DNA from: Roseateles sp. DAIF2
GTDB lineage: Bacteria; Pseudomonadota; Gammaproteobacteria; Burkholderiales; Burkholderiaceae_C
Direction of reading: 5' to 3'
DNA: 64,000 bases
NCBI RefSeq assembly: GCF_015624425.1
Contig: NZ_CP049919.1
Span: forward strand, 2,604,001-2,668,000
Below, in pieces: positions 1 through 64,000 of this stretch. Below the pieces are notes generated by a model. That model was not told the origin of the DNA. It worked only from the letters and a program-made list of their open reading frames with translations, and ran no database searches. Both the position numbers and the translations under genes were made by a program. Within the stretch, counting starts at the first letter, position 1. Every line of letters begins with the position of its first letter.

Positions 1-1007
1 CAGCCCTCCAGCATGATCTGGCGGTAGCCGAACGCGGTGACCCCTCCGTCGTTCATCGGCGTGCGGCCGATGCGGGCCTGCAGCGCCTGCCAGACCGGCG
101 CGGTGGTCGCAGCGTCGGCGCTGGCGATGCCCCACAGCAGGATGAAGTCCTCGATGGCCGACAGCACCAGCTGCGACCAGATCCAGTCCGGCGGGTTCCA
201 GTCCTGCCAGGCCGCCAGCACGGCGGGCAGTTCGTCGACGCGGTAGGCCGCGCCGAAGCGGCACAGCGGCGTCAGCGCATGGGTCGAGAGGCGCAGCTCG
301 GTGACGATGCCGAACTGGCCGCCGCCGGCGCCGCGCAGGGCCCACAGCAGCTCGGGGTTCTGCGTCGCGCTGCAGTCCAGTTGTCGACCGTCGGCCAGCA
401 CCAGGCGCGCCCCGACCAGCTGGTCGCAGGTCAGGCCGTAGCGGCGGTCCAGCACGCCGAAGCCGCCGCCCAGGGTCAGGCCGGCGATGCCGACGCTGAC
501 GCAGCTGCCGGCGGCGATGCAGCGGCCGGCATCGATCAGCGCCGCATAGACATCGGCCAGGGTGGCGCCGGCGCCGATCACCGCCACCTCGCCCTCCAGC
601 CGCACCGCATTCATCGGCCCGACGTCGATGACGAGGCCCTCGCCGGTGGAGGCGCCGACATAGCTGTGGCCGCCGCCGCGCGGCGTCAGCGGCAACTTGT
701 GCTGGCGCGCGAAGGCCAGCGCGGCGACCACGTCGGCGGGCGTGTTGCAGCGGGCCAGCGCCTGCGGCTGCAGCGTGTCGTAGCGGGCATTGGCCGGCCG
801 GCGCGCGGTGTCATAGCCGGTCTGCCCGGGGCGCAGCAGCTGGCCCTGCAGCTGGCGCGCCAGCGGCTCCCAGTCGAGGCCAGCGGGCGGCGGGATCACC
901 GGCGGCGTCGCCGTCTCGCCCGAGCCGCCACCCCCGCCGCCGCAGCCGGGCAGCCACAGGCCGCCCGTCAAGCCGCCGGCCGCCGTCAGAAAACGCCGCC
1001 TGTCCAT
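1..1007 (-). CDS. FAD-binding (berberine-bridge-like) oxidoreductase, Tat-exported lipoprotein, 3' end cut by window
   Basis: A secreted flavin oxidoreductase of the PCMH/BBE type, which oxidises an unknown alcohol or sugar-like substrate. The ATG at 1007 follows a strong AGGAGG ribosome site. The N terminus reads MDRRRFLTAAGG, a twin-arginine signal, and LWLPGC gives a lipobox-like cysteine at residue 22. RGGGHSY puts a flavin-linking histidine at about residue 113 and GSCVSVG a cysteine at about 168; the His/Cys pair is the signature of bicovalent FAD attachment in this family. The glycine-rich LTLGGGFG follows. About 335 residues are visible; the C-terminal substrate and BBE region lies left of the window. 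The substrate cannot be inferred. Confidence 0.85.
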   Translation of the reverse strand, partial: MDRRRFLTAAGGLTGGLWLPGCGGGGGGSGETATPPVIPPPAGLDWEPLARQLQGQLLRPGQTGYDTARRPANARYDTLQPQALARCNTPADVVAALAFARQHKLPLTPRGGGHSYVGASTGEGLVIDVGPMNAVRLEGEVAVIGAGATLADVYAALIDAGRCIAAGSCVSVGIAGLTLGGGFGVLDRRYGLTCDQLVGARLVLADGRQLDCSATQNPELLWALRGAGGGQFGIVTELRLSTHALTPLCRFGAAYRVDELPAVLAAWQDWNPPDWIWSQLVLSAIEDFILLWGIASADAATTAPVWQALQARIGRTPMNDGGVTAFGYRQIMLEG

Positions 1008-1024
1008 GAGCCTCCTCCCTCTTC

Positions 1025-1051
1025 GGTATTTGTTGCAGCCAATCAAATACC
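1025..1051 (-). promoter_or_regulatory. Candidate operator: 8-bp inverted repeat upstream of the FAD oxidoreductase
   Basis: GGTATTTG and CAAATACC are perfect inverted 8-mers separated by 11 bp, just upstream of the ribosome site of the gene starting at 1007. Arm length and spacing suit a dimeric repressor (TetR or GntR type). No regulator gene adjoins, so the role is inferred. Confidence 0.35.
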
Positions 1052-1127
1052 AATTTGGGACCTGTTGAGGGCCAATGTGCCTGGGGCAGACCCTAGGCGG
1101 CGGCGCGCCTATAGGCAATCTGAAGCT

Positions 1128-1739
1128 TCAGGGCTCGGGCGGGGCCTGGTGGCGTTCACGCAGCGCGCGCAGCAGGGCCGAGACCTCGCCGTCCGGGCGC
1201 GCCGGGCATTTGCGGTAGACGGCGCCGTCCGGCGTGCGCGCCAGCAGCTTCATGTTGATCAGCTCGCGGCGCAGGGTGCAGTGGTCGCCGAAGCCATGCC
1301 AGGCCTGCAGGATCTGGTTGACCTCGCGCTCGGTGTAGGGCCGCTTGGCATCGAAATGCAGCCACAGCCCCCACAGCGCCTGGCGTTGCACGCTGTACTT
1401 GGTGGGCCAGCGCATCAGCCGGCCGCGAGTGTCGAACTGGCGCAGCGCACGGTCGGCGGTGTCGCCCAGCGCCGGGTGGCGCGGGCCGCGCTGCGGGGCC
1501 AGACGCTGGCGTTCTGGCAGGCGGCCGGGGTTGTCGCTCGGCGGGCTCGGGTCGGCCGCGGGCGGGGTGGCCTTCAGGGCCTGCAGATTGCGATGGCCGG
1601 CGGCGCGCGCCAGCATGTTCATCAGGCTCAGGTGGCTGGGCAGATGTTCGGCCGGGGTGGCCTCGGCCAGCTGGCGGCGCAGGGTCTTGGCAAAGGCCGA
1701 GAGGTCCGGCACCGGGCAAGCGATCGTTTCACGGGGCAT
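1128..1739 (-). CDS. DUF2087 domain protein
   Basis: 203 residues. The C-terminal part (about residues 105-180) matches the DUF2087 pattern: a TKYSVQRQ/WLHFDAKRPYTEREVNQ helix region followed by WHGFGDHCTLRRELI and LLARTPDGAVYRK. DUF2087 proteins are small, probably nucleic-acid-binding winged-helix-like proteins found alone or fused to regulators. The N-terminal segment (PSHLSLMNMLARAAGHRNLQ) is a second helical block. It is encoded divergently from the RhlE-type helicase and has no operon partner. The biochemical role is unknown. Confidence 0.7.
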   Translation of the reverse strand: MPRETIACPVPDLSAFAKTLRRQLAEATPAEHLPSHLSLMNMLARAAGHRNLQALKATPPAADPSPPSDNPGRLPERQRLAPQRGPRHPALGDTADRALRQFDTRGRLMRWPTKYSVQRQALWGLWLHFDAKRPYTEREVNQILQAWHGFGDHCTLRRELINMKLLARTPDGAVYRKCPARPDGEVSALLRALRERHQAPPEP

Positions 1740-1934
1740 GGATGTTCACTCCATCGCCATGTGCGCGGAAAAAACCTGTCGTCACAACAGGGGCTGGGCT
1801 TGCCGTCTTGCAGCCAAGGGCACAGGGCGCCACGTGACATGCTGGGGTATCGAGGCAGGTTTAGCTCGCGGCACGGGCCGCGCGGCAAGGCCTGGGTGAA
1901 CTGCCGACCGTGAACAAGTATAGGACGAAGCCCC

Positions 1935-1963
1935 TTGTCAGTGGAAACCCTAGATGCTACAAT
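1935..1963 (+). promoter_or_regulatory. Sigma70 promoter of the DEAD-box helicase gene
   Basis: TTGTCA at 1935-1940 and TACAAT at 1958-1963 are each one mismatch from consensus. They are spaced 17 bp, and TG one base before the -10 makes an extended -10. Transcription would start near 1970, about 300 nt before the helicase ATG. Confidence 0.75.
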
Positions 1964-2271
1964 CAATGGCTTGCCGCGATACGGTCGTGGCAATTCGTTC
2001 GTCTCCTCTGACCTTTTTCGGGCCGTCCCTGCCAGCCATCGCGCTGGTGTCGTGGGCGCAGCGCCGAAAGCCCAACGGGTGCGGTCGGCGGCGATGTTTA
2101 GCCGTCGCTTTTGACTGTTCCCCGGCGCCGCACGAGGCTTGTTGCCCTCGCTGTACGACGCGAGCTTTCTCCCAGCGACTTGATGACCTGCGGGCCGGCC
2201 TGGCCGGGACCGCACGTGCCTTATTTTTGCTCCCCACGGGGCAGGGCACGGCTTTGTTGAAAGAAAAGACA
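1964..2271 (+). other. Long 5' leader of the DEAD-box helicase mRNA
   Basis: About 300 nt between the promoter and the ATG at 2272. The frame is open from 1954, but the encoded residues resemble nothing and the helicase Q-motif starts at 2272, so it is read as untranslated. A small hairpin (CTCCCCACGGGGCAG region, about 2230-2246) lies shortly before the start. Long regulated leaders are known on RNA-helicase and cold-shock mRNAs; regulation here is inference. Confidence 0.5.
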
Positions 2272-4002
2272 ATGAGTTTCGAAAATCTGGGCCTGCATGA
2301 AGCCCTGCTGCGCGCCGTCAAGGATTCCGGTTACGAGAACGCCACCGAAGTGCAAGGCCAGGCGATCCCGCCGGCGCTGCAGGGCCAGGACCTGATGGTC
2401 AGCTCGCGCACCGGCTCGGGCAAGACCGCCTCCTTCATCCTGCCGGCCCTGAACAAGGTGCTGGCCGCCCGCGGCGACAACGGCAACGGTTTCCAGAAGC
2501 GCGAGAAGGGCAAGAACTACGGCCCCAAGGTGCTGGTGCTGGCCCCGACGCGTGAACTGGCGATGCAGGTCTCCAAGGCCGCGCAGACCTACGGCCGCCA
2601 TGTGCAGGGCCTGAAGGTCGCCACCGTGCTGGGCGGCATGCCCTATGCGCTGCAGATCCGCCAGCTGAGCGGCCCGCTGGACATCCTGATCGCCACCCCC
2701 GGCCGTCTGCTGGACCACCTGTCCTCGGGCAAGTGCGTGCTGGAGAATGTCGAGATGCTGGTGCTGGACGAGGCCGACCGCATGCTGGACATGGGCTTCA
2801 TCGACGACATCAAGGTGGTGGCCGAGGCCACGCCGGCCACGCGCCAGACCGTGATGTACAGCGCCACCTTTGCCGGCCATGTCGGCCGCCTGGCGCATGA
2901 CCTGCTGAACGACCCGCTGCGCATCGACGTCGCCTCGCACACCGACACCCACGAGAACATCACCCAGCGCCTGCACTGGGCCGACAACCACAACCACAAG
3001 GACCAGCTGCTGGAGGCCATCCTGGCCGAGCGCGATCTGGACCAGGCCGTGGTCTTCACTTCGACCCAGCGCGACGCCGACTGGCTGGCCGAGCGCCTGC
3101 AGGAGATCGGCCACGCCGTCGCACCGCTGCACGGCGGCATGCCGCAGGGCCGCCGCAACCGCACGCTGATGGCGCTGCGCCGCCGCGAGCTGCGCGTGCT
3201 GGTGGCCACCGATGTCGCCGCGCGCGGCATCGACGTGCCGACCATCACCCACGTGATCAACTACGGCCTGCCGATGAAGGCCGAGGACTATGTGCACCGC
3301 ATCGGCCGCACCGGCCGTGCCGGCCGCGAAGGCCTGGCCGTGACCCTGGCCGTGCGTGACGACGTCTCGATGATCCGCCGCATCCAGCAGTTCACGACGC
3401 AGCAGATCCCGGTGGCGCAGATCGCCGGCCTGGAGCCGAAGACGCAGGAACCGCGCATCTTCCCGCCGCGTCCGGAAGGCGAGCGTGGCCGTTTCGACGA
3501 CCGTCGCCCGGGCTTCGCCCCCAAGGGTGACAAGCGCTTCGGCAGCAAGCCCTTCCAGCGCGAAGGCGGCCAGGGCGGCGGCAAGCCCTTCCACGGCGGT
3601 GGCAAGTCCTTCGGCCGTTCCTTCGGCCAGCAGGATCGCCAGCAGCCGCAGGGTGGTGGCTTCGAGGAGCGCCGCTCCTTCGAGCAGCGCCCGCAGCAGC
3701 AACGCGGTTTCGAGCAGCGCGGTTTCGACGGCGGTGCGCGCGAGCAGCGTGGCTTCGCCCCGCGCGGCGAGGGCAAGCCTTCGTTCCACGGTGATCGCAA
3801 GCCCTTCGCGGGCAAGCCCTCGTTCGGCGGCGGCGGTGATCGCCCGGCCTTCGGCGACCGCAAGCCCTTCGGTGGCGGCGGCCAGGGCAAGAGCTTCCAC
3901 CAGGGCGATCGTCCGGCCTTCGACGGCGAGCGTCGCGGCAATGGCGGCAAGCGCCCGCAGGGCAACGGCCCGGCGCCGCGCCGTGGTGGTTTCGGCCGCT
4001 GA
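2272..4002 (+). CDS. rhlE: DEAD-box ATP-dependent RNA helicase, RhlE type
   Basis: An ATP-dependent RNA helicase that remodels structured RNA in ribosome biogenesis, mRNA decay and cold adaptation. 576 residues from ATG 2272, where MSFENLGLHEALL begins the Q-motif region. Visible in order are SRTGSGKT (motif I), PTRELAMQ (Ia), VLDEADRML (DEAD box), YSATF (SAT motif), ARGIDVP and HRIGRTGRAG (motif VI). About 160 C-terminal residues are a low-complexity tail rich in Gly, Arg, Phe and Gln, typical of RhlE RNA-binding and condensate-forming tails. A hairpin terminator follows at 4041. The ORF is open further 5', but that part is leader. Confidence 0.93.
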   Translation: MSFENLGLHEALLRAVKDSGYENATEVQGQAIPPALQGQDLMVSSRTGSGKTASFILPALNKVLAARGDNGNGFQKREKGKNYGPKVLVLAPTRELAMQVSKAAQTYGRHVQGLKVATVLGGMPYALQIRQLSGPLDILIATPGRLLDHLSSGKCVLENVEMLVLDEADRMLDMGFIDDIKVVAEATPATRQTVMYSATFAGHVGRLAHDLLNDPLRIDVASHTDTHENITQRLHWADNHNHKDQLLEAILAERDLDQAVVFTSTQRDADWLAERLQEIGHAVAPLHGGMPQGRRNRTLMALRRRELRVLVATDVAARGIDVPTITHVINYGLPMKAEDYVHRIGRTGRAGREGLAVTLAVRDDVSMIRRIQQFTTQQIPVAQIAGLEPKTQEPRIFPPRPEGERGRFDDRRPGFAPKGDKRFGSKPFQREGGQGGGKPFHGGGKSFGRSFGQQDRQQPQGGGFEERRSFEQRPQQQRGFEQRGFDGGAREQRGFAPRGEGKPSFHGDRKPFAGKPSFGGGGDRPAFGDRKPFGGGGQGKSFHQGDRPAFDGERRGNGGKRPQGNGPAPRRGGFGR

Positions 4003-4040
4003 GATCCGGCTCGGGTCGATCTTGATCGGCTAAGCTGATG

Positions 4041-4064
4041 GGGCCCGCTGTTGCGGGCCTTTTG
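4041..4064 (+). terminator. Rho-independent terminator after rhlE
   Basis: GGCCCGC, a TGTT loop and GCGGGCC (4042-4059) followed by TTTT and a further T-rich stretch. Confidence 0.8.
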
Positions 4065-4094
4065 CATTTTTCAACCTTCTCTTTTCCATCTCCG

Positions 4095-4730
4095 ATGCGA
4101 CAGTCGGGCCAGTTGATCCAGTGGGACGATGCCAAGGGCTATGGCTTCATCCAGCCCGAGGGCGGCGGTCCGCGCCTGTTTGTGCATGTAAAAGCCTTCG
4201 GCCTGCGGCCGCGCCGGCCCTTCGTCGGCGAGCGTCTGAGCTTCGTGGCCGGCGCCGATGCGCAGGGCAAGGCTCGCGCGCTGAAGGTGCAGAGCCTGGA
4301 GCCGCGCCCGGCCCGCGCGCCGGCGCCGGCCGCCGCGGCACCGCGGCCCGAGTCGCTGCGTGGGGCCAGCCTGTGGCTGATCCCGGGCTTTGCGCTGCTG
4401 GTGCTGATGGTGCATCTGGCCTTCGGTCTGCCGCATTGGCTGTGGGGCTGCTATCTGGCGATGAGCCTGGCCACCTTCATCGTCTATGCCGGCGACAAGC
4501 GCGCGGCGCGCCTGCAGCAATGGCGCGTCTCGGAGGCCACCCTGCATGGCCTGGCGTTGGCCTGCGGCTGGCCGGGCGCGCTGCTGGCGCAGCAGCTGCT
4601 GCGCCACAAGAGCAGCAAGCCCGCGTTCCGGCACCTGTTCTGGCTCAGCGTGATCGTCAATCTGCTGGGCTTCGTGCTGATCTTCACGCCGCTGGGCACG
4701 CGGCTGCTGTCGTCCTATGTCTCGTTCTGA
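4095..4730 (+). CDS. Cold-shock domain / DUF1294 membrane protein
   Basis: 211 residues from ATG 4095. The N terminus (MRQSGQLIQWDDAKGYGFIQ) is a cold-shock fold with an RNP1-like KGYGFI, and FVHVKAF takes the RNP2 position. A linker rich in Ala and Pro is followed by a DUF1294 membrane domain: hydrophobic segments at about 95-115 and 118-138, the YAGDKRAAR motif, GWPGALLAQQ, KSSKPAFRHLFW and a last helix near the C terminus. Cytoplasmic RNA or ssDNA binding tethered to the inner membrane is inferred. An earlier start at 4038 would lie inside the rhlE terminator and is unlikely. Its stop overlaps the next gene by 14 bp. Confidence 0.85.
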   Translation: MRQSGQLIQWDDAKGYGFIQPEGGGPRLFVHVKAFGLRPRRPFVGERLSFVAGADAQGKARALKVQSLEPRPARAPAPAAAAPRPESLRGASLWLIPGFALLVLMVHLAFGLPHWLWGCYLAMSLATFIVYAGDKRAARLQQWRVSEATLHGLALACGWPGALLAQQLLRHKSSKPAFRHLFWLSVIVNLLGFVLIFTPLGTRLLSSYVSF

Positions 4731-5265
4731 ATTCGAGGATGCGGTGAGCCTGCGGCCGCTGCGCCTGGCCGATGTGCCGGCACTGCTGACGGTGCAGGCG
4801 CAATGCTATGAGCCCGGTTTCCTGGAGGGTGCGGCTGCCTTCGAGGCCAAGCTGTGCGCGACCGAGGCGCTGCGGACCAGCTGGATGGCCTGGCGCGGCG
4901 AGGAGCCGCTGGCCTATCTGGTGACCCTGCCGGCCTGCGCCGACAGCCTGCCGGCGCTGGATGCGCCGGCCTGGGCGCCGAGCGCCGCGCCGCGCTTTCT
5001 CTATCTGCACGACCTGGCGGTGGCGCCGGCCGGACGCGCGCTGGGCCTGGGGCGGCGCCTGCTCGATGAGGTCGAGGCGCGCGCCGCGGCGCTGGGCCTG
5101 CGGCAGCTGGGCCTGGTGGCGGTGCAGGGCGCGCGGCCCTATTGGGAGCGCCAGGGCTTTGCGCTGCCGCATCAGGCGCAGCTGCCGGCGCCGATCCGGC
5201 GCAAGCTGGCCAGCTTCGGCGCGGCGGCCTGCTGGATGGAGCGCGGGCTCGCGACCGCTACTTGA
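4717..5265 (+). CDS. GNAT-family N-acetyltransferase
   Basis: 182 residues. It has a GNAT fold: LRPLRLADVPALL at the start, LYLHDLAVAPAGRALGLG spanning strand beta4 and the acetyl-CoA pyrophosphate loop (here AGRALGLGRRLL), and RPYWERQGF near the C terminus, the usual aromatic site. It transfers an acetyl group from acetyl-CoA to an unknown amine. The ATG lies inside the preceding gene, so the two are translationally coupled. Its stop overlaps the convergent response-regulator gene by 8 bp. Confidence 0.85.
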   Translation: MSRSEFEDAVSLRPLRLADVPALLTVQAQCYEPGFLEGAAAFEAKLCATEALRTSWMAWRGEEPLAYLVTLPACADSLPALDAPAWAPSAAPRFLYLHDLAVAPAGRALGLGRRLLDEVEARAAALGLRQLGLVAVQGARPYWERQGFALPHQAQLPAPIRRKLASFGAAACWMERGLATAT

Positions 5266-5836
5266 TGCGCTGCTTTTCGAGCTTGCGCGCCAGGGTGCGG
5301 CGGTGCATGCCCAGGCGGCGCGCGGTCTCGGAGATATTGAAGTCGGTGGCCGCCAGGGTTTCGTGGATATGTTCCCACTCCAGGGTCTTGATCGAGGTGG
5401 TGACGCGCTCGGTCACCTCGACCTCGGCATCGCCCTGGCCGCGCGCGAAGGCGGCCTCGATGTCGTCGGTATTGGCCGGCTTGGCCAGGTAGTGGCGGGC
5501 GCCCAGCTTGATCGCCTCGACCGCGGTGGCGATGCTGGCATAGCCGGTCAGCACGACGATCAGCATCTGCGGGTGATGCGCATGCAGGGCCTGCACGCAG
5601 GCCAGGCCGGAGGCGCCGCCGGCCAGCTTCAGGTCGACCACCGCATAGGCGGCGGGGCCCGGCGCGGGCGCATCGCGCAGCAGGGCCTGCACCTCGTCCA
5701 GGCTGGCGGCGCGCAGCACCTGGTAGCCGCGGCGCTCGAAGGAGCGGGTCAGGGTGCGGGCAAAGGCGTCGTCGTCCTCGACGATCAGCAGCTGGCGCGG
5801 CGCGGGGGCGGAAGGGGTGGGGGAGGGGTTACTCAT
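5258..5836 (-). CDS. regA: RegA/PrrA/ActR-type response regulator
   Basis: 192 residues from ATG 5836, whose codon lies within the last codons of regB (8-bp overlap). The receiver domain (LLIVEDDDAF, phospho-Asp in VVDLKLAGG, VLTGYASIATA, LAKPAN) is followed by a Fis-type helix-turn-helix (ISETARRLGMHRRTLARKLEK), the layout of the redox regulator RegA. It should be phosphorylated by the neighbouring RegB and control energy metabolism genes, probably including the cyo operon it ends. The Fis-like C terminus WEHIHETL...NISETARRL is characteristic of RegA. Confidence 0.92.
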   Translation of the reverse strand: MSNPSPTPSAPAPRQLLIVEDDDAFARTLTRSFERRGYQVLRAASLDEVQALLRDAPAPGPAAYAVVDLKLAGGASGLACVQALHAHHPQMLIVVLTGYASIATAVEAIKLGARHYLAKPANTDDIEAAFARGQGDAEVEVTERVTTSIKTLEWEHIHETLAATDFNISETARRLGMHRRTLARKLEKQRIK

Positions 5837-7226
5837 CGTGCAGGGCCGCATTGTCGCGCGGCTCGCGCGGCATCAAGGTGGCCAGCGGCAGGCGCACTTC
5901 GACCTCCGCACCGCCCTGGGCCGGATTGCGCGCCAGCACGCGGCCGCCCAGCATGCGCGCCACATTGACCGACAGGAACAGGCCCAGGCCGCCACCCGGC
6001 CGGCCCTTGCTCGACTGGTAGGGCTTGCCGAAGCGCTCCAGCATCCCGGGCAGGAAGCCCGGCCCCTGGTCCTGCACGCGCAGCACCAACTGGGCCTCGC
6101 TCACATCGCCTGCGCCGTCTTCGTCCTCGGCCGTGGAATCTTGTGTCGTGGGGCCGCCCTCGCAGCTGGCGCTCAGGGTGATGCGGCCCTGGGGCGCGGC
6201 CTCCAGCGCGTTGTCCAGGATGTTGCCGATCATCTGGCGCAGTGCCGAGTCGGCAATGATGCGCGGGTCGGGTAGGCCCTCGCGCCGGTAGTCCAGCGCC
6301 TGCACCGGCCGGCTGTCCTGCCATTGCCCGACCAGCTCGTCCAGGAAGGCATGCAGGCCGGTCACCACCGGCGCCTCGCCGCGCGCGTCGCCGGCGGCCA
6401 GCAGGATGCCGCTGACGATGCTCTTGCAGCGCGCCAGCTGGAACTGCATCTCCTCGATCTCCTCGCGCAGCTCCGGGTCGCCGGCAAAGGGCGCCATGCG
6501 CGACCAGTCGCCCAGGATCACCGCCAGCGTCGCCAGCGGCGTGCCCAGTTCATGCGCGGCGCCGGAGGCCAGCAGGCCCATGCGCACGATATGCTCTTCC
6601 TCCGCGGCGCGCTGGCGCAGGTCGGCCAGGCGCGCGTCGCGCTGGCGCAGATTGCGGCCGATGCGGTGGATGAAGATCACCAGCAGCGCCGCGTTCAGCG
6701 CGAAGCACAGCAGCAGGCCGCCGATGTAATGGGTGGACAGGGCCGGGCCCAGCAGCGCCAGCGGCCGGTACCACTGCGTCAGCGCCAGGAAGGCGAGGGC
6801 GGTGAAGCCCACCATGATCCAGATATAGGGCCGGCGCAGCAGCATCGCGCCGACCGCGACCAGCAGCAGATAGATCAGGATGAAGGGGTTGGTGACGCCG
6901 CCGCTGTAGAAGAGCTGGCCGCTGAGCACCGCGATGTCGACCAGCAGGCCGGCGAACAGCTCGGCGTCGCCGACGCCCCAGGGCGCGTGATAGCGCAGCC
7001 AGCACAGCAGATTGAACAGGGTCAGCGCGGCCAGCAGCGCCAGCATCTCGGCCAGCGGCAGCTCGATGCCCAGCGCGAACTGCACCATCGCGATGGTGGC
7101 CAGCTGGCCGGCCACCGCCACCCAGCGCAGCTGGATCAGCTGCAGCAGGTTGTTGCGGCCGGCGCGGTGTTCCGAGGCCAGGCCGATCAGGCCCAGCGTG
7201 CCGGGCGATTCAAGGGTCGAGTTCAC
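5829..7226 (-). CDS. regB: RegB/PrrB/ActS-type redox sensor histidine kinase
   Basis: 465 residues if the GTG at 7226 is used; an ATG at 7310 would overlap the SURF1 gene by about 100 bp and adds unconserved sequence. Six hydrophobic segments include SGGVTNPF, the quinone-sensing GGxxNPF motif of RegB. The phospho-acceptor is in ASGAAHELGTPL, followed by a cysteine in FQLARCKSI matching the redox-active cysteine region of RegB. The catalytic domain has NILDNALEAAP (N box), DQGPGF (G1) and GGGLGLFLSV (G2). It senses membrane redox state or quinone pool and phosphorylates RegA. A short insertion rich in Asp/Glu precedes the G1 box. Confidence 0.92.
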   Translation of the reverse strand: MNSTLESPGTLGLIGLASEHRAGRNNLLQLIQLRWVAVAGQLATIAMVQFALGIELPLAEMLALLAALTLFNLLCWLRYHAPWGVGDAELFAGLLVDIAVLSGQLFYSGGVTNPFILIYLLLVAVGAMLLRRPYIWIMVGFTALAFLALTQWYRPLALLGPALSTHYIGGLLLCFALNAALLVIFIHRIGRNLRQRDARLADLRQRAAEEEHIVRMGLLASGAAHELGTPLATLAVILGDWSRMAPFAGDPELREEIEEMQFQLARCKSIVSGILLAAGDARGEAPVVTGLHAFLDELVGQWQDSRPVQALDYRREGLPDPRIIADSALRQMIGNILDNALEAAPQGRITLSASCEGGPTTQDSTAEDEDGAGDVSEAQLVLRVQDQGPGFLPGMLERFGKPYQSSKGRPGGGLGLFLSVNVARMLGGRVLARNPAQGGAEVEVRLPLATLMPREPRDNAALHDE

Positions 7227-7989
7227 GATGCGATGGCGGGTCCTGCGGCCGGCGCCGCTGCTCGCGCAGCAGGTAGACCGCGGCACCGGCCGCCATCGCG
7301 GCCAGCGCAAACCAGGTGAGGGCGTAGACCCGGTGATTGTTGCTGAAGCGCAGCACGGTCAGGCCGGGGCGCGGCCAGACCTCGGCCTGCGGGTCGCCGG
7401 CGGCATCGACGAAGAAGGGCGCGACCGGGCCCTCGAGGCCGCGCGCCGCGGCGATCGCGGCGACATCGCGCGAGTACCAGCGGCCGGCGGCCGGCTCGTT
7501 CTTCTGCAGCAGGCTGCCCAGCGGCTCGCTCAGGCGCAGCAGGCCGGTCAGCTCGATCTCGCCCTCGATCTGGCCCTCGCGCCGGCTCGCCGGATCGCGC
7601 AGGCTCGGCGGCACGAAGCCGCGGTTCACCAGCAGCCAGCCGCCGTCGGCCAGGCGCAGCGGGGTCAGCACCCAGAAGCCGCTGCCCAGCTCGGTGCTGG
7701 CGCCGACCAGGGTCTCGCGCCCATGCTCGAAGCGGCCGGCGAGCCGCAGCTTGCGGTACTCGAAGCCGGCCTTGTCGACCGCGGGCCAGTCGGCGCGTGC
7801 CGGTGGCGGCACCGGCGCGGCGGCCAGGCGGGCCTCGACGCGGGCGATCAGGTCCTGCTTCCAGCCCAGGCGCTGGACCTGCCAGCTGCCCAGCGCGAGG
7901 AAGGCCACAAACGAAAGGGCCGCGCCCAGCAGCAAGACCCAGAAGGCCTTGCCGCGGCGCGGCCGCAGCGCGGAAGGATCGCGGGACAT
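7210..7989 (-). CDS. SURF1-family oxidase assembly protein
   Basis: 259 residues with a transmembrane helix at each end (about 15-37 and 228-246) flanking a periplasmic domain, the SURF1 layout. FLALGSWQVQRLGWK and LLVNRGFVP are the family motifs. SURF1 proteins help place heme a in aa3-type oxidases; here the gene sits in a cytochrome bo3-type operon between cyoD and regB. The ATG at 7989 overlaps the cyoD stop (TGATG) and the 3' end overlaps regB, so translation is coupled. Confidence 0.9.
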   Translation of the reverse strand: MSRDPSALRPRRGKAFWVLLLGAALSFVAFLALGSWQVQRLGWKQDLIARVEARLAAAPVPPPARADWPAVDKAGFEYRKLRLAGRFEHGRETLVGASTELGSGFWVLTPLRLADGGWLLVNRGFVPPSLRDPASRREGQIEGEIELTGLLRLSEPLGSLLQKNEPAAGRWYSRDVAAIAAARGLEGPVAPFFVDAAGDPQAEVWPRPGLTVLRFSNNHRVYALTWFALAAMAAGAAVYLLREQRRRPQDPPSHRELDP

Positions 7990-8369
7990 CAGCGCATGCT
8001 GTTCATGTCGTGCACGGGCATCATGTTGATGTTCATGTGGTACATGACCCAGACCGTGCCGGCCAGGATGATGGCCACGAACACCACGGTGAAGATCAGC
8101 GACAGCATCGACCAGCCGCTCTCCACCTTGCCGTTCATGTGCAGGAAATAGACCATGTGCACGACGATCTGCACCGCCGCGAACACCAGGATGATCAGCT
8201 TGGTCATGTCCGCCGGCAGCACCTTGGCCATCACCAGCCAGAAGGGGATGATGGTCAGGATGGCCGCCAGCAGGAAGCCGACGATGTAGCCCTTGTAGGA
8301 GACGTGGTACTCGGCCAGCGGATCGTCGTGGTGGCCGTGGTCGTCGTGACCGTGGTTCTGAGCGCCCAT
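7989..8369 (-). CDS. cyoD: Cytochrome bo3 ubiquinol oxidase subunit IV (CyoD)
   Basis: 126 residues from ATG 8369 (TGATG overlap with cyoC). A His-rich N terminus (NHGHDDHGHHDD) is followed by three transmembrane helices, with HVSYKGYIVGFLL and HMVYFLHMNG typical of CyoD. It is the small integral-membrane subunit that stabilises the copper-B site of the quinol oxidase. Confidence 0.93.
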   Translation of the reverse strand: MGAQNHGHDDHGHHDDPLAEYHVSYKGYIVGFLLAAILTIIPFWLVMAKVLPADMTKLIILVFAAVQIVVHMVYFLHMNGKVESGWSMLSLIFTVVFVAIILAGTVWVMYHMNINMMPVHDMNSMR

Positions 8370-8992
8370 CACAGCACCCCCATCAGATAAACAAAGGTAA
8401 ACACGCCGATCCAGACCAGGTCCAGGAAGTGCCAGAACATCGACAGGCACATCAGGCGACGCTTGTTCTCGACCGTCAGGCCCAGCTTGCCGACCTGCAC
8501 CATCAGCACCACCAGCCAGATGATGCCGAAGCTGACGTGCAGACCGTGGGTGGAGACCAGGGCGAAGAAGGACGACAGGAAGGCGCTGCGCTGCCAGTTC
8601 GCACCCTCGTGGATCAGGTGGGCGAACTCATACAGCTCGACGCCGACGAAGGCCAGGCCCAGCAGGCCGGTGATCGCCAGCCAGCCGAGCACCAGCTTCT
8701 TGCTGCCCTGCTGGGCGCCGATCATCGCAAAGCCGTAGGTGATCGACGAGAACAGCAGCAGCGCGGTGTTGATCGCGACCAGCTTCAGGTCGAACAGGTC
8801 GGCGCCCGAGGGGCCGGCCGCATAGCTCCTGCCCAGCACCGCGAAGGTGGCGAACAGGGCCGCGAAGATGAGCAAGTCGCTCATCAGGTAGATCCAGAAG
8901 CCGAGCAGGGTGCCCTGCTGCGGATGGTGGCTGCCGTCGTCGTAGAAGACCGGCGCTGCGCCGGCGCCGTTCAGGGTGTGCGTTGCTTGCAT
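8369..8992 (-). CDS. cyoC: Cytochrome bo3 ubiquinol oxidase subunit III (CyoC)
   Basis: 207 residues from ATG 8992, preceded by GGAGGT at 10-nt spacing; an upstream TTG at 9013 is less likely. Five transmembrane helices of the COX3 type are visible, with LLGFWIYLMSDLLIFAALF, HLIHEGANWQRSAFLSSFF, STHGLHVSFGIIW and FWHFLDLVWIGVF. It is the non-catalytic subunit of the proton-pumping quinol oxidase in the inner membrane. Confidence 0.94.
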   Translation of the reverse strand: MQATHTLNGAGAAPVFYDDGSHHPQQGTLLGFWIYLMSDLLIFAALFATFAVLGRSYAAGPSGADLFDLKLVAINTALLLFSSITYGFAMIGAQQGSKKLVLGWLAITGLLGLAFVGVELYEFAHLIHEGANWQRSAFLSSFFALVSTHGLHVSFGIIWLVVLMVQVGKLGLTVENKRRLMCLSMFWHFLDLVWIGVFTFVYLMGVL

Positions 8993-9009
8993 GTTGTCGT
9001 GACCTCCGC

Positions 9010-11001
9010 TCAAGCCTGGGCCGCCAGCTGCGCGGTGCGGGCATCCTCGGTGCGCGTCACCTCATCGGCCTTGATGTAGTAGTCGCGGTGGTAGTTGAAG
9101 GTGTGCACGATCGCGTAGATGACGATCGCCGCGAAGCTCACGCCGGCCACCAGCCACATCTGCCAGACCATCGCGAAGCCCAGCAGGGTCGCCAGGGCGG
9201 CGATCACCACGCCGGCGGCGGTGTTCTTGGGCATGTGGATGTCCACGAAACCGCGGGTCGGGCGCACGGCGCCGCGCTTCTTCATGTCGGCCCAGGCGTC
9301 CAGGTCGTGGACCACCGGGGTGAACGCGAAGTTGTAGGCGGGCGGGGGCGAAGCGGTCGACCATTCCAGCGTGCGGCCGTCCCAGGGGTCGCCCGTGACG
9401 TCACGCAGCTGCTCGCGGCGCAGGTAGCTGACGGCGAACTGGATCAGCATCGCGGCGATACCGACGGCGATCAGCACGGCACCGAAGGCGGCGATCTGGA
9501 ACCAGATCTGCAGCGAGGGATCGGTGAAGTGGCTCATGCGGCGGGTCACGCCCATCAGGCCTAGCACGTACAGCGGCATGAAGGCGAAGTAGAAGCCGAT
9601 CACCCAGAACCAGAACGAAACCTTGCCCCAGAACGGATCCAGCTTGTAGCCGAAGGCCTTCGGGAACCAGAAGTAGATGCCCGCGAACAGGCCGAACAGC
9701 ACGCCGCCGATGATCACGTTGTGGAAATGCGCGATCAGGAACAGCGAGTTGTGCAGCACGAAGTCGGCCGGCGGCACCGCCAGCAGCACGCCCGTCATGC
9801 CGCCGATCACGAAGGTGATCATGAAGGCGATGGTCCACATCATCGGCAGCTCGAAGCTGATGCGGCCGCGGTACATCGTGAACAGCCAGTTGAAGATCTT
9901 CGCCCCGGTCGGGATCGAGATGATCATCGTCGTGATGCCGAAGAAGCTGTTGACGCTGGCCCCGGAGCCCATCGTGAAGAAGTGGTGCAGCCAGACGAGA
10001 TACGACAGGATCGTGATCACGACCGTCGCATAGACCATCGAGGCATAGCCGAACAGGCGCTTGCGGCAGAAGGTCGACACCACCTCGGAGAAGATGCCGA
10101 AGCAGGGCAGGATCAGGATGTAGACCTCGGGGTGGCCCCAGATCCAGATCAGGTTCACGTACAGCATGGCGTTGCCGCCCAGGTCCGTCGTGAAGAAGTT
10201 CGTGCCCAGGTAGCGGTCCAGCGACAGCAGCACCAGGGTGGCGGTCAGCACCGGGAAGCTCACCACTATCAGCACGTTGGTGCACAGCGAGGTCCAGGTG
10301 AAGACGGGCATCTTCATCAGGGTCATGCCGGGCGCGCGCATCTTGATGATGGTCACGATCAGGTTGATACCCGACAAGGTCGTGCCTACCCCCGCGACCT
10401 GCAGCGCCCAGATGTAGTAGTCCACCCCCACGCCCGGACTCGCCAGGATGCCCGACAGCGGCGGGAAGGCCAGCCAGCCGGTGCGCGCGAACTCGCCGAC
10501 GAACAGCGAGATCATCAGCAGGATGGCGCCGCCGGCGGTCATCCAGAAGCTGAAGTTGTTCAGGAAGGGGAAGGCCACGTCGCGAGCACCGATCTGCAGC
10601 GGCACGACATAGTTCATGAAGCCCGTGACCAGCGGCATCGCCACGAAGAAGATCATGATCACGCCGTGGGCGGTGAAGATCTGGTCGTAGTGGTGCGGCG
10701 GCAGGAAGCCGGCCTGGTCGCCGAAGGCCATGGCCTGCTGTGCACGCATCATGATGGCGTCGGCGAAGCCGCGCAGCAGCATCACCAGGCCCAGGATGAT
10801 GTACATGATGCCGATCTTCTTGTGGTCGATGCTGGTCAGCCAGTCGCGCCACAGCGGGCCCCAGGCGCGGTAGCGCGTCATCAGGGCCAGCATCACGGTG
10901 CCGCCGATCGCGACCATCGCGAAGGTGGCCCAGATGATCGGGTCATGGGGAATCGCATCCCAGCCGAGGCGGCCGAACACGAGCTTGTTCAGATCTTGCA
11001 T
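9010..11001 (-). CDS. cyoB: Cytochrome bo3 ubiquinol oxidase subunit I (CyoB)
   Basis: 663 residues from ATG 11001. It is the heme-copper catalytic subunit that oxidises ubiquinol, reduces O2 to water and pumps protons. Heme and copper ligands are visible in [11 protein letters not shown] (low-spin heme His), [14 protein letters not shown] (CuB His and the covalently linked Tyr), [10 protein letters not shown] (CuB His pair) and [12 protein letters not shown] (heme ligands). HPEVY indicates a type A oxidase. The NHis/quinol-site architecture fits a quinol rather than a cytochrome c oxidase, in keeping with CyoA lacking CuA. cyoE (heme O synthase) is not in this operon. Confidence 0.95.
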
Positions 11002-11030
11002 AACAAATACTCGGGATTGGGGCGGCTGCC

Positions 11031-12110
11031 TCAGCGCAGCTGCGACGGCGATTGTTGGGCCTGGTTGCGCGGTGCGAAGTCGCCGGCGTTCTCGGGCGTG
11101 CACAGGGCCGACACATAGGTGCGCTGCCCTTCATCGCCCCAGGGCTTGCTGGCCAGGCCGTCGATCGCGCCCTTGCCGCCGCCGCCGGCGGCGTCGATGG
11201 CCATCATCTGGGCCATGCACATCTTGCTGCCGTCAACGCAGCGATTCACGATCGCGTCGTACAGGCCGTTGGCCACGCTGGCGTAGCGGCGCACCGGCTC
11301 CTTGCCGCTGGGCTTTTCCAGCGCCAGGTAGTCGGCGCGGGTCAGCTGGCTGCCCTCGGCCTTGCTGCGCTCGACCCAGCTGGCGAAGTCCGATTCGGAC
11401 ATGCCGTGGAACTTGAAGCGCATGTGCGAGAAGCCGTCACCGCTGAAGTTCGACGAGAAGCCGTCGTAGACGCCAACCTTGTTGATCACCGCGTGCAGCT
11501 TGGTTTCCATGCCGGGCATCGCGTAGATCATGCCGGCCAGGGCCGGCACGTAGAAGGCGTTCATCACGGTGGACGAGGTCAGCTTGAACTGGATCGGGCG
11601 GTCCACCGGCGCGGCCAGCTCGTTGACCGTGGCGATGCCCTGCTGCGGGTAGAGGAACAGCCATTTCCAGTCCAGCGCCACGACCTCGACGATCAGGGGC
11701 TGCACATCGGCCGGGACCGGACGCTCGGCGTCGATGCGGTCCAGCGGGCGGTAGGGGTCCAGCTTGTGGGTGCTGATCCAGGTGATCGCGCCCAGCGCGA
11801 TGATGATCAGCAGCGGTGCGCCCCAGATCACCAGTTCCAGCCGGGTGGAATGGTCCCAGTCGGGCTCGTAGGCGGCCGACTTGTTGGCCTGGCGGTAGCG
11901 CCAGGCGAACAGGATGGTCAAGGCGATCACCGGTACGATGATGACCAGCATCAACAGGGTGGAGGTGATGATCAGATCGGCCTGCTGCACGGCGATATCG
12001 CCGGAGGGCTTCATCACCACCATATTGCAGCCCGCCAACGGCAGAAGACCCGCCAGTAGCAGGCCGAGGCGGAGCAGAATGCTCTTGAAAGGAGAGGAAT
12101 TGGACGTCAT
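11031..12110 (-). CDS. cyoA: Cytochrome bo3 ubiquinol oxidase subunit II (CyoA), lipoprotein
   Basis: 359 residues. The lipoprotein signal ends in LLPLAGC (Cys at about 28) and is followed by two transmembrane helices. A periplasmic cupredoxin domain carries [33 protein letters not shown] and [16 protein letters not shown]; the CuA-binding cysteine pair of cytochrome c oxidases is absent, as expected for a quinol oxidase. The C-terminal tail (from about 290) is longer than the core domain needs. It is the first gene of the operon cyoABCD-SURF1-regB-regA; an FNR/ANR-type box lies about 60 bp upstream. Confidence 0.94.
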
Positions 12111-12169
12111 CGGGAAAACCAGACCGGCGGGAAAACGCTAGTTGCGCGTCGGGCGCGAATGTATCTTGA

Positions 12170-12183
12170 TTGACCCAAATCAA
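12170..12183. promoter_or_regulatory. FNR/ANR-type binding site between cyoA and the MFS gene
   Basis: TTGACCCAAATCAA on the plus strand (TTGATTTGGGTCAA on the minus strand) fits the FNR/CRP-family half-site pattern TTGAY-N4-ATCAA. It lies about 66 bp from the cyoA start and 37 bp from the MFS start, so one bound regulator could act on both divergent genes. The match is seen directly; the regulator is inferred. Confidence 0.7.
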
Positions 12184-12213
12184 CGATTGGACATTTTGTC
12201 CCAGGCAGGAGAC

Positions 12214-13530
12214 ATGAACAGCAGCAGTACTCTCAATTCGTCGCTGGTGCCCGAAGCCCAACAGGGCCCTGCCGACAGCCTCGCACCCGGGGATATCGCG
12301 GTGGGCGTGGTCATCGGTCGCGCCTCCGAATACTTCGATTTCTTCGTCTACGGGATCGCATCCGCGCTGGTTTTCCCGGCGGTGTTTTTCCCCCACATGG
12401 GGCGGCTCGAAGGGACCTTGTTCTCGTTCGCCTTGTTTTCGCTGGCCTTCATCGTGCGGCCGCTGGGCACGCTCGCGGGGATGGAGATTCAGCGCCGATA
12501 CGGCCGCAGTGTCAAGCTGACCGTGGCCCTGTTCCTGCTCGGCAGCTCCACCGCCGGCATGGCCCTGCTGCCCGGCTACGCGAGTGCCGGCGCCGCGGCG
12601 ATCGGCATGCTGGCGGCCTGCCGCATCGGCCAGGGCCTGGCCCAGGGCGGGTCCTGGGACGGCCTGCCCTCGCTGCTGGCGCTGAACGCGCCGCCGCACC
12701 GGCGCGGCTGGTACGCGATGCTGGGCCAGCTGGGCGCGCCGCTGGGCTTCCTGGTGGCCTGCGGCCTGTTCGCCTACCTCTGGGGCCATCTGTCCAGCAA
12801 CGACTTCCTGGAATGGGGCTGGCGCTTCCCCTTCTTCGCCGCCTTCGCGATCAACGTGGTCGCGCTGTTCGCCCGGCTGCGCCTGGTGGTGACGCATGAG
12901 TACGAGCGTGAGCTGGGCGAGCGCGAGCTGGAGCCCTGCGACGTCGGCGAGCTGATGCGCGAGCAGGGCGGCAATGTGGTGATCGGCGCCTTCGCGGCCC
13001 TGGCCAGCTATGCGCTGTTCCACCTGGTCACGGTGTTCCCGCTGTCCTGGGTGATGCTGCATTCCAGCCAGGACATCGGGGCCTTCCTGGCGGTGCAACT
13101 GGTCGGTGCGCTGCTGGCGGCCGCGGCGATGCCGCTGTCGGGCATCCTGGCCGATCGCATCGGCCGGCGCAGCACCCTGGGCGGGCTGGCGGTGGCGATC
13201 GGGCTGTTCAGCCTGGTGGCGCCCTGGCTGCTGGACGGCGGCGCGCGCGGCCAGGACCTGTTCATCCTGTTCGGCTTCGTGCTGCTGGGCCTGTCCTACG
13301 GCCAGTCGGCCGGCGCGGTGACCTCGAACTTCCTGCCGCGCCTGCGCTACACCGGCGCCGCGCTGACCGCCGATCTGGCCTGGCTGATCGGCGCCGCCTT
13401 CGCGCCGCTGGTGGCCCTGGGCCTGTCGGCCCGCTTCGGCCTGGGCGCGGTGAGCCTGTACCTGCTGTCCGGCGCCGCCTGCACCCTGGCCGCGCTGCGC
13501 ATCAACAAGAGCCTGGCGCAGCGCGACTGA
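12214..13530 (+). CDS. MFS transporter, metabolite:H+ symporter type
   Basis: 438 residues from ATG 12214 (ribosome site CAGGAGAC). Twelve hydrophobic segments are predictable by eye. FDFFVYGIASALVFPAVFFP at the first helix, FIVRPLGTLAG, the loop motif RYGRSVKLTV, and ADRIGRRSTLGG in the second half follow the MHS (proline/betaine and organic-acid symporter) pattern. The substrate is unknown. It is transcribed divergently from cyoA with the FNR-type box in the shared 103-bp spacer, so it may serve microaerobic or anaerobic metabolism. A bidirectional terminator follows. Confidence 0.85.
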   Translation: MNSSSTLNSSLVPEAQQGPADSLAPGDIAVGVVIGRASEYFDFFVYGIASALVFPAVFFPHMGRLEGTLFSFALFSLAFIVRPLGTLAGMEIQRRYGRSVKLTVALFLLGSSTAGMALLPGYASAGAAAIGMLAACRIGQGLAQGGSWDGLPSLLALNAPPHRRGWYAMLGQLGAPLGFLVACGLFAYLWGHLSSNDFLEWGWRFPFFAAFAINVVALFARLRLVVTHEYERELGERELEPCDVGELMREQGGNVVIGAFAALASYALFHLVTVFPLSWVMLHSSQDIGAFLAVQLVGALLAAAAMPLSGILADRIGRRSTLGGLAVAIGLFSLVAPWLLDGGARGQDLFILFGFVLLGLSYGQSAGAVTSNFLPRLRYTGAALTADLAWLIGAAFAPLVALGLSARFGLGAVSLYLLSGAACTLAALRINKSLAQRD

Positions 13531-13551
13531 GCGCCGCTCCGGCAATCCGAA

Positions 13552-13576
13552 ACGGGCCCCGCGGGGCCCGTTTTTT
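13552..13576. terminator. Bidirectional rho-independent terminator
   Basis: ACGGGCCCCGCGGGGCCCGT (13552-13571), a perfect palindrome followed by TTTTTT. It separates the convergent MFS and dioxygenase genes. Confidence 0.85.
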
Positions 13577-13578
13577 GT

Positions 13579-14388
13579 TCAGCCGAAGCGGAAGCTGGAG
13601 GCCGTGACCCCGCCCATGAAGGCGGCCTCGTGATAGATCAGCGAGCCCGTTTCGCCCTCCGCGGCCCCCACCGCGACCATCAGGGGCAGCAGATGGTCCT
13701 CCCGCGGGTGCGCCAGACGGGCCGCCGGGGCGTCGCTCCAGCGCAACAAGGCGGCGCTGCGGGCCTCGGGAGATTCCCGCAGCAGGGTCTGCTGCAGCCA
13801 GGCGTCGAAGGCGCCCGAGGCGGCCTTGGCGGCCGGGCCGAAGGCGCGCAGGTTGTGATAGCTCAGACCACTGCCGACGATCAGGATGCCCTCGTCGCGC
13901 AGCGGCGCCAGCGCCCGGCCCAGGGCCAGGTGCGCGGCCGGGTCATAGCCCTGTTGCAGCGAGAGCTGCACCAGCGGCATCTCGGCCGCCGGGTACATCG
14001 GAACCATGGTGGTGAAGGCGCCATGGTCGAAGCCCTGGCTTTCGTTCAGCGCGCCGGGCAGGCCGGCGGACTCGATCAGCGCGAGCACGCGCCGCGCCAG
14101 CGCCGGATCGCCGGGCGCCGGGTACTTGACCTGGTAGGTGTGGGGCGGGAAGCCGCCGTAGTCGTAGACCATGCCGGGCCGCTCGGCCGCCATCACCTCG
14201 AAGCCGGGCGTCTCCCAATGGCCGGAGATCATCAGCACCGCGCGCGGTGTCGCACCGAGTTCCTGCGGGATGCGCTTCAGCGAGACCTCCAGCGCGTGGA
14301 AGTTCTCGCGGAACGGCCCGTCCATATAGGGCCAGGGGCCGCCGCCGTGGGAGAGGAAGTAGGTGGGGAGTCGGGTGCTGCCGGTCAT
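13579..14388 (-). CDS. DODA-type (LigB-fold) extradiol aromatic ring-opening dioxygenase
   Basis: 269 residues from ATG 14388; the open frame continues upstream without conserved sequence. It belongs to the YgiD/4,5-DOPA-extradiol-dioxygenase family. LPTYFLSHGGGPW supplies the first metal-ligand histidine, MISGHWETPGFEV, FDHGAFTTMVPMYP and GSGLSYHNLRAFG the others, and LIYHEAAFMGGVT is the typical C-terminal motif. Ring cleavage of an aromatic catechol with Zn or Fe is the family activity; the substrate in this organism is not evident. No catabolic genes adjoin. Confidence 0.9.
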   Translation of the reverse strand: MTGSTRLPTYFLSHGGGPWPYMDGPFRENFHALEVSLKRIPQELGATPRAVLMISGHWETPGFEVMAAERPGMVYDYGGFPPHTYQVKYPAPGDPALARRVLALIESAGLPGALNESQGFDHGAFTTMVPMYPAAEMPLVQLSLQQGYDPAAHLALGRALAPLRDEGILIVGSGLSYHNLRAFGPAAKAASGAFDAWLQQTLLRESPEARSAALLRWSDAPAARLAHPREDHLLPLMVAVGAAEGETGSLIYHEAAFMGGVTASSFRFG

Positions 14389-14496
14389 CGGGGGCCTGCC
14401 TTTTGTGATGCTGGCCTTCAGTCTGAACCTTGGCGGGCTCCGCATGGCGCAGGGCTGTTGAGCGCTGCATTCAAAAATACGCAAGAGCGGAATGAC

Positions 14497-14520
14497 AAAG
14501 CCCGGCCAGGGCCGGGCTTT
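14497..14520 (-). terminator. Terminator after the 85-residue gene
   Basis: AAAGCCCGGCC, an AG loop and GGCCGGGCTTT form a perfect hairpin 35 bp beyond the stop at 14555 on the minus strand. The T run on that strand is short. Confidence 0.65.
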
Positions 14521-14554
14521 TGAGGGGAAAGGGGCCTTGCGGCCCCGGCCGGGT

Positions 14555-14812
14555 TCAGTCGAGCCAGCTGCGGCGGGCGGCCTGGCGCAGCGAGGCGGCC
14601 AGTTCGGGGCGGCTGGCCTCGGTGCGGTCGGCGAGCTCGCGCAGTTCGCTCCGGGCGCGTCCCTCGCCGATCATCGCGGCGAAGCGCAGCAGGGTGCGGC
14701 CCAGGGCGGCGCCGGCGGTGACCAGGCGTTCGCCCCCGCTGCGCGCGGCGCCGATGCGAGCGGCGTCAAACGGCATCACATGGAGCGGCAGGTTCAGCGG
14801 GGCGGTAGACAT
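14555..14812 (-). CDS. Small hypothetical protein, 85 residues
   Basis: 85 residues starting MSTAPLNLPLHVMPFDAARI and ending RRSWLD; two amphipathic helices rich in Ala, Arg and Leu are likely (ALGRTLLRFAAMIGEGRARSE, then AASLRQAARR). No signal peptide or membrane segment. It is divergent from a LysR regulator with 150 bp between them, the usual arrangement for a regulator and its target, and has its own terminator. The start is supported by AAGGAAG a few bases upstream. No family recognised; it lies inside a longer meaningless open frame. Confidence 0.6.
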   Translation of the reverse strand: MSTAPLNLPLHVMPFDAARIGAARSGGERLVTAGAALGRTLLRFAAMIGEGRARSELRELADRTEASRPELAASLRQAARRSWLD

Positions 14813-14962
14813 GGTGTGCTTCCTTCTTCGTTGGCTGGAGGGCGCGGGTTGCTCCCTGTCCATGGCCCGAATATTGAGGTTTTTACGTAGAACTATCCAA
14901 TTGCGTTCCCGAATCCAGGTATCACTGTCGCGAATGACCCGTGATCGATTTAGCATCGGGCC

Positions 14963-15949
14963 ATGCAGATACCTCGGCCCCTGAACTTCCGCACCCTGGA
15001 TTTGAACCTGCTGCGGGTATTCGACGTCGTGATGGTCGAGCGCCATGTCACCCGAGCCGCCGCGCGCCTGGCGATCACCCAGCCGGCGGTCAGCAATGCG
15101 CTGCGCCGGCTGCGCGAGGCGACCAACGAGGAGCTGTTCATCCCGACCTCGTCCGGCGTCGTGCCCACCGCCCATGCCGAGGCCCTGTGGCCGATCGTGC
15201 GGACGGCGCTGGCGAACCTGCAGCGCGCCTTCGAACCGCAGGCCTTCGACCCGCGCGAGGACAGCGGCCTGGGCTTCACGGTGGCGATGGCCGACGCCAC
15301 CGCCGCGCTCTTTGTGCCGGCGCTGGCGCGGCGCTTCCAGCGCGAGGGCGTGCGGGTGGGGCTGCGCGTGGTGCCGCTGACGACGCGCGACCCGCGCGAG
15401 ATGCTGGAGCAGGGCCTGGCCGAGGTGGCGCTGGGCTTCTTCCCCGAGCTGCCGGCGGCGCTGCGGGCCGAGGGCGAGGCGCTGAGCCTGTTTCGCTGCG
15501 AGCATCTGTACTCGACCGCCTACCAATGCGTGATGCGGCGCGACCATCCGCTGGCCGCGACCGAGACCCTGAGCCTGGATGACTACTGCGCGGCCGAGCA
15601 TCTGCGCGTCAGCTTCGCCGGCCGGGCGCGCGGCTTCGTCGACGACGCGCTGGCCCGCATCGGCCGCCAGCGCCATGTGTCGATCACGGTGAACAGCTAC
15701 TTCACCGCCGCGCTGACGGTGCAGCAGAGCGATCTGCTGACCGTGTTGCCCAGCAGCTTCCTGCCGGCCGCCGGCTTCGGCGACCGCCTGGCCGCGCGCG
15801 CCGTGCCCTTCGAGCTGCTGGGCATCGACATCGGCTACGCCTGGCATGCCCGCCACGAGCTGGACCCGGCGCAGCGCTGGCTGCGCGAGGCCCTGGTGGC
15901 GGTGGCGGCGGAGATCCTGGCGCTGCCGGCGGCAGGGGCGACGGCCTGA
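14963..15949 (+). CDS. LysR-family transcriptional regulator
   Basis: 328 residues. The N-terminal winged helix-turn-helix is clear: NLLRVFDVVMVERHVTRAAA, ITQPAVSNALRRLRE and ELFIPTSSGVVPT. A periplasmic-binding-protein-like effector domain follows (about residues 100-310). It probably controls the divergent 85-residue gene and itself from the shared 150-bp spacer. The effector is unknown. The start has no clear ribosome site; MQIPRPLNFRTLDLNLL is the best in-frame start. Confidence 0.9.
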   Translation: MQIPRPLNFRTLDLNLLRVFDVVMVERHVTRAAARLAITQPAVSNALRRLREATNEELFIPTSSGVVPTAHAEALWPIVRTALANLQRAFEPQAFDPREDSGLGFTVAMADATAALFVPALARRFQREGVRVGLRVVPLTTRDPREMLEQGLAEVALGFFPELPAALRAEGEALSLFRCEHLYSTAYQCVMRRDHPLAATETLSLDDYCAAEHLRVSFAGRARGFVDDALARIGRQRHVSITVNSYFTAALTVQQSDLLTVLPSSFLPAAGFGDRLAARAVPFELLGIDIGYAWHARHELDPAQRWLREALVAVAAEILALPAAGATA

Positions 15950-16006
15950 GCGAAGAATGTGCGGGCTGAGTCGATGTCAGCGTGTATCTACGACTGATAC
16001 GGGTGC

Positions 16007-16981
16007 TCAGGGCGCAGAGGTGGCCGACGAGGCCCGCGAGGCTCCGCCGCCGTTGGCGGCTGCCGGCTGGCCCGCCAGCTGCCGGAAATCGTCCTCGTAG
16101 CCCTTGAGCGTGCGCATCGCGCGCTCGCGCTGGGCCGGCGTGGTGGCGTTGTGCAGGCGTGCGAACACCGCGCAGCCCTCGCGCAGCAGGGTCTGGGCAT
16201 AGCGCTGCTGGGTCGGGTCGGGCGGCTGGCGCAGCGCGCGCTCCAGGTAGCTCTTGAGCAGGGCGGCGGCGGCCTCGGGCGGCAGCTTGTCGTCATGGAT
16301 GCGGCGCAGCTGCTGGCGCAGGTCCTGCTGGCGGCGCAGGCGCTCGTTGAAGCTGCGCTGCGCATCGAAGCCGGCGCCCTGGGTCAGCAGGGCCTCGCGC
16401 AACACCTGGCGCTGCGGTTCGTCCAGGCTGCCGTAGAGCATCTCGCTGCGCTCCAGCATCTTGTCGAAGCGCCGCTCACGGCGCTGCTCCGGCGTGCCGT
16501 CCAGCCAGTCGGCCTTCCATTGGGTGTCGGTGACCTTCTGCTTGCGTTCGATATGTTTGAGCTGCTCGGCGCTCAGGTCCGAGGCCAGCCACAGCAGCGG
16601 CCAGTTGGCCGGCTCCAGCAGCGGTGGCTCCACCACCGCGCGCAGCTGCTCCAGCAGCGTGCAGGCCAGCTCCGGTGCGATCTCGCCGGCCAACCGCGGT
16701 CGCAGGCGCTGCAGCTCGTCGGCATAGCGCGGCAGCTGGGTGCGGCGGTGCCAGGTCATGAACTGCGCCAGCCCCTCGCGCACCCGCGGCGCCTGCTCGG
16801 CCGTGATGTCCACATAGCTGTCCAGCCGCCAGTAGAGCAGGGTGTCGGCGTTGCTGTAGGCGAGCTTGACGGTGCTGCAGGCCTGCAGCGCCAGCAGCGC
16901 CAGCAGCGCCAGGAGCAGGAGCAGGCGGGCCAGCGGCCCTGGGGATGGAGATGTGGGGGTTGCGTCATGGACGAGGCGCAT
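16007..16981 (-). CDS. DUF6279-like lipoprotein
   Basis: 324 residues from ATG 16981. The signal peptide (LARLLLLLALLALLAL) ends in LQAC, a lipobox. The mature part starts STVKLAYSNADTLLYWRLDSYVD, the hallmark of a family of all-helical lipoproteins in beta- and gammaproteobacteria (DUF6279), with ELQRLRPRLAG and LYGSLDEPQRQVLREAL further on. Predicted mostly coiled-coil or helical, in the periplasm, function unknown. The last 20 residues are low-complexity Ala, Gly and Ser. The longer open frame to 17269 has no conserved sequence. Confidence 0.8.
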   Translation of the reverse strand: MRLVHDATPTSPSPGPLARLLLLLALLALLALQACSTVKLAYSNADTLLYWRLDSYVDITAEQAPRVREGLAQFMTWHRRTQLPRYADELQRLRPRLAGEIAPELACTLLEQLRAVVEPPLLEPANWPLLWLASDLSAEQLKHIERKQKVTDTQWKADWLDGTPEQRRERRFDKMLERSEMLYGSLDEPQRQVLREALLTQGAGFDAQRSFNERLRRQQDLRQQLRRIHDDKLPPEAAAALLKSYLERALRQPPDPTQQRYAQTLLREGCAVFARLHNATTPAQRERAMRTLKGYEDDFRQLAGQPAAANGGGASRASSATSAP

Positions 16982-17110
16982 GGCGCCAACCGTACCACCT
17001 GACGGTGACTTGTGGTGTATCGGCGGTAACGGCCGTCGTCGCCTACCTGCTACTACTAACATCGCCGCTTGCATCCGCCCGTTGGCAGGGTTGGCAACAG
17101 GGAGCCGACG

Positions 17111-17500
17111 ATGATGACGATGAAGATGGTCTTGACCAACGCCACCACGCCCGACGAGTACATCGCCTGGCATGCCGGGGGCAGCTGGCAGCGCCGCTAT
17201 GCCGAGGCGCTGCGCGCCGTGGTGGGCGAGGCGGCGCCGCAGCTGCACGAGCGGCTGCGCTGGGGTCATCTGGTCTATTGCCGGGATCGGGAGGCGAAGA
17301 GCCCGGTGCTGCTGATCCGGATCGAGCCGCAGCGCCTGCTGTTCGGCTTCTGGCGCGGCCAGCGCCTGCGCGACATCGAGCCGCGCCTGCGGCCCGGCGG
17401 CAAGTACGAGATGGCGACCCTGGAGCTGCGCGAGGACACGCCGCTGGCACGGGAGACCGCGCTCAGGATGGTGGCCGGGGCGGCGGGGCTGGCTAACTAA
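17111..17500 (+). CDS. DUF1801 family protein
   Basis: 129 residues from ATG 17111 (AGGGAG ribosome site at 6 nt). DUF1801/YdhG-like fold: TTPDEYIAWHAGG, LRAVVGEAAPQLHERLRWGHLVY (usual form WGxPxY), LLFGFWRGQRL. Proteins of this family are small, soluble and of unclear function. Convergent with the GAF-domain gene, leaving 14 bp between the two. Confidence 0.75.
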   Translation: MMTMKMVLTNATTPDEYIAWHAGGSWQRRYAEALRAVVGEAAPQLHERLRWGHLVYCRDREAKSPVLLIRIEPQRLLFGFWRGQRLRDIEPRLRPGGKYEMATLELREDTPLARETALRMVAGAAGLAN

Positions 17501-17514
17501 CTAGGCGGGGCCGA

Positions 17515-18114
17515 TCAGGGATCGAGGGCCGGCCAGTCCACCTGGGTGTCACGGAAGCCGGTCGGGATGGTGGCGCCGCGGGCGGCCGAGGTCTCGACCT
17601 TGCGCGCCACCAGCCGGGCGCAGCCCTTCAGCCGCGACAGATCGGCCGCGCGCAGGCTCGGGTTCGGCTGGGTGCTGAAGCAGCACAGGGTGCCGTAGAC
17701 GCGGCCATCGGACAGCAGCACCGGCGTGCTCAGATGCGCCCCGACCCGGAACGGTGTGTCCGGCAGCCCGGCCGACTGGCGATGCGTCTCGGCGTCGTGC
17801 ACCAGCTCGGGCAAGCGGCCCTGGACAACGCGCTGGCAATAGCTCTGCTCCAGCGGCGCCGCGCCGCCGGCATGGATGCCCAGGGCCTCGGCGGCTTCGG
17901 CGCCCTCGACAAAACGGAACACCCGCTGGCCGTCCTTGAACTCGGAGACGAACACCAGGTCCATGCCCAGCTGCCGGCGCAACTGGCTCAGCAGCTCGGT
18001 GATGCGACCGCCCAGCTCGGGGTCGCAGCCGTCGCAGGTGGCCACCAGGAGCTCGGAGATCAGGACGTCGAGGGTGGTGGCGTCGAGGTAGGCGTGGTCG
18101 TAGGAGGGCGGCAT
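17515..18114 (-). CDS. GAF-domain protein
   Basis: 199 residues from ATG 18114; the longer frame up to 18270 is unconserved. A single GAF domain spans about residues 25-175: LDVLISELLVATCDGCDPELG, DLVFVSEFKDGQRVFRFVEG, SYCQRVVQGRLPELVHDAETH and GAHLSTPVLLSDGRVYGTLCCFS, the last being the canonical GAF ending. SYC with the downstream PELV/H resembles GAF domains of diguanylate cyclases and bacteriophytochromes, but no output domain is attached. It probably senses a small ligand or redox state; partner unknown. Confidence 0.8.
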   Translation of the reverse strand: MPPSYDHAYLDATTLDVLISELLVATCDGCDPELGGRITELLSQLRRQLGMDLVFVSEFKDGQRVFRFVEGAEAAEALGIHAGGAAPLEQSYCQRVVQGRLPELVHDAETHRQSAGLPDTPFRVGAHLSTPVLLSDGRVYGTLCCFSTQPNPSLRAADLSRLKGCARLVARKVETSAARGATIPTGFRDTQVDWPALDP

Positions 18115-18470
18115 GCCGAAGTTCCTTGGGGTTCTTCGCGGGTCGGTGTGGGAGGAGGAGAGGGAGCGCTTGGACGGCCATCCTAATGGAGGCGGAGAGG
18201 GCTTCGCCCGAGGCTTGAGACGAGGGGTAACAACTTCGCTGGCGTGCGAGTAGTGCGGCGAAGTTCTCATCGAAAGCCGCAGCGGTTGGCGGGCTTGGGG
18301 CTGTGGTGGGCAGGATGGTGGCGCCTTCGCGAGTCAGGGTTGGCGGACGGCGCTGCGCGCGCGTGCAATGCCGGGGATGCAGTTCGCGGCCCCTCTCCGG
18401 GGTGTGGTGCGTTTGCCTATCTGCGTTTGCCAGCGTTTGACTGCATGGGCATCATGCCGCCGGGGAAATT
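18115..18470. other. Intergenic region before the first attI-like site
   Basis: About 350 bp with no credible gene. It holds the upstream region of the GAF gene, with an 8-bp inverted repeat AACTTCGC (18232) and GCGAAGTT (18258). No integron integrase or remnant of one is readable on either strand. Confidence 0.5.
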
Positions 18471-18635
18471 TGTAACGCCTGTCCGGTTTTGGCCCAGTTT
18501 TATTGCCTGAGACTGATCAAGTTATCGAGGGGAAAATCTGGTGAATCAACAGCTTGTTTCGCGCCGGTCAGGGTGGCACATCCGACAGTTTCGGTGTTAT
18601 CCGGCAGATGCTGTCCGCATATAACCAAGTTAGGC
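18471..18635 (+). other. Integron attI-like recombination site (copy A)
   Basis: It ends in AACCAAGTTAGGC, with crossover G|TT between 18629 and 18630. Just upstream, CGGTGTTATCCGGCAG parallels the attI1 element CGATGTTACGCAGCAG, and a GACAG element precedes it. The whole 165 bp, from TGTAAC at 18471, is collinear with a second site at 59091-59255: the distance from TGTAAC to GTT is 158 bp in both. The resemblance to attI1 is from memory of the class 1 integron sequence. No integrase gene is adjacent. Confidence 0.65.
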
Positions 18636-18675
18636 ATTAGCCGGAAGCCCGTGCTTCACATCAAGGGAGAAAGAG

Positions 18676-19620
18676 ATGCGACAACTCACAATTCTTGGCG
18701 GTGCGGGAATAAACCTTGGCATCTCACATGCTTGCCCCGAGGCGGACGAGATGCTGAGCTTTACCTATCAAAAGATCAGCACGAGCGTTTACTCAAAGAT
18801 CGACGCAGAGGTGAAGGCGATGTTCACCCCTGAGTCCTTTGACTACATCCTTGGTGGCCTGTTGACCGTCAATCTTGCGATTGAGAAGACCAAGCAAGAT
18901 TTAAAGCGCTTCAACATGAATGAGGCTGCGTTTGCCGAGTTGTTTCGTCAATCAAGCTTGCAGGCATCTATAGCCTCCGCACTTAGCTCGATTGAGGAGC
19001 AGCTAACCATCTCTCTTGGCCAGATCCTTGGGGTGATTGATCAATTTCGTCCTGCCGTAGACAAGATCTTCTCGAAGTACGACTCGATCAACTACTACAC
19101 GGTCAACTTCGATGGCATCTTTGACCATGTTCTTTACGGAAAAGGCTACTCGCGGGGAAAAGATGTCACCGACTTCTGGTGGCCATCTGGTGATCTGGAC
19201 CATAAGATTGATCGGAGAGCCAAGATTTTTCACCTGCACGGTGACCTACGGTACAAGCCGTTCAAAAAGACGAAGAACAACAATCCTCCATACAAATGGC
19301 CTGTGCTCGTTGTTGGAGATCATGAAGTCAAGATGGGAATCATCACGTCGAACGAGTCACTAAGGTTCTACAACAATCGTTTCAAGGCCACATGTGAGAG
19401 CCGAGGCCCCTACCAGGAAAACAATCTTGCCGTTATCGGCTTCGGTTTCCGGGAGGAGGACGAGCACATCGTCAATCGACTCAAACATGGCATCGCAAAC
19501 AAGACATTCGACTCGATCTCCCTCTTTGACGTGGAAGACCGACTATCGAACGTCACAGATAAGTACACCTGGAAGCGCCCAGAAGACCAGTCTTTGATCC
19601 AGTTCATAGACTCGCTCTAA
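18676..19620 (+). CDS. SIR2-like protein in an integron gene cassette (candidate anti-phage NADase)
   Basis: 314 residues, ATG behind AAGGGAGAAAGAG. SIR2 signature elements in order: LTILGGAGIN (NAD-binding GAGxN-like, residues 5-13), YTVNFDGIFDH (TxNxD-type, about 141-151), IFHLHGD (catalytic-type His at about 188) and VIGFGFREEDEHI (GxSxxD-type, about 255). A helical insert lies between the first two. Base composition is near 50% G+C, far below the neighbours, so it was acquired horizontally. Cassette boundaries GTTAGGC (18629) and GCCTAAC (19627) are exact complements. SIR2-like proteins in bacteria are often NAD-depleting defence effectors; no partner gene is present, so stand-alone action is inferred. 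DUF4917-type relatives are an alternative label. Confidence 0.8.
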   Translation: MRQLTILGGAGINLGISHACPEADEMLSFTYQKISTSVYSKIDAEVKAMFTPESFDYILGGLLTVNLAIEKTKQDLKRFNMNEAAFAELFRQSSLQASIASALSSIEEQLTISLGQILGVIDQFRPAVDKIFSKYDSINYYTVNFDGIFDHVLYGKGYSRGKDVTDFWWPSGDLDHKIDRRAKIFHLHGDLRYKPFKKTKNNNPPYKWPVLVVGDHEVKMGIITSNESLRFYNNRFKATCESRGPYQENNLAVIGFGFREEDEHIVNRLKHGIANKTFDSISLFDVEDRLSNVTDKYTWKRPEDQSLIQFIDSL

Positions 19621-19626
19621 GCCGAT

Positions 19627-19695
19627 GCCTAACCCTTCCATCGAGAGGGCCCGCCCCGGCAAGCCGGGTCGGGCCTCTCATGTCAAACGTTCAGA
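19627..19695 (+). other. attC site of the SIR2 cassette
   Basis: R'' is GCCTAAC (19627-19633), complementary to the cassette start GTTAGGC at 18629. The stem pairs GAGAGG-GCCCG with CGGGC-CTCTC around CCGGC-AA-GCCGG, leaving one unpaired G, as the extrahelical bases of attC sites do. The crossover G|TT is at 19689. Chromosomal sequence follows. Confidence 0.8.
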
Positions 19696-19772
19696 CTGTC
19701 CGGTGCCCCGCTTCCCCTGACCAGCGCGCCCCCCGCCAAGCCACCCCTCCCACCCTGGGATAATCGCCGCCC

Positions 19773-21200
19773 ATGACCGATCACGCCGCAAGCGCGGCCC
19801 GGGGCGTTCGTGCGGCGCCCGTCATCCCAGTCGATGACGCCGCCGACACCGCCGCCGAGGCCCTGCGCTTCGAAGACTATTTCCGCGAGGGAGCCGCTCC
19901 GACCGAGGCCCTGCTGTGGTGGCAGCTGGAGCGCAACGAGGCCTTGTTGGCCGCGCTGCGCGCGCTGTGCCATGGCCCGGCGCCGCTGGTGCGGCTGCGC
20001 ACCTGGGTGTTCATGGAGCTGATGGCGCTGCCGGAGTCGCGCGTTGCGCGCGACACCCTGAACCGCCATTTCCACACGCTGCGCGACGAGGCGCTCGAGC
20101 TGGTGCTCAAGCGCCTGCGCGAGGCGGAGCTGCTGGCCTGGGACGGCTCGAACCAGGTCTACAGCGTCACGCCGCTGGCGCAGCGCCTGATCGGCCTGCT
20201 GTCGCCGCTGGTGCAGGGCAACAACAGCGAGCAGGACGCCGACCTGGCGGCGCTGCTGGCCAATGTGGCCGGCGCGCATACCCTGGGCACCCTGGACCCG
20301 GCGCAGCTGCACCATCTGCAGGCCCAGCTCTCGCGCCTGTACGACGAGTTCGCCGACGCGATTGCCTCGGGTTCGGAGTTCCATCTGCGCCGCGCGCGCC
20401 AGCGCTTCGAGCGCGCGCTGAAGCTGGTCGAAAAGGCCAGCGAGGCGCTGAAGGCCATCATCGAGCAGGCAGAGGCCGACGGCAATGCGCGGCTGGAGCG
20501 CCTGGCGCGCGAGCTGGGCCTGGCCCAGGCGCGCCTCTTGGCGATGGCCAGCCAGTTCAACCGCGCGCTGCAGCAGGTGGACCGCCAGCGCGTCACCCTG
20601 GGCTCCACCGGCATCACGACCACCGACGTGCGGCGCTGGCTGCAGAACGTGCCCTTCCTGGAGAACCTGTCGCTGGGCGCGCTGTCGCGCCCGGTGCATC
20701 CGGTGCTGGTGGCCCAGCATGAACTGCTGGACACGACCGAGGCGGAATTCGAGCGCGACCGCCCGAAGCCGCCCGAGGTGATGGCGCTGCCGCCGGGCCA
20801 GGCCGCGCCGCCGGGGCAGCTGGCGGTGCTCAGCCTGCCGCCGGAGATGGACGAGCTGCAGGCCCTGCTGGGCATCTGGACCGAGGCCGGCCATGCGCAG
20901 CAAGACCTGGCCCCGGCCGTGCTGGGTGGCAGCTACGCCCGCGCGGCCTACCGTGCGCAGCTGCTGCCGCTCTTGGGCGATCCGCAGGCCCAGCATCTGT
21001 CCGGCGCCACCGGCGACATGGCGCGCCAGCCCTGGCGCGTGCGCTGGTCGGTGGAGCAGGGCGAGGTGCCCGACGAGTACGTCGAATGGATGAGCCGCGG
21101 CGTGCTCTACAGCACCGAGGTCGCGGCCGCAGCCCCGGCGACGGCGCCGGCGGCCGACGACAAGCAAGACGAGAACAAGACGACCAGTTCCCCCACATGA
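19773..21200 (+). CDS. MukF/MksF-like kleisin subunit of an SMC complex
   Basis: 475 residues. N-terminal winged-helix-like region (about 45-150: LLWWQLERNEALLAALRAL, RHFHTLRDEALELVLKRLREAELL), then long helices with heptad character (about 195-270, RRARQRFERALKLVEKASEALKAI) as in kleisins of the MukF/MksF/JetA group, and a C-terminal domain ending in a charged tail. It should bridge the SMC heads and bind the MukE-like subunit. First gene of a three-gene operon; the stop overlaps the next start by 4 bp (ATGA). The ATG at 19773 lacks a ribosome site, and GATAAT 9 bp upstream suggests a leaderless mRNA. Confidence 0.7.
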   Translation: MTDHAASAARGVRAAPVIPVDDAADTAAEALRFEDYFREGAAPTEALLWWQLERNEALLAALRALCHGPAPLVRLRTWVFMELMALPESRVARDTLNRHFHTLRDEALELVLKRLREAELLAWDGSNQVYSVTPLAQRLIGLLSPLVQGNNSEQDADLAALLANVAGAHTLGTLDPAQLHHLQAQLSRLYDEFADAIASGSEFHLRRARQRFERALKLVEKASEALKAIIEQAEADGNARLERLARELGLAQARLLAMASQFNRALQQVDRQRVTLGSTGITTTDVRRWLQNVPFLENLSLGALSRPVHPVLVAQHELLDTTEAEFERDRPKPPEVMALPPGQAAPPGQLAVLSLPPEMDELQALLGIWTEAGHAQQDLAPAVLGGSYARAAYRAQLLPLLGDPQAQHLSGATGDMARQPWRVRWSVEQGEVPDEYVEWMSRGVLYSTEVAAAAPATAPAADDKQDENKTTSSPT

Positions 21201-21931
21201 GCCAGCAAACCTTCGACGATGCCGCCCAACTGGCGGCGCAACTGCTTGCCCGCCGCTGGTTGCCGCGCAACCATGCGCTGGTGCGCCGCGCCCTGATCGA
21301 CACCGAGCTGTGGGCCGCGCTGAACCAGCGCCTGGCCGCCGTCGGCATGCGGGTGATCGACAACCTCTATGCCGACCATATCTCGCTGGCGATGCTGCGC
21401 CCGGCCGAGGTGGCGGTGTTCGGCGAGACCGGCCTGGCCGCCAACAACAACCTGGACCTGCCGCGCGACGGCGTGGCCCTGCTGGTGGTGCTGTGGTCGC
21501 TGATCGTGCTGCCCAAGCGCCAGCGCCAGGTGGCGCGCGCCGAGGCCAAGGAGGAAGGGCAGGGCGAGTTCTTCGCCACCGACAAGCCGGTGCCGCTGGC
21601 CGCCAGCGTCGCGCCCACCGTCAGCTATCGCAGCCTGCTGGCCGACTTTGGCAACCAGCTCGGCAAGAAGATGCGTCTGGACGCCAACCTGAAGCTGCTG
21701 GAGCGCAACGGCTTCATCATCCGCCGCGGCGAGGACATCGCCGAGGGGCCGCTCTTGGACCTGCTGCTGGACTACGACACCCTGGCGCCGCGCATCCTGG
21801 ACGGCGCGCTGGCCGACGTGCTGGCGCGCAGCACCGACCCGACGGTGGCGCCGCTGCTGGCCAAGCTGCGCGAGGCCGAGCAGGAAGAAATTCCAGAAGA
21901 CGAAGAACAACAAGAACAGAACAAGGCCTGA
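21197..21931 (+). CDS. MukE/MksE-like subunit of an SMC complex
   Basis: 244 residues from ATG 21197, coupled to the preceding gene. FDDAAQLAAQLLARRWLPRNHALVRRAL and VIDNLYADHISLAMLRPAEV are followed by ALLVVLWSLIVLPKRQRQVAR, and a winged-helix-like SLLADFGNQLGKKMRLDANLKLLERNGFIIRR, the DNA-contacting architecture of MksE/JetB. A very acidic Glu/Gln tail closes the protein. It binds the kleisin and regulates the SMC ATPase. Assigned largely from position between a kleisin-like and an SMC gene. Confidence 0.7.
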   Translation: MSQQTFDDAAQLAAQLLARRWLPRNHALVRRALIDTELWAALNQRLAAVGMRVIDNLYADHISLAMLRPAEVAVFGETGLAANNNLDLPRDGVALLVVLWSLIVLPKRQRQVARAEAKEEGQGEFFATDKPVPLAASVAPTVSYRSLLADFGNQLGKKMRLDANLKLLERNGFIIRRGEDIAEGPLLDLLLDYDTLAPRILDGALADVLARSTDPTVAPLLAKLREAEQEEIPEDEEQQEQNKA

Positions 21932-21940
21932 CCCCCGATC

Positions 21941-24760
21941 ATGTTTCATCTGCAATCGCTTGAACTGCTGCACTGGGACTATTGCCAGCGCGTCTCGATG
22001 CCGCTGGACGGCGCCATCATCACGATCGCCGGGCCCAACGGCTCGGGCAAGACCACCCTGCTGGATGCGATGCGCACCCTCTTGGGCCTGGAATGCTCGG
22101 GCGGCCGCACCTACAAGACCTATGCCCGCCATGCCAATGCCGAGACGGCCTGGCTGCGCGCGCTGGTGGACAACCGCCCGCGCGGGCGCCAGAACAGCTC
22201 GCGGCCCTTCGCCAGCTCGCTGCTCTATGCCGACCAGGTGACCCTGGCCTGCCGCATCGAGCGCCAGGGCGGCGACTGGGTGCGCCGCTACATGATGGCG
22301 GACGGGGTGCACGAGATCGAGGCGCTGGCCGACAAGGCCGAGAAGGAATGGCTGGGCATCGAGGCCTGGAAGCGCCGCCTGGAGGCCGCCGGCCTGACCC
22401 GCGCGATCGGCCGCGTGCTGGCGCTGGAGCAGGGCCAGACCGACCGCCTGTGCGAGCTGAGCCCGAAGGAACTGCTGCGCCTCGTGTTCGAGGTGTTCGG
22501 CGACCAGGAGGTGCTGGACCGCTACGACCAGGCGCGCAGCCACCAGCAGCAGCTGCTCAAGGAGGTGGAGTCGGCCGCGCATGAGCTGTCGCACACCCAG
22601 GCCCAGCTCTCGGACCTGGCGAACCGGGTCAACAGCTACCAGCAGTACCAGCTGCGCCTCAAGGAGCGAGAAAGGCTGGCCACCGAGGTGGTGCCGGTCT
22701 TGCAATGGGCCGAGAGCCGCCAGCGCACCGCGCAGCAGCTGCGCGAGCTGCACCGCCAGCGCCTCTTTGCCGCCGGCGACAACCGCCAGATGTCGGCCAA
22801 GCGCGCCGAGCTGCATGCCCTCTTTGAGAAGCACGAGGCCGCCAAGCGCAAGCTGGTCGAGCTGGAGGCCGAGCGCAAGCAGGCCCGCGCCGCCTTCGAC
22901 GCGGCGCGCGAGGCCGAGCGCCCGGCCGAGCTGCTGGCCAAGCGCGAGGAGGAACTGAAGGCCCTGGCGGCGGTGGAGACCGACGGCGCCGAGCTGACCC
23001 AGCGCCTGGAATCCTTGAGCAGCCAGCAGCATGCGCTGCGCGAGGCCTTCACGCGCCAGAACGACCAGTCGCGCAAGGCTCAGGCCGCGATGGACGCGCT
23101 GAGCGGCCAGCGCCTGCCGCCGCCGCCGCCCGAGGTGACGCGTTTTCGCAAGGCGCTGGACGAGGCCGGCATCGGCCACCATGTGCTGGCCGACTGCATC
23201 GACATCGCCGACGAGGCCTGGCGCGCCGCGGCCGAGGGTTTCCTGCGGCCCTCGCGCTGGGTGGTGGTGCTGGAGCGCTCGAGCGACGAGGGCCGCGCCT
23301 TCGGCCTGGCGGCCAAGGAGCGCTACCGCCATTACGTGGTCGGCGATGCCGAGGGCGCGCCGGCCCTGCCGCCCAAGGACTCGCTGCTGGCCGCGCTGAA
23401 CATCAACGCCAAGCTGCCGGGCTGGCTGCTGCGCCAGCTGGCATCGATCCGCTGCGTCAAGGACACGGAAGCGGGCGCCAAGGCCGGCGGCGAATGGATC
23501 ACGCCGGACGCCTATTACCGCGACGGCCGCGGCGGCCGCAGCCTCTGGGTCGAGGCGCGCGACTACCAGTTCGGCGCCTCGGCGCTGGACTCGCGCCGCG
23601 CCTCGCTGGAGCGCGAGCTGAGCCGCTACGACGTGGAGCTGACCCGCATCGCCAAGGAGCAGGCCGAGGTCGAACGCCAGCTGAAGGATGCGCAGAAGGC
23701 GGCCCAGGGGCACAAGGCCGCCAAGGAGCTGGCCGAGCGCGCGGCCGAGTTCGCGGAAGGGCGCGCCCGCCTGGCCGGGCTGCGCCAGGCGCGCGTCGAG
23801 GCCTCCACCCGCATGGGCTCGCTGGACGCCGAGCATGACCGCTCGCTGACCCAGGCCACCCGAACCGAGCGCGACTACGAGGCCGCGCAGGGCGGGCTGA
23901 AGGCCAGCGAGGAGAACGTGCTGCGCGGCCAGCGCGAGCATGAATCGCGCCGGCAAGACCTGGCCCTGGCGTCCCGCGCCTCGCGCGAGGCGCGCGCGAA
24001 GTTCCCGGCCAGCTGGACCCAGCCGGCGCGCATCGCTCAGCTGCGCGACGAGTTCGAGAACGCCAAGCAGGCCGAGATCGCGGCCCGCCATGTGCAGCAG
24101 GAGCTGGATACCGGGGTCTGGGAGACCGACGCCGCGGTGCAGGAGCGCCATGCGCGCATGAACGTCTCGGTGCTGGAGCAGAGCACCCAGCTGGACGACC
24201 GCCGCGCCAGCAACGAGATGGCGCGCATCGCCGCCTTCAACGCCCGCGAGCGCTATATCGACGTGCTGCGCGCCACCGTGCGCCGCTACAAGAAGAACGT
24301 GCAGGAGCTGGGCGAGCTGGCCGGCGTGATGGCCCAGGCCGAGCTGCCGCACCTGGACAACGACGACATGGTGCTGGCCCAGGCCGGCCTGCATGTGCGC
24401 TTCAACTTCGACGGCAAGGGCGAGGTGGGCCTGAACGACGGCGAGGCCTCGGGCGGCCAGCAGGTGCTGAAGAGCCTGATCCTGCTGGTGGGCCTGATGA
24501 AGGACGACGAGACGCCCGGCGGCTTCGTCTTCATCGACGAGCCCTTTGCCCACCTGGACGTGCGCAACATCCAGCTGGTCGGCCATTTCCTGCGCAGCAC
24601 CCGCGCGCAGTACCTGCTGACCACGCCGATCACCCACAACGTCGAGGTGTTCGAGCCCAGCGAGATCACCCTGGTGACCAGCAAGAAGCCGCGCGGCGAA
24701 CGCTGGGCGCCGCCGATCGCGGTGATCACGCGCCGGCCGGAGGTCTCGGTCTACGGTTGA
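21941..24760 (+). CDS. SMC-family ATPase, MksB-like
   Basis: 939 residues. N-terminal Walker A GPNGSGKTTLLDAM (about 29-42), a long coiled coil (about 200-390 and 540-750, rich in Glu, Arg and Ala), a hinge-like domain (about 400-530, HHVLADCIDIADEAWRAAAE and WVVVLERSSDEGRAFG), and a C-terminal head with the ABC signature SGGQQVLKSLILLVGL and Walker B FVFIDEPFAHLD. It should load on and extrude DNA with the two upstream gene products. No Toprim nuclease (MksG/JetD) follows: the next gene is luxR. That argues for a chromosome-organising rather than plasmid-cleaving complex, unless the nuclease lies elsewhere. Confidence 0.88.
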   Translation: MFHLQSLELLHWDYCQRVSMPLDGAIITIAGPNGSGKTTLLDAMRTLLGLECSGGRTYKTYARHANAETAWLRALVDNRPRGRQNSSRPFASSLLYADQVTLACRIERQGGDWVRRYMMADGVHEIEALADKAEKEWLGIEAWKRRLEAAGLTRAIGRVLALEQGQTDRLCELSPKELLRLVFEVFGDQEVLDRYDQARSHQQQLLKEVESAAHELSHTQAQLSDLANRVNSYQQYQLRLKERERLATEVVPVLQWAESRQRTAQQLRELHRQRLFAAGDNRQMSAKRAELHALFEKHEAAKRKLVELEAERKQARAAFDAAREAERPAELLAKREEELKALAAVETDGAELTQRLESLSSQQHALREAFTRQNDQSRKAQAAMDALSGQRLPPPPPEVTRFRKALDEAGIGHHVLADCIDIADEAWRAAAEGFLRPSRWVVVLERSSDEGRAFGLAAKERYRHYVVGDAEGAPALPPKDSLLAALNINAKLPGWLLRQLASIRCVKDTEAGAKAGGEWITPDAYYRDGRGGRSLWVEARDYQFGASALDSRRASLERELSRYDVELTRIAKEQAEVERQLKDAQKAAQGHKAAKELAERAAEFAEGRARLAGLRQARVEASTRMGSLDAEHDRSLTQATRTERDYEAAQGGLKASEENVLRGQREHESRRQDLALASRASREARAKFPASWTQPARIAQLRDEFENAKQAEIAARHVQQELDTGVWETDAAVQERHARMNVSVLEQSTQLDDRRASNEMARIAAFNARERYIDVLRATVRRYKKNVQELGELAGVMAQAELPHLDNDDMVLAQAGLHVRFNFDGKGEVGLNDGEASGGQQVLKSLILLVGLMKDDETPGGFVFIDEPFAHLDVRNIQLVGHFLRSTRAQYLLTTPITHNVEVFEPSEITLVTSKKPRGERWAPPIAVITRRPEVSVYG

Positions 24761-24776
24761 GCCCCGGCCCGGGCTC
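24759..24776 (+). terminator. Weak hairpin terminator after the SMC operon
   Basis: GAGCCC, a six-base loop and GGGCTC, overlapping the stop codon, followed by ATCTTGTT. Confidence 0.45.
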
Positions 24777-24802
24777 ATCTTGTTACAAATATCCCCGCGT
24801 GA

Positions 24803-24820
24803 CCTGTCAGGCCTGACAGG
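24803..24820 (+). promoter_or_regulatory. lux-type box upstream of luxR
   Basis: CCTGTCAGGCCTGACAGG is a perfect 18-bp palindrome of the lux/las/cep-box type. A -10-like TACAGT lies at 24843-24848. With a start near 24854 the box is centred at about -42.5, the classical position for LuxR-type activation. The ATG of luxR is at 24915. Confidence 0.85.
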
Positions 24821-24914
24821 ACGGCTTGCTGTCACGCGTCGCTACAGTTCGCGTGCGTAAAGCGCCCCAATCCCGATGACAGGGAGGGCTGTGTAGTGAC
24901 GACAAGGGGATCGG

Positions 24915-25628
24915 ATGAAGGCCTGGCAAGAAGAGCTGCTGCACGCGGTGCAGGTGGTCCATTGCGAGCATCAACTGCTGGAGCGCATCGGCGCGGCGGC
25001 CCGGAATCTCGGCTTCGAGTATTGCGCCTACGGGATGCGCATTCCGCGCTCCTTCAGCAATCCGAAGACGATTCTGCTGAACAACTATCCGAAGGGCTGG
25101 CAGCAGCGCTACGAGAGCCAGGACTATCTGGCGGTGGACCCGACCGTGGCGCATTGCCGCGTCAGCACCGACCCCCTGGTCTGGAGCGAGGCGCTGTTCG
25201 CCGACGCGCCCGCGCTGTGGGAGGACGCCCAGGCCCATGGGCTGCGTCACGGCTGGGCCCAGTCCAGCCTGGATGCGCTGGGCGTCGGTGGCATGCTGAC
25301 CCTGGCGCGCGGCGCCGAGCCGCTGACCCGCGGCTGGCTGCTCAGCGAGGAGATGAAGCTGCGCTGGCTGGTCTGCGTCGCGCATCAGTCGCTGTCGCGC
25401 CTGCTGCGCAGCCGCCATGGCCGGCCGCTGCAGGCCGCGCTGTCCGGCCGCGAGCTGGAGGTGCTGAAGTGGACCGCCGACGGCAAGACCTCCGGCGAGA
25501 TCGCCACCATCCTGGCCGTCTCCGAGAACACGGTGAACTTCCATGTGAAGAACGCGGTCGCGAAGATGCGCACCTGCAACAAGACCTCGGCCGTGGTGCA
25601 GGCGGCGATGCTGGGGCTTCTCAACTAG
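24915..25628 (+). CDS. luxR: LuxR-family quorum-sensing regulator
   Basis: 237 residues behind AAGGGGATCGG. The autoinducer-binding domain keeps the invariant set W62, Y66, D75-P76, W90 and G113 (TraR equivalents W57, Y61, D70, W85, G113), so acyl-homoserine-lactone binding is expected. The C-terminal LuxR/FixJ helix-turn-helix is LSGRELEVLKWTADGKTSGEIA with SENTVNFHVKNAVAKM. It is preceded by a perfect lux-type box, suggesting autoregulation. The synthase gene is 28 kb away at the far end of the adjoining operon (52918-53529), with a second box; this regulator probably activates that operon. Confidence 0.92.
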   Translation: MKAWQEELLHAVQVVHCEHQLLERIGAAARNLGFEYCAYGMRIPRSFSNPKTILLNNYPKGWQQRYESQDYLAVDPTVAHCRVSTDPLVWSEALFADAPALWEDAQAHGLRHGWAQSSLDALGVGGMLTLARGAEPLTRGWLLSEEMKLRWLVCVAHQSLSRLLRSRHGRPLQAALSGRELEVLKWTADGKTSGEIATILAVSENTVNFHVKNAVAKMRTCNKTSAVVQAAMLGLLN

Positions 25629-25636
25629 AAAAGCCA

Positions 25637-25654
25637 GCCGCCCCGCGGGGCGGC
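25637..25654 (-). terminator. Terminator of the biosynthetic operon
   Basis: GCCGCCCCGCGGGGCGGC, a perfect palindrome between the convergent luxR and the last operon gene. On the minus strand it is followed by TGGCTTTT. Probably bidirectional. Confidence 0.75.
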
Positions 25655-25662
25655 GGAGGGCG

Positions 25663-26676
25663 TCAGGGGATGTGGCAGATCATGTCGGAGTTCGGGCCGC
25701 AGCGGTTGTTCCAGCTCCAGCTCAGGTTGATCTGCTCATGCAGGCGCACGCTGAAGCTGAGCCCGGGCACGCTGATCTGCAGCAGCAGGTGCTCGCCCTG
25801 CACCGAGTCGTAGCCCGGGTCGCCGGAACCCCATTGGGTGTCCGGCATGATCGCCCCCTTGCCCAGCTGCACCGTGATGCTGGCGTTGCTCAGCAGATAG
25901 GCCAGGTTGTTGTGCACATACTGGCCGATCGCGAAGCGCTGGCCGTTGGGCAGCACGATCTCCTTGTCTACCGGCACCAGCCGGGTCAGGCCGGTCAGCT
26001 GCAGATGGTCGCGGCCATAAAACAACGCCTGGTTGCCCTGGCCCAGGGTGCCCTGCAGGCCCTGCAGCACGCCCTGGTCGATCTGGCCCTCGACCTTGCG
26101 GACGATGTAGTTGCCGACCACCGGCAGGATCCAGCTGAGGTTGGAATCGCAGTCGGTCGACGAGCCGGGCTGGCCGTCCAGCAGGATGCTGTTGGTCGGC
26201 ACCTGGCCGTTGCTGGCGTTGTAGCTGGCACCGACCGTGATGTTGGCCAGCGACAGATGGCTGACGCAGTTGAACTTGATGATGCCCCATTTCTTGCCGG
26301 AGAACTGGGTCCAGGCGTCGTAGCGCAGGCCGCTGAGGGTGCTGCGCATCACGCCGCCGCCCTGCGGGCTGATCTGCAGGCGCAGATCGCCGCTGAGCGT
26401 GCCGCTGCGGAAGTTGACGCCGTTGCTGCTGGCGTAGTTGCGCATGAAGTTGTTCAGGCCGTTTTCCATCTGGGCCGGGATGCCGCGCAGCTCGGAGGCG
26501 GTGCGGGCCAGCGGGCCCCAGGCGTTGTGGTCCTCGCTGTAGCTGAGGCTGCCGCCGCCGTACTGCAGGGTGACGGTGTACTGGCCGCTGACCATCTGCG
26601 GGTCCCAGCCGGCCCAGGCACTCTGGGCCGCCAGGACGCCGAGCGCCAGGCCGAGAAGAGGTTTGTTGCATCGCAT
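25663..26676 (-). CDS. Secreted protein of unknown family, last gene of the tambjamine-like operon
   Basis: 337 residues from ATG 26676. Signal peptide MRCNKPLLGLALGVLAAQSAWA, cleavage before GWDPQM. The mature part is rich in Gly, Ser, Asn and Gln with alternating hydrophobic residues (YTVTLQYGGGSLSYSE, LRLQISPQGGGVM, LLLQISVPGLSFSVRL), suggesting a beta-rich periplasmic, outer-membrane or extracellular protein. Few cysteines (CVSH, TDCDSN, NNRCGPNSDMICHI), possibly disulfide-paired. No family recognised. It is the promoter-distal gene of the operon, 56 bp after the acyl-CoA dehydrogenase gene, so it may act in export, storage or delivery of the pigment; that is inference from position only. 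Confidence 0.6.
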   Translation of the reverse strand: MRCNKPLLGLALGVLAAQSAWAGWDPQMVSGQYTVTLQYGGGSLSYSEDHNAWGPLARTASELRGIPAQMENGLNNFMRNYASSNGVNFRSGTLSGDLRLQISPQGGGVMRSTLSGLRYDAWTQFSGKKWGIIKFNCVSHLSLANITVGASYNASNGQVPTNSILLDGQPGSSTDCDSNLSWILPVVGNYIVRKVEGQIDQGVLQGLQGTLGQGNQALFYGRDHLQLTGLTRLVPVDKEIVLPNGQRFAIGQYVHNNLAYLLSNASITVQLGKGAIMPDTQWGSGDPGYDSVQGEHLLLQISVPGLSFSVRLHEQINLSWSWNNRCGPNSDMICHIP

Positions 26677-26732
26677 GTCGTCGACTCGCTTTCTTTGGGG
26701 TGGTGGTCGTGGGGAAGCAAGCGGGGCTGCGC

Positions 26733-28472
26733 CTACCAGGCGCAGGGCAGGGGGCTGAGCGAAAACAGATGCGGATGGCGCAGCGCGGCCAGCGCGCGCT
26801 GCAGCAGGCGCTCGTCGCGCGCCTCGCAGCCGGCGATCTCCAGCTCGGGCAGGGCCTGGCGCAGGTTCTCCAGCAGCAGGTCGGCGTCGAGGCCACCGCC
26901 GGGGCCGCCGTCGCTGTCTTCCTGCTCCAGCTGCCAGGCCAGCGCCAGCGCGCAGGCATGCCAGAGCCGGGTGTAGTCCTGCGCCAGCGCCAGCACGCGG
27001 CAGCTGTCCAGCGCGCAGCGCTCCTCCCACAGGGCCTGCCGCACGGCATCCAGCCAGGCCTGCAGCCGCCGGTCCAGCCGCTGCAGCGTCGCGGCCAGCA
27101 TCGGTTCGTCCGCAGCGGGTTCGTGCCGCGCGCGCAGCTGGCGGTAGGCCAGCATCAGGCTGTCGCGGCCCTGGCTGGCCAGGCGCAGCGCGCCGGCCTC
27201 GGGCCAGCCGCCGGCCCAGGCGGCCGGGCGCAGCAGCTGGCGCGCCAGCGCGCGCGCGGCCTCGGCGTCGTGAGGGCCGCCCGGCTGCTCCAGCCGCTCC
27301 TGCAGATGCCGCAGCTGGCCGGCCAGCAGGGCCAGGTTGACCTGGGTGCTGCCGTCGAACAGGCTCACCACCTGCAGGTCGCGCTGCATCTTCTGGAACA
27401 TCCCCAGCGCATCGCTGGAGCGCAGGTAATGGCGTGCGCCCAGCACCACGGCCAGCTCGCGCGCGATCGCCTCGCATTCCAGCGGCAGCCGGTACTTGCA
27501 GATCGGCGAGATCAGGCTCAGCTCCTGCGGCAGCAGCGCGATCGCGCGGGTACAGGCCTGCGCCAGCAGGTCGGCGCCCAGCAGGCGCGCATAGCTCTGC
27601 GCCAGCTTGGCGCGGGCGGCCGGGATCTGCGCGACCTGCTTGCCGTAGAGCTCGCGCTGCCCGGCGAAGCCCAGCGTCAGGCGCAGCAGGGTGTCGGTGG
27701 CGCCGAGCGAGAAGCCGGCGCAGAGGATGCGCGAGATCTGCAGGGTCTTCAGCACCGTGCCGATCGCGGGCTCGCCGCGCGGCAGCAGGGCCTCGGCGGC
27801 GGCGCAGCGATGGTCCTGCAGCGTGAAGCCGCTGATGTCGGCGCCGCGGATGCCATGGGTGGCGATCTTGGGCAGGGACTGCCAGGCCGGCGCCGGCGCG
27901 TCCGGGCGCGCCAGGCGCAGCAGCACCAGCTCGCTGCGGCCGTCGGCATGGACCTGGCGCGCCAGCACCGTGGCCGAGGCGCCGCGGCTGCCGTTGTTGA
28001 TCAGCCATTTCTCGCCGCTGAGCCGCAGTTCTTCGCCCTCGGCGCGGACCTCGAACTCGGTGGCCAGGATGTCGCTGCCATGGGCGCGCTCGGTCAGCGC
28101 CAGGCAGGCCAGGCCGCCGGCGCGCAGGCTGGCCGCATGGGCGGCGCGCTGCGCCGGGCTGCCGGCCAGCCAGATCGGGATCGAACCGAGCAGGCTCTGG
28201 CCGAAGGCGACCGCGCAGCTGAGATTGCGGCGCGACAGGATGCGCGACAGCAGCAGCACCCGCTCCGGCTCGTCGAGCCGGCCGCCATCGGCCCGCGGCA
28301 CCAGCTGCTCGAACAGGCCCATGCGCTGCAGGGTCAGCAGCTGGGCCTGCGGGAACAGCTCGCGCTCGTCTTCCTGCAGGCTGGCGCCGAAGTGCAGCAG
28401 CGCGTCGCTGTGACGCGGGTCGCCGAGCAGCTGCTCCCATTGTCTGGCCAGGTTCAGGCTGTCGGCATGCAT
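26733..28472 (-). CDS. Acyl-CoA dehydrogenase-family flavoenzyme (TamP-like acyl chain desaturase candidate)
   Basis: 579 residues from ATG 28472, overlapping the PPTase gene by 19 bp. ACAD fold: LSCAVAFGQSLLGSIPIWLAG, LACLALTERAHGSDI (flavin-contact motif), LSGEKWLINNGSRG, HGIRGADISGF, and FQKMQRDLQVVSLFDGSTQVN near the usual C-terminal motif. The extra 180 C-terminal residues are helical, longer than a standard 380-residue ACAD. In the tambjamine YP1 pathway an ACAD (TamP) desaturates the ACP-bound acyl chain before reduction and transamination; this enzyme is the best candidate here because a separate PigA-like ACAD exists in the same operon. Confidence 0.7.
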   Translation of the reverse strand: MHADSLNLARQWEQLLGDPRHSDALLHFGASLQEDERELFPQAQLLTLQRMGLFEQLVPRADGGRLDEPERVLLLSRILSRRNLSCAVAFGQSLLGSIPIWLAGSPAQRAAHAASLRAGGLACLALTERAHGSDILATEFEVRAEGEELRLSGEKWLINNGSRGASATVLARQVHADGRSELVLLRLARPDAPAPAWQSLPKIATHGIRGADISGFTLQDHRCAAAEALLPRGEPAIGTVLKTLQISRILCAGFSLGATDTLLRLTLGFAGQRELYGKQVAQIPAARAKLAQSYARLLGADLLAQACTRAIALLPQELSLISPICKYRLPLECEAIARELAVVLGARHYLRSSDALGMFQKMQRDLQVVSLFDGSTQVNLALLAGQLRHLQERLEQPGGPHDAEAARALARQLLRPAAWAGGWPEAGALRLASQGRDSLMLAYRQLRARHEPAADEPMLAATLQRLDRRLQAWLDAVRQALWEERCALDSCRVLALAQDYTRLWHACALALAWQLEQEDSDGGPGGGLDADLLLENLRQALPELEIAGCEARDERLLQRALAALRHPHLFSLSPLPCAW

Positions 28473-29212
28473 GACGCGCGGCTTTCGTGATCGGGGTTGT
28501 TGTGGAATGAGTTCTGCCGGCAGGCCCGCACCAGCACGCAGGCCTCCTGGGCATCGAGCCGCAGGCGCACCTCCCAGCGGCAGCCCGGCGGCGGTGCCGG
28601 CCAGGCGCCGGCATCGGCCCAGCGCGGCTGGTCGTCGCGGCTCCAGGCGCGCAGCCGCCAGGCGAGGGCCTGGCCGACGAAGCCGCCGCGGCCCTGGCAT
28701 TTGAAGCGCGCCTCCTTCAGGCACCACAGCAGGGTGCGGGCCGCGGCCTCGCCGCAGCCGAAATGCCGCGCCGTCAGCGCCACCTCCGCCGGCGTCAGCA
28801 GCGCCTCCAGGCTGGCGGCGCCCAGCGCCTCGTGGCTCTCGGTATCGATGCCCAGCGGCAGCGCGGCCGCGGCCGCCACCGCGCGGCGCCGGCTGTGGCT
28901 GATGCTCAGGTGCAGCGCATGGCCCGGGGTGCGCGGCCGGCCCGCCGCGTCGGGCTCGATGCGCAGCGCCGCGTGCGGTGGCGGCGCTGGCGCCAGCAGC
29001 GCGCGCAGCGCGGCCTTGGCGCAGAGCCGCCCGGCCAGCCATTCGCGCCGCCGCTTTGGCAGGCCGTAGGCCGACCAGCGCGCCAGCTCCTGCGGGTGCA
29101 GGTGTTGCGCCAGCCAGTCAGCGGCCGGCGCCTCGGGCAGCGCGTCGAGCGGCAGCTCGAACAGGGGCGGGCCGCCCAGGCGCAGCGCCGTCGGCTCAGC
29201 GCTGGCGCTCAA
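28454..29212 (-). CDS. pigL: 4'-phosphopantetheinyl transferase (Sfp/PigL-like)
   Basis: 252 residues from a TTG at 29212 with GGAG 8 nt upstream, inside the pigK-like gene. Sfp-type motifs: LSISHSRRR, LGIDTES (Mg-binding Asp and Glu) and WCLKEARFKCQG (the W-x-x-KEAxxK motif). It transfers phosphopantetheine from CoA to the carrier-protein serines of this cluster: the PigG-like PCP, the ACP of the PigH-like protein and the ACP of the acyl-AMP ligase. The prodigiosin cluster of Serratia carries a PPTase (PigL) in the same role. Confidence 0.88.
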   Translation of the reverse strand: MSASAEPTALRLGGPPLFELPLDALPEAPAADWLAQHLHPQELARWSAYGLPKRRREWLAGRLCAKAALRALLAPAPPPHAALRIEPDAAGRPRTPGHALHLSISHSRRRAVAAAAALPLGIDTESHEALGAASLEALLTPAEVALTARHFGCGEAAARTLLWCLKEARFKCQGRGGFVGQALAWRLRAWSRDDQPRWADAGAWPAPPPGCRWEVRLRLDAQEACVLVRACRQNSFHNNPDHESRASCMPTA

Positions 29213-29510
29213 AGCCGGGCTCCAGCAGGTGGCCGCCGAACTGGTCGCCCAGCTCGGCCATCTGGCTGAAGCGCTGCACCAGGGTCTGGAACAGCGGCGT
29301 GCGCATGTCCAGGTCGAAAGCCTCGGCGCTGCTGACCTCGACGATCTCGAAGAAGTCCAGCCCGTCGCCGCCCGGGCATTCGAAGACCTGGAAGCGCAGC
29401 ACGCTGGGCAGGTCCTGGCAGGCCCGGTAGTCGACCTCGCGGACCCAGCGCATGAAGGGCGCGCGCTGCTCGGGGGACTTCAGGCGGATGCGGTCGATCA
29501 GGGTCAGCAT
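29196..29510 (-). CDS. pigK: PigK/HapK-like (REDY-family) small protein
   Basis: 104 residues starting MLTLIDRIRLKSPEQRAPFMRWVREVDY, with VLRFQVFECP and DFFEIVEVSSAEAFD, a ferredoxin-like alpha/beta fold of the dimeric-barrel kind. It fits the small REDY/HapK family found only in prodiginine and tambjamine clusters, whose exact role is unsettled (suggested chaperone or helper of bipyrrole synthesis). It overlaps the PigC-like gene by 7 bp and pigL by 17 bp. The family call is from memory of the motif and context. Confidence 0.65.
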   Translation of the reverse strand: MLTLIDRIRLKSPEQRAPFMRWVREVDYRACQDLPSVLRFQVFECPGGDGLDFFEIVEVSSAEAFDLDMRTPLFQTLVQRFSQMAELGDQFGGHLLEPGFERQR

Positions 29511-32293
29511 GGGGCGGGTTCCTTGGTGTCGGTGGCGGGCTCGATCCGCACGGTGCCGCGCTCGCCGTCCACGGTCAGCCAGTCGCCGGTGCGCACGCGG
29601 CTGCTGGCATGGCGGGTGTTGACGACCGAGGGGATGCCGAACTCGCGCGCGACGATGGAGCTGTGCGAGAGCATCGAGCCGATGTCGGTGACGACGCCGC
29701 CGGCCAGCGCGAAGATCGGCGTCCAGGAGGCGTCGGTGAAGGTGGTGACGATGATCTCGCCGGCCTGCAGCTCGGCCGCCTGGCGGCTCAGGTCGTGGAT
29801 CACGCGGGCGCGGCCGCGCACCACGCCATGCGAGGTGCCCAGGCCGGCCAGGCCGTCGCCGCCGGCAGCGGCGGGCGGTGCCGGCTGCGGCGTGCGGGTG
29901 GGCGGCGCGCCGATGAAGGTCAGGGCCGGCTCGCCGGCGCGCAGCCAGGCCTGCTGGCGCCGTCGGCGTGCCTCGATCAAGGGGCGGGCGAAGGCCTGCT
30001 CGGCGCTCAGCTCGCCCTCCAGATAGCCGCGCAGCTGCTCGAAGTCCAGCCAGGCCATCTCGTCCATGTCATGCAGCAGGCCCTGGGCCACCAGGCGCCG
30101 CGTCAGCTCGACCACCACCCGGCGCACCAGCCAGATCGAGGTGATCATGCTCATGCGCGTGTCCTCGCGCAGCCGGCTGCAGCCGCAGTACAGCCGCATC
30201 ACCTGGCGCAGCAGCCAGCGCCGGCGCGGCGTCAGCTCGCGCAGCAGCGCCTCGGTGTCCTGGCCGCGCTGCTGGCCGCTGGCGGCCAACCGCTGGTCGA
30301 CGCCGAAGCCCTGCTGCAGATAGGTCTTGACCATCTGGAACACATAGCAGGGATCGTCGACCCAGCGCGGATGGGTCAGCTCCATCTCCTCGCGTCCGCG
30401 CACGCCGTTGTCGCGCATGAAGTCGGCATAGGCGCCGGTCAGGAAGCGCCGGCCCTCGGGCAGGGCCAACAGGGCACCATGCACCTGTTCCGCGGGCGTG
30501 CGCTGCAGCAGCTCGCGCAGGCCCGGGTGGGCGCACAGGGCCTGGGTCAGGGCCCAGAGGTCGCGCGCCGACTCGACGGTGCGCAGGTTCGACATGTCGC
30601 CCTTCAGCCGGTTCTGCAGATGCAGGCCGCGGCCCGGTAGCCAGGCGCCGCACAGCTCTTCCAGCAGGCCGTAGAGCCCGAAGGCGTTGATGTAGAAGGG
30701 CAGGTAGCCGATGTGCATCGCGCGGAAATAGTCCAGCGCATGGCGCAGCTCGTCGCGCAGGCCCGCCTGGTCCAGCGCGCCGAGGTCCTGGGCGCAGGCC
30801 CGCTCGTACTCGCGCCGGCGTGATTCGATCATCCGGCGCGCGCGGCGCCGCGCGCCAACCAGCTCGCCCAGGGTCTTGCCGAACCAGTAGAGCTGGCTGT
30901 GCAGGCGCTCCAGCCCGTTGCGGCCATGGCGCAGCCCGTAGGGGTTGCGGTAGTCGCTCAGCGACACCTCCTCGCTGGTGAAGCGGTGCAGGAAGGGCGT
31001 CTGGTCCAGGCCGGGCGGCGTCTGCGACAGCAGGTAGGCGGTGTAGGCCACGTTGAGATAGACATGGCCGCGGTGGTAGCCCATGTACTCGTCGGGATCG
31101 CCCAGGTCCAGCAGGCCGATGCCCTTGCCGCATTCGCGGTGCACGCGGTACTGGTAGTAGCGCGCGAAGCTGATGCCCAGCGGACTCATGCGGCCGGTGA
31201 AGATCTCGCCGATGTCCATGCGCGACCACAGGATGCGCGCGTCGCGCTGCGCATCGGGGGCGCCCTGGTGCGGGCCCTCGGGTTCGTCCGGCAGCTCGTC
31301 CAGGGTGGTGATCGGGCGGCTCTGCAGCAGCCACAGCCGCCCGGCCGCATCGAGCGCCCATTCGATGTCCTGCGGGCTGCCCTGCAGGCGGGTGCAGCGC
31401 TGCAGCAGCTCGCCCACCGCATGCCGCGCCGCCTCGGACAGCACCGCCCGCTCGCGCGCCGCGGCCGGCAGCGGCTGCAGCTGGGCCTCGCGCCGCTCGG
31501 GCGACCACAGCAGGGCCGCGGGCTTGTGCAGGATGCGCTGCTCGACCTGGCGCAGGTCGCCGGTCGCCAGCAGATAGGCGTCGCTGACCACGCGGCCCGA
31601 GACCAGGCCCTCGCCCAGGCCCACGCAGGCCTCGATCAAGAGGCGCGGCGCGCCCGGCTGCAGCGGGTCGCGCGCGAAGGCCACGCCGGCCGCGGTGTCG
31701 AAGCCGGCCGGCACCATGCGCTGCACCACCACCGCCATGCGCGCGCCGGCCAGCGCGCCGCCATGCTGGCGCCGGTAGGCCAGCGCGGCCGGGTTGAACA
31801 GCGAGGCCCAGCAGTCGCGCAGCCGCTGCAGCAGCTCGGGCAGGCCCTGCACCTGCAGGAAGCTGTCATGCTGGCCGGCGAAGGAATGGGCCTGGCCGTC
31901 CTCGTCGCAGGCCGAGGAGCGCACCGCCACCGCGCCGGCGCCGAGCGCCTCGTAGGCCAGCGTGATCGCCGCGATCGCCCGGCTCGGCAACTGCACCGCG
32001 CGCAGCTGCTCGGCCATGCGGGCCCAGCGCGCCGCGTCGCCGCTGGCCAGCGCCTCGTCCAGCGCCAGCTGCTGCAATGTTGCGACCTCGTCCAGGCAGG
32101 CGGCCTCGATGCAGAAGCCGTCGGGCACCGGCAGGCCCTGCTGGTGCAGACGCGCCAGGCTGGCGCCCTTGCCGCCCAGCTGCCGCGCATCCGGCTCGGC
32201 GCAGTCGGCGAAGCGGCGCGCCCAGACCGGGGCGGCGTTCTTGTCGCTGCCCAGGCGCTCGGGCGCCGGGTCCAGATTCAGTTCCATCGTCAT
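29504..32293 (-). CDS. pigC: PEP-synthase-like condensing enzyme (PigC/TamQ type)
   Basis: 929 residues, ATG 32293 behind AAGGAG. N-terminal PPDK/PEP-synthase ATP-binding domain (QLGGKGASLARLHQQGLPVPDGF, AVRSSACDEDGQAHSFAGQ, RMVPAGFDTAAGVAFARDP), a long middle region (about 350-780), and a C-terminal PEP-utilising swivel domain with the histidine in GSMLSHSSIVAREFGIP. In prodigiosin and tambjamine pathways this fold does not make PEP; it uses ATP to condense MBC with a pyrrole (PigC) or an alkyl amine (TamQ). Its presence beside MBC genes is the strongest single indicator of the product class. Confidence 0.85.
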   Translation of the reverse strand: MTMELNLDPAPERLGSDKNAAPVWARRFADCAEPDARQLGGKGASLARLHQQGLPVPDGFCIEAACLDEVATLQQLALDEALASGDAARWARMAEQLRAVQLPSRAIAAITLAYEALGAGAVAVRSSACDEDGQAHSFAGQHDSFLQVQGLPELLQRLRDCWASLFNPAALAYRRQHGGALAGARMAVVVQRMVPAGFDTAAGVAFARDPLQPGAPRLLIEACVGLGEGLVSGRVVSDAYLLATGDLRQVEQRILHKPAALLWSPERREAQLQPLPAAARERAVLSEAARHAVGELLQRCTRLQGSPQDIEWALDAAGRLWLLQSRPITTLDELPDEPEGPHQGAPDAQRDARILWSRMDIGEIFTGRMSPLGISFARYYQYRVHRECGKGIGLLDLGDPDEYMGYHRGHVYLNVAYTAYLLSQTPPGLDQTPFLHRFTSEEVSLSDYRNPYGLRHGRNGLERLHSQLYWFGKTLGELVGARRRARRMIESRRREYERACAQDLGALDQAGLRDELRHALDYFRAMHIGYLPFYINAFGLYGLLEELCGAWLPGRGLHLQNRLKGDMSNLRTVESARDLWALTQALCAHPGLRELLQRTPAEQVHGALLALPEGRRFLTGAYADFMRDNGVRGREEMELTHPRWVDDPCYVFQMVKTYLQQGFGVDQRLAASGQQRGQDTEALLRELTPRRRWLLRQVMRLYCGCSRLREDTRMSMITSIWLVRRVVVELTRRLVAQGLLHDMDEMAWLDFEQLRGYLEGELSAEQAFARPLIEARRRRQQAWLRAGEPALTFIGAPPTRTPQPAPPAAAGGDGLAGLGTSHGVVRGRARVIHDLSRQAAELQAGEIIVTTFTDASWTPIFALAGGVVTDIGSMLSHSSIVAREFGIPSVVNTRHASSRVRTGDWLTVDGERGTVRIEPATDTKEPAPC

Positions 32294-32330
32294 GAGGACT
32301 CCTTCGATGCATGCAGGGGGAACGGCCCGC

Positions 32331-33359
32331 TCAGGGCCGTTCGGCCAGAAAGCCGTAATAGCTCTCGCCGGGCAGCAGGCGGCGATGCCGGATATCGCGC
32401 CAGCCGGCGTCGCGCAGCCGCGCCAGCAGCGCGTCGCGCTCGGGCAGGCCGGCGCTGCGCTCGGACAGGCTCCACCACAGGTGCAGCGCGGCGATCGCCG
32501 GGCTGCCGCCGCGGCAGCTGCTGGTCATCAGGAGGCGCCCGCCCGGCGCCAGCAGGGCCGCGACCCGGTCCAGCAGGGCCTCGCGCTGCGCGGCGTCGAA
32601 GTAGTAGAAGTTGTTGTGCAGGGTGATCAGGTCGTAGCCCGGCGTGCCGGCGCCCGGCAGCGGCAGCTCGAACAGGTCGGCCTGGCCGATCGACACCTTG
32701 GACAGCAGGCCCTGCTCCTGCAGATGCCGGCGCGCGCAGACCACCACATCGGCCTGCAGGTCGATCGCCTCCAGCTGCAGCTCCGGCCAGCGCCGCAGCA
32801 TGTAGGCGAGGTAATGGCCGGCGCCGCAGCCGACCTCCAGCACGCGGCGCGGCCGGGCCTGCTCGAAGGCCCAGTCGATCGCCTCCTCGACGAAGGGCTC
32901 GAGGATGCGCGAGGAGCGCGCGATCAGCTCGCCGTCCTGGTCGGCCAGGGTGTAGGGCCGCTGCTCGCGCAGCCGGGTCGGGGCCTGCAGCAGGGCGTCG
33001 AAGTGGTAGCGCGTCACCTCGGTGAACAGGGCGGCGGTGACCTCGTTGCGCGGCCGTGCCAGCAGGCGCGAGAGCCGGCCCTTCAGGTGGTAGCGCTCGC
33101 GCTTGAGCTCCAGCTCGCCGATGCGCACGCCGCAGTCCAGCCAGGCCAGCAGCGCATGGCGCCGCTCCGGCTCGATCTGCAGGGCCTGGGCGATCGCCAG
33201 GCCGTCGCGCGGCGCCTCGTGCAGCAGGCCCAGCACGCCGGCCTGGCCGGCCGCGGTGGCGAAGGCGCTGCGGTACAGGCTCTGCGTCTCGCCGCCCAGG
33301 CGCAGAAAGGACAGGATGCTCTTTTCGAACAGCAGTTTTCGCAAGGTCGCGAGCTTCAT
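32331..33359 (-). CDS. pigF: SAM-dependent methyltransferase (PigF-like O-methyltransferase)
   Basis: 342 residues. An N-terminal dimerisation and winged-helix region (about 1-130) is followed by a class I methyltransferase fold: VLEVGCGAGHYLAYML (SAM motif I, about 170-185), LQLEAIDLQADVV, YDLITLHNNFYYF and LLAPGGRLLMTSS. In MBC biosynthesis PigF methylates the hydroxyl of the bipyrrole (HBC to MBC). It lies directly between the PigC-like and transport genes. A PigN homologue, which assists PigF in Serratia, is not recognisable in the window. Confidence 0.8.
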   Translation of the reverse strand: MKLATLRKLLFEKSILSFLRLGGETQSLYRSAFATAAGQAGVLGLLHEAPRDGLAIAQALQIEPERRHALLAWLDCGVRIGELELKRERYHLKGRLSRLLARPRNEVTAALFTEVTRYHFDALLQAPTRLREQRPYTLADQDGELIARSSRILEPFVEEAIDWAFEQARPRRVLEVGCGAGHYLAYMLRRWPELQLEAIDLQADVVVCARRHLQEQGLLSKVSIGQADLFELPLPGAGTPGYDLITLHNNFYYFDAAQREALLDRVAALLAPGGRLLMTSSCRGGSPAIAALHLWWSLSERSAGLPERDALLARLRDAGWRDIRHRRLLPGESYYGFLAERP

Positions 33360-33375
33360 CGGGTCTCCCTCGTGA

Positions 33376-34533
33376 TCAGTAATGCAGCAGCAGGCTCAGC
33401 TGCAGGACGCGGCCCTGGCGGCGGTACTCGCTGCCCGGGCCGCCGGCCAGCGGCGCGCTCCAGCTGGCGCGCAGCTCCAGCGCCTCGCGCGCCTGCCACT
33501 TCAGCGCTGCCAGACCCTGGGCGCTGGCATCGCTGCCATTGCGCAGCAGCAGCAGGTCCAGCTGCAGCAGCGGATGCAGCTCCCAGCCCAAGGTGCCGGC
33601 CAGGTAGTGCCGCCCGCCACCCAGCCGCGGCAGCGCGCGCGCCGCGGGCTCGCTCTGCTGCAGCAGCTCCACGCCCAGCACGCGGCGCGGCGCGAGCCGG
33701 TACTGCGCGCCGAGCAGCAGGCGGCGCTGCCAGTCGGCCCCCGCGGCCCGGTCGTCGCGGTGCAGCAGCAGCTCGGCGTACCAGTCGCCGCCCAGCCAGT
33801 CCAGGCGCTGCGCACCCAGGCCCAGCAGGCGCTGGCCGCTGCGGCCGGCCAGCCAGAGCTGGCCCAGCGCCTGCTCGCCCTGCCAGGCCAGGCCCTGCTG
33901 CCAATGCGCGGAGCGGCCGGCGTCGGGGGCCTCGCGGCGCAGGCTGATCAGGCTCTGGCTTGCCAGGCCCGGGCCCAGCTGACGCTCCAGCCACAGCGCA
34001 TCGACGCCGGGCTTGTAGAGCCGCTCCAGATCGGTGGGCTGGAAGGGCGCATGCAGGTCCAGCACCGACCACAGCCGGCCCAGGCCGCGGCTGATCGGCT
34101 GCCGGCCCAGGCTGTACTGCCAGTGCGCGTCGCGGCCCTCCAGATAGGCCCAGTCCAGCTGCAGGCTGGCCGCCTCGCGGGCGCGTCGCCGCGGCCGCGG
34201 CGTCTGCCAGCCGCGCTCGCTGGCGGCCGGCTCCAGCCAGGCCCAGCCCTCGGGCCGGCGGCTGCGCCACAGCCCGCCTTCCAGATGCGCGACCCAGCGC
34301 GGCGAACGCAGCTCGCCGGCGCCGGATTCGGCCTGCAGGCGCAGCTGCGCATTGGCCAGGCGCTGCCCCGGCACCGGTTCGCCGGACAGCTGCAGCCCGC
34401 GCAGCCAGAGCAGGGCGCCGGTCTCGATGCCGGATGCCTCGCCCGTCGGATCGGCCGGTTGCGCGCCCAGGCCCGCGGCGGCCAGCAGCAGGCCCGGCAG
34501 CAGCAGCGCCGGCCGCCATTCAGACCACCGCAT
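33376..34533 (-). CDS. Predicted outer-membrane beta-barrel protein of the export set
   Basis: 385 residues with an N-terminal signal (LLLPGLLLAAAGLGAQ). The mature chain alternates polar and hydrophobic residues in many 8-12 residue strands (WQYSLGRQPISRGLG, YAELLLHRDD, RRLLLGAQYRLAP, LQLDLLLLRNG) and ends in an aromatic residue (LLLHY), the usual beta-barrel C terminus. It overlaps the ABC ATPase gene by 14 bp. Together with the LolCDE- and LolA-like genes it may form a path for the lipophilic product to or across the outer membrane. No named family recognised. Confidence 0.6.
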   Translation of the reverse strand: MRWSEWRPALLLPGLLLAAAGLGAQPADPTGEASGIETGALLWLRGLQLSGEPVPGQRLANAQLRLQAESGAGELRSPRWVAHLEGGLWRSRRPEGWAWLEPAASERGWQTPRPRRRAREAASLQLDWAYLEGRDAHWQYSLGRQPISRGLGRLWSVLDLHAPFQPTDLERLYKPGVDALWLERQLGPGLASQSLISLRREAPDAGRSAHWQQGLAWQGEQALGQLWLAGRSGQRLLGLGAQRLDWLGGDWYAELLLHRDDRAAGADWQRRLLLGAQYRLAPRRVLGVELLQQSEPAARALPRLGGGRHYLAGTLGWELHPLLQLDLLLLRNGSDASAQGLAALKWQAREALELRASWSAPLAGGPGSEYRRQGRVLQLSLLLHY

Positions 34534-35272
34534 GGGCGGTGCTGCCGCGCGCGCCCTGCGGCGGGGCCGGCGGCGTGGCGCCGCCCTGGAGCTCGTCCGA
34601 GACCAGGCGGCCGTCGCGCAGGGTCAGCACCCGGCGTGCGCGCTGGATCACATGCGGGTCGTGCGAGCTGAACACGAAGCTGACGCCCTGGCTGCGGTTG
34701 ATGCCGACCATCAGGTCCATCAGCGCGGTGGCGCTGGCGGAATCGAGATTGGCGGTCGGCTCGTCGGCGATCACGACGCGCGGCCGGCTGGCGATCGCGC
34801 GCGCCACCGCGACGCGCTGCTGCTGGCCGCCGCTGAGCTGGTCGGGGTAGCGGTGCATCTGCTCGGCCAGGCCCAGCTGGGTCAGCAGCGCGCTGCTGAC
34901 CTGGCGGCGCTGCTCGGCCGGCATGCCCTGGAACTCCATCACCATCTCGGTGTTCTCCAGCGCGGTCAGCACCGGCATCAGGTTGTAGGCCTGGAACACG
35001 AAGCCCAGCCGGTCGCGCCGCAGCCGCGACAGCTCGGCCTGCGGCAGGCCCGCCATGTCCTGGCCGGCGAACTGCAGCCGGCCCTCGCTGGGGCTGTCCA
35101 GCAGGCCCAGGATATTGAGCAGGGTGGACTTGCCGGAGCCGGAGGGCCCGGCGATGACGACGAATTCACCGGCGTCGATGCGCAGGTCGATGCCGCGCAG
35201 CGCCTGCACCTGCAGCGAACCCTGCTGGAAGGTCTTGTGCAGGCCCTGGGCCAGAAAAACGGGATCAGCCAT
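34520..35272 (-). CDS. ABC transporter ATPase, LolD/MacB type
   Basis: 250 residues. Walker A AGPSGSGKSTLLNILG, Q-loop FVFQAYNLMPVLTALEN, signature LSGGQQQRVAVARAI, Walker B VVIADEPTANLDS and a switch histidine in FSSHDPHV, all typical of the LolD/MacB/FtsE group that energises FtsX-fold permeases without transporting across the bilayer. It overlaps the next permease gene by 8 bp, so it serves the two permeases encoded next to it. Confidence 0.9.
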   Translation of the reverse strand: MADPVFLAQGLHKTFQQGSLQVQALRGIDLRIDAGEFVVIAGPSGSGKSTLLNILGLLDSPSEGRLQFAGQDMAGLPQAELSRLRRDRLGFVFQAYNLMPVLTALENTEMVMEFQGMPAEQRRQVSSALLTQLGLAEQMHRYPDQLSGGQQQRVAVARAIASRPRVVIADEPTANLDSASATALMDLMVGINRSQGVSFVFSSHDPHVIQRARRVLTLRDGRLVSDELQGGATPPAPPQGARGSTAHAVV

Positions 35273-36536
35273 GGTCGTGGATTGCCTGAATGGGATTGAG
35301 ACGGCCGCAGCGCAGCGCCGGATAGCTGCTGACCGCGAGGGTCAGCAGCAGCACCAGGGCGGTGACCGCGCCCAGCTTGAGCGGGTCCAGCAGCGAATAG
35401 AAACGCTCGGGCAGCAGCACGCCGCCGGCCTCCAGGCTGGTGCCGAAGACCTCGCGGAAGTTCAGCCCCTCGCTGGCGAAATGCCAATGCGCGGCGCCGC
35501 CCAGCAGCAGGCCCAGCGCCAGGCCGGCGCCGGCCAGGTAGAGGGCCTCCAGCAGCACCACCCGCACCAGCAGGCCGGGGCTGCCGCCCAGGGCCAGCAT
35601 CACGCCGAACTCGCGGTGCCGCTTCAGCGCCGACATGATCACGGTGTTGAGGATGCCGGCCACGACGACGACGATCACGATCACCATCAGGAGCGCCATG
35701 CCCGCCGCGTCCAGCGCGACGGCCGAGTTCAGCTCCGGCGCCGCATCCATCCAGCGCTGCGCCTCCCAGCCGCGTGCCTTCAGCAGCTCGCCCAGGCGCT
35801 GCTGCAGCGGCGCCAGCTCGCGCTCGTCGTCGAGGTAGAAGGCAAGCTGGCTGACGTCCGGCCCGACGCCGGCCAGGCGCTGCGCCGCGTCCAGCGGCAG
35901 CTCGACCCAGAAGGCGTCCAGCTCCTGCAGGCCGGTGTGGAAGATGCCGACCAGCTCGAAGGCGGCGCGCGCGAAGCCGCTGCCCTCGCGCGGCTTGACG
36001 GTCAGGGTGACGCGGTCGCCCAGGCGCACGTCCAGCGCCTTGGCCAGGCGCTGGCCCAGCACCAGCGGCGGCAGCGCGCCGGCGCGCGGCTGCTGCAGCC
36101 GCGCCGCCAGGGTCTGGCCTTCGACGATGGCACGGCTGTCGGCGATGCCGGAGACCCGGACCTCATGCGCCGGGTCAACCCCGGAGACGCTCACCGCCAC
36201 CTGCTGCGGACCGGCCTGCACCATGGCCGAGAAGCGCAGCCGGGGCACCACCGCGCGCACGCTCGGGCCGGCGACCTCGCGCAGCACCTCCCGGGCCTGC
36301 GGGCCGTCGGCGATCAGGCGGGACAGGCTGGGGTCCTGCTGGTAGCCCTGCTGGCCGACGATCAGGTGGCCCAGGCCCATGCGGACCCCGACCTCGATCA
36401 TCGCGCGGTGGCCGCCGTCGGACAGGCCCATGAAGCAGGTCAGCAGGGCCATCGTCAGCACGATGACGGCAACGGTCAGGCCGCTGCGGCGGCGGTGGCG
36501 CAGCAGGTTGCGCAGCGCGAGTCGGTGGGCAAGCAT
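35265..36536 (-). CDS. FtsX/MacB-fold ABC permease (LolE-like), first of two
   Basis: 423 residues. A first transmembrane helix (GLTVAVIVLTMALLTCFMGLS) is followed by a large periplasmic domain (about 45-270) and three C-terminal helices (MALLMVIVIVVVVAGILNTV, LVRVVLLEALYLAGAGLALG, GAVTALVLLLTLAVSSYPAL). This is the four-helix FtsX/LolC/LolE topology. It likely extracts a lipid-like molecule from the inner membrane for hand-over to the periplasmic LolA-like protein encoded three genes away. Confidence 0.87.
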   Translation of the reverse strand: MLAHRLALRNLLRHRRRSGLTVAVIVLTMALLTCFMGLSDGGHRAMIEVGVRMGLGHLIVGQQGYQQDPSLSRLIADGPQAREVLREVAGPSVRAVVPRLRFSAMVQAGPQQVAVSVSGVDPAHEVRVSGIADSRAIVEGQTLAARLQQPRAGALPPLVLGQRLAKALDVRLGDRVTLTVKPREGSGFARAAFELVGIFHTGLQELDAFWVELPLDAAQRLAGVGPDVSQLAFYLDDERELAPLQQRLGELLKARGWEAQRWMDAAPELNSAVALDAAGMALLMVIVIVVVVAGILNTVIMSALKRHREFGVMLALGGSPGLLVRVVLLEALYLAGAGLALGLLLGGAAHWHFASEGLNFREVFGTSLEAGGVLLPERFYSLLDPLKLGAVTALVLLLTLAVSSYPALRCGRLNPIQAIHDHG

Positions 36537-36548
36537 CGGACGGATCCT

Positions 36549-37973
36549 TCAGGTGGCGCGCAGGCCGGTGGCGGGCAGCAGCCGGGCGGCCCAGGCGGCC
36601 GGCAGCAGGGAGGCCAACAGGCTGATCAAGAGCAGCAGGCCCAGCGGCAGCAGCGCGCTGAGCGGGCCCAGCTGGGCCCGCAGCACCGGCGCCATGCCGA
36701 CGCCGGACAGGCTGAACTCGCCGAAGCCCGACACGTCCAGCCCCTGGGTCTGCAGCCACAGGCTCAGGCCCAGGCCCAGCAGCAGGCCGGCGGCGCCGGC
36801 GCTCAGGCACAAGAGCAGGGTCTCGGCCGCCACCAGGCCCAGCACGCGCGCCGGTGCCAGGCCCAGGGCCTTCAGCAGGCTCAGCTCGCGCTGGCGCTCC
36901 ATCACGCTGACCAGCATGGTGTTGAGCACGCCGACGCCGGCGATCAGGAACACGATGAAGACCAGGGTGCCCATCAGCGCCTGGTTGGCCGCGATCAGGG
37001 CCAGCACGTCCGGGCGCAGCTGCGACCAGCTCTGCACCTGCTGCTGCGCGCCCAGGCGCTGCTGCAGCGCGGCGGCGCGGGCATCGGCCTCGGCCGGCTC
37101 CAGCAGGCGCAGCGCGATCTCATGGGCGCGGCCGCCCAGCTGCAGCATCTGCTGCAGGTCGGCGACATGCAGCAGCGCGCGGCTGCGGTCCTGGTGGTCC
37201 AGGCCGGTGGCGACCACGCCGCGCAGCTCCAGCTCCAGGCTGCTCGGCACGCCCTGCGCGCTCTCGACCAGCAGGCTCAGGGTCTGGCCCCAGCGACCCT
37301 GCGTGTCGGGCTGCAGGCCCAGATTGGCGGCCAGCCGCACGCCCAGCACCACGCCGGGGCGGCGCTCGGGCCGCGGCGCCAGCTGCTCGGCCAGGTCCAG
37401 GCTGCGCCGCTCGTCCGGCGCGGCGGCGGGGCGCCGGCCGCCGGTCACCGCCTCGAAGGCGGCGTCGATCGCGGCCTGGGTCAGCGCCCGGTCCTCGGCC
37501 TGCTGGCGCGCATCCAGCGCGCGCGGCGCGGCCCAGGGCGTCGGCTCGGGCGCCAGCCACTGGCCGCCGGCGAGCTTGTCCTGCAGCCGGGTCACGCCGG
37601 CCTCGGCCCGCGGATCGAGGCCGAACAGCTGCACGCCGGCCGAGCGGCTGCCATGGCTCAGATGCGCGTAGGCGAACAGGCGCGGGCTGACGCCCTCGAC
37701 GCCGGGCTGCCGCAGCGCGCCCAGCGCGGCGGCGTCGGCCGGCACGTTCAGGCGCAGGCTGCGGCTGTCCAGATAGCCGGGCGCATGGATCTGCAGATGG
37801 CCGACCTCGCCGTCGGTGGTGCCGCGGATCAGGTCGCGGCTGAGCCCGTCCATGATCGCCAAGGTGGCCATGCACAGGGCCAGCGCCAGCGCCAGGCCCA
37901 GGCCGGTGGCCAGGCTGCGCCGGCGGTTGCGGCCCAGGTTGCGCCAGGCCATGCGGTACAGGGTGCTGCTCAT
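36549..37973 (-). CDS. FtsX/MacB-fold ABC permease (LolC-like), second of two
   Basis: 474 residues with the same topology: an N-terminal helix (RSLATGLGLALALALCMATLAIMDGL), a periplasmic domain of about 240 residues, and three helices near the C terminus (ALMGTLVFIVFLIAGVGVLNTM, VAAETLLLCLSAGAAGLLLGLG, LLPLGLLLLISLLASLLPAAWA). Pairs with the preceding permease as a heterodimer. Start ATG 37973, 7 bp after the LolA-like stop. Confidence 0.86.
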   Translation of the reverse strand: MSSTLYRMAWRNLGRNRRRSLATGLGLALALALCMATLAIMDGLSRDLIRGTTDGEVGHLQIHAPGYLDSRSLRLNVPADAAALGALRQPGVEGVSPRLFAYAHLSHGSRSAGVQLFGLDPRAEAGVTRLQDKLAGGQWLAPEPTPWAAPRALDARQQAEDRALTQAAIDAAFEAVTGGRRPAAAPDERRSLDLAEQLAPRPERRPGVVLGVRLAANLGLQPDTQGRWGQTLSLLVESAQGVPSSLELELRGVVATGLDHQDRSRALLHVADLQQMLQLGGRAHEIALRLLEPAEADARAAALQQRLGAQQQVQSWSQLRPDVLALIAANQALMGTLVFIVFLIAGVGVLNTMLVSVMERQRELSLLKALGLAPARVLGLVAAETLLLCLSAGAAGLLLGLGLSLWLQTQGLDVSGFGEFSLSGVGMAPVLRAQLGPLSALLPLGLLLLISLLASLLPAAWAARLLPATGLRAT

Positions 37974-37980
37974 CGGGGCC

Positions 37981-38811
37981 TCAGCGCAGCGCGCGTTCGG
38001 AGAAGTCGTCGGCGCCGAAGTCGTTGTCGAACTTCAGCCGGGCGTAGTCGATCTGCGTGTATTCGCCGGGCTTGTCCAGGGCCTGCATGGTCAGGCGCAG
38101 CGGCAGCGGGCGGCCGTCGATCGGCGCGAGCCGGCTGTAGCGCAGCGAGCGCTGCGCCTGCGCATCGCCGGCGCGGCGGAAATAGTCGACCTGCAGCGGC
38201 AGCACCGCGTCGCCGTCGCGCAGATGCAGCTGGTACTGCACCCGGCCCCAGGCCACCGGGGCGTTGGGCTTGGGGCGCAGCTGCAGGCTCAGGCGCTCGA
38301 CCGGGCGGTCCAGCTCGTCGCGCTCGGCGACGCGCTGCTGCAGCTCGTAGCTGTAGTGGCGGGCCAGGTCGGTCTCGCGCATCAGGTCGTCGTTGGTGAA
38401 ATGGCTGCCCATCCACTGGTCGGCCAGCATCGAGCTGCCCATCACGGTGACCCGGCGCGTGCGCGGGTCGTAGATGCTGATGCGCTCGCCGACCTTCAGG
38501 GTCGCGTTGCCGCGCCACAGCGCCGGCCCGAGCATGCGGATCAGTACCTTGCTCTGCTCGTCGCGGTCGTCGCTCAGCACCAGCAGGTCGTACTCGCGCT
38601 GGTAGTCGCTGCGCTGGATCTGCATCTTCATCACCGCGGCGGAGCTGCGCCCGCGCAGCACCCGCTCGGCGGCCTGGATCCAGCGCGACAGCTGGGCATC
38701 GCCGACGGGCGCGTTCGCCTGGGCCCAGGCGGGGACGATGGCCAGGCCCAGGGCCTGCTGCAGCCACAGGCGGCGGGTCGGGCGATGCGGGAAGGCGGGT
38801 CGAGCGTTCAT
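37981..38811 (-). CDS. LolA-like outer-membrane lipoprotein-sorting protein
   Basis: 276 residues. The N terminus contains TRRLWLQQALGLAIVPAWAQA, a twin-arginine-like signal. The mature part fits the LolA/LolB half-barrel family as found in RND and ABC export clusters: MKMQIQRSDYQREYDLLVLS, DEQSKVLIRMLGPALWRGNATLKVG, MGSSMLADQWMGSHFTNDDLM, LPLRLTMQALDKPGEYTQIDY. A periplasmic carrier for a lipophilic ligand, here plausibly the alkylated product, is inferred from the operon. Confidence 0.78.
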   Translation of the reverse strand: MNARPAFPHRPTRRLWLQQALGLAIVPAWAQANAPVGDAQLSRWIQAAERVLRGRSSAAVMKMQIQRSDYQREYDLLVLSDDRDEQSKVLIRMLGPALWRGNATLKVGERISIYDPRTRRVTVMGSSMLADQWMGSHFTNDDLMRETDLARHYSYELQQRVAERDELDRPVERLSLQLRPKPNAPVAWGRVQYQLHLRDGDAVLPLQVDYFRRAGDAQAQRSLRYSRLAPIDGRPLPLRLTMQALDKPGEYTQIDYARLKFDNDFGADDFSERALR

Positions 38812-38815
38812 GAGT

Positions 38816-39937
38816 TCAGGCGGTCAGAAAGGCTTCGGGCGGGCGGCGTCGGTGGCGCGGCGCGGGCAGGGGCTCGCGCGGCGTGCCGGCCCGGGCGATG
38901 AACAGCAGCTCCTCGCTGCAGCCCAGCAGGCCGCTCAGGCGGCGGCGCAGGTCCTCGTGCTGCAGCGCGACGCTGAGCGGATGTAGGGCCTGGCCGTGGC
39001 TGGCGGCCAGCAGCCAAAGATCGGCGATACGGGCGCCGGCCTGCAGCAGCGCGGCGGCCGGCTCATGCGTCGGCGGCCCGGCCAGGTAGAGCAGGGCCGG
39101 GCTGCTGCCGATCAGGGCCTGCAGCGTGGCGCCGACGCGGGCCGCCATGCCGCGCGGACCCAGGCGCGCGACCAGGGCCGGATGCAGCAGCAGCTGCAGC
39201 GAGCGGCGGCGCCAGGGACTCATCGGGCCGAACAGGCGCTCGATCGCGATGCCCTGCTGCGCGCCGGCGGCGGCATCGGTGTCGGCGCCGAAATGCAGAT
39301 GGGCGTAGGTCTCGCTCCAGGCCGAGCGGTGCAGCAGGTCGCGCGCCGCATGCTCGGCATAGAAGGCCGCGACGGCGCCGCGGCCGGCGGCATCGTCCAG
39401 CAGGCGCCAATGCTGGGTCGCGCTGGACAGGCCCAGGCCATGCGGCAGCAGGCGCTCGTTGCAGTCGAAGCGCAGCGGCTGCTCGGCGCGGTAGGGGCCG
39501 CGCTCGGTCTGGCGCCGCTGCAGGGCCTGGGTGAGCCGCGCCAGCGCGGCCGGGTCGGCGCGCTCGGGCCGCGGGCCGGAGCCCAGGCGCAGCAGCACGC
39601 CGCTGGTGTGGCGGCCCATGCTGCAGGCCTCGACCGCCCAGCCCGACAGGCGCAGCAGGTTCAGCAGGATGGCGGCGAAGCCGCCCAGGCTGATCAGCAT
39701 CTCGCGCTGCAGCGAGGGCAGCGCCCGCAGGCGGCGCTGATGGTCCAGCTCGAGGCACAGGGCCAGCGGCCAGCCCGGGCTCAGCTGCAGCTGGGCCTCG
39801 TCGGCCGGCTCGCCTTCCTGCAGCAGCGACAGCGCGCGCACATGCCAGGGCTGGCTGTTGTGCGAGGAGGGCGCCAACGCGGCCAGGGCCAGGAGCGGCT
39901 TGAGCCGGGACAGCATCGCCTCGATCCTCATCGACAT
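38816..39937 (-). CDS. pigM: Nitroreductase-like oxidoreductase (PigM-like)
   Basis: 373 residues. The N-terminal APSSHNSQPWHV is the nitroreductase FMN-binding motif; LDHQRRLRALPSLQREMLISLGGFAAILLNLL and the C-terminal ARIADLWLLAASHGQALHPLSVALQ follow the same fold. In MBC biosynthesis PigM oxidises the hydroxymethyl bipyrrole (HBM) to the aldehyde (HBC). Placement directly after the PigE/TamH-like gene supports that role. The length (PigM is about 340) and the fold agree; the catalytic detail cannot be read from sequence. Confidence 0.78.
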   Translation of the reverse strand: MSMRIEAMLSRLKPLLALAALAPSSHNSQPWHVRALSLLQEGEPADEAQLQLSPGWPLALCLELDHQRRLRALPSLQREMLISLGGFAAILLNLLRLSGWAVEACSMGRHTSGVLLRLGSGPRPERADPAALARLTQALQRRQTERGPYRAEQPLRFDCNERLLPHGLGLSSATQHWRLLDDAAGRGAVAAFYAEHAARDLLHRSAWSETYAHLHFGADTDAAAGAQQGIAIERLFGPMSPWRRRSLQLLLHPALVARLGPRGMAARVGATLQALIGSSPALLYLAGPPTHEPAAALLQAGARIADLWLLAASHGQALHPLSVALQHEDLRRRLSGLLGCSEELLFIARAGTPREPLPAPRHRRRPPEAFLTA

Positions 39938-39946
39938 GCCCGGCCC

Positions 39947-42751
39947 TCAGAACGCGGCGATGCGTTTTTCATGGTCGATCTCGAAGCCGTGCAGGCGCGC
40001 CAGGCCCTCGATCTCGCGCACCTGGTCGGGGCGGATCGGGCCCTTGCTGAAGTCGGCGCGGATACCGGCCAGGCCCAGCAGCAGGGTCTCGGCCGCACAG
40101 GCATAGATCTGGCCGGGCTCCAGCTGCATGCCGGGCAGCTCGAACCGCGGCGCCATCGGCAGGTGCACGACGCCGCCGCGGATCAGGCGCAGCCGGGGCA
40201 GCGCGGCAACGCTGGCGCGGTCCACGTCGCCGGGCACCGCGACATCGCAGACCAGCACCGGCCTCTCGGCCGCGAAATGCTCGGCGCGCAGCAGCGGCTG
40301 GGCGCTGCTGGAGGCGCTGATGACGATGTCGGCGGCGCGGCAGGCGGCCAGGTCGCTGCCCAGATTCACCCAGGCGCGCTCGCCCAGCCAGTCGGCCAGG
40401 GCCTGGACGCCGGGCTGCGGCCCCTGGGCCGCCAGCCAGCCGGCCAGCTCCTCGGCGCGCGGGCTATCCGGCGCCAGCGCCGCCGCGCCGGGGCGCAGCA
40501 GCTCGGCCGCGATGTCGCGGCGCAGCTGCTGCAGCCGCGCCTCGCTGCCGGGGCGGCCGAGCAGCCAGAGCTGGCGGCATTGGCCGGCCAGCAGCAGCGC
40601 ATGCACCTGGCCGATATTGCCGGTGGCGCCGACGATGGCGACGCCGGCCTCGGCCAGCTTCAGGCCCAGGCGCGCGGCGCTGGCGCGGGTGGCGGCCAGG
40701 CTGGAGGCGACGGTCAGCGCATTGCCGGTGGTGACCGGCGGATGCTCGTACTCGAAGTCGGTGCAGTTGGCGGTGACGATCGAGGTATGGCCGCCGAAGC
40801 CGACCAGGCCGCAGCCTTCCTCGCGCGCCCGCTGGTAGGCATGGTGCACCTGGCGGCGGATCTGCTGCGCGCGGTTGAAGCGCACATCGGCCTCGATGCT
40901 CTCCGAGTCCATCATGATGCCGTACAGGCGCAGCTCGACCTCGCGGCCCAGCGGCGAGCGCACGCGCCGGCTGGCGATCAGCTGCGGCTCCAGCGCCCAT
41001 TGCACGCGGCTGCGCAGCTCGCTGAGGGCCTCGTCGTCGAAGCCGGCCAGGCCGGGCTCCCATTCGCGCACGCTCTGCGGATCGATCAGATGGGCCAGGA
41101 AGCCGACCCGCTCGACGCCGCCCTCGCGCGGCTCGGCCGGCGCCTCGGGCAGGGCGCGCGGGCGCAGGCTGGGCGGGGTGAAGCCGCCCGCCAGCAGATG
41201 CGCCAGCAGCACGCGCAGGTCGACCGCCGCCAGTGCCTCGCACAGCGCGCCCAGCGCCCGCAGCGCCTGCTGCAGCTGGGCCGGCTCGAGATAGGCCGAG
41301 GGCTGGATGCGCAACACCGAGCGCCGGCCCAGCGAGGGCAGGACGCGCACGCCATGGGCATGCAGCAGATGGCCGGCGCAGACCATGCCCAGCAGCTGCT
41401 CCTGCGCCAGGCTGGCCAGCAGCGGCGAGCTGTGTTCGCTCAGGTCCTGCAGCTCCAGGCCCAGCATGCAGCCGCGGCCGCGCACCGCGCGGATCAGGGC
41501 CGGATGGCGCTGCTGCAGCGCCTGCAGGCCCTCCAGGAAGGCGGTGCCGATCGCGGCGCAGCGCTGCGCCACGGCGTCGCGCTGCAGGATCTCCAGGCTG
41601 CGCCGCGCGATGATGGCGCTGTGGTCGTCCTCGGCGAAGGTCGAGCTGTGCAGCATGCCGAACTCGGTGTGGTACAGCGACTCGCGCACCGCCAGCGCCG
41701 AGATCTTGCACAGGCCGCCGCCGAGCGACTTGGCGAAGGTCAGGTAGTCGGCCGGCAGGCCCTGGGCGGCGGACTCGATCGGGCGGCCGGTGCGGCCGAG
41801 GCCGCATTGCACCTCGTCGGCGATCAGCGCGACCTCGGGATGGGCCGCGCGCAGCTCCAGCAGCAGCTCGCGGCTGGCCGCGTCGAGCTCGAGGATGCCG
41901 CCCTCGCCGCGCAGCGGCTCGTAGATCAGGCCGGCCAGGCGCGGCGTGCGGCGCTCGACCAGGCGCAGCGGCTGGAACTCGAACTGGTAGTAGCGCAGCG
42001 CCTGCTCGCGCTGCTGCTGCAGGAAGGCCGCCGGATCGTGCACGAACACCGCGTCCTCGTTGTTGCGCAGGAAGGCCAGGCGCGCGTCGCGGTTCCAGGT
42101 CAGGGCCAGCGAGCCCAGGGTCTTGCCGTGGAAGGCATAGGGCAGGGCGGCCATCTGCGGCGCGGCCGACAGGTTCTGCAGATTGCGCCGCGCCAGCGCG
42201 GCCAGCAGCTCGTCCAGGTTGTCCAGCGGCTCCTGGCCGAGCAGGCGCTCGCCCTGCTGCAGCAGGGCCGCGTCGATCTGCAGCTCGCCGCGCTCCAGCC
42301 GCACCAGCAGCTCGCGGGTGTTGGCGCTGCAATCCTGCGCAATCTGCTCGAGCCGGCGCGAGTAGGCGTAGCGCGCATGCTTGAGCGCGGCCTCGACCGC
42401 CTCGGTGCCGGTGTTCAGCAGGCAGATGCGGTAGCGCTCGCCGCCATGCTGCTGCAGGTAGTCGGCCAGGCTCTGCTTCAGCTCGGCGGCGCGCTGGCGC
42501 CGCGAGCCCTGGGCATGGACCGGGCGCTGCTGCTCCAGGCAGCTGCGCAGCAGCGCGCTCAGCTCCGGATGGTTGTGGCCCAGCAGGGTGCAGCCGAAGC
42601 CGCCCACCAGGTCCAGCACCGGCTGCTCGAGGCCGTCCGCATCGCGGCGGAACAGCAGGTCGCCCTGCGCGCGCTCGAACTCCACCATCAGCCCTGCGGC
42701 CTCCAGCAGTTCCTCCTTGCCGAGTACGGCTTGTCCGACCAGGGTCTGCAT
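39947..42751 (-). CDS. tamH: Class III aminotransferase fused to acyl-ACP-reductase-like domain (TamH/PigE type)
   Basis: 934 residues. Residues about 45-510 are a class III (omega) aminotransferase: NTGTEAVEAALKHARYA, HGKTLGSLALTW, ADEVQCGLGRTGR (Asp 312) and the PLP lysine K341 in FAKSLGGGL. Residues about 545-934 resemble cyanobacterial acyl-ACP reductase: GFGGHTSIV, TTGNALTVA, VAIVGATGNIG (Rossmann, 706-714), and an end like IRADFSKGPIRPDQVREIEGLARLHGF. The fusion would reduce an acyl thioester to the aldehyde and transaminate it to an alkyl amine, the TamH reaction of tambjamine synthesis. A cysteine occurs in PVLVCDVAVP, slightly displaced from where I recall the reductase nucleophile. 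Confidence 0.83.
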   Translation of the reverse strand: MQTLVGQAVLGKEELLEAAGLMVEFERAQGDLLFRRDADGLEQPVLDLVGGFGCTLLGHNHPELSALLRSCLEQQRPVHAQGSRRQRAAELKQSLADYLQQHGGERYRICLLNTGTEAVEAALKHARYAYSRRLEQIAQDCSANTRELLVRLERGELQIDAALLQQGERLLGQEPLDNLDELLAALARRNLQNLSAAPQMAALPYAFHGKTLGSLALTWNRDARLAFLRNNEDAVFVHDPAAFLQQQREQALRYYQFEFQPLRLVERRTPRLAGLIYEPLRGEGGILELDAASRELLLELRAAHPEVALIADEVQCGLGRTGRPIESAAQGLPADYLTFAKSLGGGLCKISALAVRESLYHTEFGMLHSSTFAEDDHSAIIARRSLEILQRDAVAQRCAAIGTAFLEGLQALQQRHPALIRAVRGRGCMLGLELQDLSEHSSPLLASLAQEQLLGMVCAGHLLHAHGVRVLPSLGRRSVLRIQPSAYLEPAQLQQALRALGALCEALAAVDLRVLLAHLLAGGFTPPSLRPRALPEAPAEPREGGVERVGFLAHLIDPQSVREWEPGLAGFDDEALSELRSRVQWALEPQLIASRRVRSPLGREVELRLYGIMMDSESIEADVRFNRAQQIRRQVHHAYQRAREEGCGLVGFGGHTSIVTANCTDFEYEHPPVTTGNALTVASSLAATRASAARLGLKLAEAGVAIVGATGNIGQVHALLLAGQCRQLWLLGRPGSEARLQQLRRDIAAELLRPGAAALAPDSPRAEELAGWLAAQGPQPGVQALADWLGERAWVNLGSDLAACRAADIVISASSSAQPLLRAEHFAAERPVLVCDVAVPGDVDRASVAALPRLRLIRGGVVHLPMAPRFELPGMQLEPGQIYACAAETLLLGLAGIRADFSKGPIRPDQVREIEGLARLHGFEIDHEKRIAAF

Positions 42752-42752
42752 C

Positions 42753-43928
42753 TCAGGACCTTCCGCGTGGTTTGCGTTTGAATTCGCTGCGCAATTGCTG
42801 GGCGAGCTGGTTCTTCAGCACCTCGGTGCTACCGGAGAACAGGCTGGCCGGCAGCACATTGCGCAGATCGCGCTCGACCTCGCCGCTCAGCACGCCAAGG
42901 GCGCCATGCAGGTGCAGCGCGTCCAGGCTGTTGCGCAGGGCCGCGTCGCTGACCGCGAGCTTGGCCGCCAGGGTCGCGTCGCCGCGCCGCTCGGGCTGGT
43001 CCAGCGACCAGGCCGCCTGCAGGCAGACCAGGCGCGCGGACTCGTAGCGCAGCTGCATCTCGGCCAGGCGGTGCGCCAGCGCCTGCTGCTCGATCAGCGG
43101 CCGGCCGAACTGCTGGCGCGTCTCCAGATGGGCGCAGCAGCGCGCCAGCTGGCGCTTCATCGTGCCCAGGTACATCGCGAACAGGCAGCAGCGCTCCCAG
43201 CCCATGCTGGCCTGGAAGATCGGGCCGCCGCCGCCCTCGCCGCCGATGCGCTGCGACTCATGCACCCAGGCCTTGTCGAACAGGATGTCGCCCATCTCGG
43301 TGCTGCGCAGCCCGACCTTGTCGTGCGGCCGGGTGCTGATGCTGACGCCCGGCGTGTGGCGGTCCAGCACGAAGCTGCTGTAGTCCAGGAAACTGCCGGT
43401 GTCGCCGGTGCGGGCATGCAGCACGATGAAGTCGCAGGCCGGCGCATTGCTGATGTAGCACTTGTGGCCGCTGATCAGGTAGCCGTCGTTGTGGCGCTCG
43501 GCCCGGGTGCGCATCGCGGCGATGTCGGAGCCGGCCTGCGGCTCGGTGATCGCGTGCGCGCCCAGCAGGCCCTGCTTGCGGATGCGCGGCAGCCATTCCT
43601 GCTGCTGGGCCGGGCTGGCGAAGAACACCAGCGGATGGATGCAGGCGCACAGATGGGCCGCCAGCGCGAACACCAGGCCGGTGTCCTGGCAATGCTCGCC
43701 CAGGGATTCCAGGCACAGCGCCAGGTCCAGCGCGCCCAGGCCGGCGCCGCCCTGTTCGACGGGCACCGGCAGCAGGTGCAGGCCGGCGTCGCACAGGCGC
43801 TGCCAGAGGCTGCGCGAGAACTGCGCGGCCTGGTCGCGCGCCTGCAGCTGTTCATCGGCCAGCAGCGGCGCCAGCGCCGCGATGCGGGCCTGCAGCGCCT
43901 GCTGGGCGGGGGTCGGGGCGAAGTTCAC
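42753..43928 (-). CDS. pigA: L-prolyl-PCP dehydrogenase (PigA-like, acyl-CoA dehydrogenase family)
   Basis: 391 residues from a GTG at 43928, immediately after the pigJ stop, with GAGGAGG 5 nt upstream. ACAD fold: HAITEPQAGSDIAAM, ISGHKCYISNAPACDF, TEMGDILFD, and GWERCCLFAMYLG carrying the catalytic-base glutamate in the position used by PigA/RedW/PltE rather than the C-terminal one. It would oxidise prolyl-S-PCP to pyrrolyl-2-carboxyl-S-PCP with FAD. The length matches PigA (about 386). The second ACAD in the operon (26733-28472) is longer and likely acts on the fatty chain. Confidence 0.82.
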   Translation of the reverse strand: MNFAPTPAQQALQARIAALAPLLADEQLQARDQAAQFSRSLWQRLCDAGLHLLPVPVEQGGAGLGALDLALCLESLGEHCQDTGLVFALAAHLCACIHPLVFFASPAQQQEWLPRIRKQGLLGAHAITEPQAGSDIAAMRTRAERHNDGYLISGHKCYISNAPACDFIVLHARTGDTGSFLDYSSFVLDRHTPGVSISTRPHDKVGLRSTEMGDILFDKAWVHESQRIGGEGGGGPIFQASMGWERCCLFAMYLGTMKRQLARCCAHLETRQQFGRPLIEQQALAHRLAEMQLRYESARLVCLQAAWSLDQPERRGDATLAAKLAVSDAALRNSLDALHLHGALGVLSGEVERDLRNVLPASLFSGSTEVLKNQLAQQLRSEFKRKPRGRS

Positions 43929-46256
43929 TCAGGCCTCCTCGAGCAGCAGGTGATAGTTGATGCCGCCGGTGCCGAAGGCATTCAGCCCGGCGCGGCGGCG
44001 CCGATCCGGCCGGCGCGGCCAGTCCCTGGCCTGCAGCAGCGGATCGAAGCCATGCGCGGGCCAGCCCAGCTCGGGCTTCAGCGGGCGCTCGAAATGGTTG
44101 GGCGGCAGCTGCTCGTGACGCAGCGCCAGCAGGATCTTGATCAGGCTGGCCATGCCGGCGGCGGCGAAGCAATGGCCGAACTTGGACTTCAGCGCGCCCA
44201 GGGCCAGGTCTTGCGCGCAGCCGGCATAGACCTCGGCCAGCGAGCGGGTCTCGACCTCGTCGCCGATCAGGGTGCCGGTGCCATGGGTCTCGACGAACTG
44301 CAGCGCCGAGGGCATCAGCCCCTGCGCCTCCAGCTGGGCGAAGGCGCGACGCATCGCGCGCGTCTGGCCGGCCACATTGGGCGCGATCAGCGACTTGCCG
44401 TCGGTGCTGGCGCCGGCCGCCAGCAGCCGTGCCAGCACCGGTTGGCCGCGCCGGGCCGCCAGGTCGGCGCGCGTCAGCAGCACGGCGCCGGCGCCGTCGC
44501 CGGGCGTGAAGCCGGCCGCCTCGACGCCGAAGCTGGCCATCAGCCCCGGCGCCAGCATGCGCTGGGCCGAGCACATCAGCAGGTCGCTGACATTGACCGG
44601 CAGCTCGACGCCCAGCACCAGCACGCGCTCGACCTCGCCGCCGCGCAGCGCGTCCAGGGCCAGGTCCAGCGCGGCCATCGAGCTGGCGCAGGCGGCCTCG
44701 ACCGCCAGCACGCGGGCCGGCCGCCCGTCGGCCGCGGCGCGGGCGATGTCGCTGGCGGCGAGGCGCTCCAGTTCGGGCGCCACGCCCGCCGCCTCAATGC
44801 GGCGCGCCAGGCCCTCGGCCAGGCGCTGGCGCAGCGGCTCGGCCCAGCCGGTGGCCGCGCCCAGCTCCGCGAGGATCGCCAGCAGCCGCGGCAGGAGGGC
44901 GCGCGCGCCGGCCTGGCGCTCGCCGGGCAGGGTCAGGGTCGAGGCGCACAGCACCAGCAGCGGCGCCGTATCCGCCTCGCCCTCCAGGCCGGGCTGGGCC
45001 CAGAGCTCGGCGGCGGCATGGCGGGCCAGCTCGCGCACCGCGCCGCTGCCCTCGAGCTCGGCCGGCAGGGCGGCATGGCTGGCGCGGTCGATGTAGTAGG
45101 CCATCGCATGGGTGGCTCGCGGGTCGAGGAACAGCGCGCTCTGGTGGCGCTGCGGATCGAGCGCGCGAAAGCCATGACCGGGCTCGCGCAACGCCTGCCA
45201 GTAGGCCGCGCTGCCGCGGGTGCTGCCGAAGGCGGCGCCGCAGGCCAGCACCGCCACCGCGGCCGGCTCGGCCCAGGCGGGCGCCGGGGCGGCCTGCGGC
45301 GGCTCCAGCCCCAGGCGCCAGGCCTGGCCGGCACCGTCGCGACCCAGCAGGGTTGCCTGCCGCGGCAACTGCGCGGCCAGTGCCAGGCCCAGCAGCGGCT
45401 GCACCGCATGCGTGTAGCCACCCAGGGCCTGCAGGTCCAGGGGCTGGTCGTCCAACCGCAGCTCCAGGCCCATGGCCGTGCCGGCCTCGCCGGCATCGAG
45501 CCGCAGGCGGGCCAGGGCGCCCTCGGCCTGGCGGTTCGAGCCCAGCAGCAGGGCGCAGGCGGCCTCGCGCCATTGCGCGGCGCTCACCGGGTGGCGCTGC
45601 CACAGCGGGCTGTCCAGGGTCTGCGCGGCGACGATCAGCACCTGGCCGGCGCGGCCCTGCTCGAGGCCGGTCGCGGCGCTGCGCAGGGCCTCCAGCGCGC
45701 CATGCTCCTGGGCCTCCAGCGCCAGCACCCGGCCGCGCAGCCGGAAATGGCCGGCGATGCGCGCGGCCATCGCGCTGGCCATCTCGCCGACCTTGTCGTG
45801 CGAGCTGGCCACGAAGTCCTGCTCCAGCCGGTCGCGCCAGGCGCCGAGCAGCTCGGCGGCCTGCGGCTCGTCGGCCCAGGCCTCGGCGGCCCAGCGCAGC
45901 GCCGAGATGCGCGCCTCGTTCTCGAAGCTGCGGTTCAGGCCCAGCGCGGTGACGAACAGCACATCGCAATGCTCGCGGTCCAGCGGGACGCCGGCCGCCT
46001 CGGCCTGGGCCAGGGCCGCGTCGGCCAGCTCCAGCAGGTGCAGCTGCAGCCGGTGGATCGAGGGCCGGTAGATCGGCGGCACGCCGTACTGGCCGAGATG
46101 GCCGGCCGGCTCGGGCAGGCGCTGCGCGTCGGGCAGCGGCGGCAGCCGGCCCTCGGCGAGCGCCTGCAGCCGCTCGGGCCAGGCCGACAGCGCGGGCAGG
46201 TTGGCATGGCGCAGCGCCAGGCCGAGCAGATGCATGGAGGAGCTGGAAGGCCGCAT
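43929..46256 (-). CDS. pigJ: Bipyrrole ketosynthase (PigJ-like)
   Basis: 775 residues. The C-terminal half (about 335-775) is an active ketosynthase: Cys in VEAACASSMAALD (about 522), His in ETHGTGTLIGDE (about 657), Lys and His in KSKFGHCFAAAG (about 690 and 694), and GLNAFGTGGINYH. The N-terminal half is a degenerate ketosynthase-like domain whose active-site region reads ALEAQEHGALEAL, without cysteine, as in the chain-length-factor-like half of PigJ. It condenses pyrrolyl-S with a malonyl unit for MBC assembly. Next to PigI/PigH-like genes as in prodigiosin clusters. Confidence 0.85.
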   Translation of the reverse strand: MRPSSSSMHLLGLALRHANLPALSAWPERLQALAEGRLPPLPDAQRLPEPAGHLGQYGVPPIYRPSIHRLQLHLLELADAALAQAEAAGVPLDREHCDVLFVTALGLNRSFENEARISALRWAAEAWADEPQAAELLGAWRDRLEQDFVASSHDKVGEMASAMAARIAGHFRLRGRVLALEAQEHGALEALRSAATGLEQGRAGQVLIVAAQTLDSPLWQRHPVSAAQWREAACALLLGSNRQAEGALARLRLDAGEAGTAMGLELRLDDQPLDLQALGGYTHAVQPLLGLALAAQLPRQATLLGRDGAGQAWRLGLEPPQAAPAPAWAEPAAVAVLACGAAFGSTRGSAAYWQALREPGHGFRALDPQRHQSALFLDPRATHAMAYYIDRASHAALPAELEGSGAVRELARHAAAELWAQPGLEGEADTAPLLVLCASTLTLPGERQAGARALLPRLLAILAELGAATGWAEPLRQRLAEGLARRIEAAGVAPELERLAASDIARAAADGRPARVLAVEAACASSMAALDLALDALRGGEVERVLVLGVELPVNVSDLLMCSAQRMLAPGLMASFGVEAAGFTPGDGAGAVLLTRADLAARRGQPVLARLLAAGASTDGKSLIAPNVAGQTRAMRRAFAQLEAQGLMPSALQFVETHGTGTLIGDEVETRSLAEVYAGCAQDLALGALKSKFGHCFAAAGMASLIKILLALRHEQLPPNHFERPLKPELGWPAHGFDPLLQARDWPRRPDRRRRAGLNAFGTGGINYHLLLEEA

Positions 46257-46264
46257 CGTCGTCC

Positions 46265-47842
46265 TCAGTCCGATGCGTTGCCGATCAGTTGCTCGCGCAG
46301 GCGGCGCAGGTCGGTCTTGCCGTTGGCGTTCTTCGGCAGCCCGGCCAGCGCCACCAGCTGCTGCGGCACCATATAGGCCGGCAGCAGGGTGGCGCAATGC
46401 TGCTTCAGCGCCAGCGAGCCGGGCACCAGCGCGCCCTCGCGCGGCACATAGGCGGCCAGCAGGCGCACGCCGCCGTTGGCCGGCATGCCCAGCACCGCGA
46501 CCTCGGCCAGCTGGGGATGGCGGGCCAGCGCGGCCTCGATCTCGCCCAGCTCGACCCGGTAGCCGTTGACCTTCAGCATGCGGTCCTGGCGGCCGTGGTA
46601 CTGCAGCCGGCCGGCGCGCCATGAGCCCTGGTCGCCGGTGGCATGGCAGCCGCGCCGATGGTTCGCGCTGTTGGCATCGTCGGGGCGCCGCCAGTAGCCG
46701 GGGGTGACGCAGTCGCCGGCCACCCAGATCTCGCCCAACTCGCCCTCGGCCTCGACGCGCCGGCCCTGCTCGTCCTGCAGCCAGACCTCGGCGCCGGCGA
46801 TCGGCAGGCCGATCGGCACCGGCTCCGGGCTGTCCAGCTCGGCCGGCTCGACCGCATGCCAGAGGCAGACATTGGTCTCGGTCGGGCCGTAGAAGTTGTA
46901 GAGCCCGCAGCCCTGCGGCAGGGCCGCGGCCAGGCGCTGCAGCAGCGGCTTGGGCATCACCTCGCCGGCGAAGACCACGCGGCGCAGCGCGCAGCGCGGC
47001 CGCATCGCCTCCAGCACGCCGCTGCGGATCAGCAGGCCGTACAGCGAGGGCACCGCGTACATCACGCTGATGCGCTGCTGCTCGATCAGCGCGCCCAGGC
47101 CGGCCGGATGGTGCAGCTCCGGCTCGCTGGTGACATAGAGGCTGGCGCCGGCCTGCAGGCCCGCGAACAGGTCGAAGGTGCTGAGGTCGAAATTGAAGCT
47201 GGCCAGGTTCAGCAGCCGGTCGCTGGCGTCCAGCGCCAGGGTGCGGGCCGACCAGGCGGCGAAGTTGAGCAGATTGCGCTGGCTCAGCTGCACGCCCTTG
47301 GGCTGCCCGGTGGAGCCGGAGGTGTAGAGGATCGCGGCGATCTCGTCGAGCGCGACGGGCTGCTCGCTCAGCGGTGCCGCGGCGCGCAGTCGGTCCAGCG
47401 CGGACGGCTGCCATTGCGCGGCATCGAAGCCGGGCGCTGCGGCCTCGTCGCTCAGCACCAGCAGGCGCGGGCCGTCGGCGGGCTGGGGCTGGGCCAGCCA
47501 GAGGCGCGCATGGGCGGCGTCCAGCACCAGCAGGCGCGGGCCGGCATCGGCCACGATGGCGCGCACGCGCTCCGCCGGCTGCGCACCGTCCAGCGGCAGG
47601 TAGCGGGCGCCGGCGAACAGGGCGGCCAGCACGCATTGGGCGTACAGCGGGCCCTTGTCCATCCAGATCGCCACGGCCTGGCCGGCGCAATCGGCCATCG
47701 GGCCCTGGCTGGCGCGGGCCACCCAGTCGCGGCACTGGCCATAGCTCAGCGCCTGCCCGCCGCCCAGCAGCAGCGGGGCCGCGTCGGGCGGGGCCAGCAG
47801 GGCCTGGTGCACGCCGGCGGCGACGCTGCCCGTGGGCTTCAT
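46265..47842 (-). CDS. pigI: L-prolyl-AMP ligase (PigI-like adenylation enzyme)
   Basis: 525 residues from ATG 47842, overlapping the pigH stop by 4 bp. A stand-alone ANL adenylating enzyme: AILYTSGSTGQPKGVQLS (A3), FNFDLSTFDLF, NFYGPTETNVCLW (A5), GELGEIWVAGDCVTPGYW, HATGDQGSWRAGRLQYHGRQDRMLKVNGYRVELGEIE (A7-A8), and the catalytic Lys in NANGKTDLRRL (A10). By homology it activates proline and loads it on the PigG-like carrier. The size and motif spacing match NRPS-type amino-acid ligases rather than fatty-acyl ligases. Confidence 0.85.
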   Translation of the reverse strand: MKPTGSVAAGVHQALLAPPDAAPLLLGGGQALSYGQCRDWVARASQGPMADCAGQAVAIWMDKGPLYAQCVLAALFAGARYLPLDGAQPAERVRAIVADAGPRLLVLDAAHARLWLAQPQPADGPRLLVLSDEAAAPGFDAAQWQPSALDRLRAAAPLSEQPVALDEIAAILYTSGSTGQPKGVQLSQRNLLNFAAWSARTLALDASDRLLNLASFNFDLSTFDLFAGLQAGASLYVTSEPELHHPAGLGALIEQQRISVMYAVPSLYGLLIRSGVLEAMRPRCALRRVVFAGEVMPKPLLQRLAAALPQGCGLYNFYGPTETNVCLWHAVEPAELDSPEPVPIGLPIAGAEVWLQDEQGRRVEAEGELGEIWVAGDCVTPGYWRRPDDANSANHRRGCHATGDQGSWRAGRLQYHGRQDRMLKVNGYRVELGEIEAALARHPQLAEVAVLGMPANGGVRLLAAYVPREGALVPGSLALKQHCATLLPAYMVPQQLVALAGLPKNANGKTDLRRLREQLIGNASD

Positions 47843-49374
47843 GCGGCGGCCCGCGCCGGCTGCAGCACCAGACCGTTCTCGCGCGCCGCGTCGAGCAGGA
47901 TCTGGATCGCCTGGTTCAGGTCCTCGGCGGTGTGCGACTCCAGCACGCTGATGCGCAGCCGCGCATCGCCGACCGCGACGCCGGGGAACACCACGGTCTG
48001 GCAGTACATGCCGCGCCGGCGCAGCGAACGGCCCATGTTCATCGCCAGCGCCTCGTCGCCCAGGCGCACCGGGATGATCGCGCTCTGCGAGTCCTCGGTG
48101 TCGAAGCCCAGCTCGTCGAGCGCCTTCTTCAGGTAGCCGATATTGCTCCACAGCCGGGCCAGGCGCTGCGGCTCGGCGGCCATCAGGTCCAGCGAGGCCA
48201 GCAGGCCGGCGACCACCGGCGCGGGGATGGTGGCCGCGAACACATAGCTGTTGGCGTAGAAGCGCAGGTAGTCGATCACCTCGGCGTCGCCGACGACGAA
48301 GCCGCCCTGGCCGCCGAGCGCCTTGCTCATCGTGCCGACCTCCAGATCGACCTGGCCCTTCATGTCGAAATGCTCGGTGGTGCCTGAGCCGGTCAGGCCC
48401 AGCACGCCGGTGCTGTGCGCATCGTCGATCAGCAGCCGGGCCTGGTAGCGGCGCGCCAGCCGCGACAGTTCGGGCAGCCTGACGATGTCGCCATGCATGC
48501 TGAACACGCCGTCGGCCACGATCAGGCGGCCGCCGCCCTCGTCCTCGCTGCGCGCCAGCAGCGCTTCCAGCGCCTGCATGTCGTTGTGAGGATACAGGCG
48601 GCGCGCGGCCCCGGCCAGCTTGCAGCCGTCCTGGATGCTCATGTGGTTGTAGACATCGCCGATCACCTGGTCGCCCGGGCCGACCAGGGCGGCGATGCTG
48701 CCCAGGTTGGCCGAGTAGCCGGAGGGGAAGACGATGCAGTCCTCGCGGCCCTTGAGCTGGGCCAGGCGGCGCTCGAGCTCGCGGTGCAGCTCGGTGGTGC
48801 CGGCGATCAGACGGCTGCCGGTGTTGGTGGCGCCGTACTCGCGGGTGGCCTGGATGATGGCCTCCAGCACGCGCTCGTCGTTGGCCAGGCCCAGGTAGTT
48901 GTTGGAGGCGAACAGCAGAAACTCGCGGTCGCGGCCCTCATGCGTGTCGTGGATCAGCGCGCGGTTGCTGCTGCGCCCGCGCGAGGCCATGCCGTACCAG
49001 AAATGCCCCTGCGCGGCGCGCTCGCGGTGAAAGCGCGCGAAGCGGCGGGTCTTGGCGAACACATCGGTGTCGCTGCCGTTGGCGACGAAGTCGCGCATGG
49101 TCTGCAGCGGCGCGGCCGACGCGGCCACGGCGGCCGGCGTGGCGCCGAAGCGCACGCACAGGCTGTCCAGGGTGTCGGAGTCGTTGATCTCGACCCGCAC
49201 GCTGGTCTGGAACAGCTGGTTCAGCTCGCTGACGATGGCCGCCAGCATGATGGAGTCGATGCCCAGGTCCTCCTGCAGCAGGGACTGGGGGCGCAGCGTC
49301 TCGTCGTCGTACTGGGAATGCTTCTTGACGACGGCGCGCACGGCGGCGACGGGATCTTGTGGGATGGCGCTCAT
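47839..49374 (-). CDS. pigH: ACP-alpha-oxoamine synthase fusion (PigH-like, HBM synthase)
   Basis: 511 residues. Residues about 5-85 are an acyl carrier protein with the phosphopantetheine serine in LGIDSIMLAAIV (about 39-50). From about 105 on is a PLP-dependent alpha-oxoamine synthase: LLFASNNYLGLAND, VFPSGYSANLGSIAAL, IDDAHSTGVLG and the PLP lysine in TMSKALGGQGG. In prodigiosin synthesis PigH condenses the pyrrolyl-diketide with serine to give 4-hydroxy-2,2'-bipyrrole-5-methanol. Serratia PigH has two tandem ACP domains; only one is present here. Start ATG 49374, 21 bp after the Rieske gene. Confidence 0.87.
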   Translation of the reverse strand: MSAIPQDPVAAVRAVVKKHSQYDDETLRPQSLLQEDLGIDSIMLAAIVSELNQLFQTSVRVEINDSDTLDSLCVRFGATPAAVAASAAPLQTMRDFVANGSDTDVFAKTRRFARFHRERAAQGHFWYGMASRGRSSNRALIHDTHEGRDREFLLFASNNYLGLANDERVLEAIIQATREYGATNTGSRLIAGTTELHRELERRLAQLKGREDCIVFPSGYSANLGSIAALVGPGDQVIGDVYNHMSIQDGCKLAGAARRLYPHNDMQALEALLARSEDEGGGRLIVADGVFSMHGDIVRLPELSRLARRYQARLLIDDAHSTGVLGLTGSGTTEHFDMKGQVDLEVGTMSKALGGQGGFVVGDAEVIDYLRFYANSYVFAATIPAPVVAGLLASLDLMAAEPQRLARLWSNIGYLKKALDELGFDTEDSQSAIIPVRLGDEALAMNMGRSLRRRGMYCQTVVFPGVAVGDARLRISVLESHTAEDLNQAIQILLDAARENGLVLQPARAAA

Positions 49375-49395
49375 GATCGGTGCTCGGTGGGGCGT

Positions 49396-50508
49396 TCAGG
49401 CGGCCTGATGGCTGCGCGGCACGATGTGGATGGGCTGCTCGGGCGGGAGCGCGTCGGTCGGGGTCTCAAGCGCCTGGCGCTGGGCCGCCAGGGCCTCCTG
49501 GGTCAGCTGCTCGCGCAGCCGCAGGTAGTAGGCGTTGACCTTGTCGACCGAGATCAGCTTGTTGGCCGTCAGGCTGGAGATGCGGGGCTCCTGGCCCTTC
49601 AGCGCGGCCATGTCCTTGGACTGCTGGATGAAGCGCTCCATCCGGCACATCAGCCAGGGGCGCACGCGACGCCAGCCCGGGATGGGCAGGGGCTTGATCA
49701 TCGGGAACAGCAGGTCGCGCTTCGGTTCCTTGTAGCAGATGCACAGCCAGCAGTTGTCGTCGTCGATCGGCGTCGCGATCAGATAGACGTCGAACACGTC
49801 GTTGCGGATCTGGACCATATTGGGCATCTGCACGTCGACGCCGATGCGCCAGCCGCGCGTCCAGGGCAGGCGCGCGCGCAGGGTCTCCTCGGCCGTGCGC
49901 TCGTCGTCGGGGCGCAGGATGAAGTCGCTGCGGATCAGCGTGCCCTCCAGCTGGCAGCGGAAGTCGTCGACGCGGCCGCCCTTGGGGTCCCAGATGTTCA
50001 GCGCCGAGCCCTTGTGCACGAAGGGCACGTGGTAGACCTCGCAGACGCTCTCCACATAGCGGGTGTAATGGGTCGGCGCATGCCAGGCGTAGCGCGAGCT
50101 GAAGCCCTCGTACTCGGCGAACTCCTTGAACATCGGCACCTCGGGCAGCGCCTCGGGCACGCGCTCGCCGGTCCAGAACCAGATCAGCCCATGCTGTTCG
50201 CGCGTCGTGTAGGAGGCGACGCACATATGGCGCGGCGGCACGCCCTGCTTGCCCAGCACCGGCATGTGCACGCAGCGGCCGCTGGCGTCGTACTGGAAGC
50301 CGTGATAGGGGCAGGCGATCAGGTCGCCATGCTGCTTGCCATGGCTCAGCGGCACGCCCTTGTGGGCGCAGCGGTCGTCCAGGCAGACGATCTGGCCGCG
50401 GGTGTCGCGGTAGAGCACCAGCTTCTTGTTGAAGCGGCGGATGCCCACCGGTTTCTTGCTCTTGACGTCCTCGCTGCGCAGGACGGCATACCACTGGTTC
50501 GGAATCAT
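49396..50508 (-). CDS. Rieske non-heme iron oxygenase (RedG/McpG-like)
   Basis: 370 residues. The Rieske [2Fe-2S] motif is CAHKGVPLSH...CPYHGF (C-x-H-x16-C-x2-H, about residues 46-68). The mononuclear iron site is at VCEVYHVPFVHKG (two histidines, about 158-167). In Streptomyces prodiginine pathways Rieske enzymes (RedG, McpG) carry out oxidative C-H carbocyclisation of the alkyl chain; the same role is inferred here from position in the MBC gene block. No ferredoxin or reductase gene lies in the operon. The ATG overlaps the upstream carrier-protein stop by 4 bp. Confidence 0.82.
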   Translation of the reverse strand: MIPNQWYAVLRSEDVKSKKPVGIRRFNKKLVLYRDTRGQIVCLDDRCAHKGVPLSHGKQHGDLIACPYHGFQYDASGRCVHMPVLGKQGVPPRHMCVASYTTREQHGLIWFWTGERVPEALPEVPMFKEFAEYEGFSSRYAWHAPTHYTRYVESVCEVYHVPFVHKGSALNIWDPKGGRVDDFRCQLEGTLIRSDFILRPDDERTAEETLRARLPWTRGWRIGVDVQMPNMVQIRNDVFDVYLIATPIDDDNCWLCICYKEPKRDLLFPMIKPLPIPGWRRVRPWLMCRMERFIQQSKDMAALKGQEPRISSLTANKLISVDKVNAYYLRLREQLTQEALAAQRQALETPTDALPPEQPIHIVPRSHQAA

Positions 50509-50774
50509 GCGATCTTCTCCAAGGGGTTGAGGCGCATCACCAGCGCTTCCAGCTGCGCGACGCTGGCGAAATGCTGGGGATGGATGTCGCCGATCGGGAT
50601 CTGCACGCCGAATTCCTGGCGCACGAAGTCGACGACGTCGAACAGCGCGGCGGAATCGAGGATGTTGAGTTCGAGCAGGCGGGTGTCGCGCTGCACGCGG
50701 CTGCCGTCACCGAGGAAGGCCTCGGCGATGAAGGCACACAGGCGTTGCGAGAAAAAGCTGTCGACCATGGGCAT
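50505..50774 (-). CDS. pigG: Peptidyl carrier protein (PigG-like)
   Basis: 89 residues from ATG 50774, or 87 from the ATG at 50768; AAGGA lies 4 or 10 nt upstream. One carrier domain with serine in LNILDSAALFDVVDFVRQE, closely following the PigG pattern. It should carry prolyl and then pyrrolyl groups made by the PigI- and PigA-like enzymes. Overlaps the Rieske gene by 4 bp. Confidence 0.82.
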   Translation of the reverse strand: MPMVDSFFSQRLCAFIAEAFLGDGSRVQRDTRLLELNILDSAALFDVVDFVRQEFGVQIPIGDIHPQHFASVAQLEALVMRLNPLEKIA

Positions 50775-50784
50775 GCATTCCTTC

Positions 50785-52890
50785 TCAGCGGAGCGCGCGG
50801 GCCGACCGGGCCTCGCGCCAGATTTCCCGCGCCAGCAGCGCGGGGCTGTTGTGCCGGTAGAAGGCATCGGGCGAGAGCAGCAGGCCATGGCCGCGGTCCA
50901 GCTCGTCCAGCAGCTCGATCGCCGCGACCGAGTCCATCGCCAGGCTGGCGAAGCTGTCCTCGGCGCGCAGCCGGCCCAGCTCGCTGCGGGTGGCGACGGC
51001 GATGCGCTGCAGCAGCCATTGGCAGACCTCGGCCTCGCTGTCCAGGCGCAGCGGCTGCGCGGCCGCGGCGGGCGCGGCGCCTTGCTCCTCGGCCGCGTCG
51101 TCCAGCCGCAGATAGACCGGCAGCTCGCCCTGCAGGAACTCCTGCTTCAGCGCCAGGCGCTGCAGCTTGCCCGACGAGGTGGTGCGCACCGTCTTGCGCG
51201 GGATGAACAGCAGGGTCTCGATGCGCAGGCCGTATTTCTCGCCCAGCCGGGCGTTGATGCGCCGGCGCAGGTCCTGATGGTCGAGCGCGCCGCGCGGCAC
51301 CTCCAGCGCCAGCGCCACCTGCTCGGTCTCGCCGTCGCCATGCTGGAAGGCCACCGCGCGGCAGTTGTGCAGCTCGGGGCAGGCCAGCAGGGCCTCATGC
51401 TCCAGATCCTGCGGGAAGTAGTTGGCCCCGCGCACGATCAGGATCTCCTTCATGCGCCCGGTGATGAACAGTTCGCCGGCCTCGACGAAGCCGATGTCGC
51501 CGGTGCGCAGCCAGCCGCTGCGCCCGTCCAGCATCTGGCCGAACTGCTGCGCGCTGCGCGGCTCGTCCTGCCAGTAGCCATGGGTGACGCTGGGGCCGCG
51601 CACCCAGACCTCGCCGAGCTCGCGCTCGCCGCGGGCCAGCTGCAGGGTGGGCTCGACGATGCGCAGCTCGAGGCTGGCATGCGGGCGCCCGCAGCTGACC
51701 ACCGCCTGGGTGCCGGGGCGCTGCGGCTCGGCCGGCTGCCACTGGCCGCGCGCCAGCGCGCGGGCGTCCAGGTGGCAGCGCCGGAAGGCCTCGCCCAGCG
51801 GCTTGCCGCTGACCATCAGGGTGGTCTCGGCCATGCCGTAGCAGGGGTACAGCGCCTCGGCGCGGAAGCCGCTCGGCGCGAAGCGCCGCGCGAACTCGTC
51901 CAGCGTGCGCGCGCTGATCGGCTCGGCGCCGCAGAAGGCGATGCGCCAGGCGCTCAGGTCCAGCTCGCCGAGGTCGCGGTCGCGGATGTTGTTGACGCAG
52001 AGCTGGAACGCGAAGTTGGGGCCGCCGCTGCTGACGCCGCCGCTGCAGCCGGCGCCGAACTCACTGACCGCCTGCAGCCAGCGGTAGGGGCTGCGCACCA
52101 GCAGGCTGGTGGGCATCAGCAGGCTGGCGAAGCCGGCATGCACCGGCTGCAGGATGCCGCCGACCAGGCCCATGTCGTGATAGGGCGGCAGCCAGATCAC
52201 CGAGCGGCTCTGGCCCTTGCGGTGCCCGAAGCAGTCCTGGATCAGCTGCGAGTTCTCGACCAGGTTGCGTTGGCTCAGCATCACGCCCTTGGGGCGGCCG
52301 GTCGAGCCCGAGGTGTACTGCAGCATCGCCAGCGCCTCGGGATCGGGGCGCAGGCCCGCCAGGCCCGCGGCCGGCGCGGCGTCGAACTCCTCGACCGCCA
52401 GCCAGCCGGTGCGCGCCAGTTCCGGGTCGCGGCGCAGCGCGGCCAACTCGCCGTCCAGGCTGCCGCGGCGCGCCAGCACCAGCGCGTTGTCCAGTTCCTT
52501 GAGCACCAGGCGCAGGCGCTCGGCCTGCAGCGGGTTGCGCGGCGGGAAGGTCGGCACCGCGACCACCCCGGCCGCCATGCAGGCGAAGAAGGCGGCGACG
52601 AACTGGCGGCCCTGCGGCAGCACCAGCACCAGGCGCGGCGGGATCGGCCCGCCGCATTGGCGCAGCGCCGCCGCATAGCGGCCGACCCAGTCGGCCAGCT
52701 GCGCGTGGCTCAGCTGTTCATCGGCATCGTCCTCGGTCTGCCAGAAGCGGTAGACCAGGGCATCGGGCTGCTCGAAGGCATTGCGGCGCAGCGCGTCGGC
52801 AAAGCTCCACGAGGTGCCTGCCGGCCGGGCCGGGAGCGCCGGGTCCGGCTCGGCGGGCATGGTGGCGATCAGAGGGGCGGCGACATCCAT
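50785..52890 (-). CDS. tamT: Fatty-acyl-AMP ligase with C-terminal ACP (TamT-like)
   Basis: 701 residues. ANL domain of the FAAL class: LQYTSGSTGRPKGVMLSQ, WLPPYHDMGLVGGIL (FAAL signature), YGMAETTLMVSG, RTGDIGF and KILIVRG-like KEILIVRGANYFPQ. The C-terminal region (about 625-690) is a carrier domain with serine in LAMDSVAAIELLDELD. It would activate a free fatty acid as acyl-AMP and load its own ACP, giving the substrate for the ACAD and the TamH-like fusion. First biosynthetic gene after luxI (27 bp). The start may be at 52890 or 52860; neither has a clear ribosome site. Confidence 0.86.
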   Translation of the reverse strand: MDVAAPLIATMPAEPDPALPARPAGTSWSFADALRRNAFEQPDALVYRFWQTEDDADEQLSHAQLADWVGRYAAALRQCGGPIPPRLVLVLPQGRQFVAAFFACMAAGVVAVPTFPPRNPLQAERLRLVLKELDNALVLARRGSLDGELAALRRDPELARTGWLAVEEFDAAPAAGLAGLRPDPEALAMLQYTSGSTGRPKGVMLSQRNLVENSQLIQDCFGHRKGQSRSVIWLPPYHDMGLVGGILQPVHAGFASLLMPTSLLVRSPYRWLQAVSEFGAGCSGGVSSGGPNFAFQLCVNNIRDRDLGELDLSAWRIAFCGAEPISARTLDEFARRFAPSGFRAEALYPCYGMAETTLMVSGKPLGEAFRRCHLDARALARGQWQPAEPQRPGTQAVVSCGRPHASLELRIVEPTLQLARGERELGEVWVRGPSVTHGYWQDEPRSAQQFGQMLDGRSGWLRTGDIGFVEAGELFITGRMKEILIVRGANYFPQDLEHEALLACPELHNCRAVAFQHGDGETEQVALALEVPRGALDHQDLRRRINARLGEKYGLRIETLLFIPRKTVRTTSSGKLQRLALKQEFLQGELPVYLRLDDAAEEQGAAPAAAAQPLRLDSEAEVCQWLLQRIAVATRSELGRLRAEDSFASLAMDSVAAIELLDELDRGHGLLLSPDAFYRHNSPALLAREIWREARSARALR

Positions 52891-52917
52891 GGCGGTGGCG
52901 GATGAAGAGGCGGGCGA

Positions 52918-53529
52918 TCAGGCCGCGACCGCGGCCTGTGCCGGCTGGACCTGCACCTGGCGCGGCCGGCACTCGATCTGGCAGGCGAACAGGCGCCGGC
53001 CGCCGACGGTCTGCGGCGGCGCCAGACGGCCGGCGCTGAAGCCGGCCATCGTCAGCAGCCGCTCGACGCCGACCGGCGAAACCGTGACCAGGCGGCTCAC
53101 GCCCTGGGCGCTGGCATGGTCGATCGCGGCCTGCAGCAGCGCGATGGCCTGGTCGGATGAGAACTGGCGCAGCGCCGGGTTGCCGCCCGTCGCTTGGGCT
53201 TCGCTATCGGGGCTGAGCGTGACGAAGCGCGACAGCTCCCAGACCGCCGCATCGGACGGCAGGCCGCCGGGGGCCAGCATCGGGAACACCTCGCTGAGCA
53301 GGTAGGGCCGCGTCGTCGGCAGCAGGCGCGCGCAGCCCGAAAGACGGCCCTCGCGGTCGCGCAGCAGCACGTAGTGGGCGTCGGCATGATCGAACTGATC
53401 CAGCTCGCGCTGCGGCGCGCAGTTCAGGGTCCAGCCCAGGGTTTCGACGAAGACGCGGTAGCGGTAGGCCGCCAGCTCGGCCAGCAGCTGCTGACCCATT
53501 TCCGCATGTGCGATCGCGGTGATATTCAT
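52918..53529 (-). CDS. luxI: LuxI-family acyl-homoserine-lactone synthase
   Basis: 203 residues from ATG 53529 behind GGGAGG. LuxI motifs: AAYRYRVFVETLGW (Arg, Phe, Trp of the N-terminal core), ELDQFDHADAHYVLL (conserved Asp pair), GCARLLPTTRPYLLSEVFP (Arg) and VWELSRFVT (Glu, Arg). It makes an acyl-homoserine lactone from SAM and acyl-ACP. It is the first gene of the operon running to 25663, with a lux-type box 51 bp upstream, so AHL synthesis and pigment synthesis are co-induced. Acyl chain length cannot be predicted by eye. Confidence 0.93.
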   Translation of the reverse strand: MNITAIAHAEMGQQLLAELAAYRYRVFVETLGWTLNCAPQRELDQFDHADAHYVLLRDREGRLSGCARLLPTTRPYLLSEVFPMLAPGGLPSDAAVWELSRFVTLSPDSEAQATGGNPALRQFSSDQAIALLQAAIDHASAQGVSRLVTVSPVGVERLLTMAGFSAGRLAPPQTVGGRRLFACQIECRPRQVQVQPAQAAVAA

Positions 53530-53579
53530 ATGCCTCCCGTAAGGTCCGCGGACGATACGAAAGGCGCGCTCGTGCGGCA

Positions 53580-53597
53580 CCTATCAATCTTGGTAGG
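53580..53597 (-). promoter_or_regulatory. lux-type box upstream of luxI and the biosynthetic operon
   Basis: CCTATCAATCTTGGTAGG is an imperfect palindrome sharing the frame CCTRTCA-N4-TGRYAGG with the luxR box at 24803. A start 42.5 bp from its centre, near 53546, would have a -10-like TATCGT at 53553-53558 on the minus strand. Confidence 0.75.
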
Positions 53598-53653
53598 ACG
53601 GGGAAGCAGCGGTTTCGACGTCTACTCCCGCTCGCGCGGGATACACCAGGAGC

Positions 53654-54403
53654 TCAGTTGCGCGCGTGCGTGACCCTGTATTCGGCGACGCCGGGCAGCT
53701 CGCCGATATGGCTGGAGAAGCGCGTCAGGGTCTGGCCCTTGTAGTTGCGCATTGCGGTGCAGACGAAGCGCCATTCCTCGCGGCCGCCGACGCATTCGAT
53801 GCTCAGCGAGCCGGGCGCGAAGCGGTAGCCGATCTGCTCGGCGAAGGCGGCCAGCTCGGCCTGCTCGAAGCGCCGTGCCGGCTCGCCGCGCAGCAGCACC
53901 GAGATCGCCGGATGCGAGGGCAGGCGCGCCTCCAGCTTGGCGCCCCACATCATCAGGCTGGCGCAGAGCAGGGTCAGCGCGATGGCCGCGAAGTAAAAGC
54001 CCATGCCGACCACGATGCCCAGCGCCGCGGCGGCCCACAGCGAGGCGGCGGTGGTCAGGCCGCTGATGTTCATGCCCTCGCGCATGATCACGCCGGCACA
54101 GAGAAAGCCGATGCCGGTCAGCACGCCCTGGATCACGCGGGTCGGGTCGGTGAAGGGCGGGGGCAGAGCGCCGGCCAGCCCGCCGAACCAATGCTGCGGG
54201 AAGGCCACCAGCACCGTCACCGCGCAGGAGGCCATGCAGACCAGCGCATAGGTGCGCATGCCGGCGGCGCGGCCATGGTAGGCGCGCTCGTAGCCGAGGA
54301 TCAGGCCCAGCACCATCGCGCCGCCCAGGTGCATCAGCATCAGCACATTGGCCTGCCATTGACCGATCGCCCAATAGCGCAGCAGCTGTTCCAGGTCCAG
54401 CAT
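53654..54403 (-). CDS. MgtC/SapB-family membrane protein
   Basis: 249 residues, ATG 54403 behind GGGAGA. Four to five transmembrane helices (MLMHLGGAMVLGLILGYERAYH, RTYALVCMASCAVTVLV, IQGVLTGIGFLCAGVI, LTTAASLWAAAALGIVVGMGFYFAA) with MgtC motifs GYERAxxGRAAGMRTYALV and GIGFLCAGVIM, then a C-terminal soluble ACT-like domain (about 170-249). MgtC proteins affect magnesium and membrane-potential homeostasis. It lies upstream of luxI on the same strand, separated by 124 bp that hold the lux box and a small hairpin (53626-53641), so it is probably a separate unit. Confidence 0.9.
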   Translation of the reverse strand: MLDLEQLLRYWAIGQWQANVLMLMHLGGAMVLGLILGYERAYHGRAAGMRTYALVCMASCAVTVLVAFPQHWFGGLAGALPPPFTDPTRVIQGVLTGIGFLCAGVIMREGMNISGLTTAASLWAAAALGIVVGMGFYFAAIALTLLCASLMMWGAKLEARLPSHPAISVLLRGEPARRFEQAELAAFAEQIGYRFAPGSLSIECVGGREEWRFVCTAMRNYKGQTLTRFSSHIGELPGVAEYRVTHARN

Positions 54404-54499
54404 GATGGGGGTCTCCCTGCGGGTGCCGACCGCCCGATGCTACGCCGCCGCCGGCCCCAGGGGCAGGTCTTGACCGCGAATCGTTTAGGATTCGCGCCG

Positions 54500-54745
54500 T
54501 TGGTGCTCGCGGGATGATTGCCATCCTGCAGTTAAACGGGAATCAGGAGGGGGACAGGCCAGAAGAACGGCCCGATCCTTGCCTGAGCTGCCCCCGCAAC
54601 GGTCAAACGACCGGAATCCGACCCGGCGCCGTGCTTTCCCCGGCCGTGCGCCGCGGCCGTGTTTCCACCTCGCTTCCTCCGCCCACTGGATGCCTTTGCG
54701 CGTCTGGGAAGGGCCGGCGAGTCGTCGTCAGCCCGGATACCGGCC
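54500..54745 (+). ncRNA. Cobalamin (AdoCbl-class) riboswitch
   Basis: Core elements in order: GGTGCTCGCGGG, AAACGGGAATC, CTGCCCCCGCAACGGT (B12 box region), CCACTGGATG, TCTGGGAAGG and CAGCCCGGATACCGGCC. All are conserved in cobalamin riboswitches and in the right order. It lies upstream of a TonB receptor gene on the same strand, so vitamin B12 should repress expression. Confidence 0.92.
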
Positions 54746-55005
54746 AACAAGGCGATGCGCGGTCCCGTGGCTTGTTCGGGATCGCTGCGTCATGAGGCGC
54801 GGGTCTGCGGGGAGGCAGGCCGGGCGCGACAGCGGGCCTTGGCCCAGACAGACCAGCTTCATGAGTCCCGATCCTCTGCCGTCCGTGGCCTGAGTTCTCG
54901 TTCCTCTTCCCTCGTCCTCTCTTGCTGACCGATCGGCGTGCGCGCATCGGCCCGGCGCGTCTGCGTCCCGGGCCTGCGGCCCCGTGGTCGATCCCGAGTC
55001 CACCG
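54746..55005 (+). other. Leader between the riboswitch and the TonB receptor gene
   Basis: About 260 nt with no gene longer than a 10-codon ATG-TGA frame at 54860. It presumably holds the expression platform. No strong terminator hairpin with a T run was found; control by ribosome-site access or Rho is possible. Confidence 0.4.
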
Positions 55006-57135
55006 ATGCATCACAGCTCCAAGAATCCCCGTCCGTTCCAGGCAGGTCCGTGCCTGCGCCCCTTGCCGCATGCCGCGTTGCTGATGCTGGCCGCGCTGGC
55101 CGCCGCGCCGGCCCTGGCCCAGCAGCAGTTGCAGCCGGTGCGCGTGTCCGGCCAGGCCTCAAAGCCGGCGGACGGCCTGCTGGCCTCGCAGTCCACCGCC
55201 TCGCGCCTGGACCTCAGCGCGCTCGAAACCGCCGCCAGCATCGAGGTGCTCGACGTCGAGCGCCTGCGCGCGCGCGGCGAGGCCACGATCGCCGACCTGC
55301 TGGGGCGTGCCACCGGTGTCAGCGCGCTGGGCTCGCCCGGTTCGGGCAGCACCTTCGCCAGCCGCGGCTTCAGCGGCAACGACTCGGTGGCGCTGGCCGA
55401 GGATGGGCTGCGCATGGCCACCGCCTCCGGCACCCAGTCCGTCCCCTCGGACGGCTGGGGCTATGAGCGCGTCGAGATCCTGCGCGGCCCGGCCTCGGTG
55501 CTGTACGGCGACGGCGCGATCGGCGGCCTGATCAACCTGGTGCGCAAGGTGCCGGGCCGCGAGGCTGTGAGCGAACTGAGTGCGGGCCTGGGCAGCCGGG
55601 GCGACTACCGCCTGGGCCTGGGCCTGGCGCGCCCCCTGAGCGAGCGCAGCGCGCTGCGCCTGGACCTGCTGGCCAAGGGCGGCGATGGCCATATCGAGCG
55701 CGGCGACTACCGCAACGGCAAGCTGATGAGCACCTGGCGCTGGGAAGCCACGCCGGACCTGCGCCTGGACCTGAGCCTGGACGTGCATCGCGAGCGCCCG
55801 ACCGCCTATTTCGGCACGCCGCTGAAGCCGGACGGCAGCCTCTGGCGCGAGCTACGGCGCGAGAACTACAACGTCGAGGACGCGTTGTGGCGCATGGACC
55901 AGGAGCGTGCCCGCGCGCGGCTGGACTGGCGCCTGGCCGAGGGGCTGGATGCCCGCGTGGTGGCCTACCGCTTCCTGGCCGACCGACGCTGGCGCAATCT
56001 GGAGGAGTACGGTGCCAGCGCCGATGGCCGCTCGATCGAGCGCCAGGGCTATCTGGGCATCGAGCACCGGCTGCGCCAGTCGGGCCTGCGCGCCGAACTG
56101 CGCGGCCGCGCCGGCGGCTGGCAATGGACCAGCGGGCTGGAGCAGATGTGGCTGCGCTTCCAGCATGCCAACGATCTGTACGAGTACGACACCGTCACCC
56201 AGGTGCCGCTGCAGGGCTTCGATCCCGGCCGCTACATCGCCGCCGCGCCGATGCTGCCGCGCAACCGCTCCGAGACGCGCCAGCAGGCCCTGTTCCTCGA
56301 GACCGACTGGCAGCCGACACCGGACTGGCATCTCAGCGCCGGGCTGCGGCATGACCGCACGCGGCTGCAGCGTGACATCCTGTCGCCGCGGCCTGACGGC
56401 TGGGGTGCGCGCTTCAGCCCGACCAGCTGGCGTTTGGGGGCGTTGTTCCAGCCCGACGCGATGCAGAGCATCTACGCCCAGCTCAGCAGCGGCACCGACC
56501 CGGTCGGCACGATCGCGACGCTCAGCAAGGCCAATACCGCGCTGCGCCTGACCGAGGGTCGCCAGTTCGAACTCGGCTACAAGCGCGCCGCCGGCCGGCT
56601 GGAATGGAGCGCGGCGCTGTTCCAGATCGACAAGGACCATATCCTGACGCCAGATCCGCTGCGCCCGCGTGAAAGCGTGCAGGGCGGCAGCCTGCGCTCG
56701 CGCGGTGTCGAGCTGGCCGCGGCCTGGAGCCCGGCGCCGGGTTGGCGCCTGGATGCCAATGCCGCGCTGCTGCGCGCGCGCTATGAGCGCCTGTTCAATG
56801 CCCAAGGCGGCTCGCTGGCCGGGAATTGCGCACCGAATGCGCCGGAGCGTCAGGCCGGGCTGTGGCTGGGCTACCAGGGGCATGGCTACGACATCGGCGG
56901 CGGTCTGCGCCATGTCGGGCAGCGCTACACCAGCACCGCGAACATGCAGCGCCTGTCCGGCTACACGGTCTGGGATGCGAGTCTGGGCAAACGCCTGAGC
57001 GATCGCAGCGTGCTGCGCCTGCATCTGCGCAATCTGGGCGACAAGCTCTACGCCAGCAGCAGCTACACGGCCACCCAGGTGTTGCTGGGCGCGCCGCGCA
57101 GCGCGCAGCTGGTGCTGGACCACCGCTTCGACTGA
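55006..57135 (+). CDS. TonB-dependent receptor under cobalamin-riboswitch control
   Basis: 709 residues from ATG 55006; the open frame extends upstream into the leader without conserved sequence. Signal peptide LLMLAALAAAPALAQ, a plug domain (IADLLGRATGVSALG, RGFSGNDSVALAEDGLR, YERVEILRGPASVLYGDGAIGGLINLV), then a 22-strand-type barrel ending in VLDHRFD, with a C-terminal aromatic motif. The plug motifs resemble siderophore receptors (FhuE/FecA-like) more than BtuB. B12 control suggests uptake of a corrinoid or of a metal chelate linked to B12 metabolism. First gene of a three-gene operon. Confidence 0.88.
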   Translation: MHHSSKNPRPFQAGPCLRPLPHAALLMLAALAAAPALAQQQLQPVRVSGQASKPADGLLASQSTASRLDLSALETAASIEVLDVERLRARGEATIADLLGRATGVSALGSPGSGSTFASRGFSGNDSVALAEDGLRMATASGTQSVPSDGWGYERVEILRGPASVLYGDGAIGGLINLVRKVPGREAVSELSAGLGSRGDYRLGLGLARPLSERSALRLDLLAKGGDGHIERGDYRNGKLMSTWRWEATPDLRLDLSLDVHRERPTAYFGTPLKPDGSLWRELRRENYNVEDALWRMDQERARARLDWRLAEGLDARVVAYRFLADRRWRNLEEYGASADGRSIERQGYLGIEHRLRQSGLRAELRGRAGGWQWTSGLEQMWLRFQHANDLYEYDTVTQVPLQGFDPGRYIAAAPMLPRNRSETRQQALFLETDWQPTPDWHLSAGLRHDRTRLQRDILSPRPDGWGARFSPTSWRLGALFQPDAMQSIYAQLSSGTDPVGTIATLSKANTALRLTEGRQFELGYKRAAGRLEWSAALFQIDKDHILTPDPLRPRESVQGGSLRSRGVELAAAWSPAPGWRLDANAALLRARYERLFNAQGGSLAGNCAPNAPERQAGLWLGYQGHGYDIGGGLRHVGQRYTSTANMQRLSGYTVWDASLGKRLSDRSVLRLHLRNLGDKLYASSSYTATQVLLGAPRSAQLVLDHRFD

Positions 57136-57146
57136 AGGGGCGATCC

Positions 57147-58661
57147 ATGTGGCGCTGCTTCCATCTGCTGCACCGCTGGCTCGGCATCGCGCTGGGCCTG
57201 CTGGTGCTGGTCTGGCTGCTGTCGGGCCTGGTGATGCTGTTCGTCGCGCGGCCGGAGCTGCGCGCCGAGGAGCGCGAACGGGCGCTGACGGCCGGGGCCA
57301 CCGCCACCGCCATGCCACTGGCCGCGCCGGCGGTCGATGCGGGCGCGGCCTGGGCGGCGCTGGGCCGATCGGGCGCGCCGGAGGCGCTGCGCCTGCAGCA
57401 GCAGCTCGGCCGGCCGGTCTGGCTGTTTCAGGCCGGCAAGACCTGGCACGCGGTGGACGCTCTGGACGGCAGGCCGCGTGTGCCGCTGGATGCGCTGCAA
57501 GCCGCCAGCCTGGCCGCCGCCTATGGCCAGAGTCTGGCCGGGCGGCCGCTGGCGGTGCGCTGGGTCGAGCTGCTGGACGGGCCGGACCAGTGGAGCGTCT
57601 ACAGCCGCTTCAACGCCCAGCGGCCGCTGTACCGGGTGGCGCTGGACGCGGAGGACGGGCTGGAGCTCTATATCGCGCAGCGCAGCGGCGAGCTGGTGTT
57701 GGACACGCGGCGCTGGGAGCGCGGCTGGAACTGGCTGGGCTCGGTGACGCATTGGCTCTATTTCACGCCGCTGCGCATCGACGGCAAGCTGTGGCGCGAG
57801 GTGGTGCTGTGGAGCAGCGGCATCGCGCTGGGCCTGTGCGCGCTGGGCCTGGTGCTGGGCGTGCAGCGGCTGCGCTTGCGGCGTCGCTATGCCAGCGGCA
57901 GCGTCAGCCCCTACCGCGAGCCCTGGCAGCGCTGGCATCACCTGCTGGGCCTGGGCGGCGGCCTGGTGCTGGCGGCCTGGATCTTCAGCGGCTGGCTGTC
58001 GATGGATCCCTGGGGCTGGCCCGGTGGCGACGGTCCGGCAGCCGGCGAGCAGCAGCGCTGGCGCGGCGGCGCGCTGGAGCCGGCCGCGCTGCGGATGCCG
58101 CCCCAGCTGCCGGCCGGCACCGGCGAGCTGGCCGCGCAGCGCTTCCAGGGCACGCATTTCTGGCTGGCCACGACGCCCACCGGCACGGCGCTGATCGACC
58201 CACAGGGCCAGGTCTTGCCGGCGGGGCTGGACGATGCACGCCTGCGCGCCGCGGCCCAGAGCTTGCAGCCGCAGGCGACGATCGTGGCGGCCGGGTGGCT
58301 GCATGAGCCGGACCTGCATTACTACGCGCTGCGCCACCAGCGCCGCAGCTTCCCGGTCTACCGGGTGGCCTTCGACGAACCGAGCACCGGTGGCCTGGTC
58401 TACTATCTCGACCCGCGCACGGCCCGGGTGGTGCTGCGCCTGGACGAGGCGGGGCGCTGGAACCGCTGGCTGTTCAACGCGCTGCACCGCTGGGACCTGC
58501 CGCCGTTAGTTGGCCTGCCGCTGGCGCGCGATGGCGTGGTGATCGCGCTGAGCCTGCTGGGCCTGGGGTTGACCAGCGCTGGCCTGGTGCTGGGCGTGCG
58601 GCGTTTGCGCAAGCAGCAACAGCAACGAATTTCGAGACCGAAGAAGTCAATAAATCAATGA
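57147..58661 (+). CDS. PepSY-domain membrane protein (PiuB/FegB-like)
   Basis: 504 residues from ATG 57147, 11 bp after the receptor. MWRCFHLLHRWLGIALGLLVLVWLLSGLVML is the typical first PepSY_TM helix. Further helices are at about 208-230 and 265-285, with WHHLLGLGGGLVLAAWIFSGWLSM, and a last one near the C terminus. Repeated DPRTGxV-like elements (LDTRRWERGWNWLGSVTHWLYF, YLDPRTARVVLRLDEAGRWNRWLFNALHRWD) mark PepSY repeats. Relatives reduce ferric siderophores at the inner membrane; here it may reduce the imported metal complex. Confidence 0.85.
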   Translation: MWRCFHLLHRWLGIALGLLVLVWLLSGLVMLFVARPELRAEERERALTAGATATAMPLAAPAVDAGAAWAALGRSGAPEALRLQQQLGRPVWLFQAGKTWHAVDALDGRPRVPLDALQAASLAAAYGQSLAGRPLAVRWVELLDGPDQWSVYSRFNAQRPLYRVALDAEDGLELYIAQRSGELVLDTRRWERGWNWLGSVTHWLYFTPLRIDGKLWREVVLWSSGIALGLCALGLVLGVQRLRLRRRYASGSVSPYREPWQRWHHLLGLGGGLVLAAWIFSGWLSMDPWGWPGGDGPAAGEQQRWRGGALEPAALRMPPQLPAGTGELAAQRFQGTHFWLATTPTGTALIDPQGQVLPAGLDDARLRAAAQSLQPQATIVAAGWLHEPDLHYYALRHQRRSFPVYRVAFDEPSTGGLVYYLDPRTARVVLRLDEAGRWNRWLFNALHRWDLPPLVGLPLARDGVVIALSLLGLGLTSAGLVLGVRRLRKQQQQRISRPKKSINQ

Positions 58662-59044
58662 ACGACGACAAGTCGCCGCCATCCAGCCCTGCCGTCAGCA
58701 AGCCCAGCATCCAGGCCTATCGCCGCCATCTGCTGGTCTGCACCGGGCCGCGCTGCACGCAGGACGGCCAGGCGCAGGCGGTGTTCGACAGCCTGGGCGA
58801 GAAGTTCAAGGCGGCCGGCATCCAGGAGGGGCCGCTGCGCGTCAAGCGCAGCCGGGTCAGCTGTTTTGCGGCCTGCAAGGGCGGGCCGGTGATGTGCGTG
58901 CAGCCCGACGGCACCTGGTACTACGACGCCCAGGGCGAGAACCTGGACCGCATCATCACCGAGCACCTGGTCGGCGGCCGGCCGGTGGCGGAGCTGGTGT
59001 TTCACCAGGGGCCGGGGGAGGGGGCGGAGGATGGCGCGGGCTGA
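58658..59044 (+). CDS. Thioredoxin-like [2Fe-2S] ferredoxin protein
   Basis: 128 residues, start overlapping the previous stop by 4 bp. HLLVCTGPRCTQDGQ and VSCFAACKGGPVMCVQPDGTWY place four cysteines as in thioredoxin-fold [2Fe-2S] ferredoxins found beside cobalamin-uptake and cobalt-metabolism genes. Cytoplasmic. It may pass electrons to the PepSY protein or to a corrinoid. Third gene of the B12-controlled operon. The C-terminal 15 residues are low-complexity Gly and Glu. Confidence 0.85.
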   Translation: MNDDKSPPSSPAVSKPSIQAYRRHLLVCTGPRCTQDGQAQAVFDSLGEKFKAAGIQEGPLRVKRSRVSCFAACKGGPVMCVQPDGTWYYDAQGENLDRIITEHLVGGRPVAELVFHQGPGEGAEDGAG

Positions 59045-59090
59045 GCCGCGAGGGGGACCTCAGCGTTCTTCGCGCGTGCGTGCTGTCGGT

Positions 59091-59255
59091 TGTAACACTT
59101 GCCGCTTTTGTCGGATTTTTTAGTACCCTCGCCAAGGCTTCATCCGGGGAGAAATTACAGATGAATCATGGGCTTGCGAGATATCGGCGTGGCTTTGTTA
59201 TGCGGACAGCTCCGATGTTATGCAGCAGTTGGTGTCTCCCCATATCACGTTAACC
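59091..59255 (+). other. Integron attI-like recombination site (copy B)
   Basis: It ends ATCACGTTAACC with crossover G|TT between 59249 and 59250. CTCCGATGTTATGCAGCAG precedes it, closely matching the attI1 direct repeat, and a second TTGTTATGCGGACAG lies just upstream. It is collinear with copy A at 18471-18635: TGTAAC start, TGAATCA at offset 70, GACAG and GTTAT...CAG elements, GTT at offset 158. No integrase gene is in the window. Confidence 0.65.
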
Positions 59256-59258
59256 ATC

Positions 59259-59561
59259 ATGGAAGCCAAGCACTGGGCCGCCGTTGCTCTCGTCCTTGTC
59301 GCCGCGATTCTCTACCTCTTGGATCGGCGCATTCATCGGAAGGCCACGCGCGTTCAGACATCTTGGAGTTGCATTCGCTGTGGTGTCGAACTTGGCCCCA
59401 TGCAATCCGTTGATATCCGCGTGGCTGGAGGGCCTGGTCCAGCTACTCAAGCGCGAGCCTGTCTTCCTTGTGCCGCTCGCGACAGACGGATTTGGTGGGC
59501 TGGCATGCTCGTCATCGGCCTTGCCTTTCTTGGCACCATCGCACTGTTGTGGCTGCAATGA
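59259..59561 (+). CDS. Cassette-borne membrane protein with zinc-ribbon-like cysteines
   Basis: 100 residues from ATG 59259, 9 bp into the first cassette. Two transmembrane helices (WAAVALVLVAAILYLL and IWWAGMLVIGLAFLGTIALLW) flank a short soluble loop with CIRCG and CLPCA, a possible zinc ribbon. Function unknown. Cassette boundaries GTTAACC (59249) and GGTTAAC (59563) are exact complements, so this is a genuine integron cassette gene. Confidence 0.75.
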   Translation: MEAKHWAAVALVLVAAILYLLDRRIHRKATRVQTSWSCIRCGVELGPMQSVDIRVAGGPGPATQARACLPCAARDRRIWWAGMLVIGLAFLGTIALLWLQ

Positions 59562-59562
59562 T

Positions 59563-59619
59563 GGTTAACCTGCCATTGGAGCGGACCGCCTTCGGCGTCC
59601 GCTCACTTTCACGTTGAAC
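59563..59619 (+). other. attC site of cassette 1
   Basis: R'' GGTTAAC complements the cassette's own start GTTAACC. The stem is GAGCGGAC-C-GCC-TTC-GGC-GTCCGCTC with one unpaired C. It ends in R' GTTGAAC, crossover at 59613. 57 bp, the classic short attC size. Confidence 0.85.
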
Positions 59620-59622
59620 GTC

Positions 59623-60024
59623 ATGGACGAGTTGCTCGAATATCGCAAGGCAGTGCAGGCGGCAGAGGGAAGCACCGCGGCTGCTGATGCCTTGGTGCGA
59701 GACATAGCGCAATTGGATGACTTGGCTTTGCTGCCGCCGCTGCTCGCTCGATTGGCAGGTGAATCCGATCGAATTGGCTGGTTTCGCGATTGCGATTACG
59801 CGGCAGTGGCACTCCAAGCAGCGCACTCACAGGCTGCATCTCCGCAACTCGGGAAATCGATGTTGGAGTTCGCGTTAGGGCGCGCTCAATGGTGCGCCAG
59901 TTGTGCCACGGCAGGTGGGGAGGGCCTGGCCCGCTCTCTCCATGTGCACGAACTCGAGGCGCTGGTCCGGATGACGTTCAACCCTTCGCTCCAGCGGACG
60001 GCTTCGCCGCCCGCTGAGCTGTGA
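59623..60024 (+). CDS. Cassette-borne hypothetical protein, 133 residues
   Basis: 133 residues from ATG 59623 (a TTG at 59614 is also in frame, at the cassette boundary). Helical: MDELLEYRKAVQAAEGS, DIAQLDDLALLPPLLARLAGE, DYAAVALQAAHSQAA, with ARAQWCASCATAGGE-type cysteines. The last 16 codons (NPSLQRTASPPAEL) are read from the attC site, as is common in cassettes. HEAT-like or immunity-protein-like fold possible; no family recognised. Confidence 0.7.
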   Translation: MDELLEYRKAVQAAEGSTAAADALVRDIAQLDDLALLPPLLARLAGESDRIGWFRDCDYAAVALQAAHSQAASPQLGKSMLEFALGRAQWCASCATAGGEGLARSLHVHELEALVRMTFNPSLQRTASPPAEL

Positions 60025-60032
60025 CGTTGAGG
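59976..60032 (+). other. attC site of cassette 2
   Basis: R'' GTTCAAC (59976) complements the cassette start GTTGAAC (59613). The stem is CAGCGG-A-CGGC-TTC-GCCG-C-CCGCTG. R' GTTGAGG has its crossover at G60026|T60027, exactly where the IS1182-containing repeat begins. 57 bp. Confidence 0.85.
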
Positions 60033-60157
60033 CTGTAAAAAATCTCCCCGGTGCGGGAGTCTCCGAATAGCGCGGTCAGGCGCCGGGCGCTGCAATCGAG
60101 GCCGAGTCAGAGGAGGCCACGGATGCCGCGCTACAAGCCTCAGGTCCGAGGTGCGAT
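60025..60157 (+). repeat. 133-bp direct repeat, copy 1 (left end of the IS1182-family unit)
   Basis: Identical by eye to 62631-62763. It starts CGTTGAGGCTGTAAAAAATC and runs through the transposase ribosome site and the first 35 nt of its gene. In both places it begins at the crossover of an attC site with otherwise different upstream sequence. Confidence 0.9.
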
Positions 60158-61664
60158 GTTCCTGCCGGTGGTGCTGTCGGAGCAGCTGGTGCCGGGCAGC
60201 TTTGCCTTTGCGCTGAACCTGCTGGTGGATGAGGAGCTGGACCTCTCGGCGCTGGACGCGCGCTTTCGCAACGAAGAGGTGGGCGCCAGCGCCTACGACC
60301 CGCGCGTGCTGCTCAAGATCGTGCTGCTGGGCTACAGCCGCGGCCTGGTGTCGAGCCGGCAACTGGAGCGGGCCTGCGAGCATGACATCCAGTTCATCGC
60401 GATCAGCGGGGACAGCCACCCCAGCCATGCGCAACTGGCCAAATTCGTCAGCGGCCTGGGGCCGCAGATCAAGGCGCTGTTCCATCAGGTGCTGCTGACC
60501 TGCGATGCGCAGGGCTTGATCGGTCGAGAGCTGTTCGCCATCGACGGCGTGAAGCTGCCGGCCAACGCCAGCAAGGAGCGCAGCGGCACGCATGCGGAAT
60601 TGCTCCACCGGGCGCGCCGGCTGGAGAAGGCGGCCGAGAAGATCGTGAGCCTGCACCAGGCGCAGGACAGCCGCACCGGGACGCCCGGCGATGAAGCACT
60701 GCAGGCGCGCCGCCAGCAGCGTGTGGACGCCCTGCGCCGCGAGGCCCAGCGCACGCGAGAGTTCCTGCGCACCACGACGCCGCGGCGTAACCGCAAGGGC
60801 CAGGAGCTCAAGACCAACATCACCGATCCTGACAGCGCCAAGATGGCCACCAGCAAGGGCGTGATCCAGGGCTATGCGGCCCAGGCCGCGGTGGACGCGC
60901 GGCACCAGGTCATCATCGCGGCGGACATCACTGGCTCCGGCTCGGAGCAGGCCATGCTGCTGCCCATGGTGGAGCAGGCACGGCCCTTCGCTGACGCGCA
61001 GACACTCGTCACGGCAGACGCTGGCTACCACAGCGATGTCAACGTGCAGGCCCTGCACGCGCAAGGCAGGCCCGCGCTGATTGCCGACACGCAGATGCGC
61101 CAGCGCGATGAACGCTTCAAGGACCACGCTCAGCACAAAGCCCAGCCCGACCCGCTCTACGACAAGCAGGCCACCGGGCAGGGCAAACCATCGATCAAGC
61201 ACTTCGGGCCGAGCGACTTCCGATTTGATCCAAAGGCCAGGACGGCGATCTGCCCGGCCGGCCAGACGCTGCGCAGCAGCGGGGCGATCTACCAGGTGGG
61301 CAAGGGCCAGCGGCGCGAAGACTTCAAGGCCAGGCCCGAGGATTGCCAAGGCTGCGCGCTGCGCACCCAGTGCCTGCGCCACCCCGAACGCACAGCTGCA
61401 CGCAAGGTCTCGCTGTTCCACGCCAGAGAGCTCGACCCGAACGATCCGAGTCAGCGCATGCGCCGGGCCATCGACAGCCCGCAGGGGCGAGCGTTGTACA
61501 GCCGGCGCATCGCCACGGTGGAGCCGGTGTTCGCCAACCTGCGGCACAACAAGCGGCTGAGCCGCTTCACGCTGCGCGGCGCGGCCAAGGTGGGGGCACA
61601 GTGGCAGTTGTTCTGCCTGGTGCACAACATCGAGAAGTTGGCGCACAGCGGCTGGAGGCGGTGA
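60027..61664 (+). mobile_element. IS1182-family insertion sequence in the cassette array (right end not resolved)
   Basis: Holds a full-length IS1182-type transposase. The left boundary TTGAGGCTGTAAAAAATC is fixed by the second copy at 62633. Only a 6-bp GGCTGT (60031) / ACAGCC (61670) inverted match was found at the right, so the right end is uncertain and could lie between about 61665 and 61830. Confidence 0.7.
60123..61664 (+). CDS. IS1182-family transposase
   Basis: 513 residues from ATG 60123 behind GGAGG. MFLPVVLSEQLVPGSFAFALN and LVDEELDLSALDARF open the N-terminal DUF772-like domain (DPRVLLKIVLLGYSRGLVSSRQLERAC). The DDE-type catalytic region includes IDGVKLPANASKE (first Asp), ITADAGYHSDVN-like VTADAGYHSD, and ANLRHNKRLSRFTLRG near the end. 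A zinc-like Cys cluster (CQGCALRTQC) precedes it. It appears intact and possibly active. Confidence 0.9.
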   Translation: MPRYKPQVRGAMFLPVVLSEQLVPGSFAFALNLLVDEELDLSALDARFRNEEVGASAYDPRVLLKIVLLGYSRGLVSSRQLERACEHDIQFIAISGDSHPSHAQLAKFVSGLGPQIKALFHQVLLTCDAQGLIGRELFAIDGVKLPANASKERSGTHAELLHRARRLEKAAEKIVSLHQAQDSRTGTPGDEALQARRQQRVDALRREAQRTREFLRTTTPRRNRKGQELKTNITDPDSAKMATSKGVIQGYAAQAAVDARHQVIIAADITGSGSEQAMLLPMVEQARPFADAQTLVTADAGYHSDVNVQALHAQGRPALIADTQMRQRDERFKDHAQHKAQPDPLYDKQATGQGKPSIKHFGPSDFRFDPKARTAICPAGQTLRSSGAIYQVGKGQRREDFKARPEDCQGCALRTQCLRHPERTAARKVSLFHARELDPNDPSQRMRRAIDSPQGRALYSRRIATVEPVFANLRHNKRLSRFTLRGAAKVGAQWQLFCLVHNIEKLAHSGWRR

Positions 61665-61830
61665 GGGCCACAGCCAGGGCCGTGATATCCCCCATCAGCA
61701 GGGTTCGGCAGCGCTCACAGGCGCCCGCAGTTGGCGCCACAATCATCCGGAATGAAAACTCTGCTGAACCAGCTCCCGTTCCGCTCGTCAAAGTCCATGA
61801 CGCGTGGGCAGAGGGTTATTGGACAGCTTC
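61665..61830 (+). other. Segment between the IS1182 transposase and the next cassette
   Basis: About 166 bp holding the unresolved right end of the IS and probably the tail of a disrupted cassette. A CGTCA/TGACG hairpin (about 61776-61793) and a GCTGAAC (61763) could be attC remnants, but no convincing attC fold was found. Confidence 0.4.
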
Positions 61831-61843
61831 GTTAGACCTCGCT

Positions 61844-62500
61844 ATGCCCCCCCGCTACGCCGAGTGGTTGAAGTACGTTTTTGAGCGCCCCGTGACGCCC
61901 AATGGCTGGTACTTCGATATTGAAACTCTAGAGCTGTTTGAAGCCGATGCGAGTGAGTTGGTGGAGCTCGTGGCGGCCGCCTTCGAGAACTGCGCCCGCG
62001 ATCTCGCTTCGTACTCCAATGAGCAGTTGCGCTACGGGCTCTCGTACATTGTCGACAACGGCGCCTCTGACATCGTGTTCGCAATCATGTCTGAGGATGT
62101 CGCAGTCGAGTTACGTTTGCGCGCTATTGCGGGACTCAAGCATGTGTACTCACACATCTTCGAAACTCGCTGCGCGCCCGTCCTTGGTCACACAAGCGAA
62201 CCTGGCAGCAATGCGCTGAACTACATGTGCTACATGCTTTGGGACATATCGCCGCTGTCATACTGGGAGCGATCGCCAAAGCGCACCATCTTCTACGGTG
62301 CGGTCTGCGACGTCTTAGAACGTGCGCTGACATCACCAAATCGAGCATGTGTGGAGAGCGGCTTGCATGGCTTAGGCCACATCTATTCCTCCTACCCTGA
62401 GCGCGTGGAAGAAGTCATCGACCAATACCTCCACGCTGCGAGTCCGCCGGAAGACCTACGGCGGTACGCCATGAATGCAAGGAGAGGGCATGTCCAGTAG
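61844..62500 (+). CDS. Cassette-borne hypothetical protein, 218 residues
   Basis: 218 residues from ATG 61844, 7 bp after the cassette start GTTAGAC (61831-61837), which is complementary to GTCTAAC (62522) of its attC. This fixes the gene as a cassette and argues for this ATG, although the frame is open much further 5' through the IS. Alpha-helical, HEAT-like: YAEWLKYVFERPV, LVELVAAAFENCARDLAS, LRYGLSYIVDNGASDIVFAI, RLRAIAGLKHVYSHIF, VESGLHGLGHIYSSYPERVEEVIDQYL. Composition is lower in GC than the chromosome. Function unknown. Confidence 0.75.
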   Translation: MPPRYAEWLKYVFERPVTPNGWYFDIETLELFEADASELVELVAAAFENCARDLASYSNEQLRYGLSYIVDNGASDIVFAIMSEDVAVELRLRAIAGLKHVYSHIFETRCAPVLGHTSEPGSNALNYMCYMLWDISPLSYWERSPKRTIFYGAVCDVLERALTSPNRACVESGLHGLGHIYSSYPERVEEVIDQYLHAASPPEDLRRYAMNARRGHVQ

Positions 62501-62521
62501 TCGTTGGCGCACGTCCCCGAT

Positions 62522-62638
62522 GTCTAACTTGTCGGTCAAGCGGACGCCAACACGGGCCATGGCTTCGCCATCTTCATGGCCAGTGTTGGTGCCCTCCGCC
62601 CTGTCGGGCTCCGGCGCCGCTTACCTTGGGCGTTGAGG
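62522..62638 (+). other. Long attC site of cassette 4
   Basis: R'' GTCTAAC (62522) matches the cassette start GTTAGAC. The large imperfect stem includes CCAACAC...GGCCAT paired with ATGGCC...GTGTTGG around the TTCGCCATCTTC loop. R' GTTGAGG has its crossover at 62632|62633, where the second copy of the 133-bp repeat begins. About 117 bp. Confidence 0.75.
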
Positions 62639-62763
62639 CTGTAAAAAATCTCCCCGGTGCGGGAGTCTCCGAATAGCGCGGTCAGGCGCCGGGCGCTGCA
62701 ATCGAGGCCGAGTCAGAGGAGGCCACGGATGCCGCGCTACAAGCCTCAGGTCCGAGGTGCGAT
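62631..62763 (+). repeat. 133-bp direct repeat, copy 2 (truncated IS1182 left end)
   Basis: Same sequence as 60025-60157. It stops at GCGAT where an IS3-family element starts. Again it begins at an attC crossover. Confidence 0.9.
62729..62763 (+). pseudogene. Truncated IS1182 transposase start
   Basis: The first 35 nt of a second transposase copy (MPRYKPQVRGA), cut by the IS3-family insertion at 62764. The rest is not found downstream in the window. Confidence 0.85.
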
Positions 62764-62766
62764 TGC

Positions 62767-62801
62767 GCTGCCCCCAGGTTTCGTAGCACTTCGATCTAGA
62801 G
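62767..62801 (+). repeat. Left terminal inverted repeat of the IS3-family element
   Basis: GCTGCCCCC then AGG, TTCGTAGCA and TCTAGAG, mirrored at 63965-64000 with a few mismatches. The stop of orfB lies inside it. Confidence 0.88.
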
Positions 62802-63674
62802 CCCTGGGGTTTGCATCGTAGTTGGTGATGCGGGGTTTGGCGCGGTGCCGCCCGCATGCTGGCGGCACCGTGCGGCGAACACGGCCGGCGGCACGTAGCC
62901 AAGGGTGCTGTGCGGCCGGTGGTGGTTGTAGTCCTCGCGCCAGTTGTCGATGACGCTGCGCATGTGGCTCAGGCTGGCGAACCAGTGCTGCGACAGGCAC
63001 TCGTCGCGGAAGCGGCTGTTGAAGCTTTCGATGTAGGCGTTCTGCACCGGCTTGCCTGGCTGGATGAAGCGCAGTTCAACGCCGTTGCGGGCGGCCCAGC
63101 ACTGCATCGTCCGGCCGGCGAACTCCGGGCCGTTGTCTGTGCGGATCACCTTGGGCAAGCCCCGCTCGGCCTTGACCTGGTCGAGCACCCGCGTGACGTA
63201 CAGCGCTGGGATCGACGTATCCACAGCGATCCGCACCGCCTCCTTGCTGCAGTCGTCCACGACCGTCAGCGTCTTGATTCGTCTGCCGTTTGCCAGCTCG
63301 TCGAACACGAAGTCCATGCTCCACACCTCATCGGGTTGCATCGGGCGCACCAACAGCTGCCGCTCAGGCACCGGCAGCTTCTTGCGCCGGCGCTTGCGCA
63401 CCATCAGCCCTTCCTCGCGGTAGACCCGGTACGTCCGCTTGACGTTGATCGTCCAACCTTCGAGCTGCAGCCGGCTGTGCAGCATCCGGTAGCCGTGACG
63501 GCGGTGCTGGCCGGCGAGCTCCGTCAATCGCTCACGCAGCCGGCCGTTGCCGTCGTCGCGAGGGCGGTAGCGCAGGGTGCTGGCGCTCATGCCCACCAGC
63601 CCGAGGGCTCGGCGTTCGCTCAAGCCCCTGTCCTGCAACTGCCGCACGACCTCGCGCCGCGCCGCCACGGCCAT
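62796..63674 (-). CDS. IS3-family transposase OrfB (DDE integrase domain)
   Basis: 292 residues from ATG 63674, which overlaps the orfA stop (TGATG). rve-type integrase core: first Asp in EVWSMDFVFDELANG, second in VIRTDNGPEFAGR, Glu in QNAYIESFNSRFRDECL, and HSTLGYVPPAVFA at the end. An N-terminal HTH_21-like region (HRRHGYRMLHSRLQLEGW) precedes it. In IS3 elements the active enzyme is usually an OrfAB fusion made by -1 frameshifting. Confidence 0.93.
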   Translation of the reverse strand: MAVAARREVVRQLQDRGLSERRALGLVGMSASTLRYRPRDDGNGRLRERLTELAGQHRRHGYRMLHSRLQLEGWTINVKRTYRVYREEGLMVRKRRRKKLPVPERQLLVRPMQPDEVWSMDFVFDELANGRRIKTLTVVDDCSKEAVRIAVDTSIPALYVTRVLDQVKAERGLPKVIRTDNGPEFAGRTMQCWAARNGVELRFIQPGKPVQNAYIESFNSRFRDECLSQHWFASLSHMRSVIDNWREDYNHHRPHSTLGYVPPAVFAARCRQHAGGTAPNPASPTTMQTPGL

Positions 63675-63934
63675 CACTTTCCCTTGAGAACCTCGCGCAT
63701 CGCGTCGATCTCAAGCATCGAGTTGGCCAGCAGCTTCTTGAGCTTCGTGTTCTCGGCCTCCAGCGTCTTCAGCCTCTGTGCGTCCGACACGTTCATGCCG
63801 CCGAACTTGGCCTTCCAGGCGTAGTAGCTTGGCTCGCTGAAGCCATGCTTCCTGCACAACTCCTTGACCGGCAGCCCGGCATCGGCCTCACGCAGGAAGC
63901 CAATGATCTGTTCCTCGGTGTATCGCTTCTTCAT
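63674..63934 (-). CDS. IS3-family transposase OrfA
   Basis: 86 residues from ATG 63934 (MKKRYTEEQIIGFLREADAG, the standard IS407-group start; an upstream ATG at 63949 is less likely). Helix-turn-helix VKELCRKHGFSEPSYYAWKAKFGG, then a leucine-zipper segment (LKTLEAENTKLKKLLANSML). It binds the element ends and forms the fusion partner for OrfB. Confidence 0.92.
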   Translation of the reverse strand: MKKRYTEEQIIGFLREADAGLPVKELCRKHGFSEPSYYAWKAKFGGMNVSDAQRLKTLEAENTKLKKLLANSMLEIDAMREVLKGK

Positions 63935-63964
63935 CGGTCCGATCTCCATCTCGGGTTGATCGGA

Positions 63965-64000
63965 CTCTAGAACGGCCTGCTACGAATCCTCGGGGGCAGC
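63965..64000 (-). repeat. Right terminal inverted repeat of the IS3-family element (cut by window end)
   Basis: Reverse complement reads GCTGCCCCCGAGGATTCGT and onward to TCTAGAG, matching the repeat at 62767. By symmetry about three more bases lie outside the window. Confidence 0.85.

Follow-up and report, generated by a model that had tools for sequence, protein, structure and literature searches.

The window, that is, the whole stretch of 64,000 nucleotides analysed here (70.3% GC), contains a run of 21 minus-strand genes that extends by ORF analysis from an ATG at 53529 to a stop at 25663 (Table 1). As the original prediction had stated, the genes are closely packed, with gaps of 56 bp or less and seven overlaps. 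Each of the 21 ORFs has one terminal stop, the GC content at the third codon position was 0.87 to 0.97, and GC-frame analysis along 25663-53529 agreed with the called frames. The predicted extent of the pathway held for 20 of the 21 genes, which form one unit, luxI-tamA...tamT, and we infer that this unit is a single transcript. The remaining gene, orf337, is apparently unrelated, and luxR, which also belongs to the unit, lies outside 25663-53529 on the plus strand. No counterpart of orf337 was found in the related tam stretches examined, and it sits 56 bp behind tamT; it was rejected as a pathway gene and is probably an unrelated insertion. The 16S sequence was 98.0% identical to that of Paucibacter sp. 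DJ2R-2 which, together with the GC content of the window, supports the predicted origin in a high-GC betaproteobacterium.

Table 1. Features of the tam locus in window coordinates, with the basis of each assignment.
Feature	Predicted product or role	Position	Strand	Basis
lux-type box	CCTACC-N6-GATAGG	53580..53597	-	50 nt before luxI
luxI	acyl-homoserine-lactone synthase, first gene of operon	52918..53529	-	Pfam Autoind_synth 1.5e-22; 67% in DJ2R-2
tamA	fatty acyl-AMP ligase + ACP fusion	50785..52890	-	Pfam AMP-binding + PP-binding
tamB/pigG	free carrier protein	50505..50774	-	Pfam PP-binding just under cut-off; DS motif; colinear
tamC	RedG/McpG-like Rieske oxygenase, proposed to close the macrocycle oxidatively	49396..50508	-	Pfam Rieske; tree; conserved ligands
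tamD/pigH	carrier domain + oxoamine synthase fusion	47839..49374	-	Pfam PP-binding + Aminotran_1_2
tamE/pigI	L-prolyl-AMP ligase	46265..47842	-	top PDB match 7thn, L-proline--[L-prolyl-carrier protein] ligase
tamF/pigJ	ketosynthase-type, active-site Cys	43929..46256	-	NCBIfam PigJ 296 bits; EAACASS motif
tamG/pigA	L-prolyl-PCP dehydrogenase	42753..43928	-	NCBIfam RedW/PigA; PDB L-prolyl-PCP dehydrogenases
tamH	aminotransferase + thioester reductase fusion, acyl-ACP to fatty amine	39947..42751	-	Pfam
tamJ/pigM	nitroreductase-like oxidase of MBC synthesis	38816..39937	-	NCBIfam Acg-family FMN oxidoreductase 8e-26, under cut-off; colinear
tamK	periplasmic LolA-like carrier	37981..38811	-	Pfam LolA_like 5e-28
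tamL	LolC/E-like permease	36549..37973	-	Pfam FtsX, MacB_PCD; NCBIfam lolCE under cut-off
tamM	LolC/E-like permease	35265..36536	-	Pfam FtsX, MacB_PCD; NCBIfam lolCE under cut-off
tamN	LolD-like ABC ATPase	34520..35272	-	NCBIfam LolD 225 bits, cut-off 308
tamO	predicted 18-stranded outer-membrane beta-barrel	33376..34533	-	predicted fold
tamP/pigF	bipyrrole O-methyltransferase	32331..33359	-	Pfam methyltransferase; colinear
tamQ	PigC/RedH-type ligase, MBC + amine	29504..32293	-	NCBIfam RedH 1017 bits, PigC 854 bits
tamR/pigK	HapK/RedY-like	29196..29510	-	Pfam HapK 7e-23
tamS/pigL	phosphopantetheinyl transferase, TTG start	28454..29212	-	Pfam ACPS, 4PPT_N
tamT	acyl-CoA-dehydrogenase-like, proposed chain desaturation	26733..28472	-	Pfam
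orf337	predicted secreted protein	25663..26676	-	Pfam/NCBIfam: no match
hairpin	intrinsic terminator-like	25637..25654	-	between operon end and luxR; 1 found vs 0.1 expected
luxR	autoinducer-binding regulator, convergent with operon	24915..25628	+	Pfam Autoind_bind + GerE; 73% to DJ2R-2 luxR, same place
palindrome	CCTGTCAGGCCTGACAGG, perfect, 18 bp, possible regulator site	24803..24820	.	before luxR

Pfam and NCBIfam profiles showed that PigA, C, F, G, H, I, J, K, L and M all have counterparts here, which bears out the claim that the genes for the bipyrrole MBC and for its condensation are present; the set for MBC itself (PigA, F, G, H, I, J, L and M) is complete. The RedH profile gave 1017 bits for TamQ compared to 302 bits for a non-tam PEP-synthase-like protein used as calibration, and the PigJ score of TamF was taken on a longer open frame, 43929-47735. 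The NCBIfam PigC, RedH, PigA, RedW, PigJ and PigE scores were below the curated cut-offs both here and in the tam calibrators, and the scores of TamQ, TamG, TamF and TamH resembled those of the same proteins from other tam clusters. Checked in this way, the profiles did not place these proteins outside the Pig/Red/Tam clades.

The three proteins of the fatty-amine route, TamA, TamH and TamT, are also encoded. TamH was 47% identical to the row named P. tunicata, and G708, G711, G714 and C885 were invariant in 27 of 27 aligned rows; the nucleotide-binding Gly and the Cys that PMC9594044 names for P. tunicata TamH are present. The tamT gene occurred in all 10 other tam genomes, at 68% identity in DJ2R-2 and 38-53% in the other nine. 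The comparison set comprised five betaproteobacterial and five Pseudoalteromonas loci, two of the 10 being reduced to eight genes by contig ends. Because the tamA-tamQ gene order was identical in 10 out of 10 of these loci, the operon is almost certainly a biosynthetic cluster of the tambjamine class, as judged from its sequence. The tamR and tamS genes adjoin tamT in the comparison loci as far as the stretches reached. This gene-for-gene colinearity, together with the TamA, TamH and TamT orthologues, supports the tambjamine-like pathway from MBC and a fatty amine that had been predicted. The original prediction made no reference to the Rieske enzyme, to luxI and luxR or to the envelope export genes.

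Partial loci, L022, L066, L027, L043 and L065 among them, in which tamA, D, E, F or G gave weak matches (23-35%) and the set was incomplete, were rejected as tam loci, and such matches are taken as generic family resemblance. The exception is L022, the tamA, tamT and tamH matches of which were closer, at 37-45%.

We infer each chemical step in this strain as follows. The bipyrrole aldehyde MBC would be formed by TamE, TamB, TamG, TamF, TamD, TamJ and TamP, together with TamS and possibly TamR. TamA would charge its own carrier domain with a fatty acid, TamT would desaturate the TamA-loaded chain, and TamH would turn the acyl chain into a fatty amine by reduction and transamination. TamQ would then condense MBC with the fatty amine, and TamC would probably cyclise the condensed product by linking its alkyl chain to the bipyrrole, which would yield a macrocyclic tambjamine.

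An autoinducer synthase domain and an autoinducer-binding regulator were identified in LuxI and LuxR, respectively. Of the comparison loci, four of the five from betaproteobacteria have luxI next to tamA, against none of the five from Pseudoalteromonas; no luxI was found in the Burkholderiaceae tam genome. A box, CYACC-N6-GRTAGK, precedes luxI here and in the four other luxI-bearing tam clusters, the pattern being drawn from these same sequences. No palindromic classical lux box with fixed start triplets was present before luxI. When up to two mismatches were allowed, the looser CCTACC-N6-GGTAGG matched four times in the window compared to 0.95 expected, and the luxI box was the best of these (one mismatch), with three other sites. 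The palindrome before luxR was the sole copy in the window within three mismatches (0.03 expected). As luxI is the first gene and luxR lies past the operon end, signal and pigment are probably co-induced, and the box at 53580-53597 may mediate this joint induction. By its sequence features the operon is likely to be under LuxI/LuxR control. No report of a luxI-tam unit was found in the freely accessible literature.

The middle of the operon encodes a LolCDE-like ABC complex (TamLMN), a LolA-like carrier (TamK) and, in the predicted fold of TamO, a closed transmembrane barrel. Since the Lol scores fall under the equivalog cut-offs, TamK-TamN appear to be related to the lipoprotein Lol system and not to be that system itself. 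Matches of TamK to the PDB were weak only, and a TamO profile gave no match against PDB sequences. In the proposed scheme, TamLMN would extract tambjamine from the inner membrane, TamK would ferry it through the periplasm, and TamO would deliver it into the outer membrane or past it; vesicles could then take it on to target algae. That TamK-TamO export the hydrophobic tambjamine as far as the outer membrane or through it is, with direction and cargo taken from fold and family, about an even proposition. The set might instead serve self-protection or lipoprotein sorting and merely travel with the cluster, a possible but less probable reading with which the kinship of TamLMN and TamK to the lipoprotein Lol system agrees, as does the fold of TamO, which is equally close to uptake channels (OprD/Occ, chitoporin) and to the exporter AlgE; against it, tamK-tamO are all kept in order, mid-operon, in 8 of 8 tam loci spanning them, in beta- and gammaproteobacteria alike. 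It is suggested, tentatively and at somewhat less than even odds, that a complete Lol-type line has been re-purposed for a small, hydrophobic alkaloid and that, in the majority of the betaproteobacterial clusters compared, operon and exporter are tied to their own LuxI/LuxR switch. Export of a tambjamine by a Lol-like set was not found reported in the freely accessible literature.

The six ligand residues of TamC (C47, H49, C66, H69, H160 and H165; Rieske Cys/His and mononuclear His) were the same in all 14 aligned rows. In a midpoint-rooted tree of 36 Rieske rows, 25 of them chosen from 120 listed, the tamC rows and Streptomyces rows of RedG/McpG type shared one branch (support 100/99) apart from eight other Rieske rows, and within it tamC formed a separate clade. 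The Streptomyces rows carry no such name, and we take them to be RedG, McpG and MarG by organism. The nearest named relatives of TamC among the matches listed were Chitinimonas arctica, then Streptomyces Rieske proteins at 32-37%. The redG, mcpG and MarG oxygenases are described as prodiginine-cyclising. Macrocyclic tambjamines from Paucibacter and Chitinimonas have already been reported, and the sources name paucibactin A from Paucibacter aquatile (a title cited in PMC10772561), MYP1 from Pseudoalteromonas citrea (PMC8471394) and tambjamine LY2, a 'pyrrole-core macrolactam', from Chitinimonas LY03 (PMC12951363); these producers cover three genera with tam loci, although the producer strains differ from the strains whose loci were compared. 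Because TamC lies near the RedG/McpG-type clade, its sequence makes a macrocyclic tambjamine comparable to these three, with the ring closed by TamC, quite probable as the product. A linear, YP1-like tambjamine, with TamC inactive or doing other chemistry such as hydroxylation, is unlikely; P. tunicata carries tamC (table in PMC6667630) and yet its YP1 is described as MBC with an open-chain dodecenyl amine, so that tamC alone does not prove a ring. On the other side, beside the retained ligands, the shared branch and the reported macrocycles of Paucibacter and Chitinimonas, no other Tam protein is as well conserved as TamC relative to the five Pseudoalteromonas loci, at 67-69% identity compared to 26-60% for the other 15.

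A prodiginine (red tripyrrole) was rejected as the product and is very improbable: antiSMASH calls Paucibacter regions 'prodigiosin' according to PMC10772561, the MBC genes are common to pig and red, and PigE, of the prodigiosin MAP branch, was the top named family for TamH (likewise for P. caenipelagi TamH), but neither the MAP nor the undecylpyrrole branch was seen, in keeping with the predicted lack of both, as no family named PigB, PigD, RedL or RedK was among the Pfam and NCBIfam matches listed for the 21 proteins (for tamQ, tamP, tamN, tamH, tamA and tamE, the best 25 NCBIfam matches listed), a genome-wide PigD search was empty, as it was in every control genome searched, and TamA, TamH and TamT are all there, colinear with tam clusters.

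These findings favor, with a probability of roughly 0.85, a tambjamine operon that doubles as a quorum-sensing operon, with probable macrocyclisation by TamC and proposed Lol-like export. They add a full tam cluster from a single-contig genome. Tambjamines are a family of antimicrobial pigments, and for the algicidal ones candidates for an enzyme (TamC), a switch (luxI/luxR and one box) and an export set (TamK-TamO) can now be named. We take DJ2R-2 to be the strain named DJ2R in the Paucibacter paper. The 'prodigiosin' labels on Paucibacter genomes in that paper (PMC10772561) are suggested to be tambjamine clusters, as checked in DJ2R-2 only. Moreover, one Paucibacter and two Chitinimonas carry TamH homologues of a group whose role is called unclear in a 2022 paper (PMC9594044), and these homologues sit in complete tambjamine operons. 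Paucibacter aquatile and Chitinimonas viridis are given as the closest species of freshwater algicidal isolates in PMC10033687.

Compared to known systems, TamC shares a branch with Streptomyces Rieske proteins (32-37% identity) taken to be RedG, McpG and MarG of prodiginine clusters; in contrast, their substrate is a tripyrrole and they form a clade of their own. The tam transport set shares with the Lol lipoprotein system a LolD-like ATPase, two LolC/E-like permeases and a LolA-like carrier, but it lies in an alkaloid operon and has the TamO barrel, the run lacks a LolB-like gene, and its cargo is presumed to be a small molecule. The Pseudoalteromonas tam clusters (YP1/MYP1; five loci) have the same 16-gene tamA-tamQ order followed by tamR, S and T, at 26-69% protein identity over tamA-tamQ. 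In contrast to this locus, luxI is not beside tam in them (no match in two of five genomes, a weak match on another contig in three), and no luxR was present in the flanks, both sides being covered in P. caenipelagi only. Chitinimonas prasina and C. viridis have the same gene order with luxI before tamA and the same box, but their luxR is upstream of luxI and not past tamT. In Paucibacter sp. DJ2R-2, a congener of P. aquatile DH15, which produces paucibactin A, the same genes occur in the same order at 56-84% identity over tamA-tamQ, with luxI before tamA and luxR after tamT. The DJ2R-2 cluster (L086) differs in its chromosomal site and has neither orf337 nor the palindrome before luxR.

Scanning a TamH alignment against genome contigs gave 84 relatives, 80 of which were kept. 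A colinear gene set for MBC, the bipyrrole aldehyde of tambjamine and prodiginine pathways, was found beside tamH in 10 of these 80: Paucibacter sp. DJ2R-2, Chitinimonas prasina, C. viridis, Cupriavidus basilensis, a Burkholderiaceae assembly and five Pseudoalteromonas genomes. The remaining 70, a few of which match single tam proteins without the set, were left out of the tam count. All 16 genes from tamA to tamQ were present in eight of the ten tam loci, and the other two ended at contig ends after eight genes. The tamT gene was found in all ten genomes (38-68% identity), adjoined by tamR and tamS as far as the fetched stretches extend. In a homologue search, window TamH was 47 and 46% identical to entries named P. 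tunicata and P. citrea, respectively. Because the original prediction had been made to depend on profile placement, NCBIfam models were used to score window proteins alongside proteins of other tam clusters. Window TamQ scored 1017 bits against the RedH model, compared to 1046 for C. basilensis TamQ, 879 for a truncated P. caenipelagi TamQ and 302 for the PEP-synthase-like protein of a non-tam locus. The scores of TamG, TamF and TamH were close to those of their P. caenipelagi or DJ2R-2 counterparts, and the curated pig/red model cut-offs lay above the scores of all these tam proteins. These findings support the tambjamine class originally proposed: judged by gene content and order, the cluster is a member of the tam family.

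The tight run of 21 minus-strand genes was also confirmed, with a maximum gap of 56 bp and seven overlaps; each gene had a third-position GC of 0.87-0.97 and a single terminal stop. The description of the host as a high-GC betaproteobacterium holds, since its 16S was 98.0% identical to that of DJ2R-2 and 98.4% to that of a same-genus member, and GC was 70.3% over the 64-kb window (source genome, a single contig of 6.01 Mb). Role assignments were taken from the tam/pig table of PMC6667630, and those of TamA and TamH follow PMC5939613 and PMC9594044. Among the stretches examined, orf337, the last gene, was present in this genome's cluster only.

Genes and sites of the tambjamine cluster and its surroundings, in window coordinates
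Feature	Position	Strand	Assignment or remark
Gene run, luxI to orf337	53529-25663	-	21 genes
luxI		-	first gene of operon
tamA		-	acyl-AMP ligase + ACP
tamB		-	carrier protein
tamC		-	Rieske oxygenase
tamD		-	PigH; carrier + oxoamine synthase
tamE		-	PigI; best solved relative an L-prolyl-carrier-protein ligase
tamF		-	PigJ; active-site Cys present
tamG		-	PigA; L-prolyl-PCP dehydrogenases among solved relatives
tamH		-	aminotransferase + reductase
tamJ		-	PigM-like
tamK		-	LolA-like
tamL, tamM		-	LolC/E-like
tamN		-	LolD-like
tamO		-	between tamN and tamP
tamP		-	PigF
tamQ		-	PigC/RedH-like
tamR		-	HapK-like
tamS		-	phosphopantetheinyl transferase
tamT		-	acyl-CoA-dehydrogenase-like
orf337	25663-26676	-	predicted secreted, 337 aa, no family match
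luxR	24915-25628	+	
Palindrome	24803-24820		perfect, 18 bp, before luxR
SMC/AAA-type ATPase gene	21941-24760		flanks cluster
mgtC-like gene	53654-54403		flanks cluster, side opposite ATPase gene
TonB-dependent receptor, PepSY-TM protein, small 2Fe-2S ferredoxin-like protein	54922-59044	+	
DDE transposase	60051-61664	+	~6.5 kb upstream of operon

Among the Tam proteins, TamC showed the highest conservation relative to Pseudoalteromonas (67-69%). Its nearest named relatives among the matches listed were a Chitinimonas arctica entry and then Streptomyces Rieske proteins (32-37%), one of them from S. longispororuber, a species that makes metacycloprodigiosin by way of McpG. In a midpoint-rooted tree of 36 sequences (25 of 120 listed homologues, the ten loci and the window), the 11 tamC sequences fell on one side of one branch and the seven Streptomyces sequences on one side of another; the two groups shared a branch with support of 100/99 that excluded eight other Rieske sequences. 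The Rieske and mononuclear-iron His ligands were invariant in all 14 aligned sequences. The redG, mcpG and MarG products are described as prodiginine-cyclising oxygenases. Macrocyclic tambjamines are reported as MYP1 from Pseudoalteromonas citrea (PMC8471394), as paucibactin A from Paucibacter aquatile DH15 (a title cited in PMC10772561) and as LY2 from Chitinimonas LY03, termed a pyrrole-core macrolactam in the review PMC12951363, and tamC was present in the tam loci examined from all three genera. Counting against ring closure, P. tunicata carries tamC, yet the amine part of its YP1 is described as open-chain (PMC6667630). On balance, we put the probability that the product of this cluster is a macrocycle at roughly three in four.

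The luxR gene lies beyond the last gene of the run; the two are convergent, and a terminator-like hairpin separates them. Four of the ten comparison genomes, representing three genera, have luxI adjoining tamA (DJ2R-2, the two Chitinimonas and C. basilensis); luxR is upstream of luxI in the Chitinimonas loci and past tamT in the other two. For P. aquatile DH15, the antiSMASH result quoted in PMC10772561 ('hserlactone, prodigiosin') points to the same pairing. No luxI match was found in two of the five Pseudoalteromonas genomes, and those in the other three were weak and on another contig. The pairing is not universal among betaproteobacterial clusters, because no luxI match was found in the Burkholderiaceae assembly, whose contig extends ~10 kb beyond the tamA end. 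A putative lux-type box, CYACC-N6-GRTAGK, was located 50-73 nt before the luxI start in all five clusters with luxI (start codons as chosen by us). The window held a single copy, at 53580-53597; across 317,669 bases of related loci, some of which overlap, the box stood solely before luxI. The pattern was derived from these same sequences, which makes its occurrence at luxI a matter of construction; this does not apply to its absence elsewhere. Three weaker matches to a looser pattern were found at other places in the window. The palindrome before luxR differs from this box, and it was not found before luxR in DJ2R-2.

At E <= 1e-100, TamH was found in one of 299 sampled family genomes and one of three genus genomes, in each case the window's own, and in four of 399 sampled order genomes including it; the other three belong to a single genus (55-56% identity). 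The flanking ATPase and mgtC-like genes are 28.9 kb apart in the window, with the cluster between them, and 2.5 kb apart in the same-genus genome G075, where a 618-codon ORF (1860-3716 of the fetched stretch L127) sits in place of the cluster. In a second same-genus genome, G180, the ATPase gene was found and an mgtC match was not. The DJ2R-2 copies of the two flanking genes lie on contigs other than the tam contig. The cluster has therefore been gained, lost or moved. A DDE transposase gene was also seen upstream, as was a receptor, PepSY-TM and ferredoxin-like gene group that is perhaps an iron-uptake set.

Related modules were seen without MBC genes. In the Undibacterium umbellatum locus L025 (10001-21121), a TamH-like fusion (34%) precedes two PEP-synthase-like proteins, the second of them TamQ-like (28%), and CarS-like and CDP-alcohol transferases and a phosphatidylserine decarboxylase are encoded between these two; similar spacing of TamH-like and TamQ-like genes was seen in Massilia atriviolacea (L027) and U. 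pigrum (L034). L025, the one locus whose families were checked, looks like an unusual phospholipid pathway having tail and ligase enzymes in common with tam. Eight Bacteriovoracaceae, Halobacteriovorax or unclassified loci (L040, L064, L047, L052, L055, L067, L083 and L085) group TamH-like (28-29%), TamQ-like and LolC/E-LolD-LolA-like genes, likewise without MBC genes; the TamL-like one is missing in L083, and L040, the one checked, also encodes P450, UbiA-like and CarS-like proteins. A Polyangiaceae MAG (L022, 10001-16805) carries tamH-tamT-tamA (45, 40 and 37%) without the MBC set, a free-standing fatty-(en)amine module, perhaps linked to another scaffold.

The cluster is of a kind already known, with close relatives whose macrocyclic products are known; of its parts, the operon beginning with luxI and the presumed Lol-type export line have been described least.
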